64,000 bases of DNA from Thunnus maccoyii (Eukaryota > Chordata > Actinopteri > Scombriformes > Scombridae), in assembly GCF_910596095.1 (NCBI RefSeq), contig NC_056553.1:18189725-18253724 (forward strand). Direction: 5' to 3'. Positions 1 to 64,000 of the stretch are shown here, piece by piece. Numbering within the stretch: position 1 is the first letter of the stretch; each line of letters opens with the position of its first letter. The notes beneath the pieces were generated by a model. That model was not told the origin of the DNA and did no database searches. It was given only the letters and a program-made list of their open reading frames with translations. Made by a program: the position numbers and the translations under genes.

Positions 1-140
1 AATATAGTCCACATAATACTGAATATAGACCTGCAGTGAGTCATGTGGTTAAAATACTCAGCATATTAGCAGTAAGTGTGAGAATTGTTTGTATTTGTCG
101 TAAACTTGTATCACTTCAAATGAACTTTCTCTGTAGGTCT

Positions 141-301
141 TAACACAGGAAGTTGACTCAGCTTTAAATTGCAAAAGCTAAAAAGGGAAGTTGGTCAGTT
201 TGTCTGTTTCATTACAGCTCAGCTTAATAAACAAAGATTTCACTTGAATTCACCAGTCAAAGGATCTTACTGCTGCTCTGTTTTTGATGTGGGCTTGTTG
301 G
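141..301 (+). promoter_or_regulatory. Proximal promoter and 5'UTR exon of Siglec-like unit A
   Basis: The stretch to 301 ends in a GT donor (gtaag at 302) and is repeated before units B, C and F, so it is read as a 5'UTR exon that splices to the signal-peptide exon at 660. About 80-150 bp upstream lies ACAGGAAGTTGACTCA (145-160), an ETS/PU.1-type GGAA core next to an AP-1-like TGACTCA. A TATA-like ttaataaac follows near 225. A PU.1/AP-1 pair would fit myeloid or B-cell expression. That is inferred from motifs only, and the transcription start is not visible. Confidence 0.4.
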
Positions 302-662
302 GTAAGACCTTCTTAACTTTTTAACCCAGAGAATTATATTATTCTGTTACTCCTCATGAACTGAAGTGGAAAATATTTGATATAACATCTTATTTGTTGG
401 GCTTTGTTTTAGCAGAAATGGCATCTAAGAAATGAAAGATCACTGTAACATTTTACCATTAACAGATACCATAATCTCACTACTTTGGTATTATTTAGAA
501 TTTACATTGAATATAATATTTCATAGTTCTGTAGATTTACATCCCTGGTTTGAATGTGTGAATTTTAAGAAAAGAATTGGTTTTAATATAATGAATAAAA
601 ACTCCATAAAATGGTTAAAAGAAGAAACTATTCCTGCATTTTTATGTTTGTAAATCCAGGTG

Positions 663-3600
663 ATGAGATTCATGGCAGCCCTGTTTACAAAGATGTTGAC
701 AGACAACATGTTACTGAGTGTCTTCTTTCTTACAAGTGAGTTGTTTGTTCACTCAGTTTTATTTGGAGACATTAACTCAAATCATTTACACTCTGAAACA
801 AAGCAGAAAGACCAGAAACTTCTTACAACTGTTCACATCCTGACTGCAAGTCAAATGTTTTATTTTAAAACTGTTAACAGGACAAGAAAACATGCAACAT
901 ACAGCTGCTGAACTGTATTTATTGTATCATGAACCATCTCATCATGGAGATTTTTCAACTTTATGTTAATCGTGACTCTGATCTCACAGGTGCTTTGGCT
1001 GCTTGTTCTGATGATTCACACCTCTTCATTACTGCACCGCTAGAGATAGAAGCACTGAGTGGATCTTGTTTGCAAATCCCGTGTAACTTTAGTGGTCTAC
1101 CAAGACAAGCATTTGACAGCAGGAGAACAACCATTGGAGTGTGGATTAAAAATGACCACAGATTTAAAAGCTATCCAAGAAATGTGATTTTCAACAGTGG
1201 TCAGACAGTTAACACCTATCCAATGAACATTACTGGAAACCTGAGTCAGAACGACTGCACCACTCTGTTTTCCAGTTTAAACACAACATATACAGACAAA
1301 TACTTCTTCAGAATTGAGAATGGACCATTCAGCGAAACAGCTTTTTGTGATCCTGTTCAAATAACAGTCAAAGGTAAGAGAATTTTTTTTTTTCAGTCAT
1401 ATTGTTGTTTAGAATAAAAAGGAAATCAGTTGCAGCTTTGGTCTGAACAGCAAACACCATGGCCCTAACCTTTACTGTGAAATTAAATATCTGATGTAGA
1501 CTACAAAGAAAACTCAGCTGTGGTGAAATGTGAGAAAAACCAGCCTGTGAACACATAGTCATTGGTTTGAATGTCCTGACTCACAGTTGAATAATACCTG
1601 AATATTTATACATTTAATCAGTATCAAGTTATTTTCACTCCTCCATATTCATTGAGGGACAAAGTTTAAATTAGTCTTAGTTTGCTTAAATTGCTGATTC
1701 TGACAGTTACTGTCTCAATGAATTCTCACAATACTCAACAACCTCTGACAGTTTCATGTCCCATGATGTGGTTTTTACAAATGGATGAAAATTAGGGTGA
1801 AAGATTGTAGTTTCAGTTTCACTGTAAAATAACCAACACTGACATTAACTGGTCCAAACTTTCCAAACAGTTGCAATACAATAGTGTCAGTGTTGTCGTG
1901 GTTCTATCCCAGTCTGTCTACACTGTATGTCCCTCCACCAGTCCACCAGGTGCTCTTAGATCTTTTCCCCATTTGTTGAACTGGACTAAGTGGCAGTTGG
2001 TCAGTAAGATGCAGCAATTTATACACCAGTCACTTCATTCCATGTCTTCTGTATTTACATTCAGGGCATTTAGCAGACCTTCTTATCCAGAGACTGACAG
2101 GTGTTTGTTCAATGGCTGAACTCTGTTTAACTCATCCTCAACACATTATGAAAAGAAGAGTTTGTTAACATTTGTTTCTGTATATTTGAATAATTTGCAT
2201 TTACAGCCTTTGTGTGCCATGTGAGAAGAACTACATCATTATGAAATTAATAAATTTTAAATAAGAGATTGCTGGTTACAGTGTAATTCTGTATTTGAGT
2301 GTATTCATGTATATTCTTAGATGGCCTTATTGGATAAGAGAATTGTGTTTTTGGTTTTCTGTTTGCCCTGAGTTTTTCCTCCTGTGCCCCCAACCTACTT
2401 CTCTTGCCACATCTCCCTTCATACCTACCCTGCATCAGTCTCGTTAGCCCTGCCTTGCTCCCTGTGTCTTCCCCAGCATATCAGCTCCCAGCCTTCCCTT
2501 GTGTCTTGCCACCTGTTTCTTGTTGTTTCATTAGTTCAGTTTGTATTTAAGTCCTGGTTTTCAGTTCAGTCTTGTTATGTTTTGTTCTACTTTGCCTGCT
2601 ACATTTGGATTAAAGTATCTGCTGCCTCATGCGTCCTGCATTTGGGACAATCTCCTGCTACTCCCTTTAAAAGTGTTGACAGTCAAAAACACCTTCTGAC
2701 CTACATCTATAACATTTACTGTATTCTTTAATGTAAAGTCTGTGTTTGATTTAAACCACAGATTCTCCTCCAAGCCCCAGAATTGCAATCTCAGGTGAGC
2801 TGAAGGAGAAGGAGTCTGTCACTATAACCTGCTCAGCTTTCACTCCCTGTCCACACTCCCCTCCTAAACTCACCTGGAATCTCCAACAAGACGCTCACAA
2901 CAAAATAGAGGAAAATGCAGATCGAACCTTCTCGACTAAAATCCAGAAGATCATCACTCTGTCTGACAAGCACGACGGATACAACATCACCTGTTCTTCC
3001 AGCTACTCTGTAAATGAAGGACAAAATGCTAAGTCAGCAGAGGAAAAAGTGACTCTCAGTGTTTCATGTAAGGCAACCAGAGTTTGTTATTGGATCCTGT
3101 CAAAACATGATGATTCATGGGATGTCAGCTGATTTTGTTGCAGTTTTAGAGAAAATTAATATTTCAAACATTGTGGTTTACTTATAACATTGCCTTTGGC
3201 CTCAAAGAATCTTCTTTTATGATGATATATTCTTTTTCCACTTTACAAATCTTTTCTCATTATTCAAAAATGTCTTACGTCAAATCTTCCAGATTCTCCC
3301 AAGGACACTGCGGTGGTCATCAGTCCCACTAGTCCAGGGTCAGTTGGCAGCGTGGTGAACATGACTTGCTTCTGCAGAGCAAACCCTCCTGTTGTTAACT
3401 TTACCTGGATGATGATCAATGATGGCAGATTGGAGCTGATCAAATATGATCAGCAGGTTTACAGCTTTAATGTGACCAGCAGTGATCGAGACAGGTTGTA
3501 CTATTGTGGATGTCAAAATTCAGTGGATATACAGTTCTCATCTGGATATCAGTTCATATTTGAAGGTAACAGACAAGTGAGGGTTTGTAACGTTTATGAG

Positions 3601-4581
3601 CAATAATATTTTCTATCAAGGACAATGTGACCATGGTGTCGTGTTACAGGAGATGAACAGTCTGGGAAATTGGTTGATGTCCACATTATACTGAAGACTG
3701 TGGGAATTGTGATACTGGTCAGTACAGTGATCATCTTTGAGTGGTGAGGCAAACTTTTTGATACTTTGCAACTACAGACAAATTTGTATGATGTTAAATG
3801 TGGTTTGGATGTTTGAGATAGATCATTATTATCACAATATAAACAAAAAATTCTTTCTGTCTCCTTTGTTCCCAGGTGGTTCAGAACAAGACGCTCCACC
3901 AAACCAGTGAAGGTAATAAAAAATTAATTATATGCTTGACTTTCAAAAATCCATCTTAAAATGTTTCCCAGTTGACTGACCACAGCTACAGTATGTTGCC
4001 TGTGAGATCTACTCAGTAAACATTGTGTTTATCTTATCCTGTCCTACTTCTGAGTACAAGTGTTGTTTTAATAAACCATTACAGTAACTCACAAATGTTA
4101 TGCTAACATACTAAACTAAGATGGTGAACATGGTGAACATTATACCTTCTAAACATCAGCATCATCACGGTGAGCATGTTAGCATGCTGATGTCAGCTTA
4201 AAGCACGGTCAAAGTACAGCCTCACAGAGCAGCTCGCATGGCTGTAGACTCTTAGTCTTGTTGTCCTAAACTAGCATCACAGTTTATCTTTGTCACATTA
4301 ATCTGCTGAATCAAAGGTGATCTTACAGTCAACACTTTGTTACATGAACAGGCAGGAAATTAGAGTTGGAGCTTTTGTGTTGACTCATTTGGTCCTGTGT
4401 GAGACTTATTGATCAACCAGCTAATTAACTGATTTGGATTTTTTCACTGATGATAAAACTCTTTCAGCTGCAGTAAATTCACTACAAATCACTAAGACCC
4501 CACTGTCTCTGTGCTGTTTCATTTCCACAGGACACAGTAGAAGCAGTCTTTGTCAACGGGGTGATGGAGTTGTCATCATGA
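663..4581 (+). CDS. Siglec-like Ig receptor, unit A (TM lysine, short tail)
   Basis: Predicted exons are 663-735, 990-1373, 2762-3067, 3293-3565, 3650-3743, 3876-3912 and 4531-4581. All have GT/AG borders and matching phases and give 405 residues. Order: signal peptide, Siglec V-set, C2-set, a second C2-set, transmembrane helix, short tail. The V-set has the Siglec CxxxxC pair (SCLQIPC), an E-strand Cys (NDC) and an F-strand FFRIE whose Arg matches the sialic-acid-binding Arg of Siglecs. D2 has the extra Cys (TPCPHSPP) typical of the family. The helix contains a Lys (HIILKTVGIVIL), as in DAP12- or FcR-gamma-coupled receptors. The tail ends DTVEAVFVNGVMELSS: the Tyr seen in units B and C is Phe here. 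The third Ig domain is a different subtype from that of B, C and F. A candidate polyA signal is at 5756. The exact ligand is unknown. Confidence 0.82.
1850..2725. repeat. 0.9-kb insertion in the V-C2 intron of unit A
   Basis: The intron between the V-set and first C2 exons is about 1.39 kb in A but about 0.48 kb in B, C and F. The flanks of the extra block align to the other units. The part from about 2280 to 2690 is pyrimidine-rich and has the look of a dispersed fish repeat. I cannot assign its class. No coding potential is supported. Confidence 0.5.
4080..4290. repeat. Interspersed repeat with GCATGTTAGCATGCTGATG core (unit A)
   Basis: This block has the 'gctaacat / gttagcatgc' core and the tail 'catggctgtagactcttag', typical of a very common percomorph interspersed, MITE-like repeat. 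It lies in the intron before the last tail exon and recurs at the same place in units B to E. A second copy in the opposite orientation sits between units. Class assignment is from memory and tentative. Confidence 0.5.
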
Positions 4582-5047
4582 GCCACGAGGAGAGGAAGAC
4601 CACATGTTCATCATCAGTAGAATTACATGATATCCAGTATTGTCTATTCTGTATTACATGCTTATTCATCATTTGCATTTGTTAGTGTTCCACTTACAAG
4701 AAGACAGATAACTGCTTCCTCCAGGGCAGTAAATATGAAATAGTCTTACTTTGTATAAGCTTTGAAAGATGAACAAGATGATCCCAGACTTCATCAGCAT
4801 GTGAAGGTGGTTTTGTTTCTGCAGTGCATTTCTTCTTTTTTCTTCTGAGAGTCATTCATGGCACCAGTAGTTTTTCTTTTGTTTTTAAGATGTCAAAAAG
4901 ATAATTAAACCATGTTATTAATACAATTAATTAGTAATGAAATGAAATGACTGTTAAAATTAGAACTTTCAGATTTCTTGCCAACACGGTTTTTCATGTT
5001 TCATGTGTGTTTAGGAGTAAAGCATTTTTATCACTTATTCTGTCATT

Positions 5048-5572
5048 TCAATCAGGAGAGACTCATTTTCTTTACGAAAGTAAGTGACATTTATTGAACA
5101 AGCATGATAGATTCTGATGTCACCGGATATGAAAGGGGGAGATGAATGCAAGAGTAGAATAGGATAACCCCCCAATGGAGTCTATACAGTGGTGGTGGTG
5201 ATGGATAGGTGTAGATCTTGGCGGTGTAGGTAGTGGCTTTTGGTAAACTCGGGCCTGGTGCTGAAGTAATGGAGTGGAGAAGGCACGATGGTGATCTGGG
5301 ATGAAGAGGAGAGGAGTGAGCTTCCAGGACACGGCTGTGGAGGCGGATGAGGCGGAGGAGTGTCGCGATGATTGCTCTGGAAACAGATTTTAAAGTTTGG
5401 CCACTGAGCCGTGATTGGTGGTTAGAGATTGTGGAGTAATCTGATTTGATAACTAGGAGTGACGCCCTAAACAGCTGATGTGAAAGCAGGAGGAGCAGAG
5501 GAGAGAGAGAGGAGTGGGAAATGAATGACTGGTTAAAGATAGTCTTCCTGCCTGAATTTACGCTAAACTCCA
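5048..5572. repeat. 0.5-kb insertion specific to unit A, class unknown
   Basis: In units B, C, D and E the sequence runs from 'tctgtcattt' straight into 'gttttagcac'. In A about 525 bp lie between these points, with a short direct repeat (catttg-like) at both ends that could be a target-site duplication. The insert is G-rich with a GGTGGTGGTGATGG run. The long reading frames across it on the minus strand show no recognisable domain and are treated as chance. Confidence 0.45.
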
Positions 5573-6545
5573 TTTGTTTTAGCTCATTTACACAAAGGTT
5601 GATGATAGCTGCAGATGACGGATTTTTTAATGTCACATTTACAGCACAGAAGTAAGCCACTGTGGTTACTGTGTGCAAAAAACATTGTTATGATTTCAGC
5701 TGATTAATTGTGTCATTATTGTGATTCATGTGATATATTCTATACATATCAATAATAAAGAAGATTAAAAATACAGGCTTGCAATGAGTTGTGTTACATG
5801 TATTGAGTGAATTTGTCATTTGATTACTTAAATTTTCACAATATCTGACTCCCTTCCTCACAGGATATCAGTTGCATGTAATCTCTTTGAATATAGTGTT
5901 TTAATCTCTGAGATCAGATGATATCCAGAAGCTTTTTAACCAAAAAAGGTGAACTGAGAGAGGTTTATCTGAAGAGGGAAGTTGATACATCTCTGATTAC
6001 AATTCTACAAAAGTCACAAATTGCCTCACTTCACTTCAAAATAACGAAATTAGATGTTTCCCCTCATTGTTTAGTGGTGGACTCATTTGATGAGGAGAAC
6101 TTTACTTCTTGGCTCCTTTACTGTAAAACAAAATGTCTAAGACGAACCTATGATCAGATAGTCATTTTCAATGTCCTGAATATCTGTCTTTGTATTTCTT
6201 TTTTTTTTGCAATACTATTAAAAAGCATACCTGGTCATATGACCAGACTTGAAATAGGAAAATCAAAGTGACCGTCTTCTACTCCTTCATATGTTTTATC
6301 AATAAATAACAAAATCATCACAAATCCCCAGATTTTCTTTACAGTTTTACAACAAAAAGGTCAGATTTGATATTGAGAATGCCTGTGAAGGTTCTCAGTC
6401 ATCCAGGTCATGGTATATCCAAAAACCTTGAGTTAAGAGCAAATGGGCATGTAGATTCTCTGAGAATTTTTGCCTCTAATCCAAAAGGCGTCCTCAGTTC
6501 TGAGAGTTGGCAGAACTTCAGTTTTTCAACCTTTTGCTATTACAG
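5573..6545. other. Conserved 3' flank of unit A, no gene seen
   Basis: This aligns to 18790-19440 (B), 27580-28260 (C) and 37310-37985 (E). It holds the AATAAA at 5756-5761, a plausible polyadenylation signal for the upstream receptor. A short open stretch containing VVDSFDEENFTSWLLYC (around 6070-6125) is kept in A, B, C and E, but it has no start context, no splice frame I can connect, and no recognisable domain. From about 6190 the sequence is unique to A. Confidence 0.4.
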
Positions 6546-6702
6546 ATATTGGAGATTTTCTGTTGCTATGTCCAATAATAGCAGTTATTCTGATGATCAT
6601 CACTTTATTACATCAGTCTAACAGGTGAAGAGCTGGCTCTTTAACAACCAATCAGAATAACAGAAGAAGAAGAAATCCATTACTGAGAGATCAACTCCAA
6701 AC
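6546..6702 (+). pseudogene. Relic transmembrane and ITIM-tail exon sequence (unit A)
   Basis: After an AG acceptor, 6546-6624 reads as a hydrophobic helix with core IIAVILMIITLL and ends at a GT. Its phases (in 1, out 2) equal those of the transmembrane exons in A, B, C and F. Directly overlapping it, 6613-6702 aligns to the start of the ITIM exon of unit F (44898 onward): the shared run is 'caggtgaaga', then 'acagaagaagaa', then 'atccatta'. In the frame of F it reads TEEEEIHY followed by TGA, where F has IHYGEISF. The alignment stops exactly at the Tc1 insertion at 6706. I read this as a dead ITIM exon. The helix part is less certain. Confidence 0.5.
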
Positions 6703-6705
6703 GTA

Positions 6706-7245
6706 TAGTACTGTGCAAAAGTTTTAGGCACCCTAGATGTTTAGATTCTTATCCATTATGCAATACCATCAGGGAGGTGTCTGATCGGTTCCAAATTTAT
6801 TCATGACATGACAATGACCCCAAGCATACAGCTAGAGTCATTAAGAACTATTTTCAGCAACAAGAAGATTGATGAGTCCTGCAACAGATGGTATGGTATG
6901 GCCCCCACAGAGCCCTGATCTCAACATCATGGAGTCAATCTGGGATTGCTTGAAGAAGCACCTGAGACGGCCTAAATAATAAATCCAAAGAAGAACATTC
7001 TTTCTCCAGGATGGTTACAACAACCTACCTGCAAGTTACCATGAAAAACTGTGTTAAAGTGTACCGAGGAGAACTGCTGCTGTTTTAAAGGCAAAGCTGC
7101 TCACAGCAAATATTGATTTCATTTAGGTTTCTGCTGTTTACTCAACTTTGTAAGAAGTTAATTGATAAATTAAAACAATTTATAGAAATATTTTTGTAAG
7201 CATTCTCACTTTACTTTTAGTGCCTAAAACTTTTTCACAGTACTG
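6706..7245 (+). mobile_element. Tc1/mariner DNA transposon, degraded and internally deleted
   Basis: The ends are inverted repeats: left 'tagtactgtgcaaaagtttt', right complement 'cagtactgtgaaaaagtttt'. They are flanked by TA on both sides (6704-6705 and 7246-7247), the Tc1 target. The interior keeps transposase relics in order, with translations close to NDPKH and further on PQSPDLNIIESIWD, the DD34E region. At 540 bp it is about a third of full length and not functional. It lies inside the ITIM-exon relic of unit A and is absent from the other units. Confidence 0.85.
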
Positions 7246-8240
7246 TAAATACAAATTTAAATAGAACAGTGTGGAAAAAAATTATATATATATATTACTT
7301 GCTTGTGTCTTACAGTACTGAAACAGGACAGTCTTGACATAAGCAAGAAATAGAAAGAAATCCATAATTCATATTCACATTCAGTTATGGGAAGTCACTG
7401 TCAGCCTGCAAACAACAGACGGAACGACTGAGAGCTGCTGATGCATCTGGAGGTGAAGTCAGAGTTTCTCTGTTTGAAGTTTAACAGTAATCAAGTCAGA
7501 AATGAATGTAACTCCTCTATGACAGTTTGACTTCAATAATCAGGTCATGTTCAAATGGACTGGCCCTCTGACAGAAAATGAAAAGGAAAGGCAAAAGAGG
7601 CTTTATCACCAATTTCTGCAAAAGCAATGCTGTAGGCTGGGCAGGAGGAAGAGATGGAGAAGGAGAGACTGGAAGGAGAGACAGAATGATAAACTCAGAG
7701 AGGAAAGAGATCAGGAAATCAGAGAAGAAGTGAGATGGAGAAGAACTGAATGTGAGGGATGAGGAACTGAGTGAGAAAGATGAAACAGAAGAAGAATGAG
7801 AGGGACAGAAGCTGATGGGGAGAGATAAAGACTGAAAGACAGTTTACACCTCGTGGTGTGTTTTCTCTCTGTTTACATCATTTCCTGTCACCATTTACCT
7901 GCAGAAGTGATAAATACATTTCTCCGTTGCCACCCCATGTAAAACTTTCTAGATCTGCCACTTCTGATTACTGTACTACTGTATTTGCGGGCCTCACTTA
8001 TTATTGTTGTGTTCTCATCACTCTCCACCAGGCAACACTGTTGACCTCAAAGAGGCAGTTTATGGTTCAGACCTCACATTTCATTTTTTCAAGCTCTTCT
8101 TAACAAACAACATTAACAAACAAAATGAATCTGCAAGTGACATTCAATGAGTCCACCACACTCCAATGACTGTTACTATAGCGATTCACCTGTATACATA
8201 TATCATTCCTACTATTCACAGCCCTGTACAACTGCCCCGT
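7246..8240 (+). other. Conserved downstream block with possible extra tail exon
   Basis: Matching blocks are in B (about 19490-20130), C (28290-28900) and E (38015-38620). In A a purine-rich stretch (7547-7762) translates to a highly charged segment rich in Arg, Lys and Glu. In B, C and E it is shortened. Further on, after an AG at 8030-8031, one frame reads NTVDLKEAVYGSDL; in B and C it is DTVDHKEAVYGSDL. This resembles the DTVEA start of the known tail exons and contains a Tyr. I cannot connect it by phase to an upstream exon, so it is noted as a candidate only. Confidence 0.25.
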
Positions 8241-8379
8241 CAGATAGTAGTATAGATTTAATAGTGTTACACTAGAGAATCTTATATGTGTCAGTACTCC
8301 GGATCCATCATTCTCCTGATAACAATGCACCTCCTAACACGTCTAATGTTACTGACTAATGAAATTCTCCCTTGATTTC

Positions 8380-9075
8380 AAGAATTGTCCCATTGAAACC
8401 CATTAAAATCACATTTGTTTGATCCCATGGTTGCTACAGCATGAATTCATGCATTCTGTTTTTATAAGACTTTCAAACTGAAGCCTTTTTTAACCCTATG
8501 TGCAAAATGTATGCTATTTTCCTGGTTCCATGAGGGGCATTAATCCTCTATTATGAATACTGCAGTCAAGTATATTACAGCTTCAATGAGATGTATGTGT
8601 AGGTAGCGATGTCTAAATGTGGTGTATGTGTGTGTTTGGAGAAATTGGTATGTGTGTGTGTGTAGCCAAAGTACAAATACTCAAATCCTTATGGAAAAAA
8701 TGGCCCAATGTAAACCCATAAAAACTGTATTTTTTTTTAATCCCATGGCCACAATAGCATAAAACCATGCATTCTATTTTATAAGGCTTTCAAACTGAAG
8801 TCCTGACTTCAAAACTGTAGCTATTACTATTTCCCAGCTGATTGACTACTTTTCTTTTGTTTTCCCCTGAAGAACAAATACATACTATTAGTCTTGCTCT
8901 CCACTAGGGGCTATGTCAATGGCATTTCATGCATTATTGAGTTTTGCAGGACGTTGTAGCAAATGTATTCATCTGAAAATGGTGTGTTTGTATTGATATG
9001 GATGTCCAAGGTTGCTGTATGTGTGTGTATGGAAATACTAGTGTGTGTGTGTGTGTGTGTGTGTAGCTAAAGAGA
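8380..9075. repeat. Diverged tandem duplication of about 330 bp
   Basis: Two copies, roughly 8380-8670 and 8700-9070, share 'cccatggttgctacagcatg' / 'cccatggccacaatagcat', then 'catgcattct', then 'ctttcaaactgaag', and each ends in a TG microsatellite. The copies are clearly diverged, so the duplication is old. It belongs to the part of unit A (8240-12740) with no counterpart in the other units. Confidence 0.55.
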
Positions 9076-9160
9076 TGTAATTTATATAGGATGTAGATCA
9101 CATTACTCCTTTCTCCCTCTCTCTCACAGACACACACACACACAGACGCACACACACACT
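9040..9160. repeat. (GT)n and (CA)n microsatellites
   Basis: A (TG)n run lies at about 9042-9063, a CT-rich stretch follows, and a (CA)n run lies at 9127-9158. A further interrupted CA/CACG tract is at 9397-9430. These give spurious reading frames on both strands. Confidence 0.85.
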
Positions 9161-9479
9161 CTAATTCTCAGATTTATATGTCTTTAAATACTGATTCAGA
9201 GATAAAAGTAAGTTCAAAGCCCCCTGATTGTATAGATGCCCATACACACCCATACATGCATTCATTCTAGACATAGAAACCTGCAGCACTGAAAAAACCA
9301 AACAAGGCCTAAACCATCAGTTTGTTTATGTAGCTGCAGTCATACCTAAATCTATACATACAGCCAGCTCCAAAGGTATGCATTTCGTACCTGTGACACA
9401 CACACATGCACGCATGCACGCACACACTCACTCACTCATTCATTTCTGTTCTGAATTGTTAAATTTTTAAATGTTGAAT

Positions 9480-10600
9480 TTTGTTAAATTTTGAAAAATA
9501 AATATTCAAAGTGATGTTGTATTTATGCTTTATTTCTAGAGCAAAATAAGGTGATATGCTATTAGAAAGTAAAAACTCTGAAGAGTGATAGGACACTTCA
9601 CATAGACTATAAGGTAACAGGTAAGATTCTCTACTTTAATCTTATACTACACAAAAAATAATAATGCATACATTTCAATGTCGTTGCTAATCATTGGCAT
9701 ATCCCAGACTGTGATAATCAAAAAACAATTTTCCCACTTGTGTTTAGTACCTAGACAATATTTCAATTTTTGTGGGTTTTTTTTGTTTTGTTTTGTTTTT
9801 TTTAAATAAAAATTAGTGTTATCATCACAAAAACTGGTATTTAAAGGATTCACATTCTGAAAATTAATGAATATTTGGTAGTTATGATCAGGACTGAAGT
9901 TGGTTAAAAATATTATCTCAGCGAAAGTGGAAAAAAATATTTACATAAAATGTTATGGCAGTTTTTGATGGGGACCTTTTTATGCTCTGTTGATCGTATT
10001 TTCAAGTGAGGCACAGGGTTATCAGAATTAACCAGACAAATCCACTCCTGTTTGTGCCCTTCTGTAGATCAATGCATCACAGCAAGGGAGCTGCTCTACT
10101 ACATACAAAATTCTGACCCAGAATCACGTCGTCAAAGTGATTTAGCACCAGGTTCTCCACAAATATGTGGTGAGAGATAGGAGAGGAGCAACCATCATCC
10201 AGTCGCACCCTGAGCCTTGTCACCCAATGCAAACATAGAAATAAGTTATTTTTCAACTGTGATGGCCATTTTTATGTGGACACAAAAAATCTACAATTAT
10301 GTTCCAGTGAGCACTAACCAGGATTTCAACATTGATTTCTAGTTGAAAACTGGGTGATATTCAGTCTGAACATCTAAGACCTGGTTTCGCCTTTCAACCA
10401 GCTAAAATGCAGTTACAACATCAATGTGTTACAAAACACAAATTTGTTTAATCATTTTGATAATTTGTTCAGTTGTGGATTGAAAGAGAGACAATGTTGA
10501 TTAGTGTGAAGGTATTTCTCCAAAGTTTTATTGCACTGGTAGGTGAGATATTGTGCCAAGCAATTATAATGTTCACCATGTTAGTTTTGCCAACTAGCAC
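9480..10600. other. AT-rich spacer, no gene seen
   Basis: No open frame with recognisable domains, no paired splice sites in phase, and no clear repeat ends. A short T/G homopolymer-rich patch is at 9775-9802. Around 10540-10600 there is a fragment of the 'ttcaccatgttag' interspersed repeat. Confidence 0.5.
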
Positions 10601-10607
10601 AAAACAC

Positions 10608-11368
10608 TAGGGATGTGCAGAGAGCCCAGTATTTGAATTTGTATCTATATTGATGAGGCAGCAGAATTATTTGTATTTGTATTCGAATAAAAGCAGAGAG
10701 AGGCTTAAAAATCCTGTTTTTGTTATAATTACGCTTTTAATTTTAGGAAATTAAACATTTTACAATAAGTGTTCAAAATTACCTTACGAAGGAAGTCCCA
10801 ACCGGGTCTCGAACTGGAGTTTCCCAGATCAAAGATGACTCCACTGGCTACTGAGCTAAAACTCTACTAATCACCTTTTTGCAGACAGACCTCTACCTAT
10901 TTGTATACCCATAACACAGAGTAACATGCATACAGTGTAATGTGTAGGCAGGAACTTCAAAGGCAATTATTGCTTTGCACTTTTCATTTATTGTCTATTT
11001 TTTACAACCTAACATTGTGGAAAGGAGAAGGGGAACAACAGGTTATGGAGAGTCCCTAGGGAGCACTTCATGTGTGTCAGTAGCTCAGCTTTATCTCTGG
11101 GGAACACCCCATCCCCGGGAGTGATGTCCAAATTAGGAAATGTAGCAGGTGGATGTGACTCCCCTCATGAGACCTGCTGACAGACGTAACAGCAGAGCAG
11201 AGGAGAGAGGCTGAGATAGCAATGTAATTTACCTGTGAACTGGTATTTGACATGTCTTTTTCCCCGAAAAAAAAAAATTCTTAAAATATTTGTATGAAAA
11301 AAGTATTCATGAAAAACCCACTATTTGTGCTTTGCTGAATAACGAATTTGTATTCAGGTACACCCCTA
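10608..11368. mobile_element. hAT-like non-autonomous element (MITE)
   Basis: Imperfect terminal inverted repeats: left 'tagggatgtgc' (10608), right complement 'taggggtgtac' ending at 11368. Just inside are matching 'atttgaatttgtat' and 'gaatacaaattcg'. This is the terminal pattern of a widespread fish hAT-type element. The 8-bp flanks (caaaacac and ctgtccac) agree only partly, so the target duplication is degraded or misplaced. Total 761 bp, with no transposase frame. It carries a tRNA-like block, annotated separately. Confidence 0.6.
10791..10866 (-). other. tRNA-like block (A and B boxes) inside the MITE
   Basis: On the minus strand there is an A-box-like TAGCTCAGTAG (10848-10858) and a B-box-like GTTCGAGAC (10806-10814). 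Their starts are 44 bases apart, the spacing of real tRNAs. The T stem and acceptor stem do not pair well, so it is not a working tRNA. It is probably a tRNA-derived SINE head or an old tRNA copy carried by the element. Pol III promoter activity is possible but unproven. Confidence 0.4.
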
Positions 11369-11639
11369 CTGTCCACACACACCATCAAAGGCAACACTCA
11401 AAATAATCAAAATCACTAGATCGTTCCCTTCCTCCTGACTTAAACCATAGTGACAAATTTCAACTCAGATCTGTCACATACTCAGAAGTAATTAAAACAT
11501 TGATAAACATAAGAACAAGAAAGTCACCTGGTGAAGATAATTTGACCTCTGGCTCCTACATCTCAGTGCTCCTGTTGTTACTGCATCTCTTGTACACATT
11601 TTTAATCTGACCTTTACTTAAGGCTACATTCCCTTAATA

Positions 11640-12595
11640 TGGAAAGGCTCTGACTCCCATTCTACTTTTGGAGACTGTAGGAACCACAAGTAAGCCTACA
11701 TTCTGGGAGCGCAGTGTTCTAGTGGGGTAATAGGGTACTATGAGCTTTTTAAGATATGATGGTGCCTGACCATTAAGGGCTTTGTAGGTGAGAAGGATTT
11801 TAAATTCTATTCTGGATTTTACAGGAAGCCAATGCAGTGAAGCTAAAATTGAAGAAATATGATCTCTTTTTCTAGTTTTTGTCAGTACACATGCAGCTGC
11901 ATTTTGGACCAGCTGGAGAGTCTTTAGAGACTTGTTAGGGCAGCCTGATAATAGGGAATTGCAATAATCCAGCCTTGAAGTAACAAATGCGTGGAGTAAT
12001 TTTTCTGCATCTTTTTGAGAAAGGATGTGCCTGATTTTTGCAATATTAAGTAAGTGAAAAAAGGCAGTCCTTGAAATTTGTTTTATGTGGGAGTTGAAGG
12101 ACATATCCTGATCAAAGATAACTCCCAGATTCCTAATAGTGATGTTGGAGGCCAGGGCAATGCCATCTAGAGGAGCTATATCATTAGATAATGTGTTTCT
12201 AAGGTGTTAAGGGCCAAGAACAATAACTTCAGTTTTGTCTGGGTTTAGTAGCAGAAAATGGCAGGTCATCCAGGTCTTTATGTCCTTAAGGCATGTTTTG
12301 AGTTTCTTAAGCTTCATTGATAAATATAATTGGGTATCATCTGCATAGCAATGAAAATTCATGGAGTGTTTCCCAATAATATTACCTGAAGGAAGCATAT
12401 ATATGGTGAATAGTGTTGGTCCAAGCACAGAACCTTGTGGAACTCTGTGTCTAACTTTTATGTGCATGGAGGATTCATTGTTAACGTGTACAAACTGAAA
12501 TTGATCTAATAAATAGGATTTAAACCAGCTTAATGTAGTTCCTTTAATGCCAATTAAATGTTCCGGTAATAATGTATCTGTAATAGATACATAGA
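11640..12595 (-). mobile_element. LINE fragment, L2/Rex1-like (reverse transcriptase C-terminal part)
   Basis: Minus-strand frames give reverse-transcriptase motifs: VPQGSVLGPTLFTIYM and CYADDTQLYLS (catalytic YADD near 12335-12352), then SRLDYCNSLLSG and LASLHWLPVKSRIEFKIL toward 11634. The frame is interrupted near 12110-12206 and both ends are truncated, so it is dead. The 3' part matches the LINE at the right end of this window (63525 onward). The clade is assigned by the motif wording of fish L2/Rex1-type elements. Confidence 0.85.
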
Positions 12596-12760
12596 TAGAT
12601 ACATAATAAACAATTTTCTACATTAACATAAAGTCTGAGAGAAAAGACTGAAGTGAAACTAAAAAAGCAACCACTTGTCTTGACACTCTAGTTTCTCACA
12701 GTATTTGATGCTGTTGATGCTTAAAGGTGGTGAAACGTGTGTCGTTTTTCATTTCCACAG

Positions 12761-12805
12761 GACACAGAGCAACGGAGCAAACTGAATGTGATCCAAGTAT
12801 CATGA
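12761..12805 (+). pseudogene. Relic of second tail exon, unit A
   Basis: It follows the same 'catttccacag' acceptor as the other tail exons and starts GACACAG, but then diverges: DTEQRSKLNVIQVS then stop. Units B, C and E have DTVEAE at this place. The Tyr-Val-Asn motif is gone. It lies more than 8 kb past the used tail exon of unit A and is probably not part of any product. Confidence 0.4.
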
Positions 12806-13159
12806 GACACGACAAAGATATATTGTTCACTATCAACAAAATGATGTATTATTTTTTATTCTTAATTCTACTTATAAATACTTATAAAAAATTATATTCT
12901 GCAGGATCAGAGTTTTTTGGCCAATAAATAGTAAATGGTATTACTTTGCGTGGAAAGATCTACTATATGATTAGCCTTGCTGAATTATATTTTAATCTAA
13001 ACTTTTCTTAGTATAAAATCCACCTTTTTTCCAAGAGAGCAAGTAAAACATACTGTATGCTTTTTTTCTGCATACATTTTTCTTTTTTTCATGTTTTGTC
13101 CCGTATTTTAAGATAAAAAGATTAATATTCTCTTATCTGATTAAAGCTTGAATGATCAA

Positions 13160-13570
13160 GAAAACTGCCAAACCAAATGATTCTTTTATTTAGCCTCACT
13201 CATGCTAGCAGCTCTTCTAATGTCAGCATGCTAACATGCTCATAATGATAATGCTAACATGCTGATACCAAGCAATTATATTGTTAACCATGTTCACCAT
13301 GTTAGTTTGACCAATTAGTACTAAACAGCTGAGGCTGATGGGAAAGTTCTGCAGGAATTTTGTTGTAAACCAAATTATTGGACAAATTTAAATTTTGATC
13401 TGATGGTGGTGTTAGATGAAAAGTCAGTGGATCACCAAAGTCAGTAGGATTCCTCCTCCGAGGACCATGTCTGTTCAAAGTTTTGTGCCAATTCATGCAG
13501 GAAATGTTGAGATGTTTGAGTCTGGAACAAAGTGATGGACTGACAGACAGACATTGTCATCCATAGAGCC
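13160..13570. repeat. Inter-unit interspersed repeat, reverse copy (before unit B, type 1)
   Basis: It contains 'gtcagcatgctaacatgctc' and ends near 'gacagacattgtcatccat', the other side of the common percomorph repeat seen at 4080, in the opposite orientation. It recurs at 22200, 31150, 35180 and 40780. Two versions exist: type 1 (before B and D) has 'ttctgcaggaattt'; type 2 (before C, E and F) has 'ttgtttgtcagttt' and 'gaggcgttag'. CTTG at 13147-13150 just upstream is the empty site of the solo LTR present in the other units. Confidence 0.55.
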
Positions 13571-13839
13571 AAATATTTTCATAAAAGAGCTAAATTAAAA
13601 CCTTTAAATTATGAGGAAGTAGACAATATCAAAGAGAAAACCATTTTCATCACTCATGTTATCATTTGTTTGACAAAGGTCATGATAGCTGTGTAGCTGA
13701 CTGCTGATTTAATGTGTAATCCAGCACAATGGTGGCTCTGTAAAAATTATATTTTGAAAAAACTCACAAACTAACTAACAAACTATGTAATTTTATCACT
13801 TATTTAGTGGAAAAAATGTAATTACACAAATAGAACCAT

Positions 13840-14460
13840 GTGAGGTGAAAGAGGCATTTTCATCACTGAGGTTCTCTCATCAGTCCAGTAATGCAGAGCA
13901 GCAGCAACAACACTGGAAACTAGAATATATATGTGTAACACATGAAGTCAATATTTCTATCTGTGCAAATGGGTTAAAATACTCACAGGATGTGAACAAT
14001 GAAGGCGAGAAGTGTTTGTATTTGTCAGATATTTATATCACTCAGGTCAGCTGATCTTCAGCTTTACAACAAAACCACATGGACTTGCTCTGTAAGTCTT
14101 AAAACACAGGAAGTCAACTCACTTTTAAATTATAAAAGCTAAAAAGGTTGGTTAGTCAGCAAGACAGCAACAACAACTGAGTATATGTGCACAATACATG
14201 AAGTTAACATATCATCTGTTCAAATCAATACATTATTTTAGTGATTTATATAATATATTCTACATATTAGTGAATATAGACCTGCAGTGAGTCATGTGGT
14301 TAAAATACTCAGCATATTAGCAGTAAGGGTGAGAACTGTTTGTATTTGTTGTAAACTTGTGTCACTCAGGTCCAAATGAACTTTCTCTGTAGGTCTTAAA
14401 ACACAGGAAGTTGACTCAGTTTTAAATTGAAAAAGCTAAAAAGGGAAGTCGGTCAGTTTG
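13840..14460 (+). repeat. Tandem repeat of about 300 bp upstream of unit B promoter
   Basis: Two copies of a segment follow each other. Each ends with 'ctctgtaagtcttaaaacac' or 'ctctgtaggtcttaaaacac' followed by 'aggaagt' and an A-rich 'aaaagctaaaaagg'. Units B and D have both copies; C, E and F have a single fused copy. Because each copy carries an ETS-like GGAA, the number of copies could affect promoter strength. That is inference. Confidence 0.55.
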
Positions 14461-14561
14461 TCTGTTTCATTACAGTTCAGCTTAATAAACTGAAAGATTT
14501 CACTTGAAATCACCAGTCAAAGGATCTTACTGCTGCTCTGTTTTTGATGTGGGCTTGTTGG
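14397..14561 (+). promoter_or_regulatory. Proximal promoter and 5'UTR exon of unit B
   Basis: ACAGGAAG (14403-14410) followed by TTGACTCAG (14411-14419) keeps the ETS plus AP-1-like pair seen in A. The 5'UTR exon ends at 14561 before gtaag. In C the pair reads AGGAAGTCAACTCAG (23191-23205), with the AP-1 core damaged. In F it reads CAGAAAGTTGACTCAG (41612-41627), with the GGAA core lost. Confidence 0.4.
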
Positions 14562-14922
14562 GTAAGACCTTCTTAACTTTTTAACCCAGAGAGTTATATT
14601 ATTCTGTTACTCCTCATGAACTGAAGTGGAAAATATTTGATATAACATCTTATTTGTTGGGCTTTGTTTTAGCAGAAATGGCATCTAAGAAATGAAAGAT
14701 CACTGTAACATTTTACCATTAACAGATACCATAATCTCACTACTTTGGTATTATTTAGAATTTACATTAAATATAATATTTCATAGTTCTGCAGATTTAC
14801 ATCCCTGGTTTGAATGTGTGAATTTTAAGAGAAGAATTGGTTTTAATATAATGAATAAAAACTCCATAAAATGGTTAAAAGAAGAAAATATTCCTGCATT
14901 TTTATGTTTGTAAATCCAGGTG

Positions 14923-17900
14923 ATGAGATTCATGGCAGCCCTGTCTACAAAGATGTTGACAGACAACATGTTACTGAGTGTCTTCTTTCTTACAGGTGAG
15001 CTGTTTGTTCACTCAGTTTTATTTTGAGACATTAACTCAAATCATTTACACTCTGAAACAAAGCAGAAAGACCAGAAACTTCTTACAACTGTTCACATCC
15101 TGACTGCAACGTCAAGTTTTAAAACTGTTAACAGGACAAGAAAACATGCAACATTCAGCTGCTGAACTGTATTTATTGTATCATGAACCATCTCATCATG
15201 GAGATTTTTCTACTTTATGTTAATCATGACTCTGATCTCACAGGTGCTTTGGCTGCTTGTCCTGATGATTCAGGCCTTTTCATTACTGCACCGCTGGAGA
15301 TGGAAGCACTGAGTGGATCTTGTTTGCAAATCCCGTGTAACTTTGGTGCTGGACCAGGAAAAACATTTGATGGCAGCAGAACAACCTTTGGAGTGTGGAT
15401 TAAAAAGGACGTTAGATTTGCACTCTATCCAGAGAATGTGATTTTCAACAGTAGTCAGACAGTTAACACCTATCCAATGAACATTACTGGAAACCTGAGT
15501 CAGAAAAACTGCACAACTTTGTTTTCCAGTTTAATCACAACGTATACAGACAGATACTACTTCAGAATTGAGAACAGACAATTCATATCAACAGCTCTTT
15601 GTAGTCCTATTCAAATAACAGTCAAAGGTAAGAGAATTTTGTTTTTTCAGTCATATTGTTGTTTAGAATAAAAAGGAAATCAGTTGCAGCTTTGGTCTGA
15701 ACAGCAAACACCATGGCCCTAACCTTTACTGTGAAATTAAATATCTGATGTAGACTACAAAGAAAACTCAGCTGTGGTGAAATGTGAGAGAAACCAGCCT
15801 GTGAACACATAGTCATTGGTTTGAATGTCCTGACTCACAGCTGAATAATACCTGAATATTTATACATTTAATCAGTATCAAGTTATTTTCACTCCTCCAT
15901 ATTCATTGAGGGACAAAGTTTAAATTAGTCTTAGTTTGCTTAAATTGCTGATTCTGACAGTTACTGTCTCAATAAATGCTCACAATACTCAACAACCTCT
16001 GACAGTTTCATGTTCCATGATGTGGTTTTTACAAATGGATAAAAATTAGCTGTAAAATAACTAACACTGACATGTAGCGTAAAGTCTGTCTTTGATTTTA
16101 AACCACAGATTCTCCTCCGAGCCCCAGAATTGAAATCTCAGGTGAGCTGAAGGAGAAGGAGTCTGTCACTATAACCTGCTCAGCTTTCACTCCCTGTCCA
16201 CACTCCCCTCCTAAACTCACCTGGAATCTCCAACAAGACGCTCACAACAAAATAGAGGAAAACGCAGATCGAACCTTCACGACTAAAATCCAGACGACCA
16301 TCACTCTGTCTGACAAGCACGACGGATACAACATCACCTGTTCTTCCAACTACTCTGTGAATGAAGGACAAAATGCTAAGTCAGCAGAGGAAAAAGTGAC
16401 TCTCAGTGTTTCATGTAAGGCAACCAGAGTTTGTTATTGGATCCTGTCAAAACATGATGATTTATGGGATGACAGCTGATTTTTAATGAATAAAAATAAT
16501 CACATTTTCTGCAGATGCTCCCAAAGACACCTCAGCGAGGATCAGTCCATCAGGTTCGGTGTCACCAGGTAGCTGGGTGAACCTGACCTGCTCCAGCAGA
16601 GCCAAACCTGCTGCCAACTTCACCTGGTACAAGATCAGCAAAGATGGACCCATGAAAGTATCTGAAGGAGACTTTTACAGCTTCAATGTGACAGATGGAG
16701 GAGTTTATCACTGTGTGGCCACAAATGATCTTGGTAATCAGATGTCATCAAGGATCCATCTGACTATTAAAGGTAAATGCAGGACTGTACTGAATCCACT
16801 CTAATGTGGGACTCCAAAAGTGGGTGCACATCACTTGTTCTGCCAGATATCCTGTGAATGAAGGAAAAGATATCAAGGCAGCAGAGTAAAAACTTGTTCA
16901 ATGTTTCAAGACGTAATTTAAATTTATTTTCTGAAGACAACTGAAGGCTCCTTAAAATCGGCCCTGCTGAGATGTTGTTGAGCATGAACGTCATCAAAGT
17001 GTGCTGTTGCAGCAGAGCCTGACTTCTAATCTTGCATTAGGAGAGGCCAAGAGAATTTTGTTACAAAGATTAATAAGGTGTCACATTATTGTTGCATCTG
17101 TATGATGTTAAAATGCAGCAGTTGTAGAGAAAATTCATATTTCACACATTGTGATTTACAAATAACATCACCTTTCGCCTCAAAGAGTCTTCTTTTACAA
17201 TGATATATTCTTCTTCCACTTTACAAATCTTTTCCCATCACTCAAAAATCTCTCCATGTCAAGTCTTCCAGACTCGGGAATGATGTTTGTTTAAAATTTG
17301 TGATGTTTTAGAAACTTAACACTTTCCATTAAGGAGAATGTGACCATGGTGTCGTGTTACAGGTGATGAACAGTTGAAATTGGTTGACGTCCACATTATA
17401 CTGAAGACTGTGGGAATTGTGATACTGGTCAGTACAGTGATCATCTTTGAGTGGTGAGGCAAACTTTTTGATACTTTGCAACTACAGACAAATTTGTATG
17501 ATGTTAAATGTGGTTTGGATGTTTGAGATAGATCATTATTATCACAATATAAACAAAAAACTTCTTTCCATCTCTTTTTTTCCCAGCTGGTTCAGAACAA
17601 GACGCTCCACCAAACCAGTGAAGGTAATAAAAAATTAATTATATGTTCGACTTTCAAAAATCCATCTTAAAATGTTTCCCAGCTGACTGACCACAGCTAC
17701 AGTATGTTGCCTGTGAGATCTACTCAGTAAACATTGTGTTTATCTTATCCTGTCCTACTTCTGAGTACAAGTGTTGTTTTAATAAACCATTACAGTAACT
17801 CACAAATGTTATGCTAACATTTTAAACTAAGATGGTGAACATGGTGAACATTATACCTTCTAAACATCAGCATCGTCACGGTGAGCATGTTAGCATGCTG

Positions 17901-18292
17901 ATGTCAGCTTAAAGCACGGTCAAAGTACAGCCTCACAGAGCAGCTTGCATGGCTGTAGACTCTAAGTCTTGTTGTCCTAAACTAGCATCACAGTTTATCT
18001 TTGTCACATTAATCTGCTGAATCAAAGGTGACCTTACAGTCAACACTTTGTTACATGAACAGACAGGAAATTAGAGTTGGAGCTTTTGTGTTGACTCATT
18101 TGGTCCTGTGTGAGACTTATTGATCAACCAGCTAATTAACTGATTTGGATTTTTTCACTGATGATAAAACTCTTTCAGCTGCAGTAAATTCACTACAAAT
18201 CACTAAGACCTCACTGTCTCTGTGCTGTTTCATTTCCACAGGACACAGTAGAAGCAGACTATGTCAACACAGTGATGGAGTTGTCATCATGA
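14923..18292 (+). CDS. Siglec-like Ig receptor, unit B (TM lysine, YVNT tail)
   Basis: Exons are 14923-14995, 15244-15627, 16109-16414, 16515-16772, 17363-17453, 17587-17623 and 18242-18292. All are in phase and give 399 residues. The V-set has SCLQIPC, KNC and YYFRIE (sialic-acid Arg). Its GAGPGKTFDGSR and KKDVRFALYPEN loops differ from the other units. D2 is nearly identical to A, C and F. D3 has VNLTCSSRAKPAANFTW and YHCVATNDLG. The helix has the same Lys (ILKTVGIVILV), followed by a Cys-Trp and a basic stretch (RTRRSTKPVK). The tail is DTVEADYVNTVMELSS: YVNT fits the Grb2 SH2 pattern YxN, and there is no ITIM. This suggests signalling by an adaptor pairing with the Lys, or a decoy role. 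A candidate polyA signal is at 18973. Confidence 0.84.
16803..16910 (+). pseudogene. Relic C2-set exon in unit B intron
   Basis: The sequence translates to a damaged match of the end of the D2 domain: TSCSARYPVNEGKDIKAAE then stop, where D2 has ITCSSNYSVNEGQNAKSAE. No acceptor or upstream half remains. The same relic is in unit C, while unit A lacks this segment. It shows that the ancestral gene had at least one more Ig domain. Confidence 0.6.
17810..17990. repeat. Interspersed repeat copy, unit B
   Basis: Same repeat and same position as 4080-4290, in the intron before the last tail exon. Nearly identical to it in sequence. Confidence 0.5.
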
Positions 18293-20250
18293 GCCATGAG
18301 GAGAGGAAGACCACATGTTCATCATCAGTAGAATTACATGATATCCAGTATTGTCTATTCTGTATTACATGCTTATTCATCATTTGCATTTGTTAGTGTT
18401 CCACTTACAAGAAGGCTGATAACTGCTTCCTCCAGGGCAGTAAATATGAAATAGTCTTACTTTGTATAAGCTTTGAAAGATGAACAAGATGATCCCAGAC
18501 TTCATCAGCATGTGAAGGTGGTTTTGTTTCTGCAGTGCATTTCTTCTTTTTTCCTCTGAGAGTCAACATAACATCTTCATTACTAATATTGGACTGATTC
18601 ATGGCACCAGTAGTTTTTCTTTTGTTTTTAAGATGTCAAAAACATAATTAAACCATGTTATTAATACAATTAATTAGTAATGAAATGAAATGACTGTTAA
18701 AATGTGAACTTTCAGATTTCTTGCCAAGAAGCTTTTCATGTAGTGTTTAGGAGAAAAGCATTTTTTATCACTTATTCTGTCATTTGTTTTAGCACATTTA
18801 CACAGGTAAAGGTTGATGATAGCTGCAGATGACGGATTTCTTAATGTCACATTTACAGCACAGAAGTCAGCAAAGACACTGTGGTAACTGTGTGCAAAAA
18901 ATATTGTTATGATTTCAGCTGATTAATTGTGTCATTATTGTAATTCACATGATATATTCTATACCTATCAATAATAAAGAAGATTAAGCATACAGGCGTG
19001 CAATGAGTTCTGTTAAATGTGTTTTAGAGTGAATTTGTCATTTGAAAACTTAAGTTTTTACCAAATCTGACTTCCTTCCTCACAGGATATCATTTGCATG
19101 TGAACTGTTTGTATGTAGTGTTTTAATCTCTAAGTTCAGATGATATCCAGAAGCTTTTGAACCAAAAAAGATGAACAAAGAGAAGTTTAGATGAAGAGAG
19201 AAGTTGATACATTGTTCTTTACAATTCTACCAAGATTCACAAATTGCCTCACTTCACTTCAAAGTCATGAAATTACATGTTTCTTTCATTGTTTAGTGGT
19301 GGACTCATTTGATGAGGAAAACTTTACATCTTGGCTCCTTTACTGTAAAACAAAATGTCTTCTGAAGGATAATCAATTAAATCAGTGGTGAGCTAATGTT
19401 ACAGAGACTAACCTGTGATCAGAGAGTCTTTTTCAATGTTCTGACTGGGATGTTTAAATTTCAATAGACTGCTGTGGGGAAAAACATCTAAATTTCTTGC
19501 TTGTGTCTTACAGTACTGAAACAGGACGGTCTTGACATAAACAAGAACCGGCCTTCTCATAGAAAATGAAAAGGAAAGGCAAAAGAGGGAAGAGATCAGG
19601 ACATGAGACAAAGAGATGGAGAAGAACTGAATGTGAGGGATGAAGAACTGAGTGAGAAAGATGAAACAGAAGAAAAATGAGAGGGACAGAAGCTGATGGG
19701 GAGAGATTAAGACTGAAAGACACTTTACACCTTGTGGTGTGTTTTCTCTGTTTACATCATTTCCAGAACAAAGACACACTCAGTAAAGTAGTTTTTGGCT
19801 ATTTTCTGTCACCATTTACCTGCAGAAGTGATAAATACATTTCTCCGTTGCCACCCCATGTAAAACTTTCTAGATCTGCCACTTCTGATTACTGTACTAC
19901 TGTATTTGCGGGCCTCACTTATTATTGTGTTCTCATCATTCTCCACCAGGCGACACTGTTGACCACAAAGAGGCAGTTTATGGTTCAGACCTGACATTTC
20001 ATTTTTCCAGCTCTTCTTAACAATAAACAAAATTAAACTGCAAGTGACATTCAGTGAGTCCGCCACACTCCGATGACTGTTACTATAGCGATTCACCTGT
20101 ATATATATCATTCCTACTATTCACAGCTCTGTACAACTGCCCCGTAAAAAAACGTGCTTCTGTTCACAAAGAAACAAGAATGCACGTTATCTGCTGCAGC
20201 ACATCATCCGCAGATCACAAACTACACTATGAGTTGTTTCATTTCCACAG
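18293..20250. other. 3' flank of unit B, no further gene supported
   Basis: It contains AATAAA at 18973, the conserved VVDSFDEENF-like open bit near 19300, and the purine-rich block near 19560-19680. It lacks the ITIM-exon relic, the Tc1 element and the 0.5-kb insert of unit A. No reading frame with splice support was found. Confidence 0.4.
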
Positions 20251-20286
20251 GACACAGTAGAAGCAGAATGTCAACAGAGCGATTGA
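20251..20286 (+). pseudogene. Second tail exon copy, unit B (damaged)
   Basis: The 'gtttcatttccacag' acceptor and the start GACACAGTAGAAGCAGAA equal those of the first tail exon, so this is an internal duplicate. Compared with unit E a 2-base loss removes the Tyr: DTVEAECQQSD then stop, where E reads DTVEAEYVNRAIEIQT. Use in any transcript is unproven. Confidence 0.45.
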
Positions 20287-20692
20287 GATCCAGACATAAG
20301 ATTGATTGAGACATAAGATATAATGTTCACTATCAATAAAATTATGTATTATTTTTATTCTTAATTCTACTTGTTTGTGTGATACTTATTAAAAATGATA
20401 ATCTGGTGGATCAGTTTTTTGGCCGATAGATATTAAATGGTATTACTTAGTGTGGAAAGATGAACTCCATGATTAGCCTTGCTAAATTAATCTAAATTTT
20501 TATCTTTTTGCCAGGAGAGCAAGTAGAACACACTGTATGCTTTTTTCTGCAATTTGTTCCTGTATTAACACAAAATACAGACAGCTTCATCAATAATCTG
20601 TATAAGGTTGGGCTGATTTCTTGCCTATTTTCATGTTTTGTCTCCCATTTTAAGATGAAAAGACTAATATTCTCTTATCTGATTAAAGCTTG

Positions 20693-22176
20693 TGTGGCAG
20701 AGTGGTGCCGTAAATTGCCTCGACAACGCCACCGGGGGGATTTCACCCCGGAAATTATTAAATTGGGAGTTAGCTCCAAGCAAATAAGCAAGACACAGGT
20801 TCAATAATAAATTCCACTTAGGTAGAGAACGTGTTCAATTAAAAATACTTTATTAAACAAAATGAGAAAAAGAAACAATCAAAGGGTAATTCGCTAAAAA
20901 TGTCAGCCACCACAGCGGAACCCAGGAATTAATGGCACAGGAAGGCGAACCAAAAAAAGGGGTTGGAGACAGGGCTGAGGCTTACCAAGGCAGCACGGAT
21001 CAAACCAAGGCAGGGGAATTCACAACAAAAGAAAAAACACTTGTGACAAAGCAAACCAGCGAACAAAATCGAGAGTGCGAAGGAAACCCACCACCGGGGG
21101 AGTGGACTGCTGCCTGGGTCCCCAGCACCTGTCAGAAAGAGATTAATATACAGCAAACAAAACAATACAAAAGCCCTGGTGGTGACACTACAATCTGACA
21201 CAATTACATAGGCCCCAAATTAATATTTAAGAATGAAACACCCAAATAAACCAAATTGTTTTCATTCTTAACACAAATCAAAGAAGAAACTAACTAAGTA
21301 AGGGGAGTAATTATGTCAGTAAAATAAAATACACACAAACGACCAATCTAAAAAGGTACAGACTGAGCGGCCTGTACGCAGGAGTCACCACGCAGCTCGG
21401 TCAGCCGGACAGCTGAGCCGCAGGGCATCAGCTGTGAAGCAGCAGCGGTGAAACAATAGTTGAAACAGCCACGGCGGAGACAGCATCAAAGCCGCAGCCG
21501 TATTTAGGGGGTGGTGGCCAGTGCTAAGCCATGCACCTCTACAGCCTCTATAAAAAGGGCACAAATGATTTTTATTAAATCTGGTGAATGATTATTTTAA
21601 GGTGAGTTCCATTCATGGTTACTACCTACCAGCGGGCACCAGCACAGCCTCCCCGACGATAGGAGGGAGAAGTTGGCCTGTAGCGTTGCTTTGCTGCAAG
21701 GCAGCAATCAACATGCCAGTCAGCTGAGAGCCACACGCACTGTTGTATAAGAAAGGCGGACAACGCCGACTCACCAAGGGAAACAAGAAGCGACCACGCC
21801 GGGCCCCGAGTGGGCCAAGCAGTCCCTCCACACCAACAGCCAACTGCACACACACAGAGAAACACCAGCGCTACCAGTGCGCACACAGCACCGACTGCGC
21901 ACTTAAATGGGAGAGGGTACACTGGCAGAGCGCATTACCTTTGAATAACAGTGAAGCACGTTGGCGGCAAGCAAACACGCCAAAATGCCCACACTGCTCC
22001 ACCACGCCAGGCTGCAGCCACCACACAGCAGGATCATCCAAGGGAGGCTAGAGAGGAAGAGGTGCGATCAGGCACCTGCCTATATAGGTGCGCTTGGTGC
22101 CACCCAGCAACAGCGCGCTAAGAACTGGCACAGTGCCACACGGTGGCATGGAGAGCCACTACATCATACGGCCACA
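20693..22176 (-). mobile_element. Solo LTR of a retrovirus-like/LTR retrotransposon, copy 1
   Basis: Begins TGTGGCAG and ends CGGCCACA (TG...CA ends), flanked by a 4-bp direct repeat CTTG at 20689-20692 and 22177-22180. Unit A has the same flanks with a single CTTG (13147-13150), an empty site. Length 1484 bp with no internal genes, so it is a solo LTR left after recombination. An AATAAA on the minus strand near 20856 and the GC-rich half to the right suggest minus orientation. A 4-bp duplication fits Gypsy-type or some ERV elements; the family is not certain. It entered after unit A split from the others and before the B-E duplications. Confidence 0.75.
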
Positions 22177-22189
22177 CTTGGATGATCAA

Positions 22190-22600
22190 GAAGATGGTTA
22201 AACAAATGATTCTTTTATTTAGCCTCACTCATGCTAGCAGCTCTTCTAATGTCAGCATGCTAACATGCTCATAATGATAATGCTAACATGCTGATACCAA
22301 GCAATTATATCGTTAACCATGTTCACCATGTTAGTTTGACCAATTAGCACTAAACAGCTGAGGCTGTTGGGAAAGTTGTTTGTCAGTTTGTTGTAAACCA
22401 AATTATTGGACAAATGTAAGTTTTGATCTGAGGCGTTAGATGAAAAGTCAGTGGATCATTAAAGTCAGTAGGATTCCTCCTCTGAGGACCATGAATGTCT
22501 GTTCAAAGTTTTGTGCCAATCCATGCACGAGATGTTGAGATATTTGAGTCTGGACCAAAGTGATGGACCGACAGACAGACATTGTCATCCATAGAGCCAA
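22190..22600. repeat. Inter-unit interspersed repeat (before unit C, type 2)
   Basis: Homologue of 13160-13570 with the type 2 differences ('ttgtttgtcag', 'gaggcgttag'). No gene. Confidence 0.5.
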
Positions 22601-23708
22601 ATATTTATATAACAAAACAAAGAACACTTAAAATTAAAACATTTAAACATTTGAATTATGAGGAAGTAGACAATGTCAAAGAGAAAACCATTTTCATCAC
22701 TTACATCATCATTTGTGTTTGAGCACATATACAAAGGTTATGACAGCTGTGTAGTTGACTGCTGATTTAATGTGTCATCCAGCACAATGGTAGCTCTGTA
22801 AAAGTTACATTTTGAAACAACTTACAACTGACTTGTGTCACTTATTTAGTGATGAAATTGTAATAACACAAATAAACACATGTGAAGTGAAAGAAACATT
22901 TTCATCACTGAGGTTTTCTCATTGGTCCAGTAATGCAGAGCAGCAGCACACAAGTCAGCAACAACAACTGAGTATATGTGTACGATACATGAAGTTAACA
23001 TATCATCTGTTCAAATCAATACATTATTTTAGTGATTTATATAATATATTCTACATATTAATGAATATAGACTTGCAGTGAGTCATGTGGTTAAAATACT
23101 CAGGATATTAGCAGTAAGGGTGAGAACTGTTTGTATTTGTCGTAAACTTGTGTCACTTCAAATGAATTTCCTCTGTAGGTCTTAAAACACAGGAAGTCAA
23201 CTCAGTTTTAAATTGCAAAAGCTAAAAAGACAAGTCGGTCAGTTTGTCTGTTGCATCACAGCTCAGCTTAATAAACTGAAAGATTTCACTTGAAATCACC
23301 AGTCAAAGGATCTTACTGCTGCTCTGTTTTTGATGTGAGCTTGTTGGGTAAGACCTTCTTAACTTTTTAACCCAGAGAGTTATATTATTCTGTTACTTCT
23401 CATGAACTGAAGTGGAAAATATTTGATATAACATCTTATTTGTTGGGCTTTGTTTTAGCAGAAATGGCATCTAAGAAATGAAAGATCACTGTAACATTTT
23501 ACCATTAACAGATACCATAATCTCACTACTTTGGTATTATTTAGAATTTACATTAAATATAATATTTCATAGTTCTGCAGATTTACATCCCTGGTTTGAA
23601 TGTGTGAATTTTAAGAGACGAATTGGTTTTAATCTAATGAATAAAAATGCCATAAAATGGTTAAAAGAAGAAAATATTCCTGTATTTTTATGTTTGTAAA
23701 TCCAGGTG

Positions 23709-26700
23709 ATGAGATTCATGGCAGCCCTGTCTACAAAGATGTTGACAGACAACATGTTACTGAGTGTCTTCTTTCTTACAGGTGAGCTGTTTGTTCACTC
23801 AGTTTTATTTGGAGACATTAACTCAAATCATTTACACTCTGAAACAAAGCAGAAAGACCAGAAACTTCTTACAACTGTTCACATCCTGACTGCAACGTCA
23901 AGTTTTAAAACTGTTAACAGGACAAGAAAACATGCAACATTCAGCTGCTGAACTGTATTTATTGTATCATGAATCATCTCATCATGGAGATTTTTCTACT
24001 TTATGTTAATCGTGACTCTGATCTCACAGGTGCTTTGGCTGCTTGTCCTCATATTCCACACCTCTTCATTTCTGCACCGCTGGAGATAGAAGCACTGAGT
24101 GGATCTTGTTTGCAAATCCCGTGTAACTTTAGTGGTCTACCGGAGCAAACATTTGACAGCAGGAGAACAACCTTTGGAGTGTGGATTAAAAATGACCACA
24201 ATTTTAAAAGCTATCCAGAGAATGTGATTTTTAAAAGTAGTCAGACAGTTAACACCTATCCAATGAACATTACTGGAAACCTGAGTCAGAACAACTGCAC
24301 AACTTTGTTTTCCAGTTTAATCACAACATATTCAGACAAATACTACTTCAGAATTGAGAGCAATGAATTCAGATCAACAGCTATTTGTGATCCTGTTCAA
24401 ATAACAGTCAAAGGTAAGAGAGTTTTCTTTTTTTCAGTCATATTGTTGTTTAGAATAAAAAGGAAATCAGTTGCAGCTTTGGTCTGAACAGCAAACACCA
24501 TGGCCCTAACCTCTACTGTGAAATTAAATATCTGATGTAGACTACAAAGAAAACTCAGCTGTGGTGAAATGTGAGAGAAACCAGCCTGTGAACACATAGT
24601 CATTGGTTTGAATGTCCTGACTCACAGTTGAATAATACCTGAATATTTATACATTTAATCAGTATCAAGTTATTTCAAATCCTCCATATTCATTGAGGGA
24701 CAAAGTTTAAATGAATCAGTCTTAGTTTGTTTAAGTCACTGATTTTGACAGTTACTGTCTCAATAAATGCTCACAATACTCAATGTGGTTTTTACAAATG
24801 GGTAAAAATTAGGGGGAAACATAAAATTTTGTTTCAGTTTAGCTGTAAAATAACTAACACTGATGTGTAGTGTAATGTCTGTGTTTGATTTTAAACCACA
24901 GATTCTCCTTGGAGCCCCAGAATTGAAATCTCAGGTGAGCTGAAGGAGAAGGAGTCTGTCACTATAACCTGCTCAGCTTTCACTCCCTGTCCACACTCCC
25001 CTCCTAAACTCACCTGGAATCTCCAACAAGACGCTCACAACAAAATAGAGGAAAACGCAGATCGAACCTTTACGACTAAAATCCAGACGACCATCACTCT
25101 GTCTGACAAGCACGACGGATACAACATCACCTGTTCTTCCAGCTACTCTGTGAATGAAGGACAAAATGCTAAGTCAGCAGAGGGAAAAGTGACTCTCAGT
25201 GTTTCATGTAAGGCAACCAGAGTTTGTTATTGGATCCTGTCAAAACATGATGATTTATGGGATGTCAGCTGATTTTTAATGAATAAAAATAATCACATTT
25301 TCTTCAGATGCTCCCAAAGACACCTTAGCGAGGATCAGTCCATCAGGTTCGGTGTCACCAGGTAGCTGGGTGAACCTGACCTGCTCCAGCAGAGCCAAAC
25401 CTGCTGCCAACTTCACCTGGTTCAACATCAGCAAAGATGGACCCATGAAAGTATCTGAAGGAGACTTTTACAGCTTCAGTGTGACAGATGGAGGAGTTTA
25501 TCACTGTGTGGCCACAAATGATCTTGGTAATCAGATGTCATCAAGGATCCATCTGACTATTAAAGGTAAATGCAGGACTGTACTGAATCCACTCTAATGT
25601 GGGACTCCAAAAGTGGGTGCACATCACTTGTTCTGCCAGATATCCTGTGAATGAAGGAAAAGATGTCAAGGCAGCAGAGTAAAAACTTTTTCTCAATGTT
25701 TCAAGACGTAATTTAAATTTATTTTATGAGGACAACTGAAGGCTCCTTAAAAACGGCCCTGCTGAGATGTTGTTGAGCATGAACGTCATCAATCAAAGTG
25801 TGCCGTTGCAGCAGAGCCTGACTTCTAATCTTGCATTAGGAGAGGCCAAGAGAATTTTGTTACAAAGATTAATAAGGTGTCACATTATTGTTGCATCTGT
25901 ATGATGTTAAAATGCAGCAGTTGTAGAGAAAATTCATATTTCACACATTGTGATTTACAAATAACATCACCTTTCACCTCAAAGAGTCTTCTTTTACAAT
26001 GATATATTCTTCTTCCGCTTTACAAATCTTTTCCCATCACTCAAAAATCTCTCCACGTCAAGTCTTCCAGACTCAGGAATGATGTTTGTTTAAAATTTGT
26101 GATGTTTTAGAAACTTAACATTTTCCATTAAGGAGAATGTGACCATGGTGTCGTGTTACAGGTGATGAACAGTTGAAATTGGTTGACGTCCACATTATAC
26201 TGAAGACTGTGGGAATTGTGATACTGGTCAGTACAGTGATCATCTTTGAGTGGTGAGGCAAACTTTTTGATACTTTGCAACTACAGACAAATTTGTATGA
26301 TGTTAAATGTGGTTTGGATGTTTGAGATAGATCATTATTATCACAATATAAACAAAAAACTTCTTTCTGTCTCCTTTGTTCCCAGCTGGTTCAGAACAAG
26401 ACGTTCCACCAAACCAGTGAAGGTAATAAAAAATTAATTATCCGCTCGACTTTCAAAAATCCATCTTAAAATGTTTCCCAGTTGACTGACCACAGCTACA
26501 GTATGTTGCCTGTGAGATCTACTCAGTAAACATTGTGTTTATCTTATCCTGTCCTACTTCTGAGTACAAGTGTTGTTTTAATAAACCATTACAGTAACTC
26601 ACAAATGTTATGCTAACATACTAAACTAAGATGGTGAACATGGTGAACATTATACCTTCTAAACATCAGCATCGTCACGGTGAGCATGTTAGCATGCTGA

Positions 26701-27091
26701 TGTCAGCTTAAAGCACGGTCAAAGTACAGCCTCACAGAGCAGCTTGCATGGCTGTAGACTCTTAGTCTTGTTGTCCTAAACTAGCATCACAGTTTATCTT
26801 TGTCACATTAATCTGCTGAATCAAAGGTGACCTTACAGTCAACACTTTGTTACATGAACAGGCAGGAAATTAGAGTTGGAGCTTTTGTGTTGACTCATTT
26901 GGTCCTGTGTGAGACTTACTGATCAACCAGCTAATTAACTGATTTGGATTTTTTCACTGATGATAAAACTCTTTCAGCTGCAGTAAATTCACTACAAATC
27001 ACTAAGACCCCACTGTCTCTGTGCTGTTTCATTTCCACAGGACACAGTAGAAGCAGACTATGTCAACACAGTGATGGAGTTGTCATCATGA
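23709..27091 (+). CDS. Siglec-like Ig receptor, unit C (TM lysine, YVNT tail)
   Basis: Exons are 23709-23781, 24030-24413, 24902-25207, 25308-25565, 26162-26252, 26386-26422 and 27041-27091. All are in phase and give 399 residues. The layout is the same as unit B. The V-set keeps SCLQIPC, NNC and YYFRIE, with its own loops: GLPEQTFDSRR, NDHNFKSYPEN and ESNEFRSTAICD. D2, D3, helix (Lys in ILKTVGIV) and tail (DTVEADYVNTVMELSS) are almost those of B, which points to recent duplication or gene conversion. The 5'UTR exon ends at 23347. A polyA candidate is at 27769. There is no ITIM. As in B, an adaptor-coupled activating role is inferred from the Lys, not shown. Confidence 0.84.
25596..25705 (+). 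pseudogene. Relic C2-set exon in unit C intron
   Basis: Homologue of 16803-16910: TSCSARYPVNEGKDVKAAE then stop. It is the same truncated Ig-domain end, inherited from the common ancestor of B and C. Confidence 0.6.
26620..26790. repeat. Interspersed repeat copy, unit C
   Basis: Same repeat as at 4080 and 17810, at the same place in the gene. Confidence 0.5.
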
Positions 27092-28898
27092 GCCATGAGG
27101 AGAGGAAGACCACATGTTCATCATCAGTAGAATTACATGATATCCAGTATTGTCTATTCTGTATTACATGCTTATTCATCATTTGCATTTGTTAGTGTTC
27201 CACTTACAAGAAGGCAGATAACTGCTTCCTCCAGGGCAGTAAATATGAAATAGTCTTACTTTGTATAAGCTTTGAAAGATGAACAAGATGATCCCAGACT
27301 TCATCAGCATGTGAAGGTGGTTTTGTTTCTGCAGTGCATTTCTTCTTTTTTCTTCTGAGAGTCAACATAACATCTTCATTACTAATGTTGGACTGATTCA
27401 TGGCACCAGTAGTTTTTCTTTTGTTTTTAAGATGTCAAAAACATAATTAAACCATGTTATTAATACAATTAATTAGTAATGAAATGAAATGACTGTTAAA
27501 ATGTGAACTTTCAGATTTTTTGCCAAGAAGCTTTTCATGTAGTGTTTAGGAGGAAAGTATTTTCATCACTTATTCTGTCATTTGTTTTAGCACATTTACA
27601 CAGGTAAAGGTTGATGATAGCTGTAGATGACGGATTTCTTAATGTCACATTTACAGCACAGAAGTCAGCAAAGACACTGTGGTAACTGTGCAAAAAACAT
27701 TGTTATGATTTCAGCTGATTAATTGTGTCATTATTGTAATTCATGTGATATATTCTATACATATCAATAATAAAGAAGATTAAGCATACAGGCGTGCAAT
27801 GAGTTCTGTTAAATGTGTTTTAGAGTGAATTTGTCATTTGAAAACTTAAGTTTTCACCAAATCTGACTTCCTTCCTCACAGGATATCATTTGCATGTGAA
27901 CTGTTTGTATGTAGTGTTTTAATCTCTAAGTTCAGATGATATCCAGAAGCTTTTGAACCAAAAAAGATGAACAAAGAGAAGTTTAGATGAAGAGAGAAGT
28001 TGATACATTGTTCTTTACAATTCTACCAAGATTCACAAATTGCCTCACTTCACTTCAAAGTCATGAAATTAGATGTTTCTTTCATTGTTTAGTGGTGGAC
28101 TCATTTGATGAGGAAAACTTTACTTCTTGGCTCCTTTACTGGAAAACAAAATGTCTTCTGAAGGATAATCAATTAAATCAGTGGTGGGCTAATGTTACAG
28201 AGACTAACCTGTGATCAGAGAATCTTTTTCAATGTTCTGACTTGGATGTTTAAATTTCAATAGACTGCTGTGGGGAAAAACATCTAAATTTCTTGCTTGT
28301 GTCTTACAGTACTGAAACAGGACGGTCTTGACATAAGCAAGAACCGGCCTTCTCATAGAAAATGAAAAGGAAAGGCAAAAGAGGGAAGAGATCAGGACAT
28401 GAGACAAAGAGATGGAGAAGAACTGAATGTGAGGGATGAAGAACTGAGTGAGAAAGATGAAACAGAAGAAGAATGAGAGGGACAGAAGCTGATGGGTAGA
28501 GATTAAGGCTGAAAGACACTTTACACCTTGTGGTGTGTTTTCTCTCTGTTTACATCATTTCCAGAACAAAGACACACTCAGTAAAGTAGTTTTTGGCTAT
28601 TTTCTGTCACCATTTACCTGCAGAAGTGATAAATACATTTCTCCGTTGCCACCCCATGTTAAACTTTCTAGATCTGCCACTTCTGATTACTGTACTACTG
28701 TATTTGCGGGCCTCACTTATTATTGTTGTGTTCTCATCCCTCTCCACCAGGCGACACTGTTGACCACAAAGAGGCAGTTTATGGTTCAGACCTCACATTT
28801 CATTTTTCCAGCTCTTCTTAACAATAAACAAAATGAAACTGCAAGTGACATTCAGTGAGTCCGCCACACTCCGATGACTGTTACTATAGCGATTCACC

Positions 28899-29057
<159 letters not shown>

Positions 29058-29199
29058 TTCCTACTATTCACAGCTCTGTACAACTGCCCCGTAAAAAAAA
29101 ACGTGCTTCTGTTCACAAAGAAACAAGAATGCACGTTATCTGCTGCAGCACATCATCCGCAGATCACAAACGACACTATGAGTTGTTTCATTTCCACAG

Positions 29200-29235
29200 G
29201 ACACAGTAGAAGCAGAATGTCAACAGAGCGATTGA
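29200..29235 (+). pseudogene. Second tail exon copy, unit C (damaged)
   Basis: Same as 20251-20286, with the same 2-base loss: DTVEAECQQSD then stop. The loss therefore precedes the B-C split or was shared by conversion. Confidence 0.45.
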
Positions 29236-29629
29236 GATCCAAGTATCATGAGACATAAGATATAATGTTCACTATCAATAAAATGATGTATTATTTTTAT
29301 TCTTAATTCTACTAGTGTGATACTTAAAAATGATATTCTGGTGGATCCGTTTTTTGGCCGATAGATATTAAATGGTATTACTTAGTGTGGACAGATGAAC
29401 TCCATGATTAGCCTTGCTAAATTAATCTAAATTTTTATCTTTTTGTCAGGAGAGCAAGTAGAACACACTGTATGCTTTTTTTCCTGCAATTTGTTCCTGT
29501 ATTAACACAAAATACAGACAGCTTCATCAATAATCTGTATAAGGTTGGGCTGATTTCTTGCCTATTTTCATGTTTTGTCTCCCATTTTAAGATGAAAAGA
29601 CTAATATTCTCTTATCTGATTAAAGCTTG

Positions 29630-31117
29630 TGTGGCAGAGTGGTGCCGTAAATTGCCTCGACAACGCCACCGGGGGGATTTCACCCCGGAAATTATTAAAT
29701 TGGGAGTTAGCTCCAAGCAAATAAGCAAGACACAGGTTCAATAATAAATTCCACTTAGGTAGAGAACGTGTTCAATTAAAAATACTTTATTAAACAAAAT
29801 GAGAAAAAGAAACAATCAAAGGGTAATTCGCTAAAAATGTCAGCCACCACAGCGGAACCCAGGAATTAATGGCACAGGAAGGCGAACCAAAAAAAGGGGT
29901 TGGAGACAGGGCTGAGGCTTACCAAGGCAGCACGGATCAAACCAAGGCAGGGAAATTCACAACAAAAGAAAAAACACTTGTGACAAAGCAAACCAGCGAA
30001 CAAAATTGGGAGTGTGAAGGAAACCCACCACCGGGGGAGTGGACTGCTGCCTGGGTCCCCAGCACCTGTCAAATAGAAAGAAAATTAATATACAGCAAAC
30101 AAAACAATACAAAAGCCCTGGTGGTGACACTACAATCTGACACAATTACATAGGCCCCAAATTAATATTTACAGAACACCCAAATAAACCAAATTGTTTT
30201 CATTCTTAACACAAATCAAAGAAGAAAATAACTAAGTAAGGGGAGTAATTATGTCAGTAAAATAAAATACACACAAACGACCAATCTAAAAAGGTACAGA
30301 CTGAGCGGCCTGTACGCAGGAGTCACCACGCAGCTCAGTCAGCCGGACAGCTGAGCCGCAGGGCATCAGCTGAGAAGCAGCAGCGGTGAAACAATAGTTG
30401 AAACAGCCACAACGGAGACAGCATCAAAGCCGCAGCCGTATTTAGGGGGTGGTGGACAGTGCTAAGCCACGCACCTCTACAGCCTCTATAAAAAGGGCAC
30501 AAATGATTTTTATTAACAAATCTGGTGAATGATTATTTTAAGATGAGTTCCATTCATGGTTACTACCTACCAGCGGGCACCAGCACAGCCTCCCCGACGA
30601 TAGGAGGGAGAAGTTGGCCTGTAGCGTTGCTTTGCTGCAAGGCAGCAATCAACATGCCAGTCAGCTGAGAGCCACACGCACTGTTGTATAAGAAATGCGG
30701 ACAACGCCGACTCACCAAGGGAAACAAGAAGCGACCACGCCGGGCCCCGAGTGGGCCAAGCAGTCCCTCCACACCAACAGCCAACGGCACGCACACAGAG
30801 AAACACCAGCGCTACCAGTGCGCACACAGCACCGACTGCGCACTTAAATGGGAGAGGGTACACTGGCAGAGCGCATTACCTTTGAATAACAGTGAAGCAC
30901 GTTGGCGGCAAGCAAACACGCCAAAATGCCCACACTGCTCCACCACGCCAGGCTGCAGCCACCACACAACAGGATCATCCAAGGGAGGCTAGAGAGGAAG
31001 AGGTGCGATCAGGCACCTGCCTGTATAGGTGCGCTTGGTGCCACCCAGCAACAGTGCGCTAAGAACTGGCACAGTGCCACACGGTGGCATGGAGAGCCAC
31101 TACATCATACGGCCACA
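29630..31117 (-). mobile_element. Solo LTR, copy 2 (after unit C)
   Basis: Same element and the same CTTG flanks (29626-29629 and 31118-31121) as copy 1, at the homologous site, so it was copied with the unit and is not a new insertion. 1488 bp, only slightly diverged from copy 1. Confidence 0.75.
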
Positions 31118-31139
31118 CTTGGATGATCAAGAAGATGGT

Positions 31140-31545
31140 TAAACAAATGATTCTTTTATTTAGCCTCACTCATGCTAGCAGCTCTTCTAATGTCAGCATG
31201 CTAACATGCTCATAATGATAATGCTAACATGCTGATACCAAGCAATTATATTGTTAACCATGTTCACCATGTTAGTTTGACCAATTAGCACTAAACAGCT
31301 GAAGCTGTTGGGAAAGTTCTGCAGGAATTTCGTTGTAAACCAAATTATTGGACAAATTTAAATTTTGATCTGATGGTGGTGTTAGATGAAAAGTCAGTGG
31401 ATCACCAAAGTCAGTAGGATTCCTCCTCCGAGGACCATGTCTGTTCAGAGTTTTGTGCCAATTCATGCAGGAAATGTTGAGATGTTTGAGTCTGGACCAA
31501 AGTGATGGACCGACAGACAGAGTCATCGTCATCCATAGAGCCAAA
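31140..31545. repeat. Inter-unit interspersed repeat (before unit D, type 1)
   Basis: Matches the type 1 copy before unit B ('ttctgcaggaatttcg', 'gatggtggtgttag') rather than the type 2 copies before C, E and F. Confidence 0.5.
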
Positions 31546-31639
31546 TATTTTCATAAAAGAGCAAAATTAAAACCTTTAAATTATGAGGAAGTAGACAATA
31601 TCAAAGAGAAAACCATTTTCATCACTCATGTTATCATTT

Positions 31640-33775
31640 GTGTTTGAGCACACACAAAGGTCATGATAGCTGTGTAGCTGACTGCTGATTTAATGTGTAA
31701 TCCAGCACAATGGTGGCTCTGTAAAAATTATATTTTGAAAAAACTCAAACTAACTAACAAACTATGTAATTTTATCACTTATTTAGTAAAAAAAAAAAAA
31801 ATTACACAAATAGAACCATGTGAGGTGAAAGAGGCATTTTCATCACTGAGGTTCTCTCATCAGTCCAGTAATGCAGAGCAGCAGCAACAACACTGGAAAC
31901 TAGAATATATATGTGTAACACATGAAGTCAACATTTCCATCTGTTCAAATGGGTTAAAATACTCACAGCATGTGAACAATGAAGGTTGGAACTGTTTGTA
32001 TTTGTCAGATATTTATATCACTCAGGTCAGCTGATCTTCAGCTTTACAACAAACCACATGGACTTGCTCTGTAAATCTTAAAACACAGGAAGTCAACTCA
32101 CTTTTAAAATTAGAAAAGCTAAAAAGACAAGTTGGTTAGTAAGCAAGTCAGCAACAACAACTGAGTATATGTGTACGATACATGAAGTTAACATATGTGT
32201 TCAAATCAATACATTATTTTAGTGATTTATATAATATATTCTACATATTAATGAATATAAACCTGCAGTGAGTCATGTGGTTAAAATACTCAGGATATTA
32301 GCAGTAAGGGTGAGAACTGTTTGTATTTGTTGTAAACTTGTGTCACTCAGGTCCAAATGAACTTCCTCTGTAGGTCTTAAAACACAGGAAGTTTTAAATT
32401 GCAAAAGCTAAAAAGGGAAGTCGTTCAGTTGGACTGTTGCATTACAGTTCAGCTTAATAAACTGAAAGATTTCACTTGAAATCACCAGTCATCTTATCCT
32501 GTCCTACTTCTGAGTACAAGTGTTTTAATAAACCATTACAGTAACTCATAAATGTTATGCTAACATACTAAACTAAGATGGTGAACATGGTGAACATTAT
32601 ACCTTCTAAACATCAGCATCGTCACGGTGAGCATGTTAGCATGCTGATGTCAGCTTAAAGCACGGTCAAAGTACAGCCTCACAGAGCAGCTTGCATGGCT
32701 GTAGACTCTTAGTCTTGTTGTCCTAAACTAGCATCACAGTTTAACTTTGTCACATTAGTCTGCTGAATCAAAGGTGACCTTACAGTCAACACTTTGTTAC
32801 ATGAACAGACAGGAAATTAGAGTTGGAGCTTTTGTGTTGACTCATTTGGTCCTGTGTGAGACTTATTGATCAACCAGCTAATTAACTGATTTGGATTTTT
32901 TCACTGATGATAAAACTCTTTCAGCTGCAGTAAATTCACTACAAATCACTAAGACCCCACTGTCTCTGTGCTGTTTCATTTCCACAGGACACAGTAGAAG
33001 CAGACTATGTCAACACAGTGATGGAGTTGTCATCATGAGCCATGAGGAGAGGAAGACCACATGTTCATCATCAGTAGAATTACATGATATCCAGTATTGT
33101 CTATTCTGTATTACATGCTTATTCATCATTTGCATTTGTTAGTGTTCCACTTACAAGAAGGCAGATAACTGCTTCCTCCAGGGCAGTAAATATGAAATAG
33201 TCTTACTTTGTATAAGCTTTGAAAGATGAACAAGATGATCCCAGACTTCATCAGCATGTTAAAGTAGTTTTGTTTCTGCAGTGCATTTCTTCTTTTTTCT
33301 TCTGAGAGTCAACATAACATCTTCATTACTAATATTGGACTGATTCATGGCACCAGTAGTTTCTTTTGTTTTTAAGATGTCAAAAACATAATTAAACCAT
33401 GTTATTAATACAATTAATTAGTAATGAAATGAAATGACTGTTAAAATGTGAACTTTCAGATTTCTTGCCAAGAAGCTTTTCATGTAGTGTTTAGGAGAAA
33501 AGCATTTTTTCATCACTTATTCTGTCATTTGTTTTAGCACATTTACACAGGTAAAGGTTGATGATAGCTGCAGATGACGGATTTCTTAATGTCACATTTA
33601 CAGCACAGAAGTCAGCAAAGACACTGTGGTAACTGTGTGCAAAAAACATTGATATGATTTCAGCTGATTAATTGTGTCATTATTGCAATTCATGTGATAT
33701 ATTCTATACATATCAATAATAAAGAAGATTAAGCATACAGGCGTGCAATGAGTTCTGTTAAATGTTTTTTAGAGT
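31640..33775 (+). pseudogene. Unit D: receptor gene remnant lacking all Ig and TM exons
   Basis: The upstream region matches unit B (two tandem promoter copies). It runs to 'gaaatcaccagtca' near 32490 and then jumps to 'tcttatcctgtcc', which in unit C lies about 3.2 kb further on (23305 to 26541). Lost are the 5'UTR donor, signal exon, V-set, both C2 exons, the helix and the basic exon. The last tail exon survives intact at 32988-33038 (DTVEADYVNTVMELSS) with its acceptor. The distal 3' flank is also missing, and the remnant meets a shortened solo LTR. It cannot encode a receptor. Confidence 0.8.
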
Positions 33776-35150
33776 TCAATTATAAATTCCACTTAGGCAG
33801 GGGACGTGTTCAATTAAAAATACTTTATTAAACAAAATGAGAAAAAGAAACAAAGGGTAATTCGCTAAAAATGTCAGCCACCACAGCGGAACCCAGGAAT
33901 TAATGGCACAGGAAGACGAACCAAAAAAAAAGGGGTTGGAGACAGGGCTGAGGCTTACCAAGGCAGCACGGATCAAACCAAGGCAGGGAAATTCACAACA
34001 AAAGAAAAACCACCCGCAACAAAGCAAACCAGCAAACAAAATTTCGAGTGCGAAGGAAACCCACCACCGGGGGAGTGGACTGCTGCCTGGGTCCCCAGCA
34101 CCTGTCAAATAGAAAGAAAATTAATATAAAGCAAACAAAATACAAAAGCCCTGGTGGTGACACTACAATCTGACACAATTACATAGGCCCCAAATTAATA
34201 TTTACAGAATGAAACACCCAAATAAACCAAATTGTTTTCATTCTTAACACAAATCAAAGAAGAAACTAACTAAGTAAGGGGAGTAATTATGTCAGTAAAA
34301 TAAAATACACACAAACGACCAATCTAAAAAGGTACAGACTGAGCGGCCTGTACGCAGGAGTCACCACGCAGCTCGGTCAGCCGGACAGCTGAGCCGCAGG
34401 GCATCAGCTGTGAAGCAGCAGCGGTGAAACAATAGTTGAAACAGCCACGGCGGAGACAGCATCAAAGCCGCAGCTGTATTTAGGGGGTGGTGGCCAGTGC
34501 TAAGCCACGCACCTCTACAGCCTCTATAAAAGGGGCACAAATGATTTTTATTAAATCTGGTGAATGATTACTTTAAGGTGAGTTCCATTCATGGTTACTA
34601 CCTACCAGCGGGCACCAGCACAGCCTCCCCGACGATAGGAGGGAGAAGTTGGCCTGTAGCGTTGCTTTGCTGCAAGGCAGCAATCAACATGCCAGTCAGC
34701 TGAGAGCCACACGCACTGTTGTATAAGAAATGCGGACAACGCCGACTCACCAAGGGAAACAAGAAGCGACCACGCCGGGCCCCGAGTGGGCCAAGCAGTC
34801 CCTCCACACCAACAGCCAACTGCACAAACACAGAAACACCAGCGCTACCAGTGCCCACACAGCACCGACTGCGCACTTAAATGGGAGAGGGTACACTGGC
34901 AGAGCGCATTACCTTTGAATAACAGTGAAGCACGTTGGCGGCAAGCAAACACGCCAAAATGCCCACACTGCTCCACCACGCCAGGCTGCAGCCACCACAC
35001 AGCAGGATCATCCAAGGGAGGATCGAGAGGAAGAGGTGCGATCAGGCACCTGCCTGTATAGATGCGCTTGGTGCCACCCAGCAACAGCGCGCTAAGAACT
35101 GGCACAGTGCCACACGGTGGCATGGAGAGCCACTACATCATACGGCCACA
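33776..35150 (-). mobile_element. Solo LTR, copy 3 (unit D), shorter at its left end
   Basis: Aligns to copies 1, 2 and 4 from the 'taaattccacttagg' part to the CGGCCACA end, followed by CTTG. About 1.37 kb. The left terminus is missing, so it has no left target repeat. Confidence 0.75.
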
Positions 35151-35169
35151 CTTGGATGATCAAGAAGAT

Positions 35170-35580
35170 GGTTAAACAAATGATTCTTTTATTTAGCCTC
35201 ACTCATGCTAGCAGCTCTTCTAATGTCAGCATGCTAACATGCTCATAATGATAATGCTAACATGCTGATACCAAGCAATTATATTGTTAACCATGTTCAC
35301 CATGTTAGTTTGACCGATTAGCACTAAACAGCTGAGGCTGTTGGGAAAGTTGTTTGTCAGTTTGTTGTAAACCAAATTATTGGACAAATGTAAGTTTTGA
35401 TCTGAGGCGTTAGATGAAAAGTCAGTGGATCATTAAAGTCAGTAGGATTCCTCCTCTGAGGACCATGAATGTCTGTTCAAAGTTTCGTGCCAATCCATGC
35501 AGGAGATGTTGAGATATTTGAGTCTGGACCAAAGTGATGGACCGACAGACAGACATTGTCATCCATAGAGCCAAATATTT
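35170..35580. repeat. Inter-unit interspersed repeat (before unit E, type 2)
   Basis: Type 2 version, as before units C and F. No gene. Confidence 0.5.
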
Positions 35581-38500
35581 ATATAACAAAACAAAGAACA
35601 CTTAAAATTAAAACATTTAAACATTTGAATTATGAGGAAGTAGACAATGTCAAAGAGAAAACCATTTTCATAACTTACATCATCATTTGTGTTTGAGCAC
35701 ATATACAAAGGTTATGACAGCTGTGTAGTTGACTGCTGATTTAATGTGTCATCCAGCACAATGGTGGCTCTGTAAAAGTTACATTTTGAAACAACTTACA
35801 ACTGACTTGTGTCACTTATTTAGTGATGAAATTGTAATAACACAAATAAACACATGTGAAGCGAGAGAAACATTTTCATCACTGAGGTTTTCTCATCGGT
35901 CCAGTAATGCAGAGCAGCAGCACACAAGTCAGCAACAACAACTGAGTATATGTGCACAATACATGAAGTTAACATATCATCTGTTCAAATCAATACATTA
36001 TTTTAGTGATTTATATAATATATTCTACATATTAATGAATATAGACCTGCAGTGAGTCATGTGGTTAAAATACTCAGGATATTAGCAGTAAGGGTGAGAA
36101 CTGTTTGTATTTGTTGTAAACTTGTGTCACTCAAGTCCAAATGAACTTCCTCTGTAGGTCTTAAAACACAGGAAGTTTTAAATTGCAAAAGCTAAAAAGG
36201 GAAGTCGTTCAGTTGGACTGTTGCATTACAGTTCAGCTTAATAAACTGAAAGATTTCACTTGAAATCACCAGTCATCTTATCCTGTCCTACTTCTGAGTA
36301 CAAGTGTTGTTTTAATAAACCATTACAGTAACTCACAAATGTTATGCTAACATACTAAACTAAGATGGTGAACATTATACCTTCTAAACATCAGCATCGT
36401 CACGGTGAGCATGTTAGCATGCTGATGTCAGCTTAAAGCACGGTCAAAGTATAGCCTCACAGAGCAGCTCGCATGGCTGTAGACTCTTAGTCTTGTTGTC
36501 CTAAACTAGCATCACAGTTTATCTTTGTCACATTAATCTGCTGAATCAAAGGTGACCTTACAGTCAACACTTTGTTACATGAACAGACAGGAAATTAGAG
36601 TTGGAGCTTTTGTGTTGACTCATTTGGTCCTGTGTGAGACTTATTGATCAACCAGCTAATTAACTGATTTGGATTTTTTCACTGATGATAAAACTCTTTC
36701 AGCTGCAGTAAATTCACTACAAATCACTAAGACCCCACTGTCTCTGTGCTGTTTCATTTCCACAGGACACAGTAGAAGCAGACTATGTCAACACAGTGAT
36801 GGAGTTGTCATCATGAGCCATGAGGAGAGGAAGACCACATGTTCATCATCAGTAGAATTACATGATATCCAGTATTGTCTATTCTGTATTACATGCTTAT
36901 TCATCATTTACATTTGTTAGTGTTCCACTTACAAGAAGGAAGATAACTGCTTCCTCCAGGGCAGTAAATATGAAATAGTCTTACTTTGTATAAGCTTTGA
37001 AAGATGAACAAGATGATCCCAGACTTCATCAGCATGTTAAAGTAGTTTTGTTTCTGCAGTGCATTTCTTCTTTTTTCTTCTGAGAGTCAACATAACATCT
37101 TCATTACTAATATTGGACTGATTCATGGCACCAGTAGTTTTTCTTTTGTTTTTAAGATGTCAAAAACATAATTAAACCATGTTATTAATACAATTAATTA
37201 GTAATGAAATGAAATGACTGTTAAAATGTGAACTTTCAGATTTCTTGCCAAGAAGCTTTTCATGAAGTGTTTAGGAGAAAAGTATTTTTATCACTTATTC
37301 TGTCATTTGTTTTAGCACATTTACACAGGTAAAGGTTGATGATAGCTGCAGATGACGGATTTCTTAATGTCATATTTACAGCACAGAAGTCAGCAAAGAC
37401 ACTGTGGTAACTGTGTGCAAAAAACATTGTTATGATTTCAGCTGATTAATTGTGTCATTATTGTAATTCATGTGATATATTCTATACATATCAATAATAA
37501 AGAAGATTAAGCATACAGGCGTGCAATGAGTTCTGTTAAATGTGTTTTAGAGTGAATTTGTCATTTGAAAACTTAAGTTTTCACCAAATCTGACTTCCTT
37601 CCTCACAGGATATCATTTGCATGTGAACTGTTTGTATGTAGTGTTTTAATCTCTAAGTTCAGATGATATCCAGAAGCTTTTGAACCAAAAAAGATGAACA
37701 AAGAGAAGTTTAGATGAAGAGAGAAGTTGATACATTGTTCTTTACAATTCTACCAAGATTCACAAATTGCCTCACTTCACCTCAAAGTCATGAAATTAGA
37801 TGTTTCTTTCATTGTTTAGTGGTGGACTCATTTGATGAGGAAAACTTTACTTCTTGGCTCCTTTACTGTAAAACAAAATGTCTTCTAAAGGATAATCAAT
37901 TAAATCAGTGGTGGGCTAATGTTACAGAGACTAACCTGTGATCAGAGAGTCTTTTTCAATGTTCTGACTGGGATGTTTAAATTTCAATAGACCGCTGTGG
38001 GGAAAAACATCTAAAATTTCTTGCTTGTGTCTTACAGTACTGAAACAGGACGGTCTTGACATAAGCAAGAACTGGCCTTCTCATAGAAAATGAAAAGGAA
38101 AGGCAAAAGAGGGAAGAGATCAGGACATGAGACAAAGAGATGGAGAAGAACTGATTGTGAGGGATGAAGAACTGAGTGAGAAAGATGAAACAGAAGAAGA
38201 ATGAGAGGGACAGAAGCTGATGGGTAGAGATTAAGACTGAAAGACACTTTACACCTCGTGGTGTGTTTTCTCTCTGTTTACATCATTTCCAGAACAAAGA
38301 CACACTCAGTAAAATAGTTTTTGGCTATTTTCTGTCACTATTTACCTGCAGAAGTGATAAATACATTTCTCCGTTGCCACCCCATGTAAAACTTTCTAGA
38401 TCTGCCACTTCTGATTACTGTACTACTGTATTTGCAGGCCTCACTTATTATTGTTGTGTTCTCATCATTCTCCACCAGGCGACACTGTTGACCACAAAGA

Positions 38501-38625
38501 GGCAGTTTATGGTTCAGACCTCACATTTCATTTTTCCAGCTCTTCTTAACAATAAACAAAATGAAACTGCAAGTGACATTCAGTGAGTCCGCCACACTCC
38601 GATGACTGTTACTATAGCGATTCAC

Positions 38626-38630
<5 letters not shown>

Positions 38631-38661
<31 letters not shown>
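38631..38661. repeat. (TA)n microsatellite, unit E allele
   Basis: About 15 TA units at the site that holds roughly 70 in unit C. Confidence 0.9.
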
Positions 38662-38663
<2 letters not shown>

Positions 38664-38804
38664 TTCCTACTATTCACAGCTCTGTACAACTGCCCCGTAA
38701 AAAAAACGTGCTTCTGTTCACAAAGAAACAAGAATGCACGTTATCTGCTGCAGCACATCATCCGCAGATCACAAACGACACTATGAGTTGTTTCATTTCC
38801 ACAG

Positions 38805-38855
38805 GACACAGTAGAAGCAGAATATGTCAACAGAGCGATTGAGATCCAGACATAA
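38805..38855 (+). pseudogene. Second tail exon copy, unit E (open)
   Basis: Reads DTVEAEYVNRAIEIQT then stop, after a good acceptor (tttccacag). It is the only copy of the second tail exon with an intact YVN motif, but it lies in a unit without receptor exons. A transcript would have to reach it from an upstream unit. Confidence 0.4.
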
Positions 38856-39251
38856 GATTGATTGAGACATAAGATATAATGTTCACTATCAATAAAATGA
38901 TGTATTATTTTTATTCTTAATTCTACTTGTTTGTGTGATACTTATTAAAAATGATATTCTGGTGGATCCGTGTTTTGGCCGATAGACATTAAATGGTATT
39001 ACTTAGTGTGGAAAGATGAACTCCATGATTAGCCTTGCTGAATTAATCTAAATTTTTATCTTTTTGCCAGGAGAGCAATTAGAACACACTGTATGCTTTT
39101 TTCTGCAATTTGTTCCTGTATTGACAACACAAAATACAGACAGCTTCATCAATAATCTGAATAAGGTTGGGCTGATTTCTTGCCTATTTTCATGTTTTGT
39201 CTCACATTTTAAGATGAAAAGACTAATATTCTCTTATCTGATTAAAGCTTG

Positions 39252-40741
39252 TGTGGCAGAGTGGTGCCGTAAATTGCCTCGACAACGCCACCGGGGGGAT
39301 TTCACCCCGGAAATTATTAAATTGGGAGTTAGCTACAAGCAAATAAGCAAGACACAGGTTCAATAATAAATTCCACTTAGGCAGAGAACGTGTTCAATTA
39401 AAAATACTTTATTAAACAAAATGAGAAAAAGAAACAATCAAAGGGTAATTCGCTAAAAATGTCAGCCACCACAGCGGAACCCAGGAATTAATGGCACAGG
39501 AAGGCGAACCAAAAAAAGGGGTTGGAGACAGGGCTGAGGCTTACCAAGGCAGCACGGATCAAACCAAGGCAGGGAAATTCACAACAAAAGAAAAAACACT
39601 TGTGACAAAGCAAACCAGCGAACAAAATCGAGAGTGCGAAGGAAACCCACCACCGGGGGAGTGGACTGCTGCCTGGGTCCCCAGCACCTGTCAAATAGAA
39701 AGAAAATTAATATACAGCAAACAAAACAATACAAAAGCCCTGGTGGTGACACTACAATCTGACACAATTACATAGGCCCCAAATTAATATTTACAGAATG
39801 AAACACCCAAATAAACCAAATTGTTTTCATTCTTAACACAAATCAAAGAAGAAAATAACTAAGTAAGGGGAGTAATTATGTCAGTAAAATAAAATACACA
39901 CAAACGACCAATCTAAAAAGGTACAGACTGAGCGGCCTGTACGCAGGAGTCACCACGCAGCTCGGTCAGCCGGACAGCTGAGCCGCAGGGCATCAGCTGT
40001 GAAGCAGCAGCGGTGAAACAATAGTTGAAACAGCCACGGCGGAGACAGCATCAAAGCCGCAGCCGTATTTAGGGGGTGGTGGCCAGTGCTAAGCCATGCA
40101 CCTCTACAGCCTCTATAAAAAGGGCACAAATGATTTTTATTAAATCTGGTGAATGATTATTTTAAGGTGAGTTCCATTCATGGTTACTACCTACCAGCGG
40201 GCACCAGCACAGCCTCCCCGACGATAGGAGGGAGAAGTTGGCCTGTAGCGTTGCTTTGCTGCAAGGCAGCAATCAACATGCCAGTCAGCTGAGAGCCACA
40301 CGCACTGTTGTATAAGAAAGGCGGACAACGCCGACTCACCAAGGGAAACAAGAAGCGACCACGCCGGGCCCCGAGTGGGCCAAGCAGTCCCTCCACACCA
40401 ACAGCCAACTGCACGCACACAGAGAAACACCAGCGCTACCAGTGCGCACACAGCACCGACTGCGCACTTAAATGGGAGAGGGTACACTGGCAGAGCGCAT
40501 TACCTTTGAATAACAGTGAAGCACGTTGGCGGCAAGCAAACACGCCAAAATGCCCGCACTGCTTCACCACGCCAGGCTGCGGCCACCACACAACAGGATC
40601 ATCCAAGGGAGGATCGAGAGGAAGAGGTGCGATCAGGCACCTGCCTGTATAGGTGCGCTTGGTGCCACCCAGCAACAGTGCGCTAAGAACTGGCACAGTG
40701 CCACACGGTGGCATGGAGAGCCACTACATCATACGGCCACA
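39252..40741 (-). mobile_element. Solo LTR, copy 4 (after unit E)
   Basis: Complete copy, TGTGGCAG to CGGCCACA, with CTTG on both sides (39248-39251 and 40742-40745). 1490 bp. Closely similar to copies 1 and 2. Confidence 0.75.
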
Positions 40742-40769
40742 CTTGGATGATCAAGAAGATGGTTAAACA

Positions 40770-41185
40770 AATGATTCTTTTATTTAGCCTCACTCATGCT
40801 AGCAGCTCTTCTAATGTCAGCATGCTAACATGCTCATAATGATAATGCTAACATGCTGATACCAAGCAATTATATTGTTAACCATGTTCACCATGTTAGT
40901 TTGACCAATTAGCACTAAACAGCTGAGGCTGTTGGGAAAGTTGTTTGTCAGTTTGTTGTAAACCAAATTATTGGACAAATGTAAGTTTTGATCTGAGGCG
41001 TTAGATGAAAAGTCAGTGGATCATTAAAGTCAGTAGGATTCCTCCTCTGAGGACCATGAATGTCTGTTCAAAGTTTTGTGCCAATCCATGCAGGAGATGT
41101 TGAGATATTTGAGTCTGGACCAAAGTGATGGACCGACAGACAGACATTGTCATCCATAGAGCCAAATATTTATATAACAAAACAA
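40770..41185. repeat. Inter-unit interspersed repeat (before unit F, type 2)
   Basis: Type 2 version. Just after it about 150 bp found before C and E are missing ('cttaaaattatccatccagc'). Confidence 0.5.
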
Positions 41186-42132
41186 AGAACACTTAAAATT
41201 ATCCATCCAGCACAATGGTAGCTCTGTAAAAGTTACATTTTGAAACAACTTACAACTGACTTGTGTCACTTATTTAGTGATGAAATTGTAATAACACAAA
41301 TAAACACATGTGAAGTGAGAGAAACATTTTCATCACTGAGGTTTTCTCATCGGTCCAGTAATGCAGAGCAGCAGCACACAAGTCAGCAACAACAACTGAG
41401 TATATGTGTACGATACATGAAGTTAACATATCATCTGTTCAAAGCAATACATTATTTTAGTGATTTATATAATATATTCTACATATTAATGAATATAGAC
41501 CTGCAGTGAGTCATGTGGTTAAAATACTCAGGATATTAGCAGTAAGGGTGAGAACTGTTTGTATTTGTTGTAAACTTGTGTCAAAGGAACTTCCTCTGTA
41601 GGTCTTAAAACACAGAAAGTTGACTCAGTTTTAAATTGCAAAAGCTAAAAAGGGAAGTCGGTCAGTTTGTCTGTTGCATCACAGCTCAGCTTAATAAACT
41701 GAAAGATTTCACTTGAATTCACCAGTCAAAGGATCTTACTGCTGCTCTGTTTTTGATGTGAGCTTGTTGGGTAAGACCTTCTTAACTTTTTTAACCCAGA
41801 GAGTTATATTATTCTGTTACTCCTCATGAACTGAAGTGGAAAATATTTGATATAACATCTTATTTGTTGGGCTTTGTTTTAGCAGAAATGGCATCTAAGA
41901 AATGAAAGATCACTGTAACATTTTACCATTAACAGATACCATAATCTCACTACTTTGGTATTATTTAGAATTTATATTGAATATAATATTTCATAGTTCT
42001 GCAGATTTACATCCCTGGTTTGAATGTGTGAATTTTAAGAGAAGAATTAGTTTTAATATAATGAATAAAAACTCCATAAAATGGTTAAAAGAAGAAAATA
42101 TTCCTGCATTTTTATGTTTGTAAATCCAGGTG

Positions 42133-45125
42133 ATGAGATTCATGGCAGCCCTGTCTACAAAGATGTTGACAGACAACATGTTACTGAGTGTCTTCTTTCT
42201 TACAGGTGAGCTGTTTGTTCACTCAGTTTTATTTGGAGACATTAACTCAAATCATTTACACTCTGAAACAAAGCAGAAAGACCAGAAACTTCTTACAACT
42301 GTTCACATCCTGACTGCAACGTCAAATGTTTTATTTTAAAACTGTTAACAGGACAAGAAAACATGCAACATACAGCTGCTGAACTGCATTTATTGTATCA
42401 TGAACCATCTCATCATGGAGATTTTTCTACTTTATGTTAATCATGACTCTGATCTCACAGGTGCTTTGGCTGCTTGTCCTCATATTTCACACCTCTTCAT
42501 TACTGCACCGCTGGAGATGGAAGCACTGAGTGGATCTTGTTTGCAAATCCCGTGTAACTTTAGTGCTGCACCGGGACAAACATTTGATGGCAGGAGAACA
42601 ACCATTGGAGTGTGGATTAAAAATGACCACAATTTTAAAAGCTATCCAAGAAATGTGATTTTCAACAGTGGTCAGACAGTTAACACCTATCCAATGAACA
42701 TTACTGGAAACCTGAGTCAGAATGACTGCACCACTCTGTTTTCCAGTTTAAACACAACATATACAGACAGATACTACTTCAGAATTGAGGGCAATGGATT
42801 CATGGCAACAGCTGTTTGTGATCCTGTTCAAATAACAGTCAAAGGTAAGAGAGTTTTCTTTTTTCAGTCATATTGTTGTTTAGAATAAAAAGGAAATCAG
42901 TTGCAGCTTTGGTCTGAACAGCAAACACCATGGCCCTAACCTTTACTGTGAAATTAAATATCTGATGTAGACTACAAAGAAAACTCAGCTGTGGTGAAAT
43001 GTGAGAGAAACCAGCCTGTGAACACATAGTCATTGGTTTGAAAGTCCTGACTCACAGTTGAATAATACCTGAATATTTATACATTTAATCAGTATCAAGT
43101 TATTTCAAATCCTCCATATTCATTGAGGGACAAAGTCTAAATGAATCAGTCTTAGTTTGTTTAAGTCACTGATTTTGACAGTTACTGTCTCAATAAATGC
43201 TCACAATACTCAACAACCTCTGACAGTTTCATGTCCCATGATGTGGTTTTTACAAATGGATGAAAATTAGCTGTAAAATAACTAACACTGACATGTAGTG
43301 TAAAGTCTGTGTTTGATTTTAAACCACAGATTCTCCTCCGAGCCCCAGAATTGAAATCTCAGGTGAGCTGAAGGAGAAGGAGTCTGTCACTATAACCTGC
43401 TCAGCTTTCACTCCCTGTCCACACTCCCCTCCTAAACTCACCTGGAATCTCCAACAAGACGCTCACAACAAAATAGAGGAAAACGCAAATCGAACCTTTA
43501 CGACTAAAATCCAGACGACCATCACTCTGTCTGACAAGCACGACGGATACAACATCACCTGTTCTTCCAGCTACTCTGTGAATGAAGGACAAAATGCTAA
43601 GTCAGCAAAGGAAAAAGTGACTCTCAGTGTTTCATGTAAGGCAACCAGAGTTTGTTATTGGATCCTGTCAAAACATGATGATTTATGGGATGTCAGCTGA
43701 TTTTTAATGAATAAAAATATTCACATTTTCTTCAGATGCTCCCAAAGACACCTCAGTGAGGATCAGTCCATCAGGTTTGGTGTCACCAGGTAGCTGGGTG
43801 AACCTGACCTGCTCCAGCAGAGCCAAACCTGCTGCCAACTTCACCTGGTACAAGATCAGCAAAGATGGAACCATGAAAGTATCTGAAGGAGACTTTTACA
43901 GCTTCAATGTGACAGATGGAGGAGTTTATCACTGTGTGGCCACAAATGATCTTGGTAATCAGACGTCAGAGATCGATCTGCCTATTAAAGGTAAATGCAG
44001 GACTGTACTGATTCCAGTTACTTTCATTAATGAAAAGTGGGACTTGTGTATGTTATATCTCTTCATGCTTATATTGCTTTTATTTCTATAAGGAAATGGG
44101 TCTTTGAAGCTGGGGGCACTTCTTGGAGGAATCTTTGTGATCATCATACTCATCTGCCTGGTTGTCTGTGTGTGGTGAGTATCACAAATTATAGCAGCTA
44201 AAATGACTCAGTTTCTGGCTCTTAAATTCCAGCCAAGCCCACGCTGACGATAAGAAACAGATTAGCTTGTGGTCTGTTATTTCTTTACGTGTCTGGAAAT
44301 CAACTTTTCTGATATTTCCTCTACATACCGATGAAAGTGTTTAACTCTGTGGTCTGAAAAAAGACATCAGAAGCATCACACTCACATTTCAATCTAGATT
44401 TTTCATTGATGATTTCTTTTTTCTTTTTCTTCTCTTTGTACAGCACTCTCATGTTTTTCAAGCGGTCCAAGTCAACGCATCCAACTCCACAACAGACTGA
44501 GGTGGGAAAATACTAAAACATTACTGTACAGTAATGCACTGTGTGTTGTGAGCATTTTAAAAATGCTCACAGTGACAGTGAGCTCAGTCCAGATGATTTC
44601 ACAAGTCTGTGTGGGAAAGACAGAAGACTGAGTTAAATGTGAAGAAATGCAACAAATGTGACAAAACATCCTCTTACAAATACACTAAGGTGGAAGGTGG
44701 AAGACTACGCAACCCACATGAGAGCAGACAATTTATCGTTTAGCTCTTTCTTGAAACAACATACGTTTTGTTGCTGTGATAATCTGTGATTATATGTGAT
44801 TATTCTGATCTTTAGTGAGAGAATGAGGTGACATTTAGAGGCTGAAACTCCACCTCCTGCTTCTCACAACACTTTTTGTTCGTTACATTTTTTGCAGAGT
44901 CAAACAGGTGAAGAAAAGCCAGCTACAACAGAAGAAGAACAGATCCATTATGGAGAGATCAGCTTCTCCAAGCGGAGACCTGGACCATCCTCTGACTCAG
45001 CGCAGGACAGTGGACAGCAGCAGGATACAGTGTATGCACAGGTCAAAGCATCCAAGCCAACAAACAGCTTAGCACAGACTGTGGACGGCCCAGAGGACCT
45101 GTATGCTACAGTGAAGAAAAAATGA
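42133..45125 (+). CDS. Siglec-like Ig receptor, unit F, ITIM/ITSM-bearing (inhibitory type)
   Basis: Exons are 42133-42205, 42461-42844, 43330-43635, 43736-43990, 44093-44174, 44444-44501 and 44898-45125. All are in phase and give 461 residues. Signal peptide 1-24; Siglec V-set 25-152 with Cys51, Cys56 and Cys114 and YYFRIE (Arg about 132, the sialic-acid contact in the family); C2 domains 153-254 and 255-339; helix about 345-366 (LLGGIFVIIILICLVVCVC) with no charged residue. The tail carries QIHYGEISF (Tyr404, ITIM), DTVYAQVK (Tyr432, ITSM TxYxxV) and EDLYATVKKK (Tyr455). Such tails recruit SHP-1/SHP-2 or SAP-type SH2 proteins. This is the classic inhibitory CD33/CD22-like form and the only one in the array. 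The 5'UTR exon ends at 41770; AATAAA at 45498. Orthology to a single mammalian Siglec is not implied. Confidence 0.87.
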
Positions 45126-45497
45126 GAGTTGTTTTGTTGTTTAAAGACAGATTACACTTGAGTACAATTCCTATTAAACATTACTTTAATTTTTATTCTT
45201 ACAAGATGTTATTTATGTCACTTATGTCAGAAAAAGATACTGGAGCCTGGACAGAAAAATTGTACTTTCACTGTAGTAGTATAAATGAATGAATATGACA
45301 CCAGGAGCAGTTCAGCACACACAGCAGCAGCGTAGCACACAAGATTAGATTTAAATTTAAGATGTTTTTCTAACAAGGTGTGAAGTATTTATTTTAGGAA
45401 ACAATGATCGTCTCTGCTCTGTCTGTGTGACCTATCCAGACAGAATCAGCAACATCCTGAGCAACCTCTTGTACAAACCTTTTTTCCTGTTCCTCAA

Positions 45498-45503
45498 AAT
45501 AAA
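45498..45503 (+). terminator. Candidate polyadenylation signal of unit F
   Basis: AATAAA about 370 bp after the stop, followed by a T-rich stretch. An ATTAAA variant at 45174 is an alternative. Confidence 0.4.
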
Positions 45504-45509
45504 TTTTAC

Positions 45510-47400
45510 ATCCTTAAAAAGAGAGTTTTTGAATGATTTCTTTGACAGCTTGTGTATTGTTTGTTCCATTTTCATCATATGTTTATTTGTACTTTAATTA
45601 GTGCAAAACTTGAGATGAAAACATTGTTTCTGATTTCAAACCCTATTTATTCTTTTCACTGTGATAAAAATTTGTTTAAGCACCTTTTAAAAATCTCCCA
45701 AAATTTCAAATGTCAACATGCCTTATATTGTATTAGTGGAGCAAGTACGGTAGAGTAATAATTGTGGCAACCACTTGAGATGAGAAAGGTGATGAAAAAT
45801 GAGTGTTTTGACAAAATCTAACTGAGCTTTCTACAGTTTTGAAACACAGCAGTGGTGTGGGTCCCTGCTCTGTGGGAACTAGAGGACACTTTTGCTGAGT
45901 GTGTCAGTGTTCAAACATTCAGCGGCTGCAAACTAAAATATGGCAATGAAAAGTACTGTTGGCATTTAAATCCACAGCTGCTTTGTTTGCATGGCAGATG
46001 CTGTCACAGTCTCTGAATTTACAGTGGGCAAGGTGTGGAAAAAAAATTCTCTCGTCTCTTTGAAGGATTAAAACTCAAAAGTTTACAAGACATCAACTAT
46101 CTAATTCCAATCCAACATGCAGGTTCTAGTGGCAGCTATTAGCACCACTAGCTGATGTAGTTGTAATGTTATACAGGAATGAATAATCACAACTTCAAAA
46201 GCAGATTATTTTAACCCACATTATCTCAAATCAAGGACTATTTTAATGCACAACTCAGAAGGCGATTTTTGCTCCTCAAGACTTGAAAGGGCCATTTTAG
46301 TTGAGGACTAGACCTCACTTCCCCTTAGAGTGAACTTGCAGCTCTCACTTACCCAGCACGCCTGATGAGAGATAATTACACAGACTGATGCGTCAGCATA
46401 TTTAAAAATAATTCCATCCAAAGTCAGACTAAAACTGAAACAAAAGCAAAGTATTTTGCAGAAGTCTAAACAAGTCACTTTCCATCGCTGAACATTTGAC
46501 TGTTAATTTTTTATTGCTTGTTTTTGTCAGTTGCTGAAAATAGAAAAAGGATTATTGATATAGGCTGCTTAAATATAATCACCTGATTGTGGGGACTGTA
46601 TGATGATAAATTTATTTTTAAAAAGACAAAAAGTGGGGTAGCAAAACCATAACTTTGCTCCCCCTAATTGAACAATGGGGATACATTTGCTCCACTTGCT
46701 CCATTGCTCAGGCGCCTATAAAGAAAAGAACACATTTCAACTGTTCATTTGTTATTGTGGGTTTGTTTGACTGTTGGGGTGATTTAGCTGACTGCCGCTG
46801 GAGTTGTATGTTGCAGTTCTTTAATGAAGGTTTATTGAGTTTGGCATCTGCTGTGTTCGAGTTTGCAGAATACGGGCCGATCTCGATTCTGTGTGCAGAA
46901 ACAAACAGCAGAGGGCGTCAGATCATCTGTTTCCACGTTCCTCACCGCTATACATCATTACTGACTTATTGGATTGATTGTATAGTAACTGTTATTTTTA
47001 GACTGAATGCTGTTTTACTGTAGATAACATTTACATAAATTGCTGGTGATTTAATTATTGCCATGCAGCGCGGTGGCTGCAAATGAAACAAAATGACTTC
47101 GATGGTTCAATATTGGTTGTAAATTATACTCCTCAGCTCTTGAATCTTGAAAATAGAACTTCATATGTACTGTATATTCCTGGATATGGAAGCTATCGCG
47201 CTTTTGAATCATTTGTGTTTTCCACTGATTGCAGGAATCTCCAGTGAAAGTAAAATCCGCTGTGGAGTTAAGATGTTATATCTGGGTGCAAGTTGTGTCT
47301 TTTAAGGAGGAAAAATGCTTTTGGCGATTTAAACAAGTTGTTCCCAGAGTGCCCCTCCTGCAATCACTGGTCCTAATTGTTTTTTGGGAGTAGGGCTATG
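45510..47400. other. Intergenic, no gene seen
   Basis: AT-rich. The longest open frame (46655-47023, plus) has no domain, no homologous unit and poor composition. No clear repeat ends. Confidence 0.5.
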
Positions 47401-47749
47401 ACGCCTGACTGACTGATGACATCACGCAGTCAGTCAACAGCTGGACCGCGGCGCGCTCAGATGACAGAGAGCGCAGCAGCACATCATTACATCCAGAGCA
47501 CCATCTGGAGGGAATATTAACTGTATGCTGTCAGGACTAACTCAGAAGGATTTTCATTTATTTCGTCTTAAAGGCGCAGCGAGGGACATTTGAAATAAGA
47601 ATCTCTGTCGGACCCCGGTCTGTCCTGTATCCACACACGTTTTTCCGCCTTGACTGAGTGAGATTTTACACAAAAAATTGAATTTTTCGATTTCACAAAG
47701 ACTATATTTCAGAGAGACAGCGCGTCTGATTCTATAAAGAGGATTAACC
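47390..47749 (+). promoter_or_regulatory. GC-rich 5' region of the nectin-like relic
   Basis: A locally CpG-rich patch (ggaccgcggcgcgctcag, near 47443) next to TGACATCA, a CRE-like site (about 47417), precedes the signal-peptide exon. This looks like a retained CpG promoter and 5'UTR. Confidence 0.35.
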
Positions 47750-48055
47750 ATGGAGAGACATGACGCCCGAAATTGGCATGACTGCACAAAAATGATCGGA
47801 CTGCTCTTCTTGGTCGCAACGACACTGCACGGTAAGAAACTGTCGCTTAAAAAAACTTACAGCTCATTATTAGCAACACTCTACCTTTAATTTCTTTTCT
47901 ACGCTTTGAAAAGGTTTGAGAGGGGACCAATTTAAACTTGACCACCAGCTGTCAGGGCGATGACAGAAGCACAACCAGCATTACGGTAAAGGCGTGAAGA
48001 ACTGATGTCCAAACAAAAGCAACGCTCTGGTGAACGTGATTTCATATGCATTCAA

Positions 48056-48130
48056 TAAATCAGTCAGTCATTCATTCAAGTCAGTCAGTTAGTCAGTCAG
48101 TCAATTATTCAATCAGTCAGTCAGTCAAGG
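48056..48130. repeat. (TCAG)n tetranucleotide tract
   Basis: Imperfect TCAG/TCAT repeats within the first intron of the nectin-like relic. Confidence 0.8.
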
Positions 48131-49349
48131 GTCAGATACACACTCATGCTGCAATTGTATTTCTTTTTCTCTGTTAGTATTTGATTACTTGATTATCAGC
48201 TCTAAACTGGGTTTGTGGTATACAATTCTAATAAAAATATTTGTTTCATCCTGAAATTGCAGCCTATTGTGCTGACTTGACACAGTATAATTTGTTGGAA
48301 TTGCTTGGTCCTGTAATTTGCTTTTCACAGTTGAAGCAAATAGACATCGGCCATTACGTGAATGCACAACTTAATATTTGACTAAACATATGGCTTTTTC
48401 CTGTAATAAAAAGTATTTGTCAATTATGCATCAACTGGATTCTGCAGGTGTGTAAATCATAGTCGAACAGGTGGATGAGACCAATTCACTGCAATCAAAC
48501 GAAACATAAAATGATAACGCAGGTCCACGTGCCTTGTTTGACTTGGGATCTAGTACAGTGTGACAATGATCCATAGTTAAAAAGATGTGAGATACCCAGG
48601 AAGTTTGCCAAGGAGAAAATTGTATATAAATAGATTGCAGTGCCTTTCTCTTCTCACTGCCAACGACTACCACTCAAGTTTCTCACAAAGAATACAGCGA
48701 TGTGTTCTAAAACCTTCTCCAGTTATGAACCTAAGGGCATAATGATAGATATTTAAGAGTAGAACACAGGTTGTGTTTGCTGCACTGCTGCTCATAACTG
48801 TTTACAATTTGAAGCTCTGGAGAGAAAAAAAGACAGGAGAGAGAGAGAGAGCGGGGGGGAAAGGATATTTGGAGATCAAGTTTTTTTTGTTGTTTTTTTG
48901 CCTGGCTGGTGACTCAAATTGTTTATCACTAATGATGTGCATTATCTTTTCCCTCAGGTGTCTTATTCCATTTTATCTCTGCAACCTTTAATCTTCTCTC
49001 CACCGTCCATCCTTGCATCAATCCAACTGTCCATCCAACCATCAGGTAAGCCTCAGAACTCGGCCTCCGTCATAACGGTGGAAGCAGGCACTAAGCTGGT
49101 TGTCGTGGCGTGATGTGAGTCTTTGGATGGCCACCCCGCTGCCCAGATCTCCTGGGTGACCACAGGTCAGCCAATGGCAATGGGACAACAGTGTCTAAGC
49201 CGGGTGCAGACAACACCTTGACAATGAGCAGCGACCACCACATGGTTCCCACAGCAGCCGATAACAGGAAAGACATCAGCTGCGTGCTGGCACACAGGAC
49301 TCAGGTCAAACCAGAGAGCCCCCCAGTGAAACTGGTGGTTCAGTGTAAG

Positions 49350-49375
49350 ACACCACACACACACACACACACACA
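49350..49375. repeat. (CA)n microsatellite
   Basis: About 12 CA units just after the second Ig-domain relic. Confidence 0.9.
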
Positions 49376-49649
49376 TAACCCAGCACTTATTATTTCACCT
49401 GTTCCTTTGCTGTTCACACTCTGACATGATTTTGCCTGTTTCAAACCTATGAGTGATTAGTTAAACTCAATGTACTGGGCTACTTTTCTCCTCCTTTCTG
49501 CCATTTAACTGTCCTTCCTCCAGACGCCCCTCATGTGACAACAGTGGGGTATGACAATAAGTGGTACATGGGTCGTACAAATGTGGTGCTCACCTGCTAG
49601 GCTACTGGAAACCCTGTCCCAGTCTCTATCATGTGGAAGACATGAGTAC

Positions 49650-51043
49650 CAGCAGATCTCTTTTGTCTTGTCAACTCTTTCTCTCTCTTTCCCCACGTCT
49701 CTTGCTTTCTCTTTTCCTTGTTTTTTTTCTCTCATTTTCCATGTCCACAATCCTCACAGAGATGTAGTCAGCGCTTTTATTAATGCCACTACAGCCCTGT
49801 GCTCTGATTATGGAGATAGCGATATAATTTCTCAAGACTCGAGATTTAACCCTCATATAGCGAGAAACACAGTATGACTCTGAAGAAGAAGTCTGAGCTT
49901 AAAAATAGAAGAGATTAGAATTTGGATCCAGCAGTTTTGATTTTTGTCCTGTGCCCATCATATTTTCTTCCACATACATATAAACTGTGCATTACAAGAT
50001 TGTATTAAATTTTAGTGTTTAATGTCCATCTATTATGTCCCATTTTCTTGTATATTACTTATTTCATATTCATTTGTATTTTAATGACTGCAAAAATGAA
50101 CAAAAATGCATTTGAAGTTATTTATTCATTGCACTGTAATAAAAACCTTTGCATACAACTTCTAAAAATACCTAATAATCTCAGTCGCATTTATTGGTCC
50201 AAAATTTCACATATTGTGTGTAAACATCACCTGAAATCATACAGTTTAATCACAAACATTACAAAAGTGGCAAAATGAATTATGCATAGTGATCCTGGGT
50301 CTCACTGGAGACCTGCTACAATGTATTGAGTAGTTAATGGATCTCTGATGGATGTTTTTTTTTTTCTTTTTTGGATATAAAGCTCAATTTAAAAATAAAG
50401 AACATTTCATGAGACTCGGTCAATAGTGTATTAGAAGAGCTGGTGCTAAAATTGACTTAAAACCTTTTAATGAGTAAAAATGTTAAAAAGCATGTCAGAT
50501 TTTTGCCAAAAAAATATCTTTGGGTTTCAGCCTGTAAACATTAGCAGCCTGGACACTGTATTGTTAAATGTCTGGCACTGCTAGGCCATGCTGATTGTGC
50601 TACAGCACCATCTTGTGACTGAAGAGACGAGTGACAGTAGTGTCTCTACATGACACATTTGATAATTTCACAGAAATCTAACCTTCACTTTGAGAGTCAA
50701 ACCTCCCTCCTGCCTACAACCCAGCACCAGTCCCTCAGTGTTGCAGCATTAGTATGAAGTAGTGACAGAAAGGTAGACGTTGTATTGTAGATTATTAGCT
50801 TCTCCTCTCATACCAACTCTGACATTTCATTCTGAACTGAATTCTCTTCATAAAAGAGAAAGGAAGGAGTCACTGGTTGAGTTTTCATGCATAGAGAAAG
50901 TTTGATAGTGGGGATTTTTTAGCTAACCCATTCAGAACTTAATTCTCTTTGTATGTAAACCCAGCCAGTGGTTCTGATTGCACCCTAATGATCTGAATCC
51001 TGTCATCAGTGACTCCCTCTCTGTTTCTGGGGTCAGTAGGGTT
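49650..51043. other. Intergenic and probable 3'UTR side of pck2, no gene seen
   Basis: The right part would be the pck2 3'UTR (minus strand). TTTATT (AATAAA on the minus strand) occurs at about 50120 and 50189, but I cannot choose a polyA site. No supported reading frame. Confidence 0.4.
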
Positions 51044-54000
51044 TTAATTGTGCACCCTGTCCTCCAGTGCCTTCAGCTCGGCATCCACCTGAGCCGGCAG
51101 GTCAGCTCCAACTTGCTGGCTAAAGTATGCTCTCAACTCCTTGGTCTCATTCTGCCAGAAAGGCTTGGGCACATCAAACAGAGCACCCATGTCTACCTTG
51201 CTGCCGAGACCTTTAGTATCAATGGCGCCATCTTCTGGCAGCCAGCCGACAATGCTCTTCTTGGCACCCTCGTCCTCCCTCTCCCGGCCGCAGCGCTTGA
51301 AGATCCACTCTAGTACGCGGGCGTTTTCGCCGAAGCCGGGCCAGAGGAAGGCGCCAGACGCAGGGTCCTTCCTGAACCAGTTGACGTGGAAGATTTTGGG
51401 CAGATGAGTGGGGGCCTTACGGCTCTCCATGCTCAGCCAGTGAGCGAGGTAGTCGCCAAAGTTGTAGCCGAAGAACGGCCGCATGGCAAAGGGGTCGTGC
51501 ATAATCACCTTGCCTGGAAGAAAACATTACACACAGAATTATAAATCCATACAAATGCAGTTTCAGGAATAGAAACCATATGAAGATCAGGTGTGTGTCT
51601 GTGTGTGTGTACCTTTATGCTCAGCAGCTGCCGTGGCCTCAGACCTCATTGCGGCTCCAACAAACACTCCATGTTTCCAGTTGAAAGACTCGTAGACCAG
51701 AGGAACTCCTGACAACGTCAACATTTTATCATGTTTACTGCACAACTACTTGTATGCTATGACTTCTCATAGTGATATAACACAAGTCATGATTCAAATT
51801 TGTAAAATGTGAAAGACCACAGAAGCATTGTGCAGCATTACAAAGTGGCTAGAATGTGTCTTGCATGCCTTACCCCACCCCAGTGTTTCCTGTCAGTATT
51901 TAAACGATCACTATCAACTAAAGGCAAAATACCCTTAAAAAACATGAACGTTAAAATCTATGTGAAAATGTCCCATCTATCAAATAATGTCTGTGTCTAT
52001 TTGGAGAGAAATTTTTTATGTATATAATTAGGTGAAAGCAGCACCAACCTTCTGGCCTCCTGCCACCGAAGATGATGGCGTCAATGGGAACGCCCTCCTC
52101 ACTCTCCCACTGGGGGTCAATGATGGGACACTGAGCTGCCGGCGCACAGAAGCGGGAGTTGGGGTGGGCGCATAGAGTTGAGCTTCCTGTTTACAAAGAG
52201 GAAACAAGAGGATTATTATTATTATTACTACTTCATAGCAAAGTCATTTGGCCAAAAAAACTCCTAAAGAACAGTCACCATATGAACAGTTAAATGTTAA
52301 TCATATACTGTATGTGTGCATCTTTGGGTCACTATTTTTTTAAATGGTATTGCTAAGGCACACCACTAGATGGCACTGTATACACTGACGACAGATGAGC
52401 CTTTTAATAATCAGACCTGGTGGGATGAGATGTCTTTGTTGGCAAAGAAACAAACATGATTCATACTAAAATTACATCAGTAAAAAACTGCTGAATGCTC
52501 ATAAATGTTCATTAGTGACTTCAAGGTCAAAACAAATCATCTGCCTCTCAAGACCATCAGGATTTTTAAGGCCTGCACAGTCCAGGCTGACGTTACCTTG
52601 CTTCCAGGTTTTGCCGTGCCAGTCTGTGAGTGTGATGCCAGCTGCAGGGGGGTCAAGACCCTCCCACCACACGCCTCCATCACTGGTCTCGCCAACATTG
52701 GTGAACATGGTGTTTCTAGCGATGGTGGCCATGGCATAGGGGTTGGTCTTGTCTGAAGTACCGGGAGCCACCCCGAAGAAACCGTTCTCTGGGTTGATGG
52801 CTCTCAGTTTACCTGCAGAGACAGACGGACGCATCAGATAAGTGAGATCTGATTTACTACACTGCATATGGAGCAGCAGAGGGCGTCTCCTCCCTCTCAC
52901 CTTGGCTGTCGAACTTCATCCACGCAATGTCGTCTCCTACACACTCCACCTTCCAGCCCGGCAGAGCTGGTTTCATCATGGCCAAGTTGGTTTTACCACA
53001 GGCACTGGGGAATGCTGCCGCGACATAACGCTTCACTCCCTGAGGGTTGGTGATACCCAGGATCTGAGGAGAGGAGAGAGTGGTGAATGAAGATTTAAAA
53101 AAAACACCATCTTACATCTATACATAACAAAAGTTGCAGTCTAATACAATTTTAATTAATAATGATCACTCAAAAGAACAAAAAAGGCCTCATTTAAATA
53201 AGCGCCTTTGTTCTACAGAAGTCAGTCTACAGAAGGAAATTCCTGCCATGTTATTATCTATTTAATGTAGTTTTTCAGGGACAATATACTTAATTTAAAA
53301 TTATGCATGCTTGCATTTCTCAACTGATCATACTAAAATTCAACCAGACGATGACGATGGCATGTGGGTAGTTTGACAGGTGTCAGGAGGAGGTTTGAAG
53401 CAGCATTGTTATACACTGCAAGCTAACTTGGTTTATTTCTTTGTGTATTATTTTCCCAGAATTGAACCTCCAGTGAGTTCGCAAGTTCACTATACCAGAA
53501 TGAATTTCCAACAGGCCACAGTCACAATGTGTCATCCTCCTATCTCACCAGCATGTGCTCGGCCAGCCAGCCCTCGTCCTTGGCAATGCGGGAGGCGATA
53601 CGGAGGGCGAAGCACTTTTTCCCCAACAGAGAGTTTCCCCCATAGCCACTGCCAAAGGACATGATCTTCCTGGAGTCAGGCAGGTGAGATATCAGCACCT
53701 TATCTGGGTTACAGGGCCATGAGTTGACCAGAGGGGCTGCAGAGGGAAAAGAGGAAGGGAAGAGAATTTGTAAAATCTTATATTATAAAAAAAAAAAATA
53801 CAAAGTAGTAATATAACATGTTTCAAGCTCTTGGAATTTGTACCTCTGAGTGGTAGAGGTCGTCCCAAAGAGTGCTGACAGCGGACAAACTCCACTCCTT
53901 CAGCCAGTTTCTTCAGGACAGGCGTGCCCATTCGTGTCATGATGCCCATGCTGGCCACAACGTACGGTGAGTCGGTCACCTTGAAGGAGAACGATATATT

Positions 54001-57000
54001 TATCACTCTTTTCTCTGACCTAAGCCTTCAACTGAGTAATAACCATAAAATGTTTTAGTAATTTATTAAAGTATATCATAAATTATAGTCATTTACTGTG
54101 ATAAAGCAAGCACTGTTAGATACAATACAGTGACTTAACACTTTATAAAAACAATGGTACAACACAGTCATAAAAAGACAAGTATCTCTTAATCTGATTT
54201 TCCAGCAATAATGATAAGATTATTATGAAAACCTTTTTCTTCACCAGCCTATAAGGCATTCACATGGCCACAGTACTGGGATGTGTTAATGTGCACTAAA
54301 CACAATAAATATCTGATTAAGTCTGGCATCATTAAAAGGCTCATTTAAGCCTGGTGCTACTCTGAAATGTTTAGATTCCTAAACCATAGCTTGAGAAAGA
54401 TACTGTTTTTCAGAGTAAGAAGTGTTGAGGAGCACAGTCAGTACCTGGACACCATATTTGGACAGAGTTGAGCCCACTGGACCCATACTAAAGGGAATCA
54501 CATACATGGTCCGACCTACAGAGAGGAGAAAGAGAAGCATAAACAACAGACTGTTAGGCCCCAAATTTTTAAAATAACTACATTTAAAGACTAAAATAAG
54601 GATTAGTGAATATTAGATGTCTTGGGAGCTTCTTTTTAAAGTTTTTGACATTTGTGGTGACTCAAACTCATCTGTATCATGCATGAAGTCTCACAAAAGA
54701 AAAAGTTAATTTTAACTGCAGTATAATCCTATTACACCCCATTTTTGTTCTATTTTGAGTCTTATTAGTGACCATAGTTTCCACCCGATTTCATGATCTT
54801 TGAACCCCTCCTAAAACTCATTTTTTTCCTAGTATATTCAGAGTTTTAAATAGAAGACATATGTACGCCACATGAAACGATTACCATTTGAATGTATGAT
54901 GATATCAAAGTCATTTGAAAAAGAGGAAACATGACATGTTCTCCCGGCAACAAGCTACAAACATTTCATATCCAACAACATACCTGCCATGCAGCCAGGA
55001 AAGCGCTCCTCTCTGGCTTTCTGCCAGTCTGACTCACTCATCCAGCTGCCCAACTGGCTCTTTACGCCTCCAGCAGGGATGGGAATGGTGTCCCTCTGGT
55101 TCTTGGTCACAATCACAGTCTTGCTCTCCACCCGAGCCACGTCCTTCGGGTCTGTACGTGCGAGCCAACTGCCAAACAACATCAAGATGCAGAAAAATTA
55201 GGAACATTGGATGCAAATTAGGCACTGTGAAGCCTGACCCATAGCTCTAAATTTTAGGAACCTGTCTAATTAAGACTAACTATAAGTTATCATATAAATA
55301 ATTAATGTAAGGTCTGTCCTGAAACAACTAACATGTATAAACCTAACTATCTGCTCTAGTTTGCATAGGTATTGTATGCAAGTATCCAAATGTAAAACTC
55401 GTACCAGTTCTCATATTTAGGAAGCTTCTTGACCATCCCGTCCTTCTCCAAGCCTGCTAGGATGTTGGCCGTTTCCTCTGGCGTCCCCGTCACCACATGC
55501 ACACCGCTGGGCTTGCACTCGTCTACTGCTCCCTTGACAAACTCTGCAACCGCTGGGGGCAACGAAGGGATGGAGGCCAGGGACCGAACCCCAACACTTG
55601 CCCCAACGCCACCCTGCCTGAAAGAGTAGGGGCATTAAATCATCTTTTACTTTTTTGACCATTAACAGGCAACCAGAGGGAAATCCAATGACAATCACTG
55701 GACGTAACTCCTACAGAACACGATCTTTATTATGTCCAAAGAGTCAGAGGCTGATTTCATTTAGTTGCAGTGGATCAGTGAGGCAATTTACATTTACAAT
55801 GGACTGTGGTTGGGTTGGGTGTAACCCAACACAAATAGAACTGACTGACATCCACAATACAGACAACCCTTATCAACTAATCAAGTCTTCTTTCCATTGT
55901 GTGGAGTTCATTGTGCAAAGATATTTTCCTGCAAGACCTGCCATGCAAAGTTTTTACCACATGGTACACAAAAAAAATGAATTTGACAGCCTGAAAGTCC
56001 TGTGTTATATCACTTAATGCTACAGTAGCCTGCTAGAAAATTTTTATTTTTCCCTCATGGGCACCGTTATTCACAGAAACTGGAGAATACATAGCCTTCT
56101 GTCTGATCTAATTCAATCATTTATAGGATGCTGAAAATGCCATTGATAGGAGATACAATGCATGAGTGCAGATTAACTTGGATGACCCAACTCTGACCAG
56201 AGTGTAGTGCAGAGAGAGAGTCCTCATTGGGTCAGGTGCTTGGCAAAGTCAGTTAACACAAATTCATACTCTTAGTTTGCTTATTTCTCTCCAGATATGA
56301 TCACTTTACTGTACTATGATAGGTAAGTCTGCATCATATCGAGGATCTGTCCACTTGTTTATTTCATACAAGTATTTGATGTTCTGTAACCCTGATTTTA
56401 ATTCATGTCTGTCATTTGTACCATTTCCTCCTCACTGCTGCTCAATCCAAATTGATACCCATCCAAGTTTTACACCTGTGGATACTGATGGGAGTTTTAA
56501 AGGCCAGAGAAGAGCACGAGGCACCACCAACACCTTCAACAAAAGGCCTCAGATCGGAGTTGTGTGCTTTTCATGTGACAGTAGTGACAATGAGGTGCCT
56601 TTGCTGCCCTGGGGTGGTTAGTGCAACCTGAGAGCCTCAAACGGACTTCTCCACAGAGAGAGAGGCATGCAGGGGGCCGGCCTATTGTTTATTAGCAGCA
56701 TGATATTCACAAACACAAGCCACTGAGAGGGCTGCAGCTATGCAAGCTGTTGTGTGTGTGTGTTCCTGTCTGTTGGTAGCAATGGTTGAACAATGGACAG
56801 CGGACAATGTGTGTATGTGCTTTGTTTTATGACCCCTGATGACCTCTACAGAGAGATGAGAGATTTATATTCTGTGTTCCTCAAATGAAATGTATGGATG
56901 AACATTTAAAGCGCTCTAAAAGTAGTTTCAACCATAAATTGACCCACATTCCACCTCCAGTCTGAAATCAGTTCAACTGGGAATACAAATCACACTCTTC

Positions 57001-59841
57001 CACTTAGGCTGTTCAAAGACAGCTATGCAGTTGTCCTCTTAAGCGCTGGCACGTGGCTCTTAATTGGCTGCACTGAGTGTGTCATTATTCCTACATCACG
57101 CACATGCAGACACACATGTAAAATTTGACCGCAGTGTACAAAGGGCACGAGTGGCAGGCACGCTGAGACACTCACAGTGAGAAAAGTAGATAACATGTAA
57201 CTTGACAGTGGGCAGGCAAAGAGCTGAGAACAGTCTGACACCAGCCTAAGGGATCAAACTCCCTCCGAACAGGTGATCAGTACCGTGCCAGTTGTGTAAC
57301 CATTGATGTGGGAGCAATTAATCATGAACGCAGTCTAGTTTGTGCTGAAAACAGAGGCCTGACATACAGTGAGGGACAGAACATCATCTCAATGTGTCCT
57401 TTTTTTACTGTCCTTCTCAGATTCTGTGATTTTGACAGCAATTTGGTTTTCACATTCAATTTGGGGGCGTCTGTAGCTCAGGTGGGAGAGTGGGTCGTTC
57501 ATTAATCATAAGGTTGGTTGTGATTTGAACCCACACTCCTTCTGTCATGTCAAAGCCCTGAGAAAGACACTGAACCCCAAATTACCCATGAAGTGTGTGC
57601 ATATATGAAAGAAAAAAGTCTCTGTCTTTGCAGGTATATGATCAAAAACCCAATGTATTGGTTTACAGATGCTACTGTAACAAAAACTGAGCAACATAAA
57701 ATTTGTTGATGTAAAAAAATAAACAGCGAAGCCATGCCAGTTTTTCTCTCTCCGACTAAAACTTGACCTCTGAGATTTCATGTTCACAATTTTTCATATC
57801 TTTCTTCAATACTTGCCATCATAATAATTCAATTAGGATTTCCAGTCGGTCGAGATCGTTACTTCTCTGCACCCTCTCCAACAAATCAGCAGTTTTTGGA
57901 GACTTTAGACTTTGACTATGATCTGAAGAGATAAACCAATGATCACCTGAAGGTGAACTAAATGAACAATGTTACTGTATAACAGCACCCCAGATTGACT
58001 TTTAACCCAAGAGGACCAAAGAATAGATGAACCATTCTCCTTAAATCAACTACTCAGTGCTTTAAGCTCTTTCCCCTACACACTAATTCAATTACCTATG
58101 TTCCCAATCATCCGCTGTCATGTCTTTAATTACTACAACCATTCAGGTGGTGCTGAATATTATCTCCAGTGTGATCATGATTGGGTCAGGAGATGTGCTG
58201 GATTAAATTTAAAAATGAATTAACAGAAGCAAAGCATTTGTTAGATGATCATTTGCTCACTGGGGCACAAGTGCTGGCTGATTTGAGAGAGAAACTGGAT
58301 GGGATTAGCACCTCTATTCTTCCTTCTTTGCATCAGAAAAAAAAATAGAAATCCTGAGCAGACTCTGATGACCTTTGCTCCCAATGCCCCCCTCCCACCC
58401 ATTTATTGACATCATTCCTTTGTCTCCCCATTCCTCCACCCATCCCCCATACTTCCATTTGACAAAGTACATTTATCGAAACATCTGTTTCAGTAAAACT
58501 TTTTACATGCAATTATCCCTGACAATAAGACAGTGAGCATCTCTTTTTTTTCCTTTTGATGAATGTCACTTTTTTAATGACAGATGTTATCCATGTGACC
58601 TTTCCCCTTGCTTGCATCTGGAGTACTTTTCCTCCAAACACACCTCCAAATCAGCAAGCCAATCCTCACCCATCACAGGCAGACACGCCTACACTCCCAC
58701 TTCACCCACCCTGCCTGATCCTGGTCGACAGCCTCTTCAGGGCAGAGTCTACACACGAAGCACAGGCAAGCCAGAGTATCACTGAGAACATGCACACGTG
58801 CTGCATACATTAGCCTAACACACACATATGGTACAGTGAGTACACTGGGAGGAGGAGGAGGAAGGGGGCGGAGGATACACGGAACATGCTCCAGGACATT
58901 CAAGCAAAGAGAGGAGTGATGACTCCAGACGTTACCAATCTCTCAAGCAGAAACACAAACAAAATGCTCAGGAACATGAGCTTCCTGTCACTAAACTCAC
59001 ATGCCCTGGCCATGGTGTCACTCACATGCATTCCTTAATGAGAAAATTAAAACACGCGCACACACACATTGCCACAGAGTGCTCACATTTACTCCAGATT
59101 CCCTGTGTGATGTGGTATCATCACAAAGCCTGGAAGGGGGGAAAAGGTGGTGAAGAGAAGGAAAGCAGAGTGATGATCATCCTTCAAATCACTTTCAGAC
59201 CATCTATAAAGTCACCTTTACATCTTTGCTAAGATGTCATCTGATCTGAGAGGAGTTTCTCTTGAGATCAAGTCTGACAAGTTTCTGGCAGCAGTCAGCA
59301 TAGCAGCAGGCAGTCAGTGATTTCACAATCAGCTTTCTCTACTAACTAAAAAAAAGCCTTTTCACAATGAATTAATACTGCATGAATGCTGGCATAGAGA
59401 GGATCAAAGCTTTATCTCTGCAACAGTTTATTGAAATATGTATATATTGTGTATTCTTATTCAATTTTAACTATGGTCCACATTGATGCAAATTATGCTA
59501 CAGCCCATTGTGCATGTAAAAAAGTTCAGAAAAAGTGGGGAGAGTGGTTCACATTAAAGATAAATGTGTTCCCAATGTATTATAGACATTCACACACACT
59601 TTTATATGTGTATAAAATATAAAAACAGGCTACATAGATGGCCTTTAGTATGTAAACTGAAGCAGGCAGAAATACATTTGGAATGACACATTCAGCCTAT
59701 TTTCTATAGTCTGAAAACATAAGCACAATGAAATGCACCGTCAGTGTCGCGTTCAAAGAGCAAAAAACATGACTTAATCGCAAAAAAACATAAAGTCATA
59801 TTGACTCACCTTCGTATAACTCCCAGCAAAAGGCACGACAT
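51044..59841 (-). CDS. pck2: Phosphoenolpyruvate carboxykinase, mitochondrial (GTP)
   Basis: It converts oxaloacetate and GTP to phosphoenolpyruvate, CO2 and GDP, a step of gluconeogenesis and cataplerosis. Minus-strand exons in order: 59841-59810, 55617-55405, 55168-54984, 54515-54445, 53979-53844, 53736-53549, 53063-52901, 52812-52597, 52186-52049, 51708-51613 and 51513-51044. All are in phase: 1908 nt, 635 residues (human PCK2 640). Landmarks: [34 protein letters not shown], the P-loop and active-site FPSACGKTN (Cys about 297), [11 protein letters not shown] (metal-binding Asp), [13 protein letters not shown], and [12 protein letters not shown] with [12 protein letters not shown] (nucleotide site). 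The N-terminus [14 protein letters not shown]...VRSLASIP is Arg-rich without acids, fitting a mitochondrial presequence and separating it from cytosolic PCK1. Intron 1 is 4.2 kb; the others are short. It looks fully intact. Confidence 0.95.
57464..57610 (+). repeat. tRNA-derived SINE in pck2 intron 1
   Basis: An A-box-like TAGCTCAGGTGG (57474) and a B-box-like GATTTGAACC (57522) lie at tRNA-like spacing. They are followed by 'gagaaagacactgaacccca', a tail found in many teleost SINEs. The copy is diverged. Confidence 0.65.
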
Positions 59842-60480
59842 GTTCGGTGCAAAAGTAAAACTAGCTTATAAAAAACAAAGGTGTAAAAAGGTACATATAA
59901 GTTAGCTGGAGAGGTAAAGACAGGAGCTAGAGCTGCTCACAGTTCATATCTGTGCTCTGAGGGGACCTTGCACTTTGCTCATTCACACAGATGCAGCTTG
60001 ATGTAAGTGGATGATGTCCTGCTGCACGAACACAGTGTCCCTGAGAGTTAAACTGCCTTTATGAAGTTAGAATAACAAAGCTCAGCAACATGCAGGAGGA
60101 AGAGGAGGAGGAGGGCGCTGCTGCTGCTGCTGCTGCTGCTGTTTAAAGTTTAAATATCCTGTAGTCTTCGCAGGTTTTGTCCATATTGTTGGGTTTTCTC
60201 GTCTCCAAACAACGGACAGACCGGCCGGCTGTTCCTCCTGGCTGATGCAAGTTTCCACAGTTCCCGCACCGCTGAGCACTTTCGCACAAAAAACCCGGCA
60301 CAACCCGGAAATACGAGCAGTGGCACGGAAATAGATTTTCACCCCCACCCACCACCACCACCACCAAAGAACAGCTGAAATGACAAATAAACCTAAACAA
60401 ACCAGGGGTTTCAGGCATGACAGCAGGTCTGTCAACAGATGATTGCATTATGTTTGCACTTTTTCTTCCACACATCCTAT
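59842..60480 (-). promoter_or_regulatory. 5'UTR and promoter region of pck2
   Basis: Upstream of the ATG on the minus strand is a GC-richer segment around 60110-60330, with a (CTG)n/(CAG)n run of 8 units at 60117-60141 and a CCACCA tract near 60348-60366. The transcription start is not visible. The long minus-strand frames here have low-complexity composition and are not genes. Confidence 0.4.
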
Positions 60481-62470
60481 TCAGACTGCTTATATTTTCC
60501 TAGTATTTGTTATACTGAGTTTCAATAATGCAACAAGTTGGTGGGTGTCAAAATAGCCCATGTTAGTTGTTGCAATCTGCTGTCAGTGTATCTCCCAGGT
60601 AAGGGTTTTATGTAAAATATGGCACACTAAAAGGTGTGACTTATTTAATTTAAATGTGGCTAAAGTGTGAGAATAAAAACCTGAAATCCTACATGACCCA
60701 ATACCTGTTTTTCTATTTGTTATATTTATAGGCCTATATGTAACAATTGACTGTCAAAATAGAGTTAATTGGAAGTTGCAGTCTTTTTTTGACTTGCAGC
60801 TGTTAAAGGACATTTTTATGTGGTAAAATACAAGTTGCTTTTCTATCATTTTAGAGCTGCAGCGACAATTACATCCATTATCTATCAGTCTGCTGAGTGT
60901 TTCTCTGAATCAATTCATAATTAATCAGTTTGTGAAAAAGGCTGTTCATCAAAGGCTGACATCCAATACCTTAAAAGTATACAGTTTCCTATCATTGAAG
61001 ACAAATAAAAGCAGCAAACCTTTACATTGGATACAATGGCACCAGTGAATTTATAACAAAACAAAGCTGTTGCTAATTGATAAATCATTTCAGCTCTTGT
61101 GGCTGTTTAAGCAAAAGCCAATTTTAAAGAATTGGAACCTGAGAAGAAGACACAAAAGTGTCTCTTGTTCAAGCAAAGAGCTTAAAATCTTCACCTCCAG
61201 AGGCAATTCAAGTCTAGCACTGTGCAATGTGTAACATCATGTTACATCATTTTCTGGAGCTCAAATTTCAAACTGTTCATTCTTGTTGCCTTTGGAGGCT
61301 GTGAAGTTTCCCACTGAGGTTTCATAGTAAATCTTGCTGTAATTATCTATTTTACAACAATGATAAGCCAGTTGTATTTCATTTGAAATAATTTTGACTT
61401 TCAGACATGAATCAGTGGGAGGTTGATGTCTGTTATTTAAATTGTGAGTTTCCTGTTAATGTTTCTTTCTCTGGGAACGCGGGGAGGGGTCGCTCTCTCT
61501 CTCTCACACACACACACATACACACACAAAAGCTATGTGAGAGAGTCGGGAAGTAAAAGGGTGGGGTTTGAACAGTAGAATATACTGTAGATAGCAGATA
61601 AAGACAGAGGCAGCATGTCTGGTAAAACTTCAACTTTCCTGTCTCATGTTCCCTGATAGGGCGTGCAGAGTCAGCAGCCAACCAAAGACTCCCAAAGCCC
61701 ATGGACAACACACACACACATACACACACACACAAACACACACACACACACATTCACTATGAATGAATGCATACATGCAAACATCCCACAACTGCAGCCA
61801 GTGGTTATGAAAGAGAACATTCAGAAATGCAGCCACTGGCAAAAAACTAAAAGAAGCCATGAAAAGCTGTGACATCATTAATCAATTAACTGGAAACTCT
61901 TTGTGCTGTTATTTGATTTTTAGTGTACTCAGGTGTGACTCGTGACTTTTAGAAATCTTATTTGTCTGTTAAAGGTCACAGTGGCTTATCAACCATATGT
62001 ATCTATTTGATGTCAAGTCTCATCCTGGGTTTTATAGGCAAACAGCCACCATTAAACAGTCTAAACTAATTTAATGATCTAATGACACAAAAGAAAAAAA
62101 TAATTTCATGCAATGTGACAGAAATAGACCTGCAGAAACAATCATATAAATTGGAGGTTATACACAGTGAACATTAGTATAACTTAAATAATCAAAGTCT
62201 AGTTGATTAATTCAGAATCATTATTTACCTGTCAATGATCAACTGATTAATCAAGCAACTGGCTGATTAATACAGAGTTAGTCAATAACTCTGATCTGAG
62301 GACAAAAAATTGAAAAGGTGAGTACTCCATTGCTTCTACTTAACCCATATTTGACATATAATGTGCAACAAAAAGTGAGTTAAGAGTTTCAGGTATTTAG
62401 AAGCACAACCCGAGATACATTCTCATGATAAATTAATATGATGACTCCTCGAGTTTGCATTACATTTGGT
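60481..62470. other. Intergenic with CA microsatellites, no gene seen
   Basis: CT/CA tracts at about 61494-61528 and (CA)n at 61709-61751. No exon-like segments on either strand. Confidence 0.5.
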
Positions 62471-62477
62471 TCCAAGA

Positions 62478-62682
62478 GCAAGTCAAGTCAAGTAAATTTT
62501 ATTTATATAGCACCAAATCACAACAGAAGTTATCTCACAGAAGTTAGACCCAACATTCCCCCATGAACAAGCACTTGGCAATAGTGGCAAGTACGGAGGT
62601 TTCTTCCCACTAAAAGGGGAAGAAACCTCCGTAGCAGAACCAGGCTTTAGGTGGGCAGCTGTCTGCCTTGACCGGTTGGGTT

Positions 62683-62720
<38 letters not shown>

Positions 62721-64000
62721 CAGAAATGCATAGTAACAACAACAATAACACTAACAACTGTGATAATAATAGAAATATGACGAATAATAATAATAGTATA
62801 ATAATAAAGTGAACTACGGCAGCAGGCGTGCTGCAACCACGATCCATGGAAACCTGTGAGATGAGAAAGCACAAAACTCCAGGGAAGATGCCAAGTTAGT
62901 AACATGCATTAATGGGACATGAATGCGCACAGATGGAGAGGGAGAGGAGGAGAGAGCCCAGTGCATCATGGGAAGTCCAATGGTAGTCTAGGCCTATAGC
63001 AGCATAACTACAGGATGGTCCAAGGCAAGCCAGAGCAGGCCCTAAGTATAAGCTTTATCAAAAAGGAAAGTTTTAAAAGACCAGTATGTAGAATGAGGTT
63101 GCAGATTGCAACTAACTGAATGCCCCTCCCCTCCACTTCCCCTTCCAAGCATGTAGGAGAACCTACGGTGGCTGCAAAACCCGTGAAAAACACAAAAGGC
63201 CCTCTTTAGAGCCAGTGTTTAGTTTGTCCATTCTGGGCTACTGTAGAAAAATTGTGGTGCAACATGGCAGTCTCCCTCAAAGAGGACTCATTCCCTATGT
63301 AGATATAAAGGGCTCATTCTAAGGTAACAAAAACACAACAATTCTTATTTTTATGGGATTATACAATAATTAAAACATACTTATGTATATTATATTCAAT
63401 TTCTGCCAAGTCTATTCTGCTAGATGCACTAAATCTTACACACTGGTCCTTTGCCTAAACGTAGAGAGGGTGTCTGCCTCTTGGACCGAAACTGGAACAT
63501 GCTCAGAAGAGGAGCCTGATAGCTGAAGGCTCTGCCTCCCATTCTACTTTTGGAGTCTCTAGGAACCATAAGTAAGCCTGCATACTGGGATTGCAGTGTT
63601 CTAGTGGGGTAAGAGGGTACTATGAGCTCTTTAAGATATGATGGTGCCTGACCATTAAGGGCTTTCTAGGTGAGGAGAGGGATTTTAAATTCTGGTACTG
63701 GATTTTACAGGGAGCCAGTGCAGCTAAGCTAAAATGGGAGAAATATGATCTCTTTACCTAGTTCTTGTCAGTACCTGTGCAGCTGTGTGGAGAGTCTTTA
63801 GAAACTTGTTAGTGCAGCTTGATATTGCAATAATCTTTTTCAGACAGGATGATTTTTGCAATGTTACATAGGTGAAAAAAGGCTGTCCTTGAAATTTGTT
63901 TTATTTGGGAGTTAAAGGACATGTCCTGATCAAGATAACTTCCAGATTCCTTATGGTGGTCCTGGAGGCCAGGGCAATGCCATCTAGAGGAGCTATATCA
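62478..64000 (-). mobile_element. LINE 3' part, L2/Rex1-like, continues past window end
   Basis: The 3' end is at about 62478 with the common fish 'attttatttatatagcacc' terminus. The 3'UTR holds a (GA)n tract (about 62683-62720). From about 63525 the sequence is homologous to the coding part at 11640-12100 ('cattctacttttggag', 'tatgatggtgcctgaccatt'). Reading frames are interrupted throughout, so it is an old dead copy. A MITE at about 63077-63452 is nested in it. Confidence 0.8.
63077..63452. mobile_element. MITE nested in the LINE 3'UTR
   Basis: Terminal inverted repeats: left 'aaaagaccagtatgta', right complement 'aaaggaccagtgtgta'. About 376 bp with no coding capacity. The LINE sequence resumes on both sides ('aggaaagttttaa' then 'gcctaaacgtagagag'), which shows it inserted into the older LINE. 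This type is frequent in percomorph genomes. Superfamily not certain. Confidence 0.65.

Follow-up and report, generated by a model that had tools for sequence, protein, structure and literature searches.

Siglec-5 and Siglec-14 form an inhibitory/activating receptor pair in mammals, and another such pair is found in primates. Primate Siglec-11 and Siglec-16, inhibitory and activating partners respectively, are described as having very similar extracellular regions, with gene conversion around the exon for sialic-acid binding in all primates examined (PMC5701461). For fishes, a 2020 study reports a teleost MAG that carries an ITIM and genomes without CD33-related inhibitory Siglecs (PMC7226832), and a 2026 paper describes CD33-related Siglecs as largely confined to mammals (PMC12837193). 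Among the matches listed from the open-licence literature, no published description of a paired Siglec array of the kind presented here was found.

Extent and composition of the array

The window analysed, a stretch of 64,000 nucleotides from Thunnus maccoyii, covers the 3' portion of a tandem array of 11 genes, which it truncates. A genome-wide search located all 11 tuna V exons of the array kind within one 128-kb stretch, where they belong to seven genes with an ITIM tail (inhibitory class, I) and four with a Lys in the membrane helix (Lys class, K). Genes A, B, C and F of the window correspond to K2, K3, K4 and I7, respectively, while six further ITIM-type tail exons and a fourth Lys helix lie upstream, where K1 is located. 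The Lys membrane exon has four copies in the genome by DNA search, and the ITIM-type tail exon has seven matches, all on contig C21 and inside the array. The initial annotation had envisaged an activating form that multiplied beside a single inhibitory gene, which is refuted by these counts; F as the sole inhibitory gene was ruled out by the tail exons upstream, and its apparent singleness was due to the edge of the window. Between C and F lie fragmentary units that retain only short-tail exons. No Rfam family scored at or above its gathering score in a scan of the window.

Six distant V exons, displaying 27-32% identity to the array, were located on contig C10. One of these (L051), read by eye, resembles MAG. 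The possibility that the array is the MAG locus was ruled out, as the distant V exons, the MAG-like one included, sit on another contig.

Gene structures

Modelled with seven exons each, A, B, C and F have GT/AG borders and open frames. The ATG of A begins at position 663, and the stop codon of F ends at 45125 (Table 1). Gene A comprises a signal, V, C2a, a diverged C2c, a Lys membrane helix and a short tail; NCBI protein P0074 carries six extra N-terminal residues and is otherwise identical to it. P0121, minus its first Met, is contained in C, with neither the signal exon nor the V exon represented. The Lys helix of A, B and C reads HIILKTVGIVILVSTVIIFE, with the Lys positioned near the outer end, and in B the Lys and an inner Glu are separated by only 14 residues. 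Termination of A-C in the membrane exon was rejected, since the splice models reveal two more exons, the first being WFRTRRSTKPVK and the last DTVEADYVNTVMELSS in B and C and DTVEAVFVNGVMELSS in A. The A-C tails contain no ITIM, and those of B and C contain one tyrosine (DYVNTV), which is replaced by Phe in A (AVFVNG) and also in K1. A and K1 are both of the tuna C2c-type genes, with a third Ig domain that differs from that of the other array genes. The splice-checked models thus bear out the description of A, B and C as having a Lys in the membrane helix and a short tail without ITIM, and that of F, identical to its NCBI counterpart, as combining an uncharged helix with an ITIM, an ITSM and a third Tyr. 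By reading, an ITIM and an ITSM-like motif are present in six of the seven array tail exons; the motifs of I3 (IHYGET and RVYAQV) fit neither consensus, and the I2 and I4 tails end after the second motif.

Table 1. Positions of array features within the window.
Feature	Position	Strand	Remarks
Gene A (K2)	663..4581	+	splice-checked seven-exon model; NCBI P0074
Gene A exons	663-735, 990-1373, 2762-3067, 3293-3565, 3650-3743, 3876-3912, 4531-4581	+	
Gene A Lys membrane exon	3650..3743	+	splice model; genome DNA search
Gene B (K3)	14923..18292	+	splice-checked model; tail with DYVNTV
Gene B exons	14923-14995, 15244-15627, 16109-16414, 16515-16772, 17363-17453, 17587-17623, 18242-18292	+	
Gene B Lys membrane exon	17363..17453	+	splice model; genome DNA search
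Gene C (K4)	23709..27091	+	splice-checked model, tail with DYVNTV; NCBI P0121 inside
Gene C exons	23709-23781, 24030-24413, 24902-25207, 25308-25565, 26162-26252, 26386-26422, 27041-27091	+	
Gene C Lys membrane exon	26162..26252	+	splice model; genome DNA search
Fragment unit D, short-tail exon copy	32988..33035	+	no V, C2 or membrane exon alongside
Fragment unit E, short-tail exon copy	36766..36813	+	no V, C2 or membrane exon alongside
Gene F (I7)	42133..45125	+	splice-checked model; NCBI P0050 identical; inhibitory-type tail
Gene F exons	42133-42205, 42461-42844, 43330-43635, 43736-43990, 44093-44174, 44444-44501, 44898-45125	+	
Gene F membrane exon, uncharged	44093..44174	+	splice model
Gene F tail exon: IHYGEI (ITIM), TVYAQV (ITSM), DLYATV	44898..45125	+	splice model; genome matches

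Siglec-like features of the heads

Amino acid identity of A, B and C to F is 80-86% in the V domain and 94-97% in C2a. The third Ig domains of B and C are 86-91% identical to that of F, while the value of 45% for A rules out its third Ig domain as a copy. The suggestion that the extracellular parts of the four genes are close copies therefore holds for V and C2a and, in B and C, for the third Ig domain as well, and fails for the third Ig domain of A. Overall, the initial sequence observations are partly confirmed: the gene structures stand, while the inhibitory count and the close-copy claim need correction. Mean nucleotide identity of the tuna V exons is 0.905 within the Lys class, 0.911 within the inhibitory class and 0.908 between them; identity between classes at the within-class level, at one shared locus, is a trait of paired receptors.

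A V-domain Arg is present in all 11 tuna V exons and in 130 of the 131 single-V proteins among 150 fetched fish proteins, a count for which 17 pattern-flagged proteins were read by eye and in which P0032 is the exception. The tuna residue aligns with the Arg of YYFR in MAG, and we take this F-strand Arg to be the sialic-acid contact residue of Siglecs. Six cysteines (C51, C56, C114, C176, C182 and C230) are invariant in 33/33 rows of the alignment, presumably representing the Siglec pattern of B-E intrasheet and V-C2 interdomain bonds, here predicted. With the F-strand Arg in an N-terminal V domain and the cysteine pattern, the heads would be of Siglec type. The best solved-structure match is MAG (Siglec-4), followed by CD22, CD33, Siglec-10 and Siglec-5. 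The MAG match spans 298 residues (E 7e-19) with the Arg aligned, and F scores 71 bits against MAG, 47 against CD22, 36 against CD33 and 31 against Siglec-10, the CD33 and Siglec-10 chains being shorter. The structure model has a mean pLDDT of 48.5, with confidence restricted to the V domain and the membrane helix; its V-only matches (rmsd 2.8-3.2) include Siglec-7 and sialoadhesin and also antibody folds, and its multi-domain matches, with rmsd over 13, were given no weight. The close relatives among the matches listed are all fishes, and a fish-specific Siglec set is plausible.

Membrane and tail modules in other fishes

The homologue search covered the best 120 of 1,100 matches, a sample that does not extend to distant fishes and other vertebrates. 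A profile made from 11 Lys-class tails matched 82 proteins, of which P0080 and P0060 were dropped for their inhibitory tails. Of the remaining 80, 76 retain the Lys, a figure due partly to this selection, and none has an Arg in its place; the inner Glu is kept in 77/80. The conservation of the V-domain Arg and of the Lys argues against these features being chance occurrences. The Tyr of the YVN site is present in 41 of 57 complete tails and changed in 16/57, tail counts being biased by the use of the P0116 tail as query instead of that of B. The less biased homologue subset displays Lys in 47/50, Glu in 47/50 and Tyr in 27/33, and when the tail of B alone served as query, the six proteins recovered were all from Thunnus. 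As far as these sequences indicate, the two anchor types are common to many other fishes.

Phylogeny of heads and membrane segments

Separate trees were built for V domains and membrane segments. The V tree comprised 80 rows, namely 69 hand-chosen proteins of the 150 and the 11 tuna exons, after exclusion of proteins without one full V domain and of Lys-class models longer than 530 residues. The membrane-segment tree used 73 of these rows, without the seven tuna genes that lie upstream; it kept three inhibitory rows with a poorly picked helix (P0005, P0052, P0085) and one with a truncated helix (P0108). Membrane segments split by class with 1 change (support 99), while the V tree on the same 73 rows requires 21. 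With 80 rows, the V tree presents 26 class changes, against 26.9 for shuffled labels, and the constraint to one clade is rejected (AU p 1.2e-38). This disagreement between head and membrane trees, together with the MAG, CD22 and CD33 structure matches, supports the initial view of the receptors as paired and Siglec-like.

Removal of every model over 530 residues, as possibly fused, left a strict V set of 56 rows with 8 changes, 7 of which are forced by supported branches, and 0% of bootstrap trees gave one clade; labels are nevertheless more clustered than chance (8 versus a shuffled mean of 15.5, 0/500 as low). Without Thunnus, 35 rows (5 inhibitory) present 3 changes, 2 of them forced, and head exchange outside tuna thus rests on few rows. 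A sister pair of both classes in Cebidichthys is supported at 100/97. Sensing heads therefore appear, from these trees, to have been exchanged between the two anchor types.

Divergence of the tuna V exons

Compared two by two, the tuna V exons give a dN above dS for 44 of the 55 pairs, the pairwise values not being independent of one another. The V exons present a dN of 0.103 and a dS of 0.078, compared with 0.021 and 0.044, respectively, for C2a. The dS of V is above the divergence of the first intron (0.025, without I1) and near that of the start of the second intron (0.073), so that imported older sequence, besides selection, may shape the tuna V exons.

Proposed mechanism and alternatives

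The observations are probably best explained by a paired Siglec-type array, in which ITIM-tail genes are set against adaptor-coupled Lys-helix genes and heads are exchanged while the V domain diversifies. The genes would encode three-Ig Siglec-type cell-surface receptors of southern bluefin tuna, whose seven ITIM/ITSM-type tails most likely recruit SHP phosphatases; both this partner and the cell type are ones we infer. The four Lys-helix genes, predicted to join a V and C2 head of the shared kind to one Lys helix and a short tail, most likely signal via an acidic ITAM adaptor, FcR-gamma-like or DAP12, and it is this putative coupling that the term "activating" denotes. The YVN tyrosine of B and C may add Grb2 recruitment. 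Both classes should bind overlapping sialylated or sialic-acid-mimicking ligands via the V-domain Arg, and swapping of head exons between tail classes, by gene conversion or unequal crossing over, would keep the heads of both classes matched as the V domain diversifies. With chances somewhat short of even, spiny-rayed fishes could possess their own paired Siglec system, built on two old membrane/tail modules, one with ITIM and ITSM and the other with a Lys-Glu helix and YVN tail, with sialic-acid-binding heads exchanged across the radiation and a V repertoire that serves as a shared diversifying pool for either sign.

It is unlikely that the Lys-helix genes are instead decoys or ligand sinks, sharing heads with the inhibitory genes and coupling to no adaptor, with the Lys marking the outer membrane border. 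The position of the Lys close to the outer helix end and the loss of the tail Tyr in A and K1 would suit such a role, and the membrane Lys of catfish LITR 2.6b is reported to be dispensable for adaptor binding, DAP12 not being bound (PMC4810170). Against this stand the retention of Lys (in profile-picked proteins), never replaced by Arg, and of the inner Glu. A stretch of fourteen residues is too short to cross a membrane by itself, and the Lys-Glu spacing of B thus suggests that one charge should be buried. Autonomous signalling by the Lys-class tail through phospho-YVN and Grb2, the charged helix serving another pairing, is quite improbable: YxN is described as a Grb2-binding motif (PMC4810170) and the Tyr prevails in both the complete tails and the less biased subset, but it is changed in the 16 tails noted above and is Phe in both tuna C2c-type genes.

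That the heads look interchangeable through sampling effects, fusion of gene models or recent duplication in tuna, with some array copies being assembly errors, is very unlikely. Fusion may affect many of the public models 560-690 residues long, and the fall from 26 changes to 8 and then to 3 as long models and Thunnus are removed is in the direction expected of such an artefact. However, the strict set still forces changes with and without Thunnus and yields no one-clade bootstrap tree, the Cebidichthys pair is firmly placed, other Thunnus records also contain both classes, and the membrane segments divide by a single change.

Comparison with known systems

Like Siglec-11/16, the tuna array presents both signs on closely similar heads; unlike that single pair, it comprises eleven genes, a Lys-Glu helix, a YVN tail and MAG as the best solved match. 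MAG/Siglec-4 and CD22 are its best solved-structure matches, and it differs from MAG/Siglec-4 in lying at a locus separate from the distant V exons of contig C10. Catfish LITRs, as described, offer a parallel in 2.6b, with a membrane Lys and a short tail, and in the ITIM/ITSM-bearing 1.1b (PMC4810170), whereas the tuna heads have both the V-domain Arg and the cysteine arrangement of Siglecs. Medaka NITRs are likewise reported as clustered fish Ig receptors, mostly ITIM-bearing and with strongly divergent V domains (PMC2442602), but have one or two Ig domains. Possible counterparts in tilapia, Siglec7 and "siglecs-like", are reported to inhibit cytotoxic cells as receptors and to interact with the sialylated capsule of group B streptococci. 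The array and its relatives of both classes in many fishes would parallel mammalian paired Siglecs and would allow a test of whether activating copies arise as counters to pathogens that display host-like sialic acid. On the evidence of its genes, the tuna array is a putative fish variant of paired Siglecs.

Gene content and extent of the array

The window, which spans 18,189,725-18,253,724 of contig C21 (NC_056553.1) in the 782-Mb genome, contains four complete receptor genes (A, B, C and F), all on the + strand. NCBI protein P0050 is identical to the gene F model and P0074 to the gene A model plus six residues, while P0121 covers gene C minus its signal and V exons. The interval between C and F comprises fragments with short-tail exons, without a V, C2 or membrane exon.

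Receptor genes, neighbouring gene and minor features in the window
Feature	Position	Strand	Description
Gene A	663-4581	+	7 exons, GT/AG borders, open frame
Gene B	14923-18292	+	7 exons, GT/AG borders, open frame
Gene C	23709-27091	+	7 exons, GT/AG borders, open frame
Gene F	42133-45125	+	7 exons, GT/AG borders, open frame
PEPCK gene exons	51044-55634	-	adjoin the array on its downstream side
C2c domain of A	3293-3565		third Ig domain
Relic	6536-6704		downstream of A
C2b exon	16515-16772, 25308-25565, 43736-43990		third Ig domain
C2 remnants	16827-16895 (B), 25620-25703 (C)		decayed additional exon
Short-tail exon copy	38805-38852		diverged, no adjoining receptor exon; DTVEAEYVNRAIEIQT

A scan of 233 kb of joined host DNA revealed 11 V exons and as many full C2a exons; read along the array, the genes are I1-I6, K1, A, B and C, then the fragments, then F. 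The array comprises seven inhibitory-type genes (I1-I6 and F) and four Lys-helix genes (K1, A, B and C). Thus, the single inhibitory form proposed in the initial annotation was an effect of the window edge, which cuts the array and had hidden the others. A DNA search identified four Lys exon copies genome-wide, one of them upstream of the window, and a protein search with the F tail exon gave seven genome matches, all at C21 18,109,465-18,234,846. V-exon searching of the genome (27 of 27 candidates scored, counts being lower bounds) returned 11 V exons on C21 and a further six, distantly related (27-32% identity), on contig C10. A complete open gene model was obtained for K1; splice models cover A, B, C, F and K1, the other array genes being read from the exon scan. 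On the upstream side of the array, a further diverged short-tail exon copy was located at C21:18103993, and a second Siglec-like cluster (G000:C10:9554493-9812063, loci L048-L053) holds the six distant V exons, one of them MAG-like by eye.

Two membrane and tail classes

The membrane helix of A, B and C is HIILKTVGIVILVSTVIIFE, followed by WFRTRRSTKPVK. Their tails are without ITIM, the final exon being DTVEADYVNTVMELSS in B and C, with one tyrosine in each, and DTVEAVFVNGVMELSS in A. Gene F displays an uncharged helix and the tail motifs IHYGEI, TVYAQV and DLYATV. As read from the scan, ITIM and ITSM are present in six of the seven inhibitory tails, the exception being I3, and the I2 and I4 tails end after the second motif. 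The relic downstream of A contains membrane-helix-like and ITIM-exon-like stretches with stop codons, the remains of an inhibitory 3' end, and is followed by sequence similar by eye to a Tc1-type transposase.

A profile built from 11 tails of the Lys class assigned 80 of 150 fetched proteins to that class; among these profile-picked proteins Lys was found in 76/80 and Glu in 77/80, and 41 of the 57 tails that are complete have the Tyr. In a less biased subset, drawn from the best 120 of 1,100 matches, the corresponding values were 47/50, 47/50 and 27/33. In P0077 and P0115, from Enoplosus and Perca, the domain that precedes the Lys helix resembles the C2c domain of A, which has extra cysteines; this likeness suggests an old Lys-class subtype. 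The decayed C2 remnants in B and C suggest an ancestral unit richer in Ig domains.

Identity and proposed exchange of the heads

The best match of gene F is MAG (E 7e-19, 298 residues), followed by CD22, CD33, Siglec-10 and Siglec-5; since chain lengths differ in this score comparison, the heads (Ig parts) are classed by sequence at the level of the Siglec type, which takes in MAG-like and CD33-related forms alike. Every row of a 33-row alignment retains the Siglec cysteines, and 130 of the 131 single-V proteins carry the F-strand Arg. In the structure model, the V domain (pLDDT about 70-90) taken alone matches Siglec-7 and sialoadhesin with rmsd of 2.8-3.2, and other Ig folds match too.

The membrane plus juxtamembrane tree (73 rows) requires one change between classes, with a support of 99, whereas the V tree (80 rows) requires 26, against 26.9 for shuffled labels; a one-clade arrangement is rejected for this V set (AU p 1.2e-38). 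On the 73 rows of the membrane tree, V requires 21 changes versus 24.4 when shuffled. In a strict V set of 56 rows, from which models above 530 residues were removed, 8 changes were counted versus 15.5, with 0 of 500 shuffles as low, and this clustering of labels counts against head exchange. In the same set, where Thunnus contributes 13 of 18 inhibitory rows, a single clade occurs in 0% of bootstrap trees and 7 changes are forced by supported branches; once Thunnus is excluded, the remaining 35 rows (5 of them inhibitory) require 3 changes, 2 of them forced. Head exchange is thus well supported among tunas, and less so across other fishes.

V nucleotide identity is equal within and between classes (K-K 0.905, I-I 0.911, K-I 0.908). 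Over the 11 tuna genes, whose 55 pairs are not independent and whose estimates ignore recombination, mean dN and dS are 0.103 and 0.078 for the V exon (dN > dS in 44/55 pairs) and 0.021 and 0.044 for C2a (9/55). Divergence among the array genes is 0.054 in intron 1 (0.025 without I1) and 0.073 at the start of intron 2 without I1. The high V dS relative to intron 1 hints that import of older sequence, besides selection, has shaped V. The C2b exon has a mean dN of 0.028 versus a dS of 0.004 over 36 gene pairs, an excess that is uncertain because synonymous differences are few.

Proposed mechanism and comparison with known systems

The F-strand Arg indicates that the heads probably bind sialylated ligands; F-type tails would, judging by their motifs, recruit phosphatases, and an acidic adaptor would be the partner of the Lys helix. 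FcR-gamma and DAP12 homologues exist in fish, and catfish LITR 2.6b is reported to bind FcR-gamma forms and not DAP12, binding persisting without its Lys (PMC4810170). No report of a comparable array was found among the papers listed in literature searches that mostly exclude subscription papers; two tilapia studies on Siglec7 and siglecs-like may concern relatives. In primates, the inhibitory and activating partners of the Siglec-11/16 pair are known to have undergone gene conversion with each other in their sialic-acid-binding regions (PMC5701461). The tuna array differs from this pair in its scale, its fish lineage, its Lys-Glu plus YVN module and its diversifying V domain.
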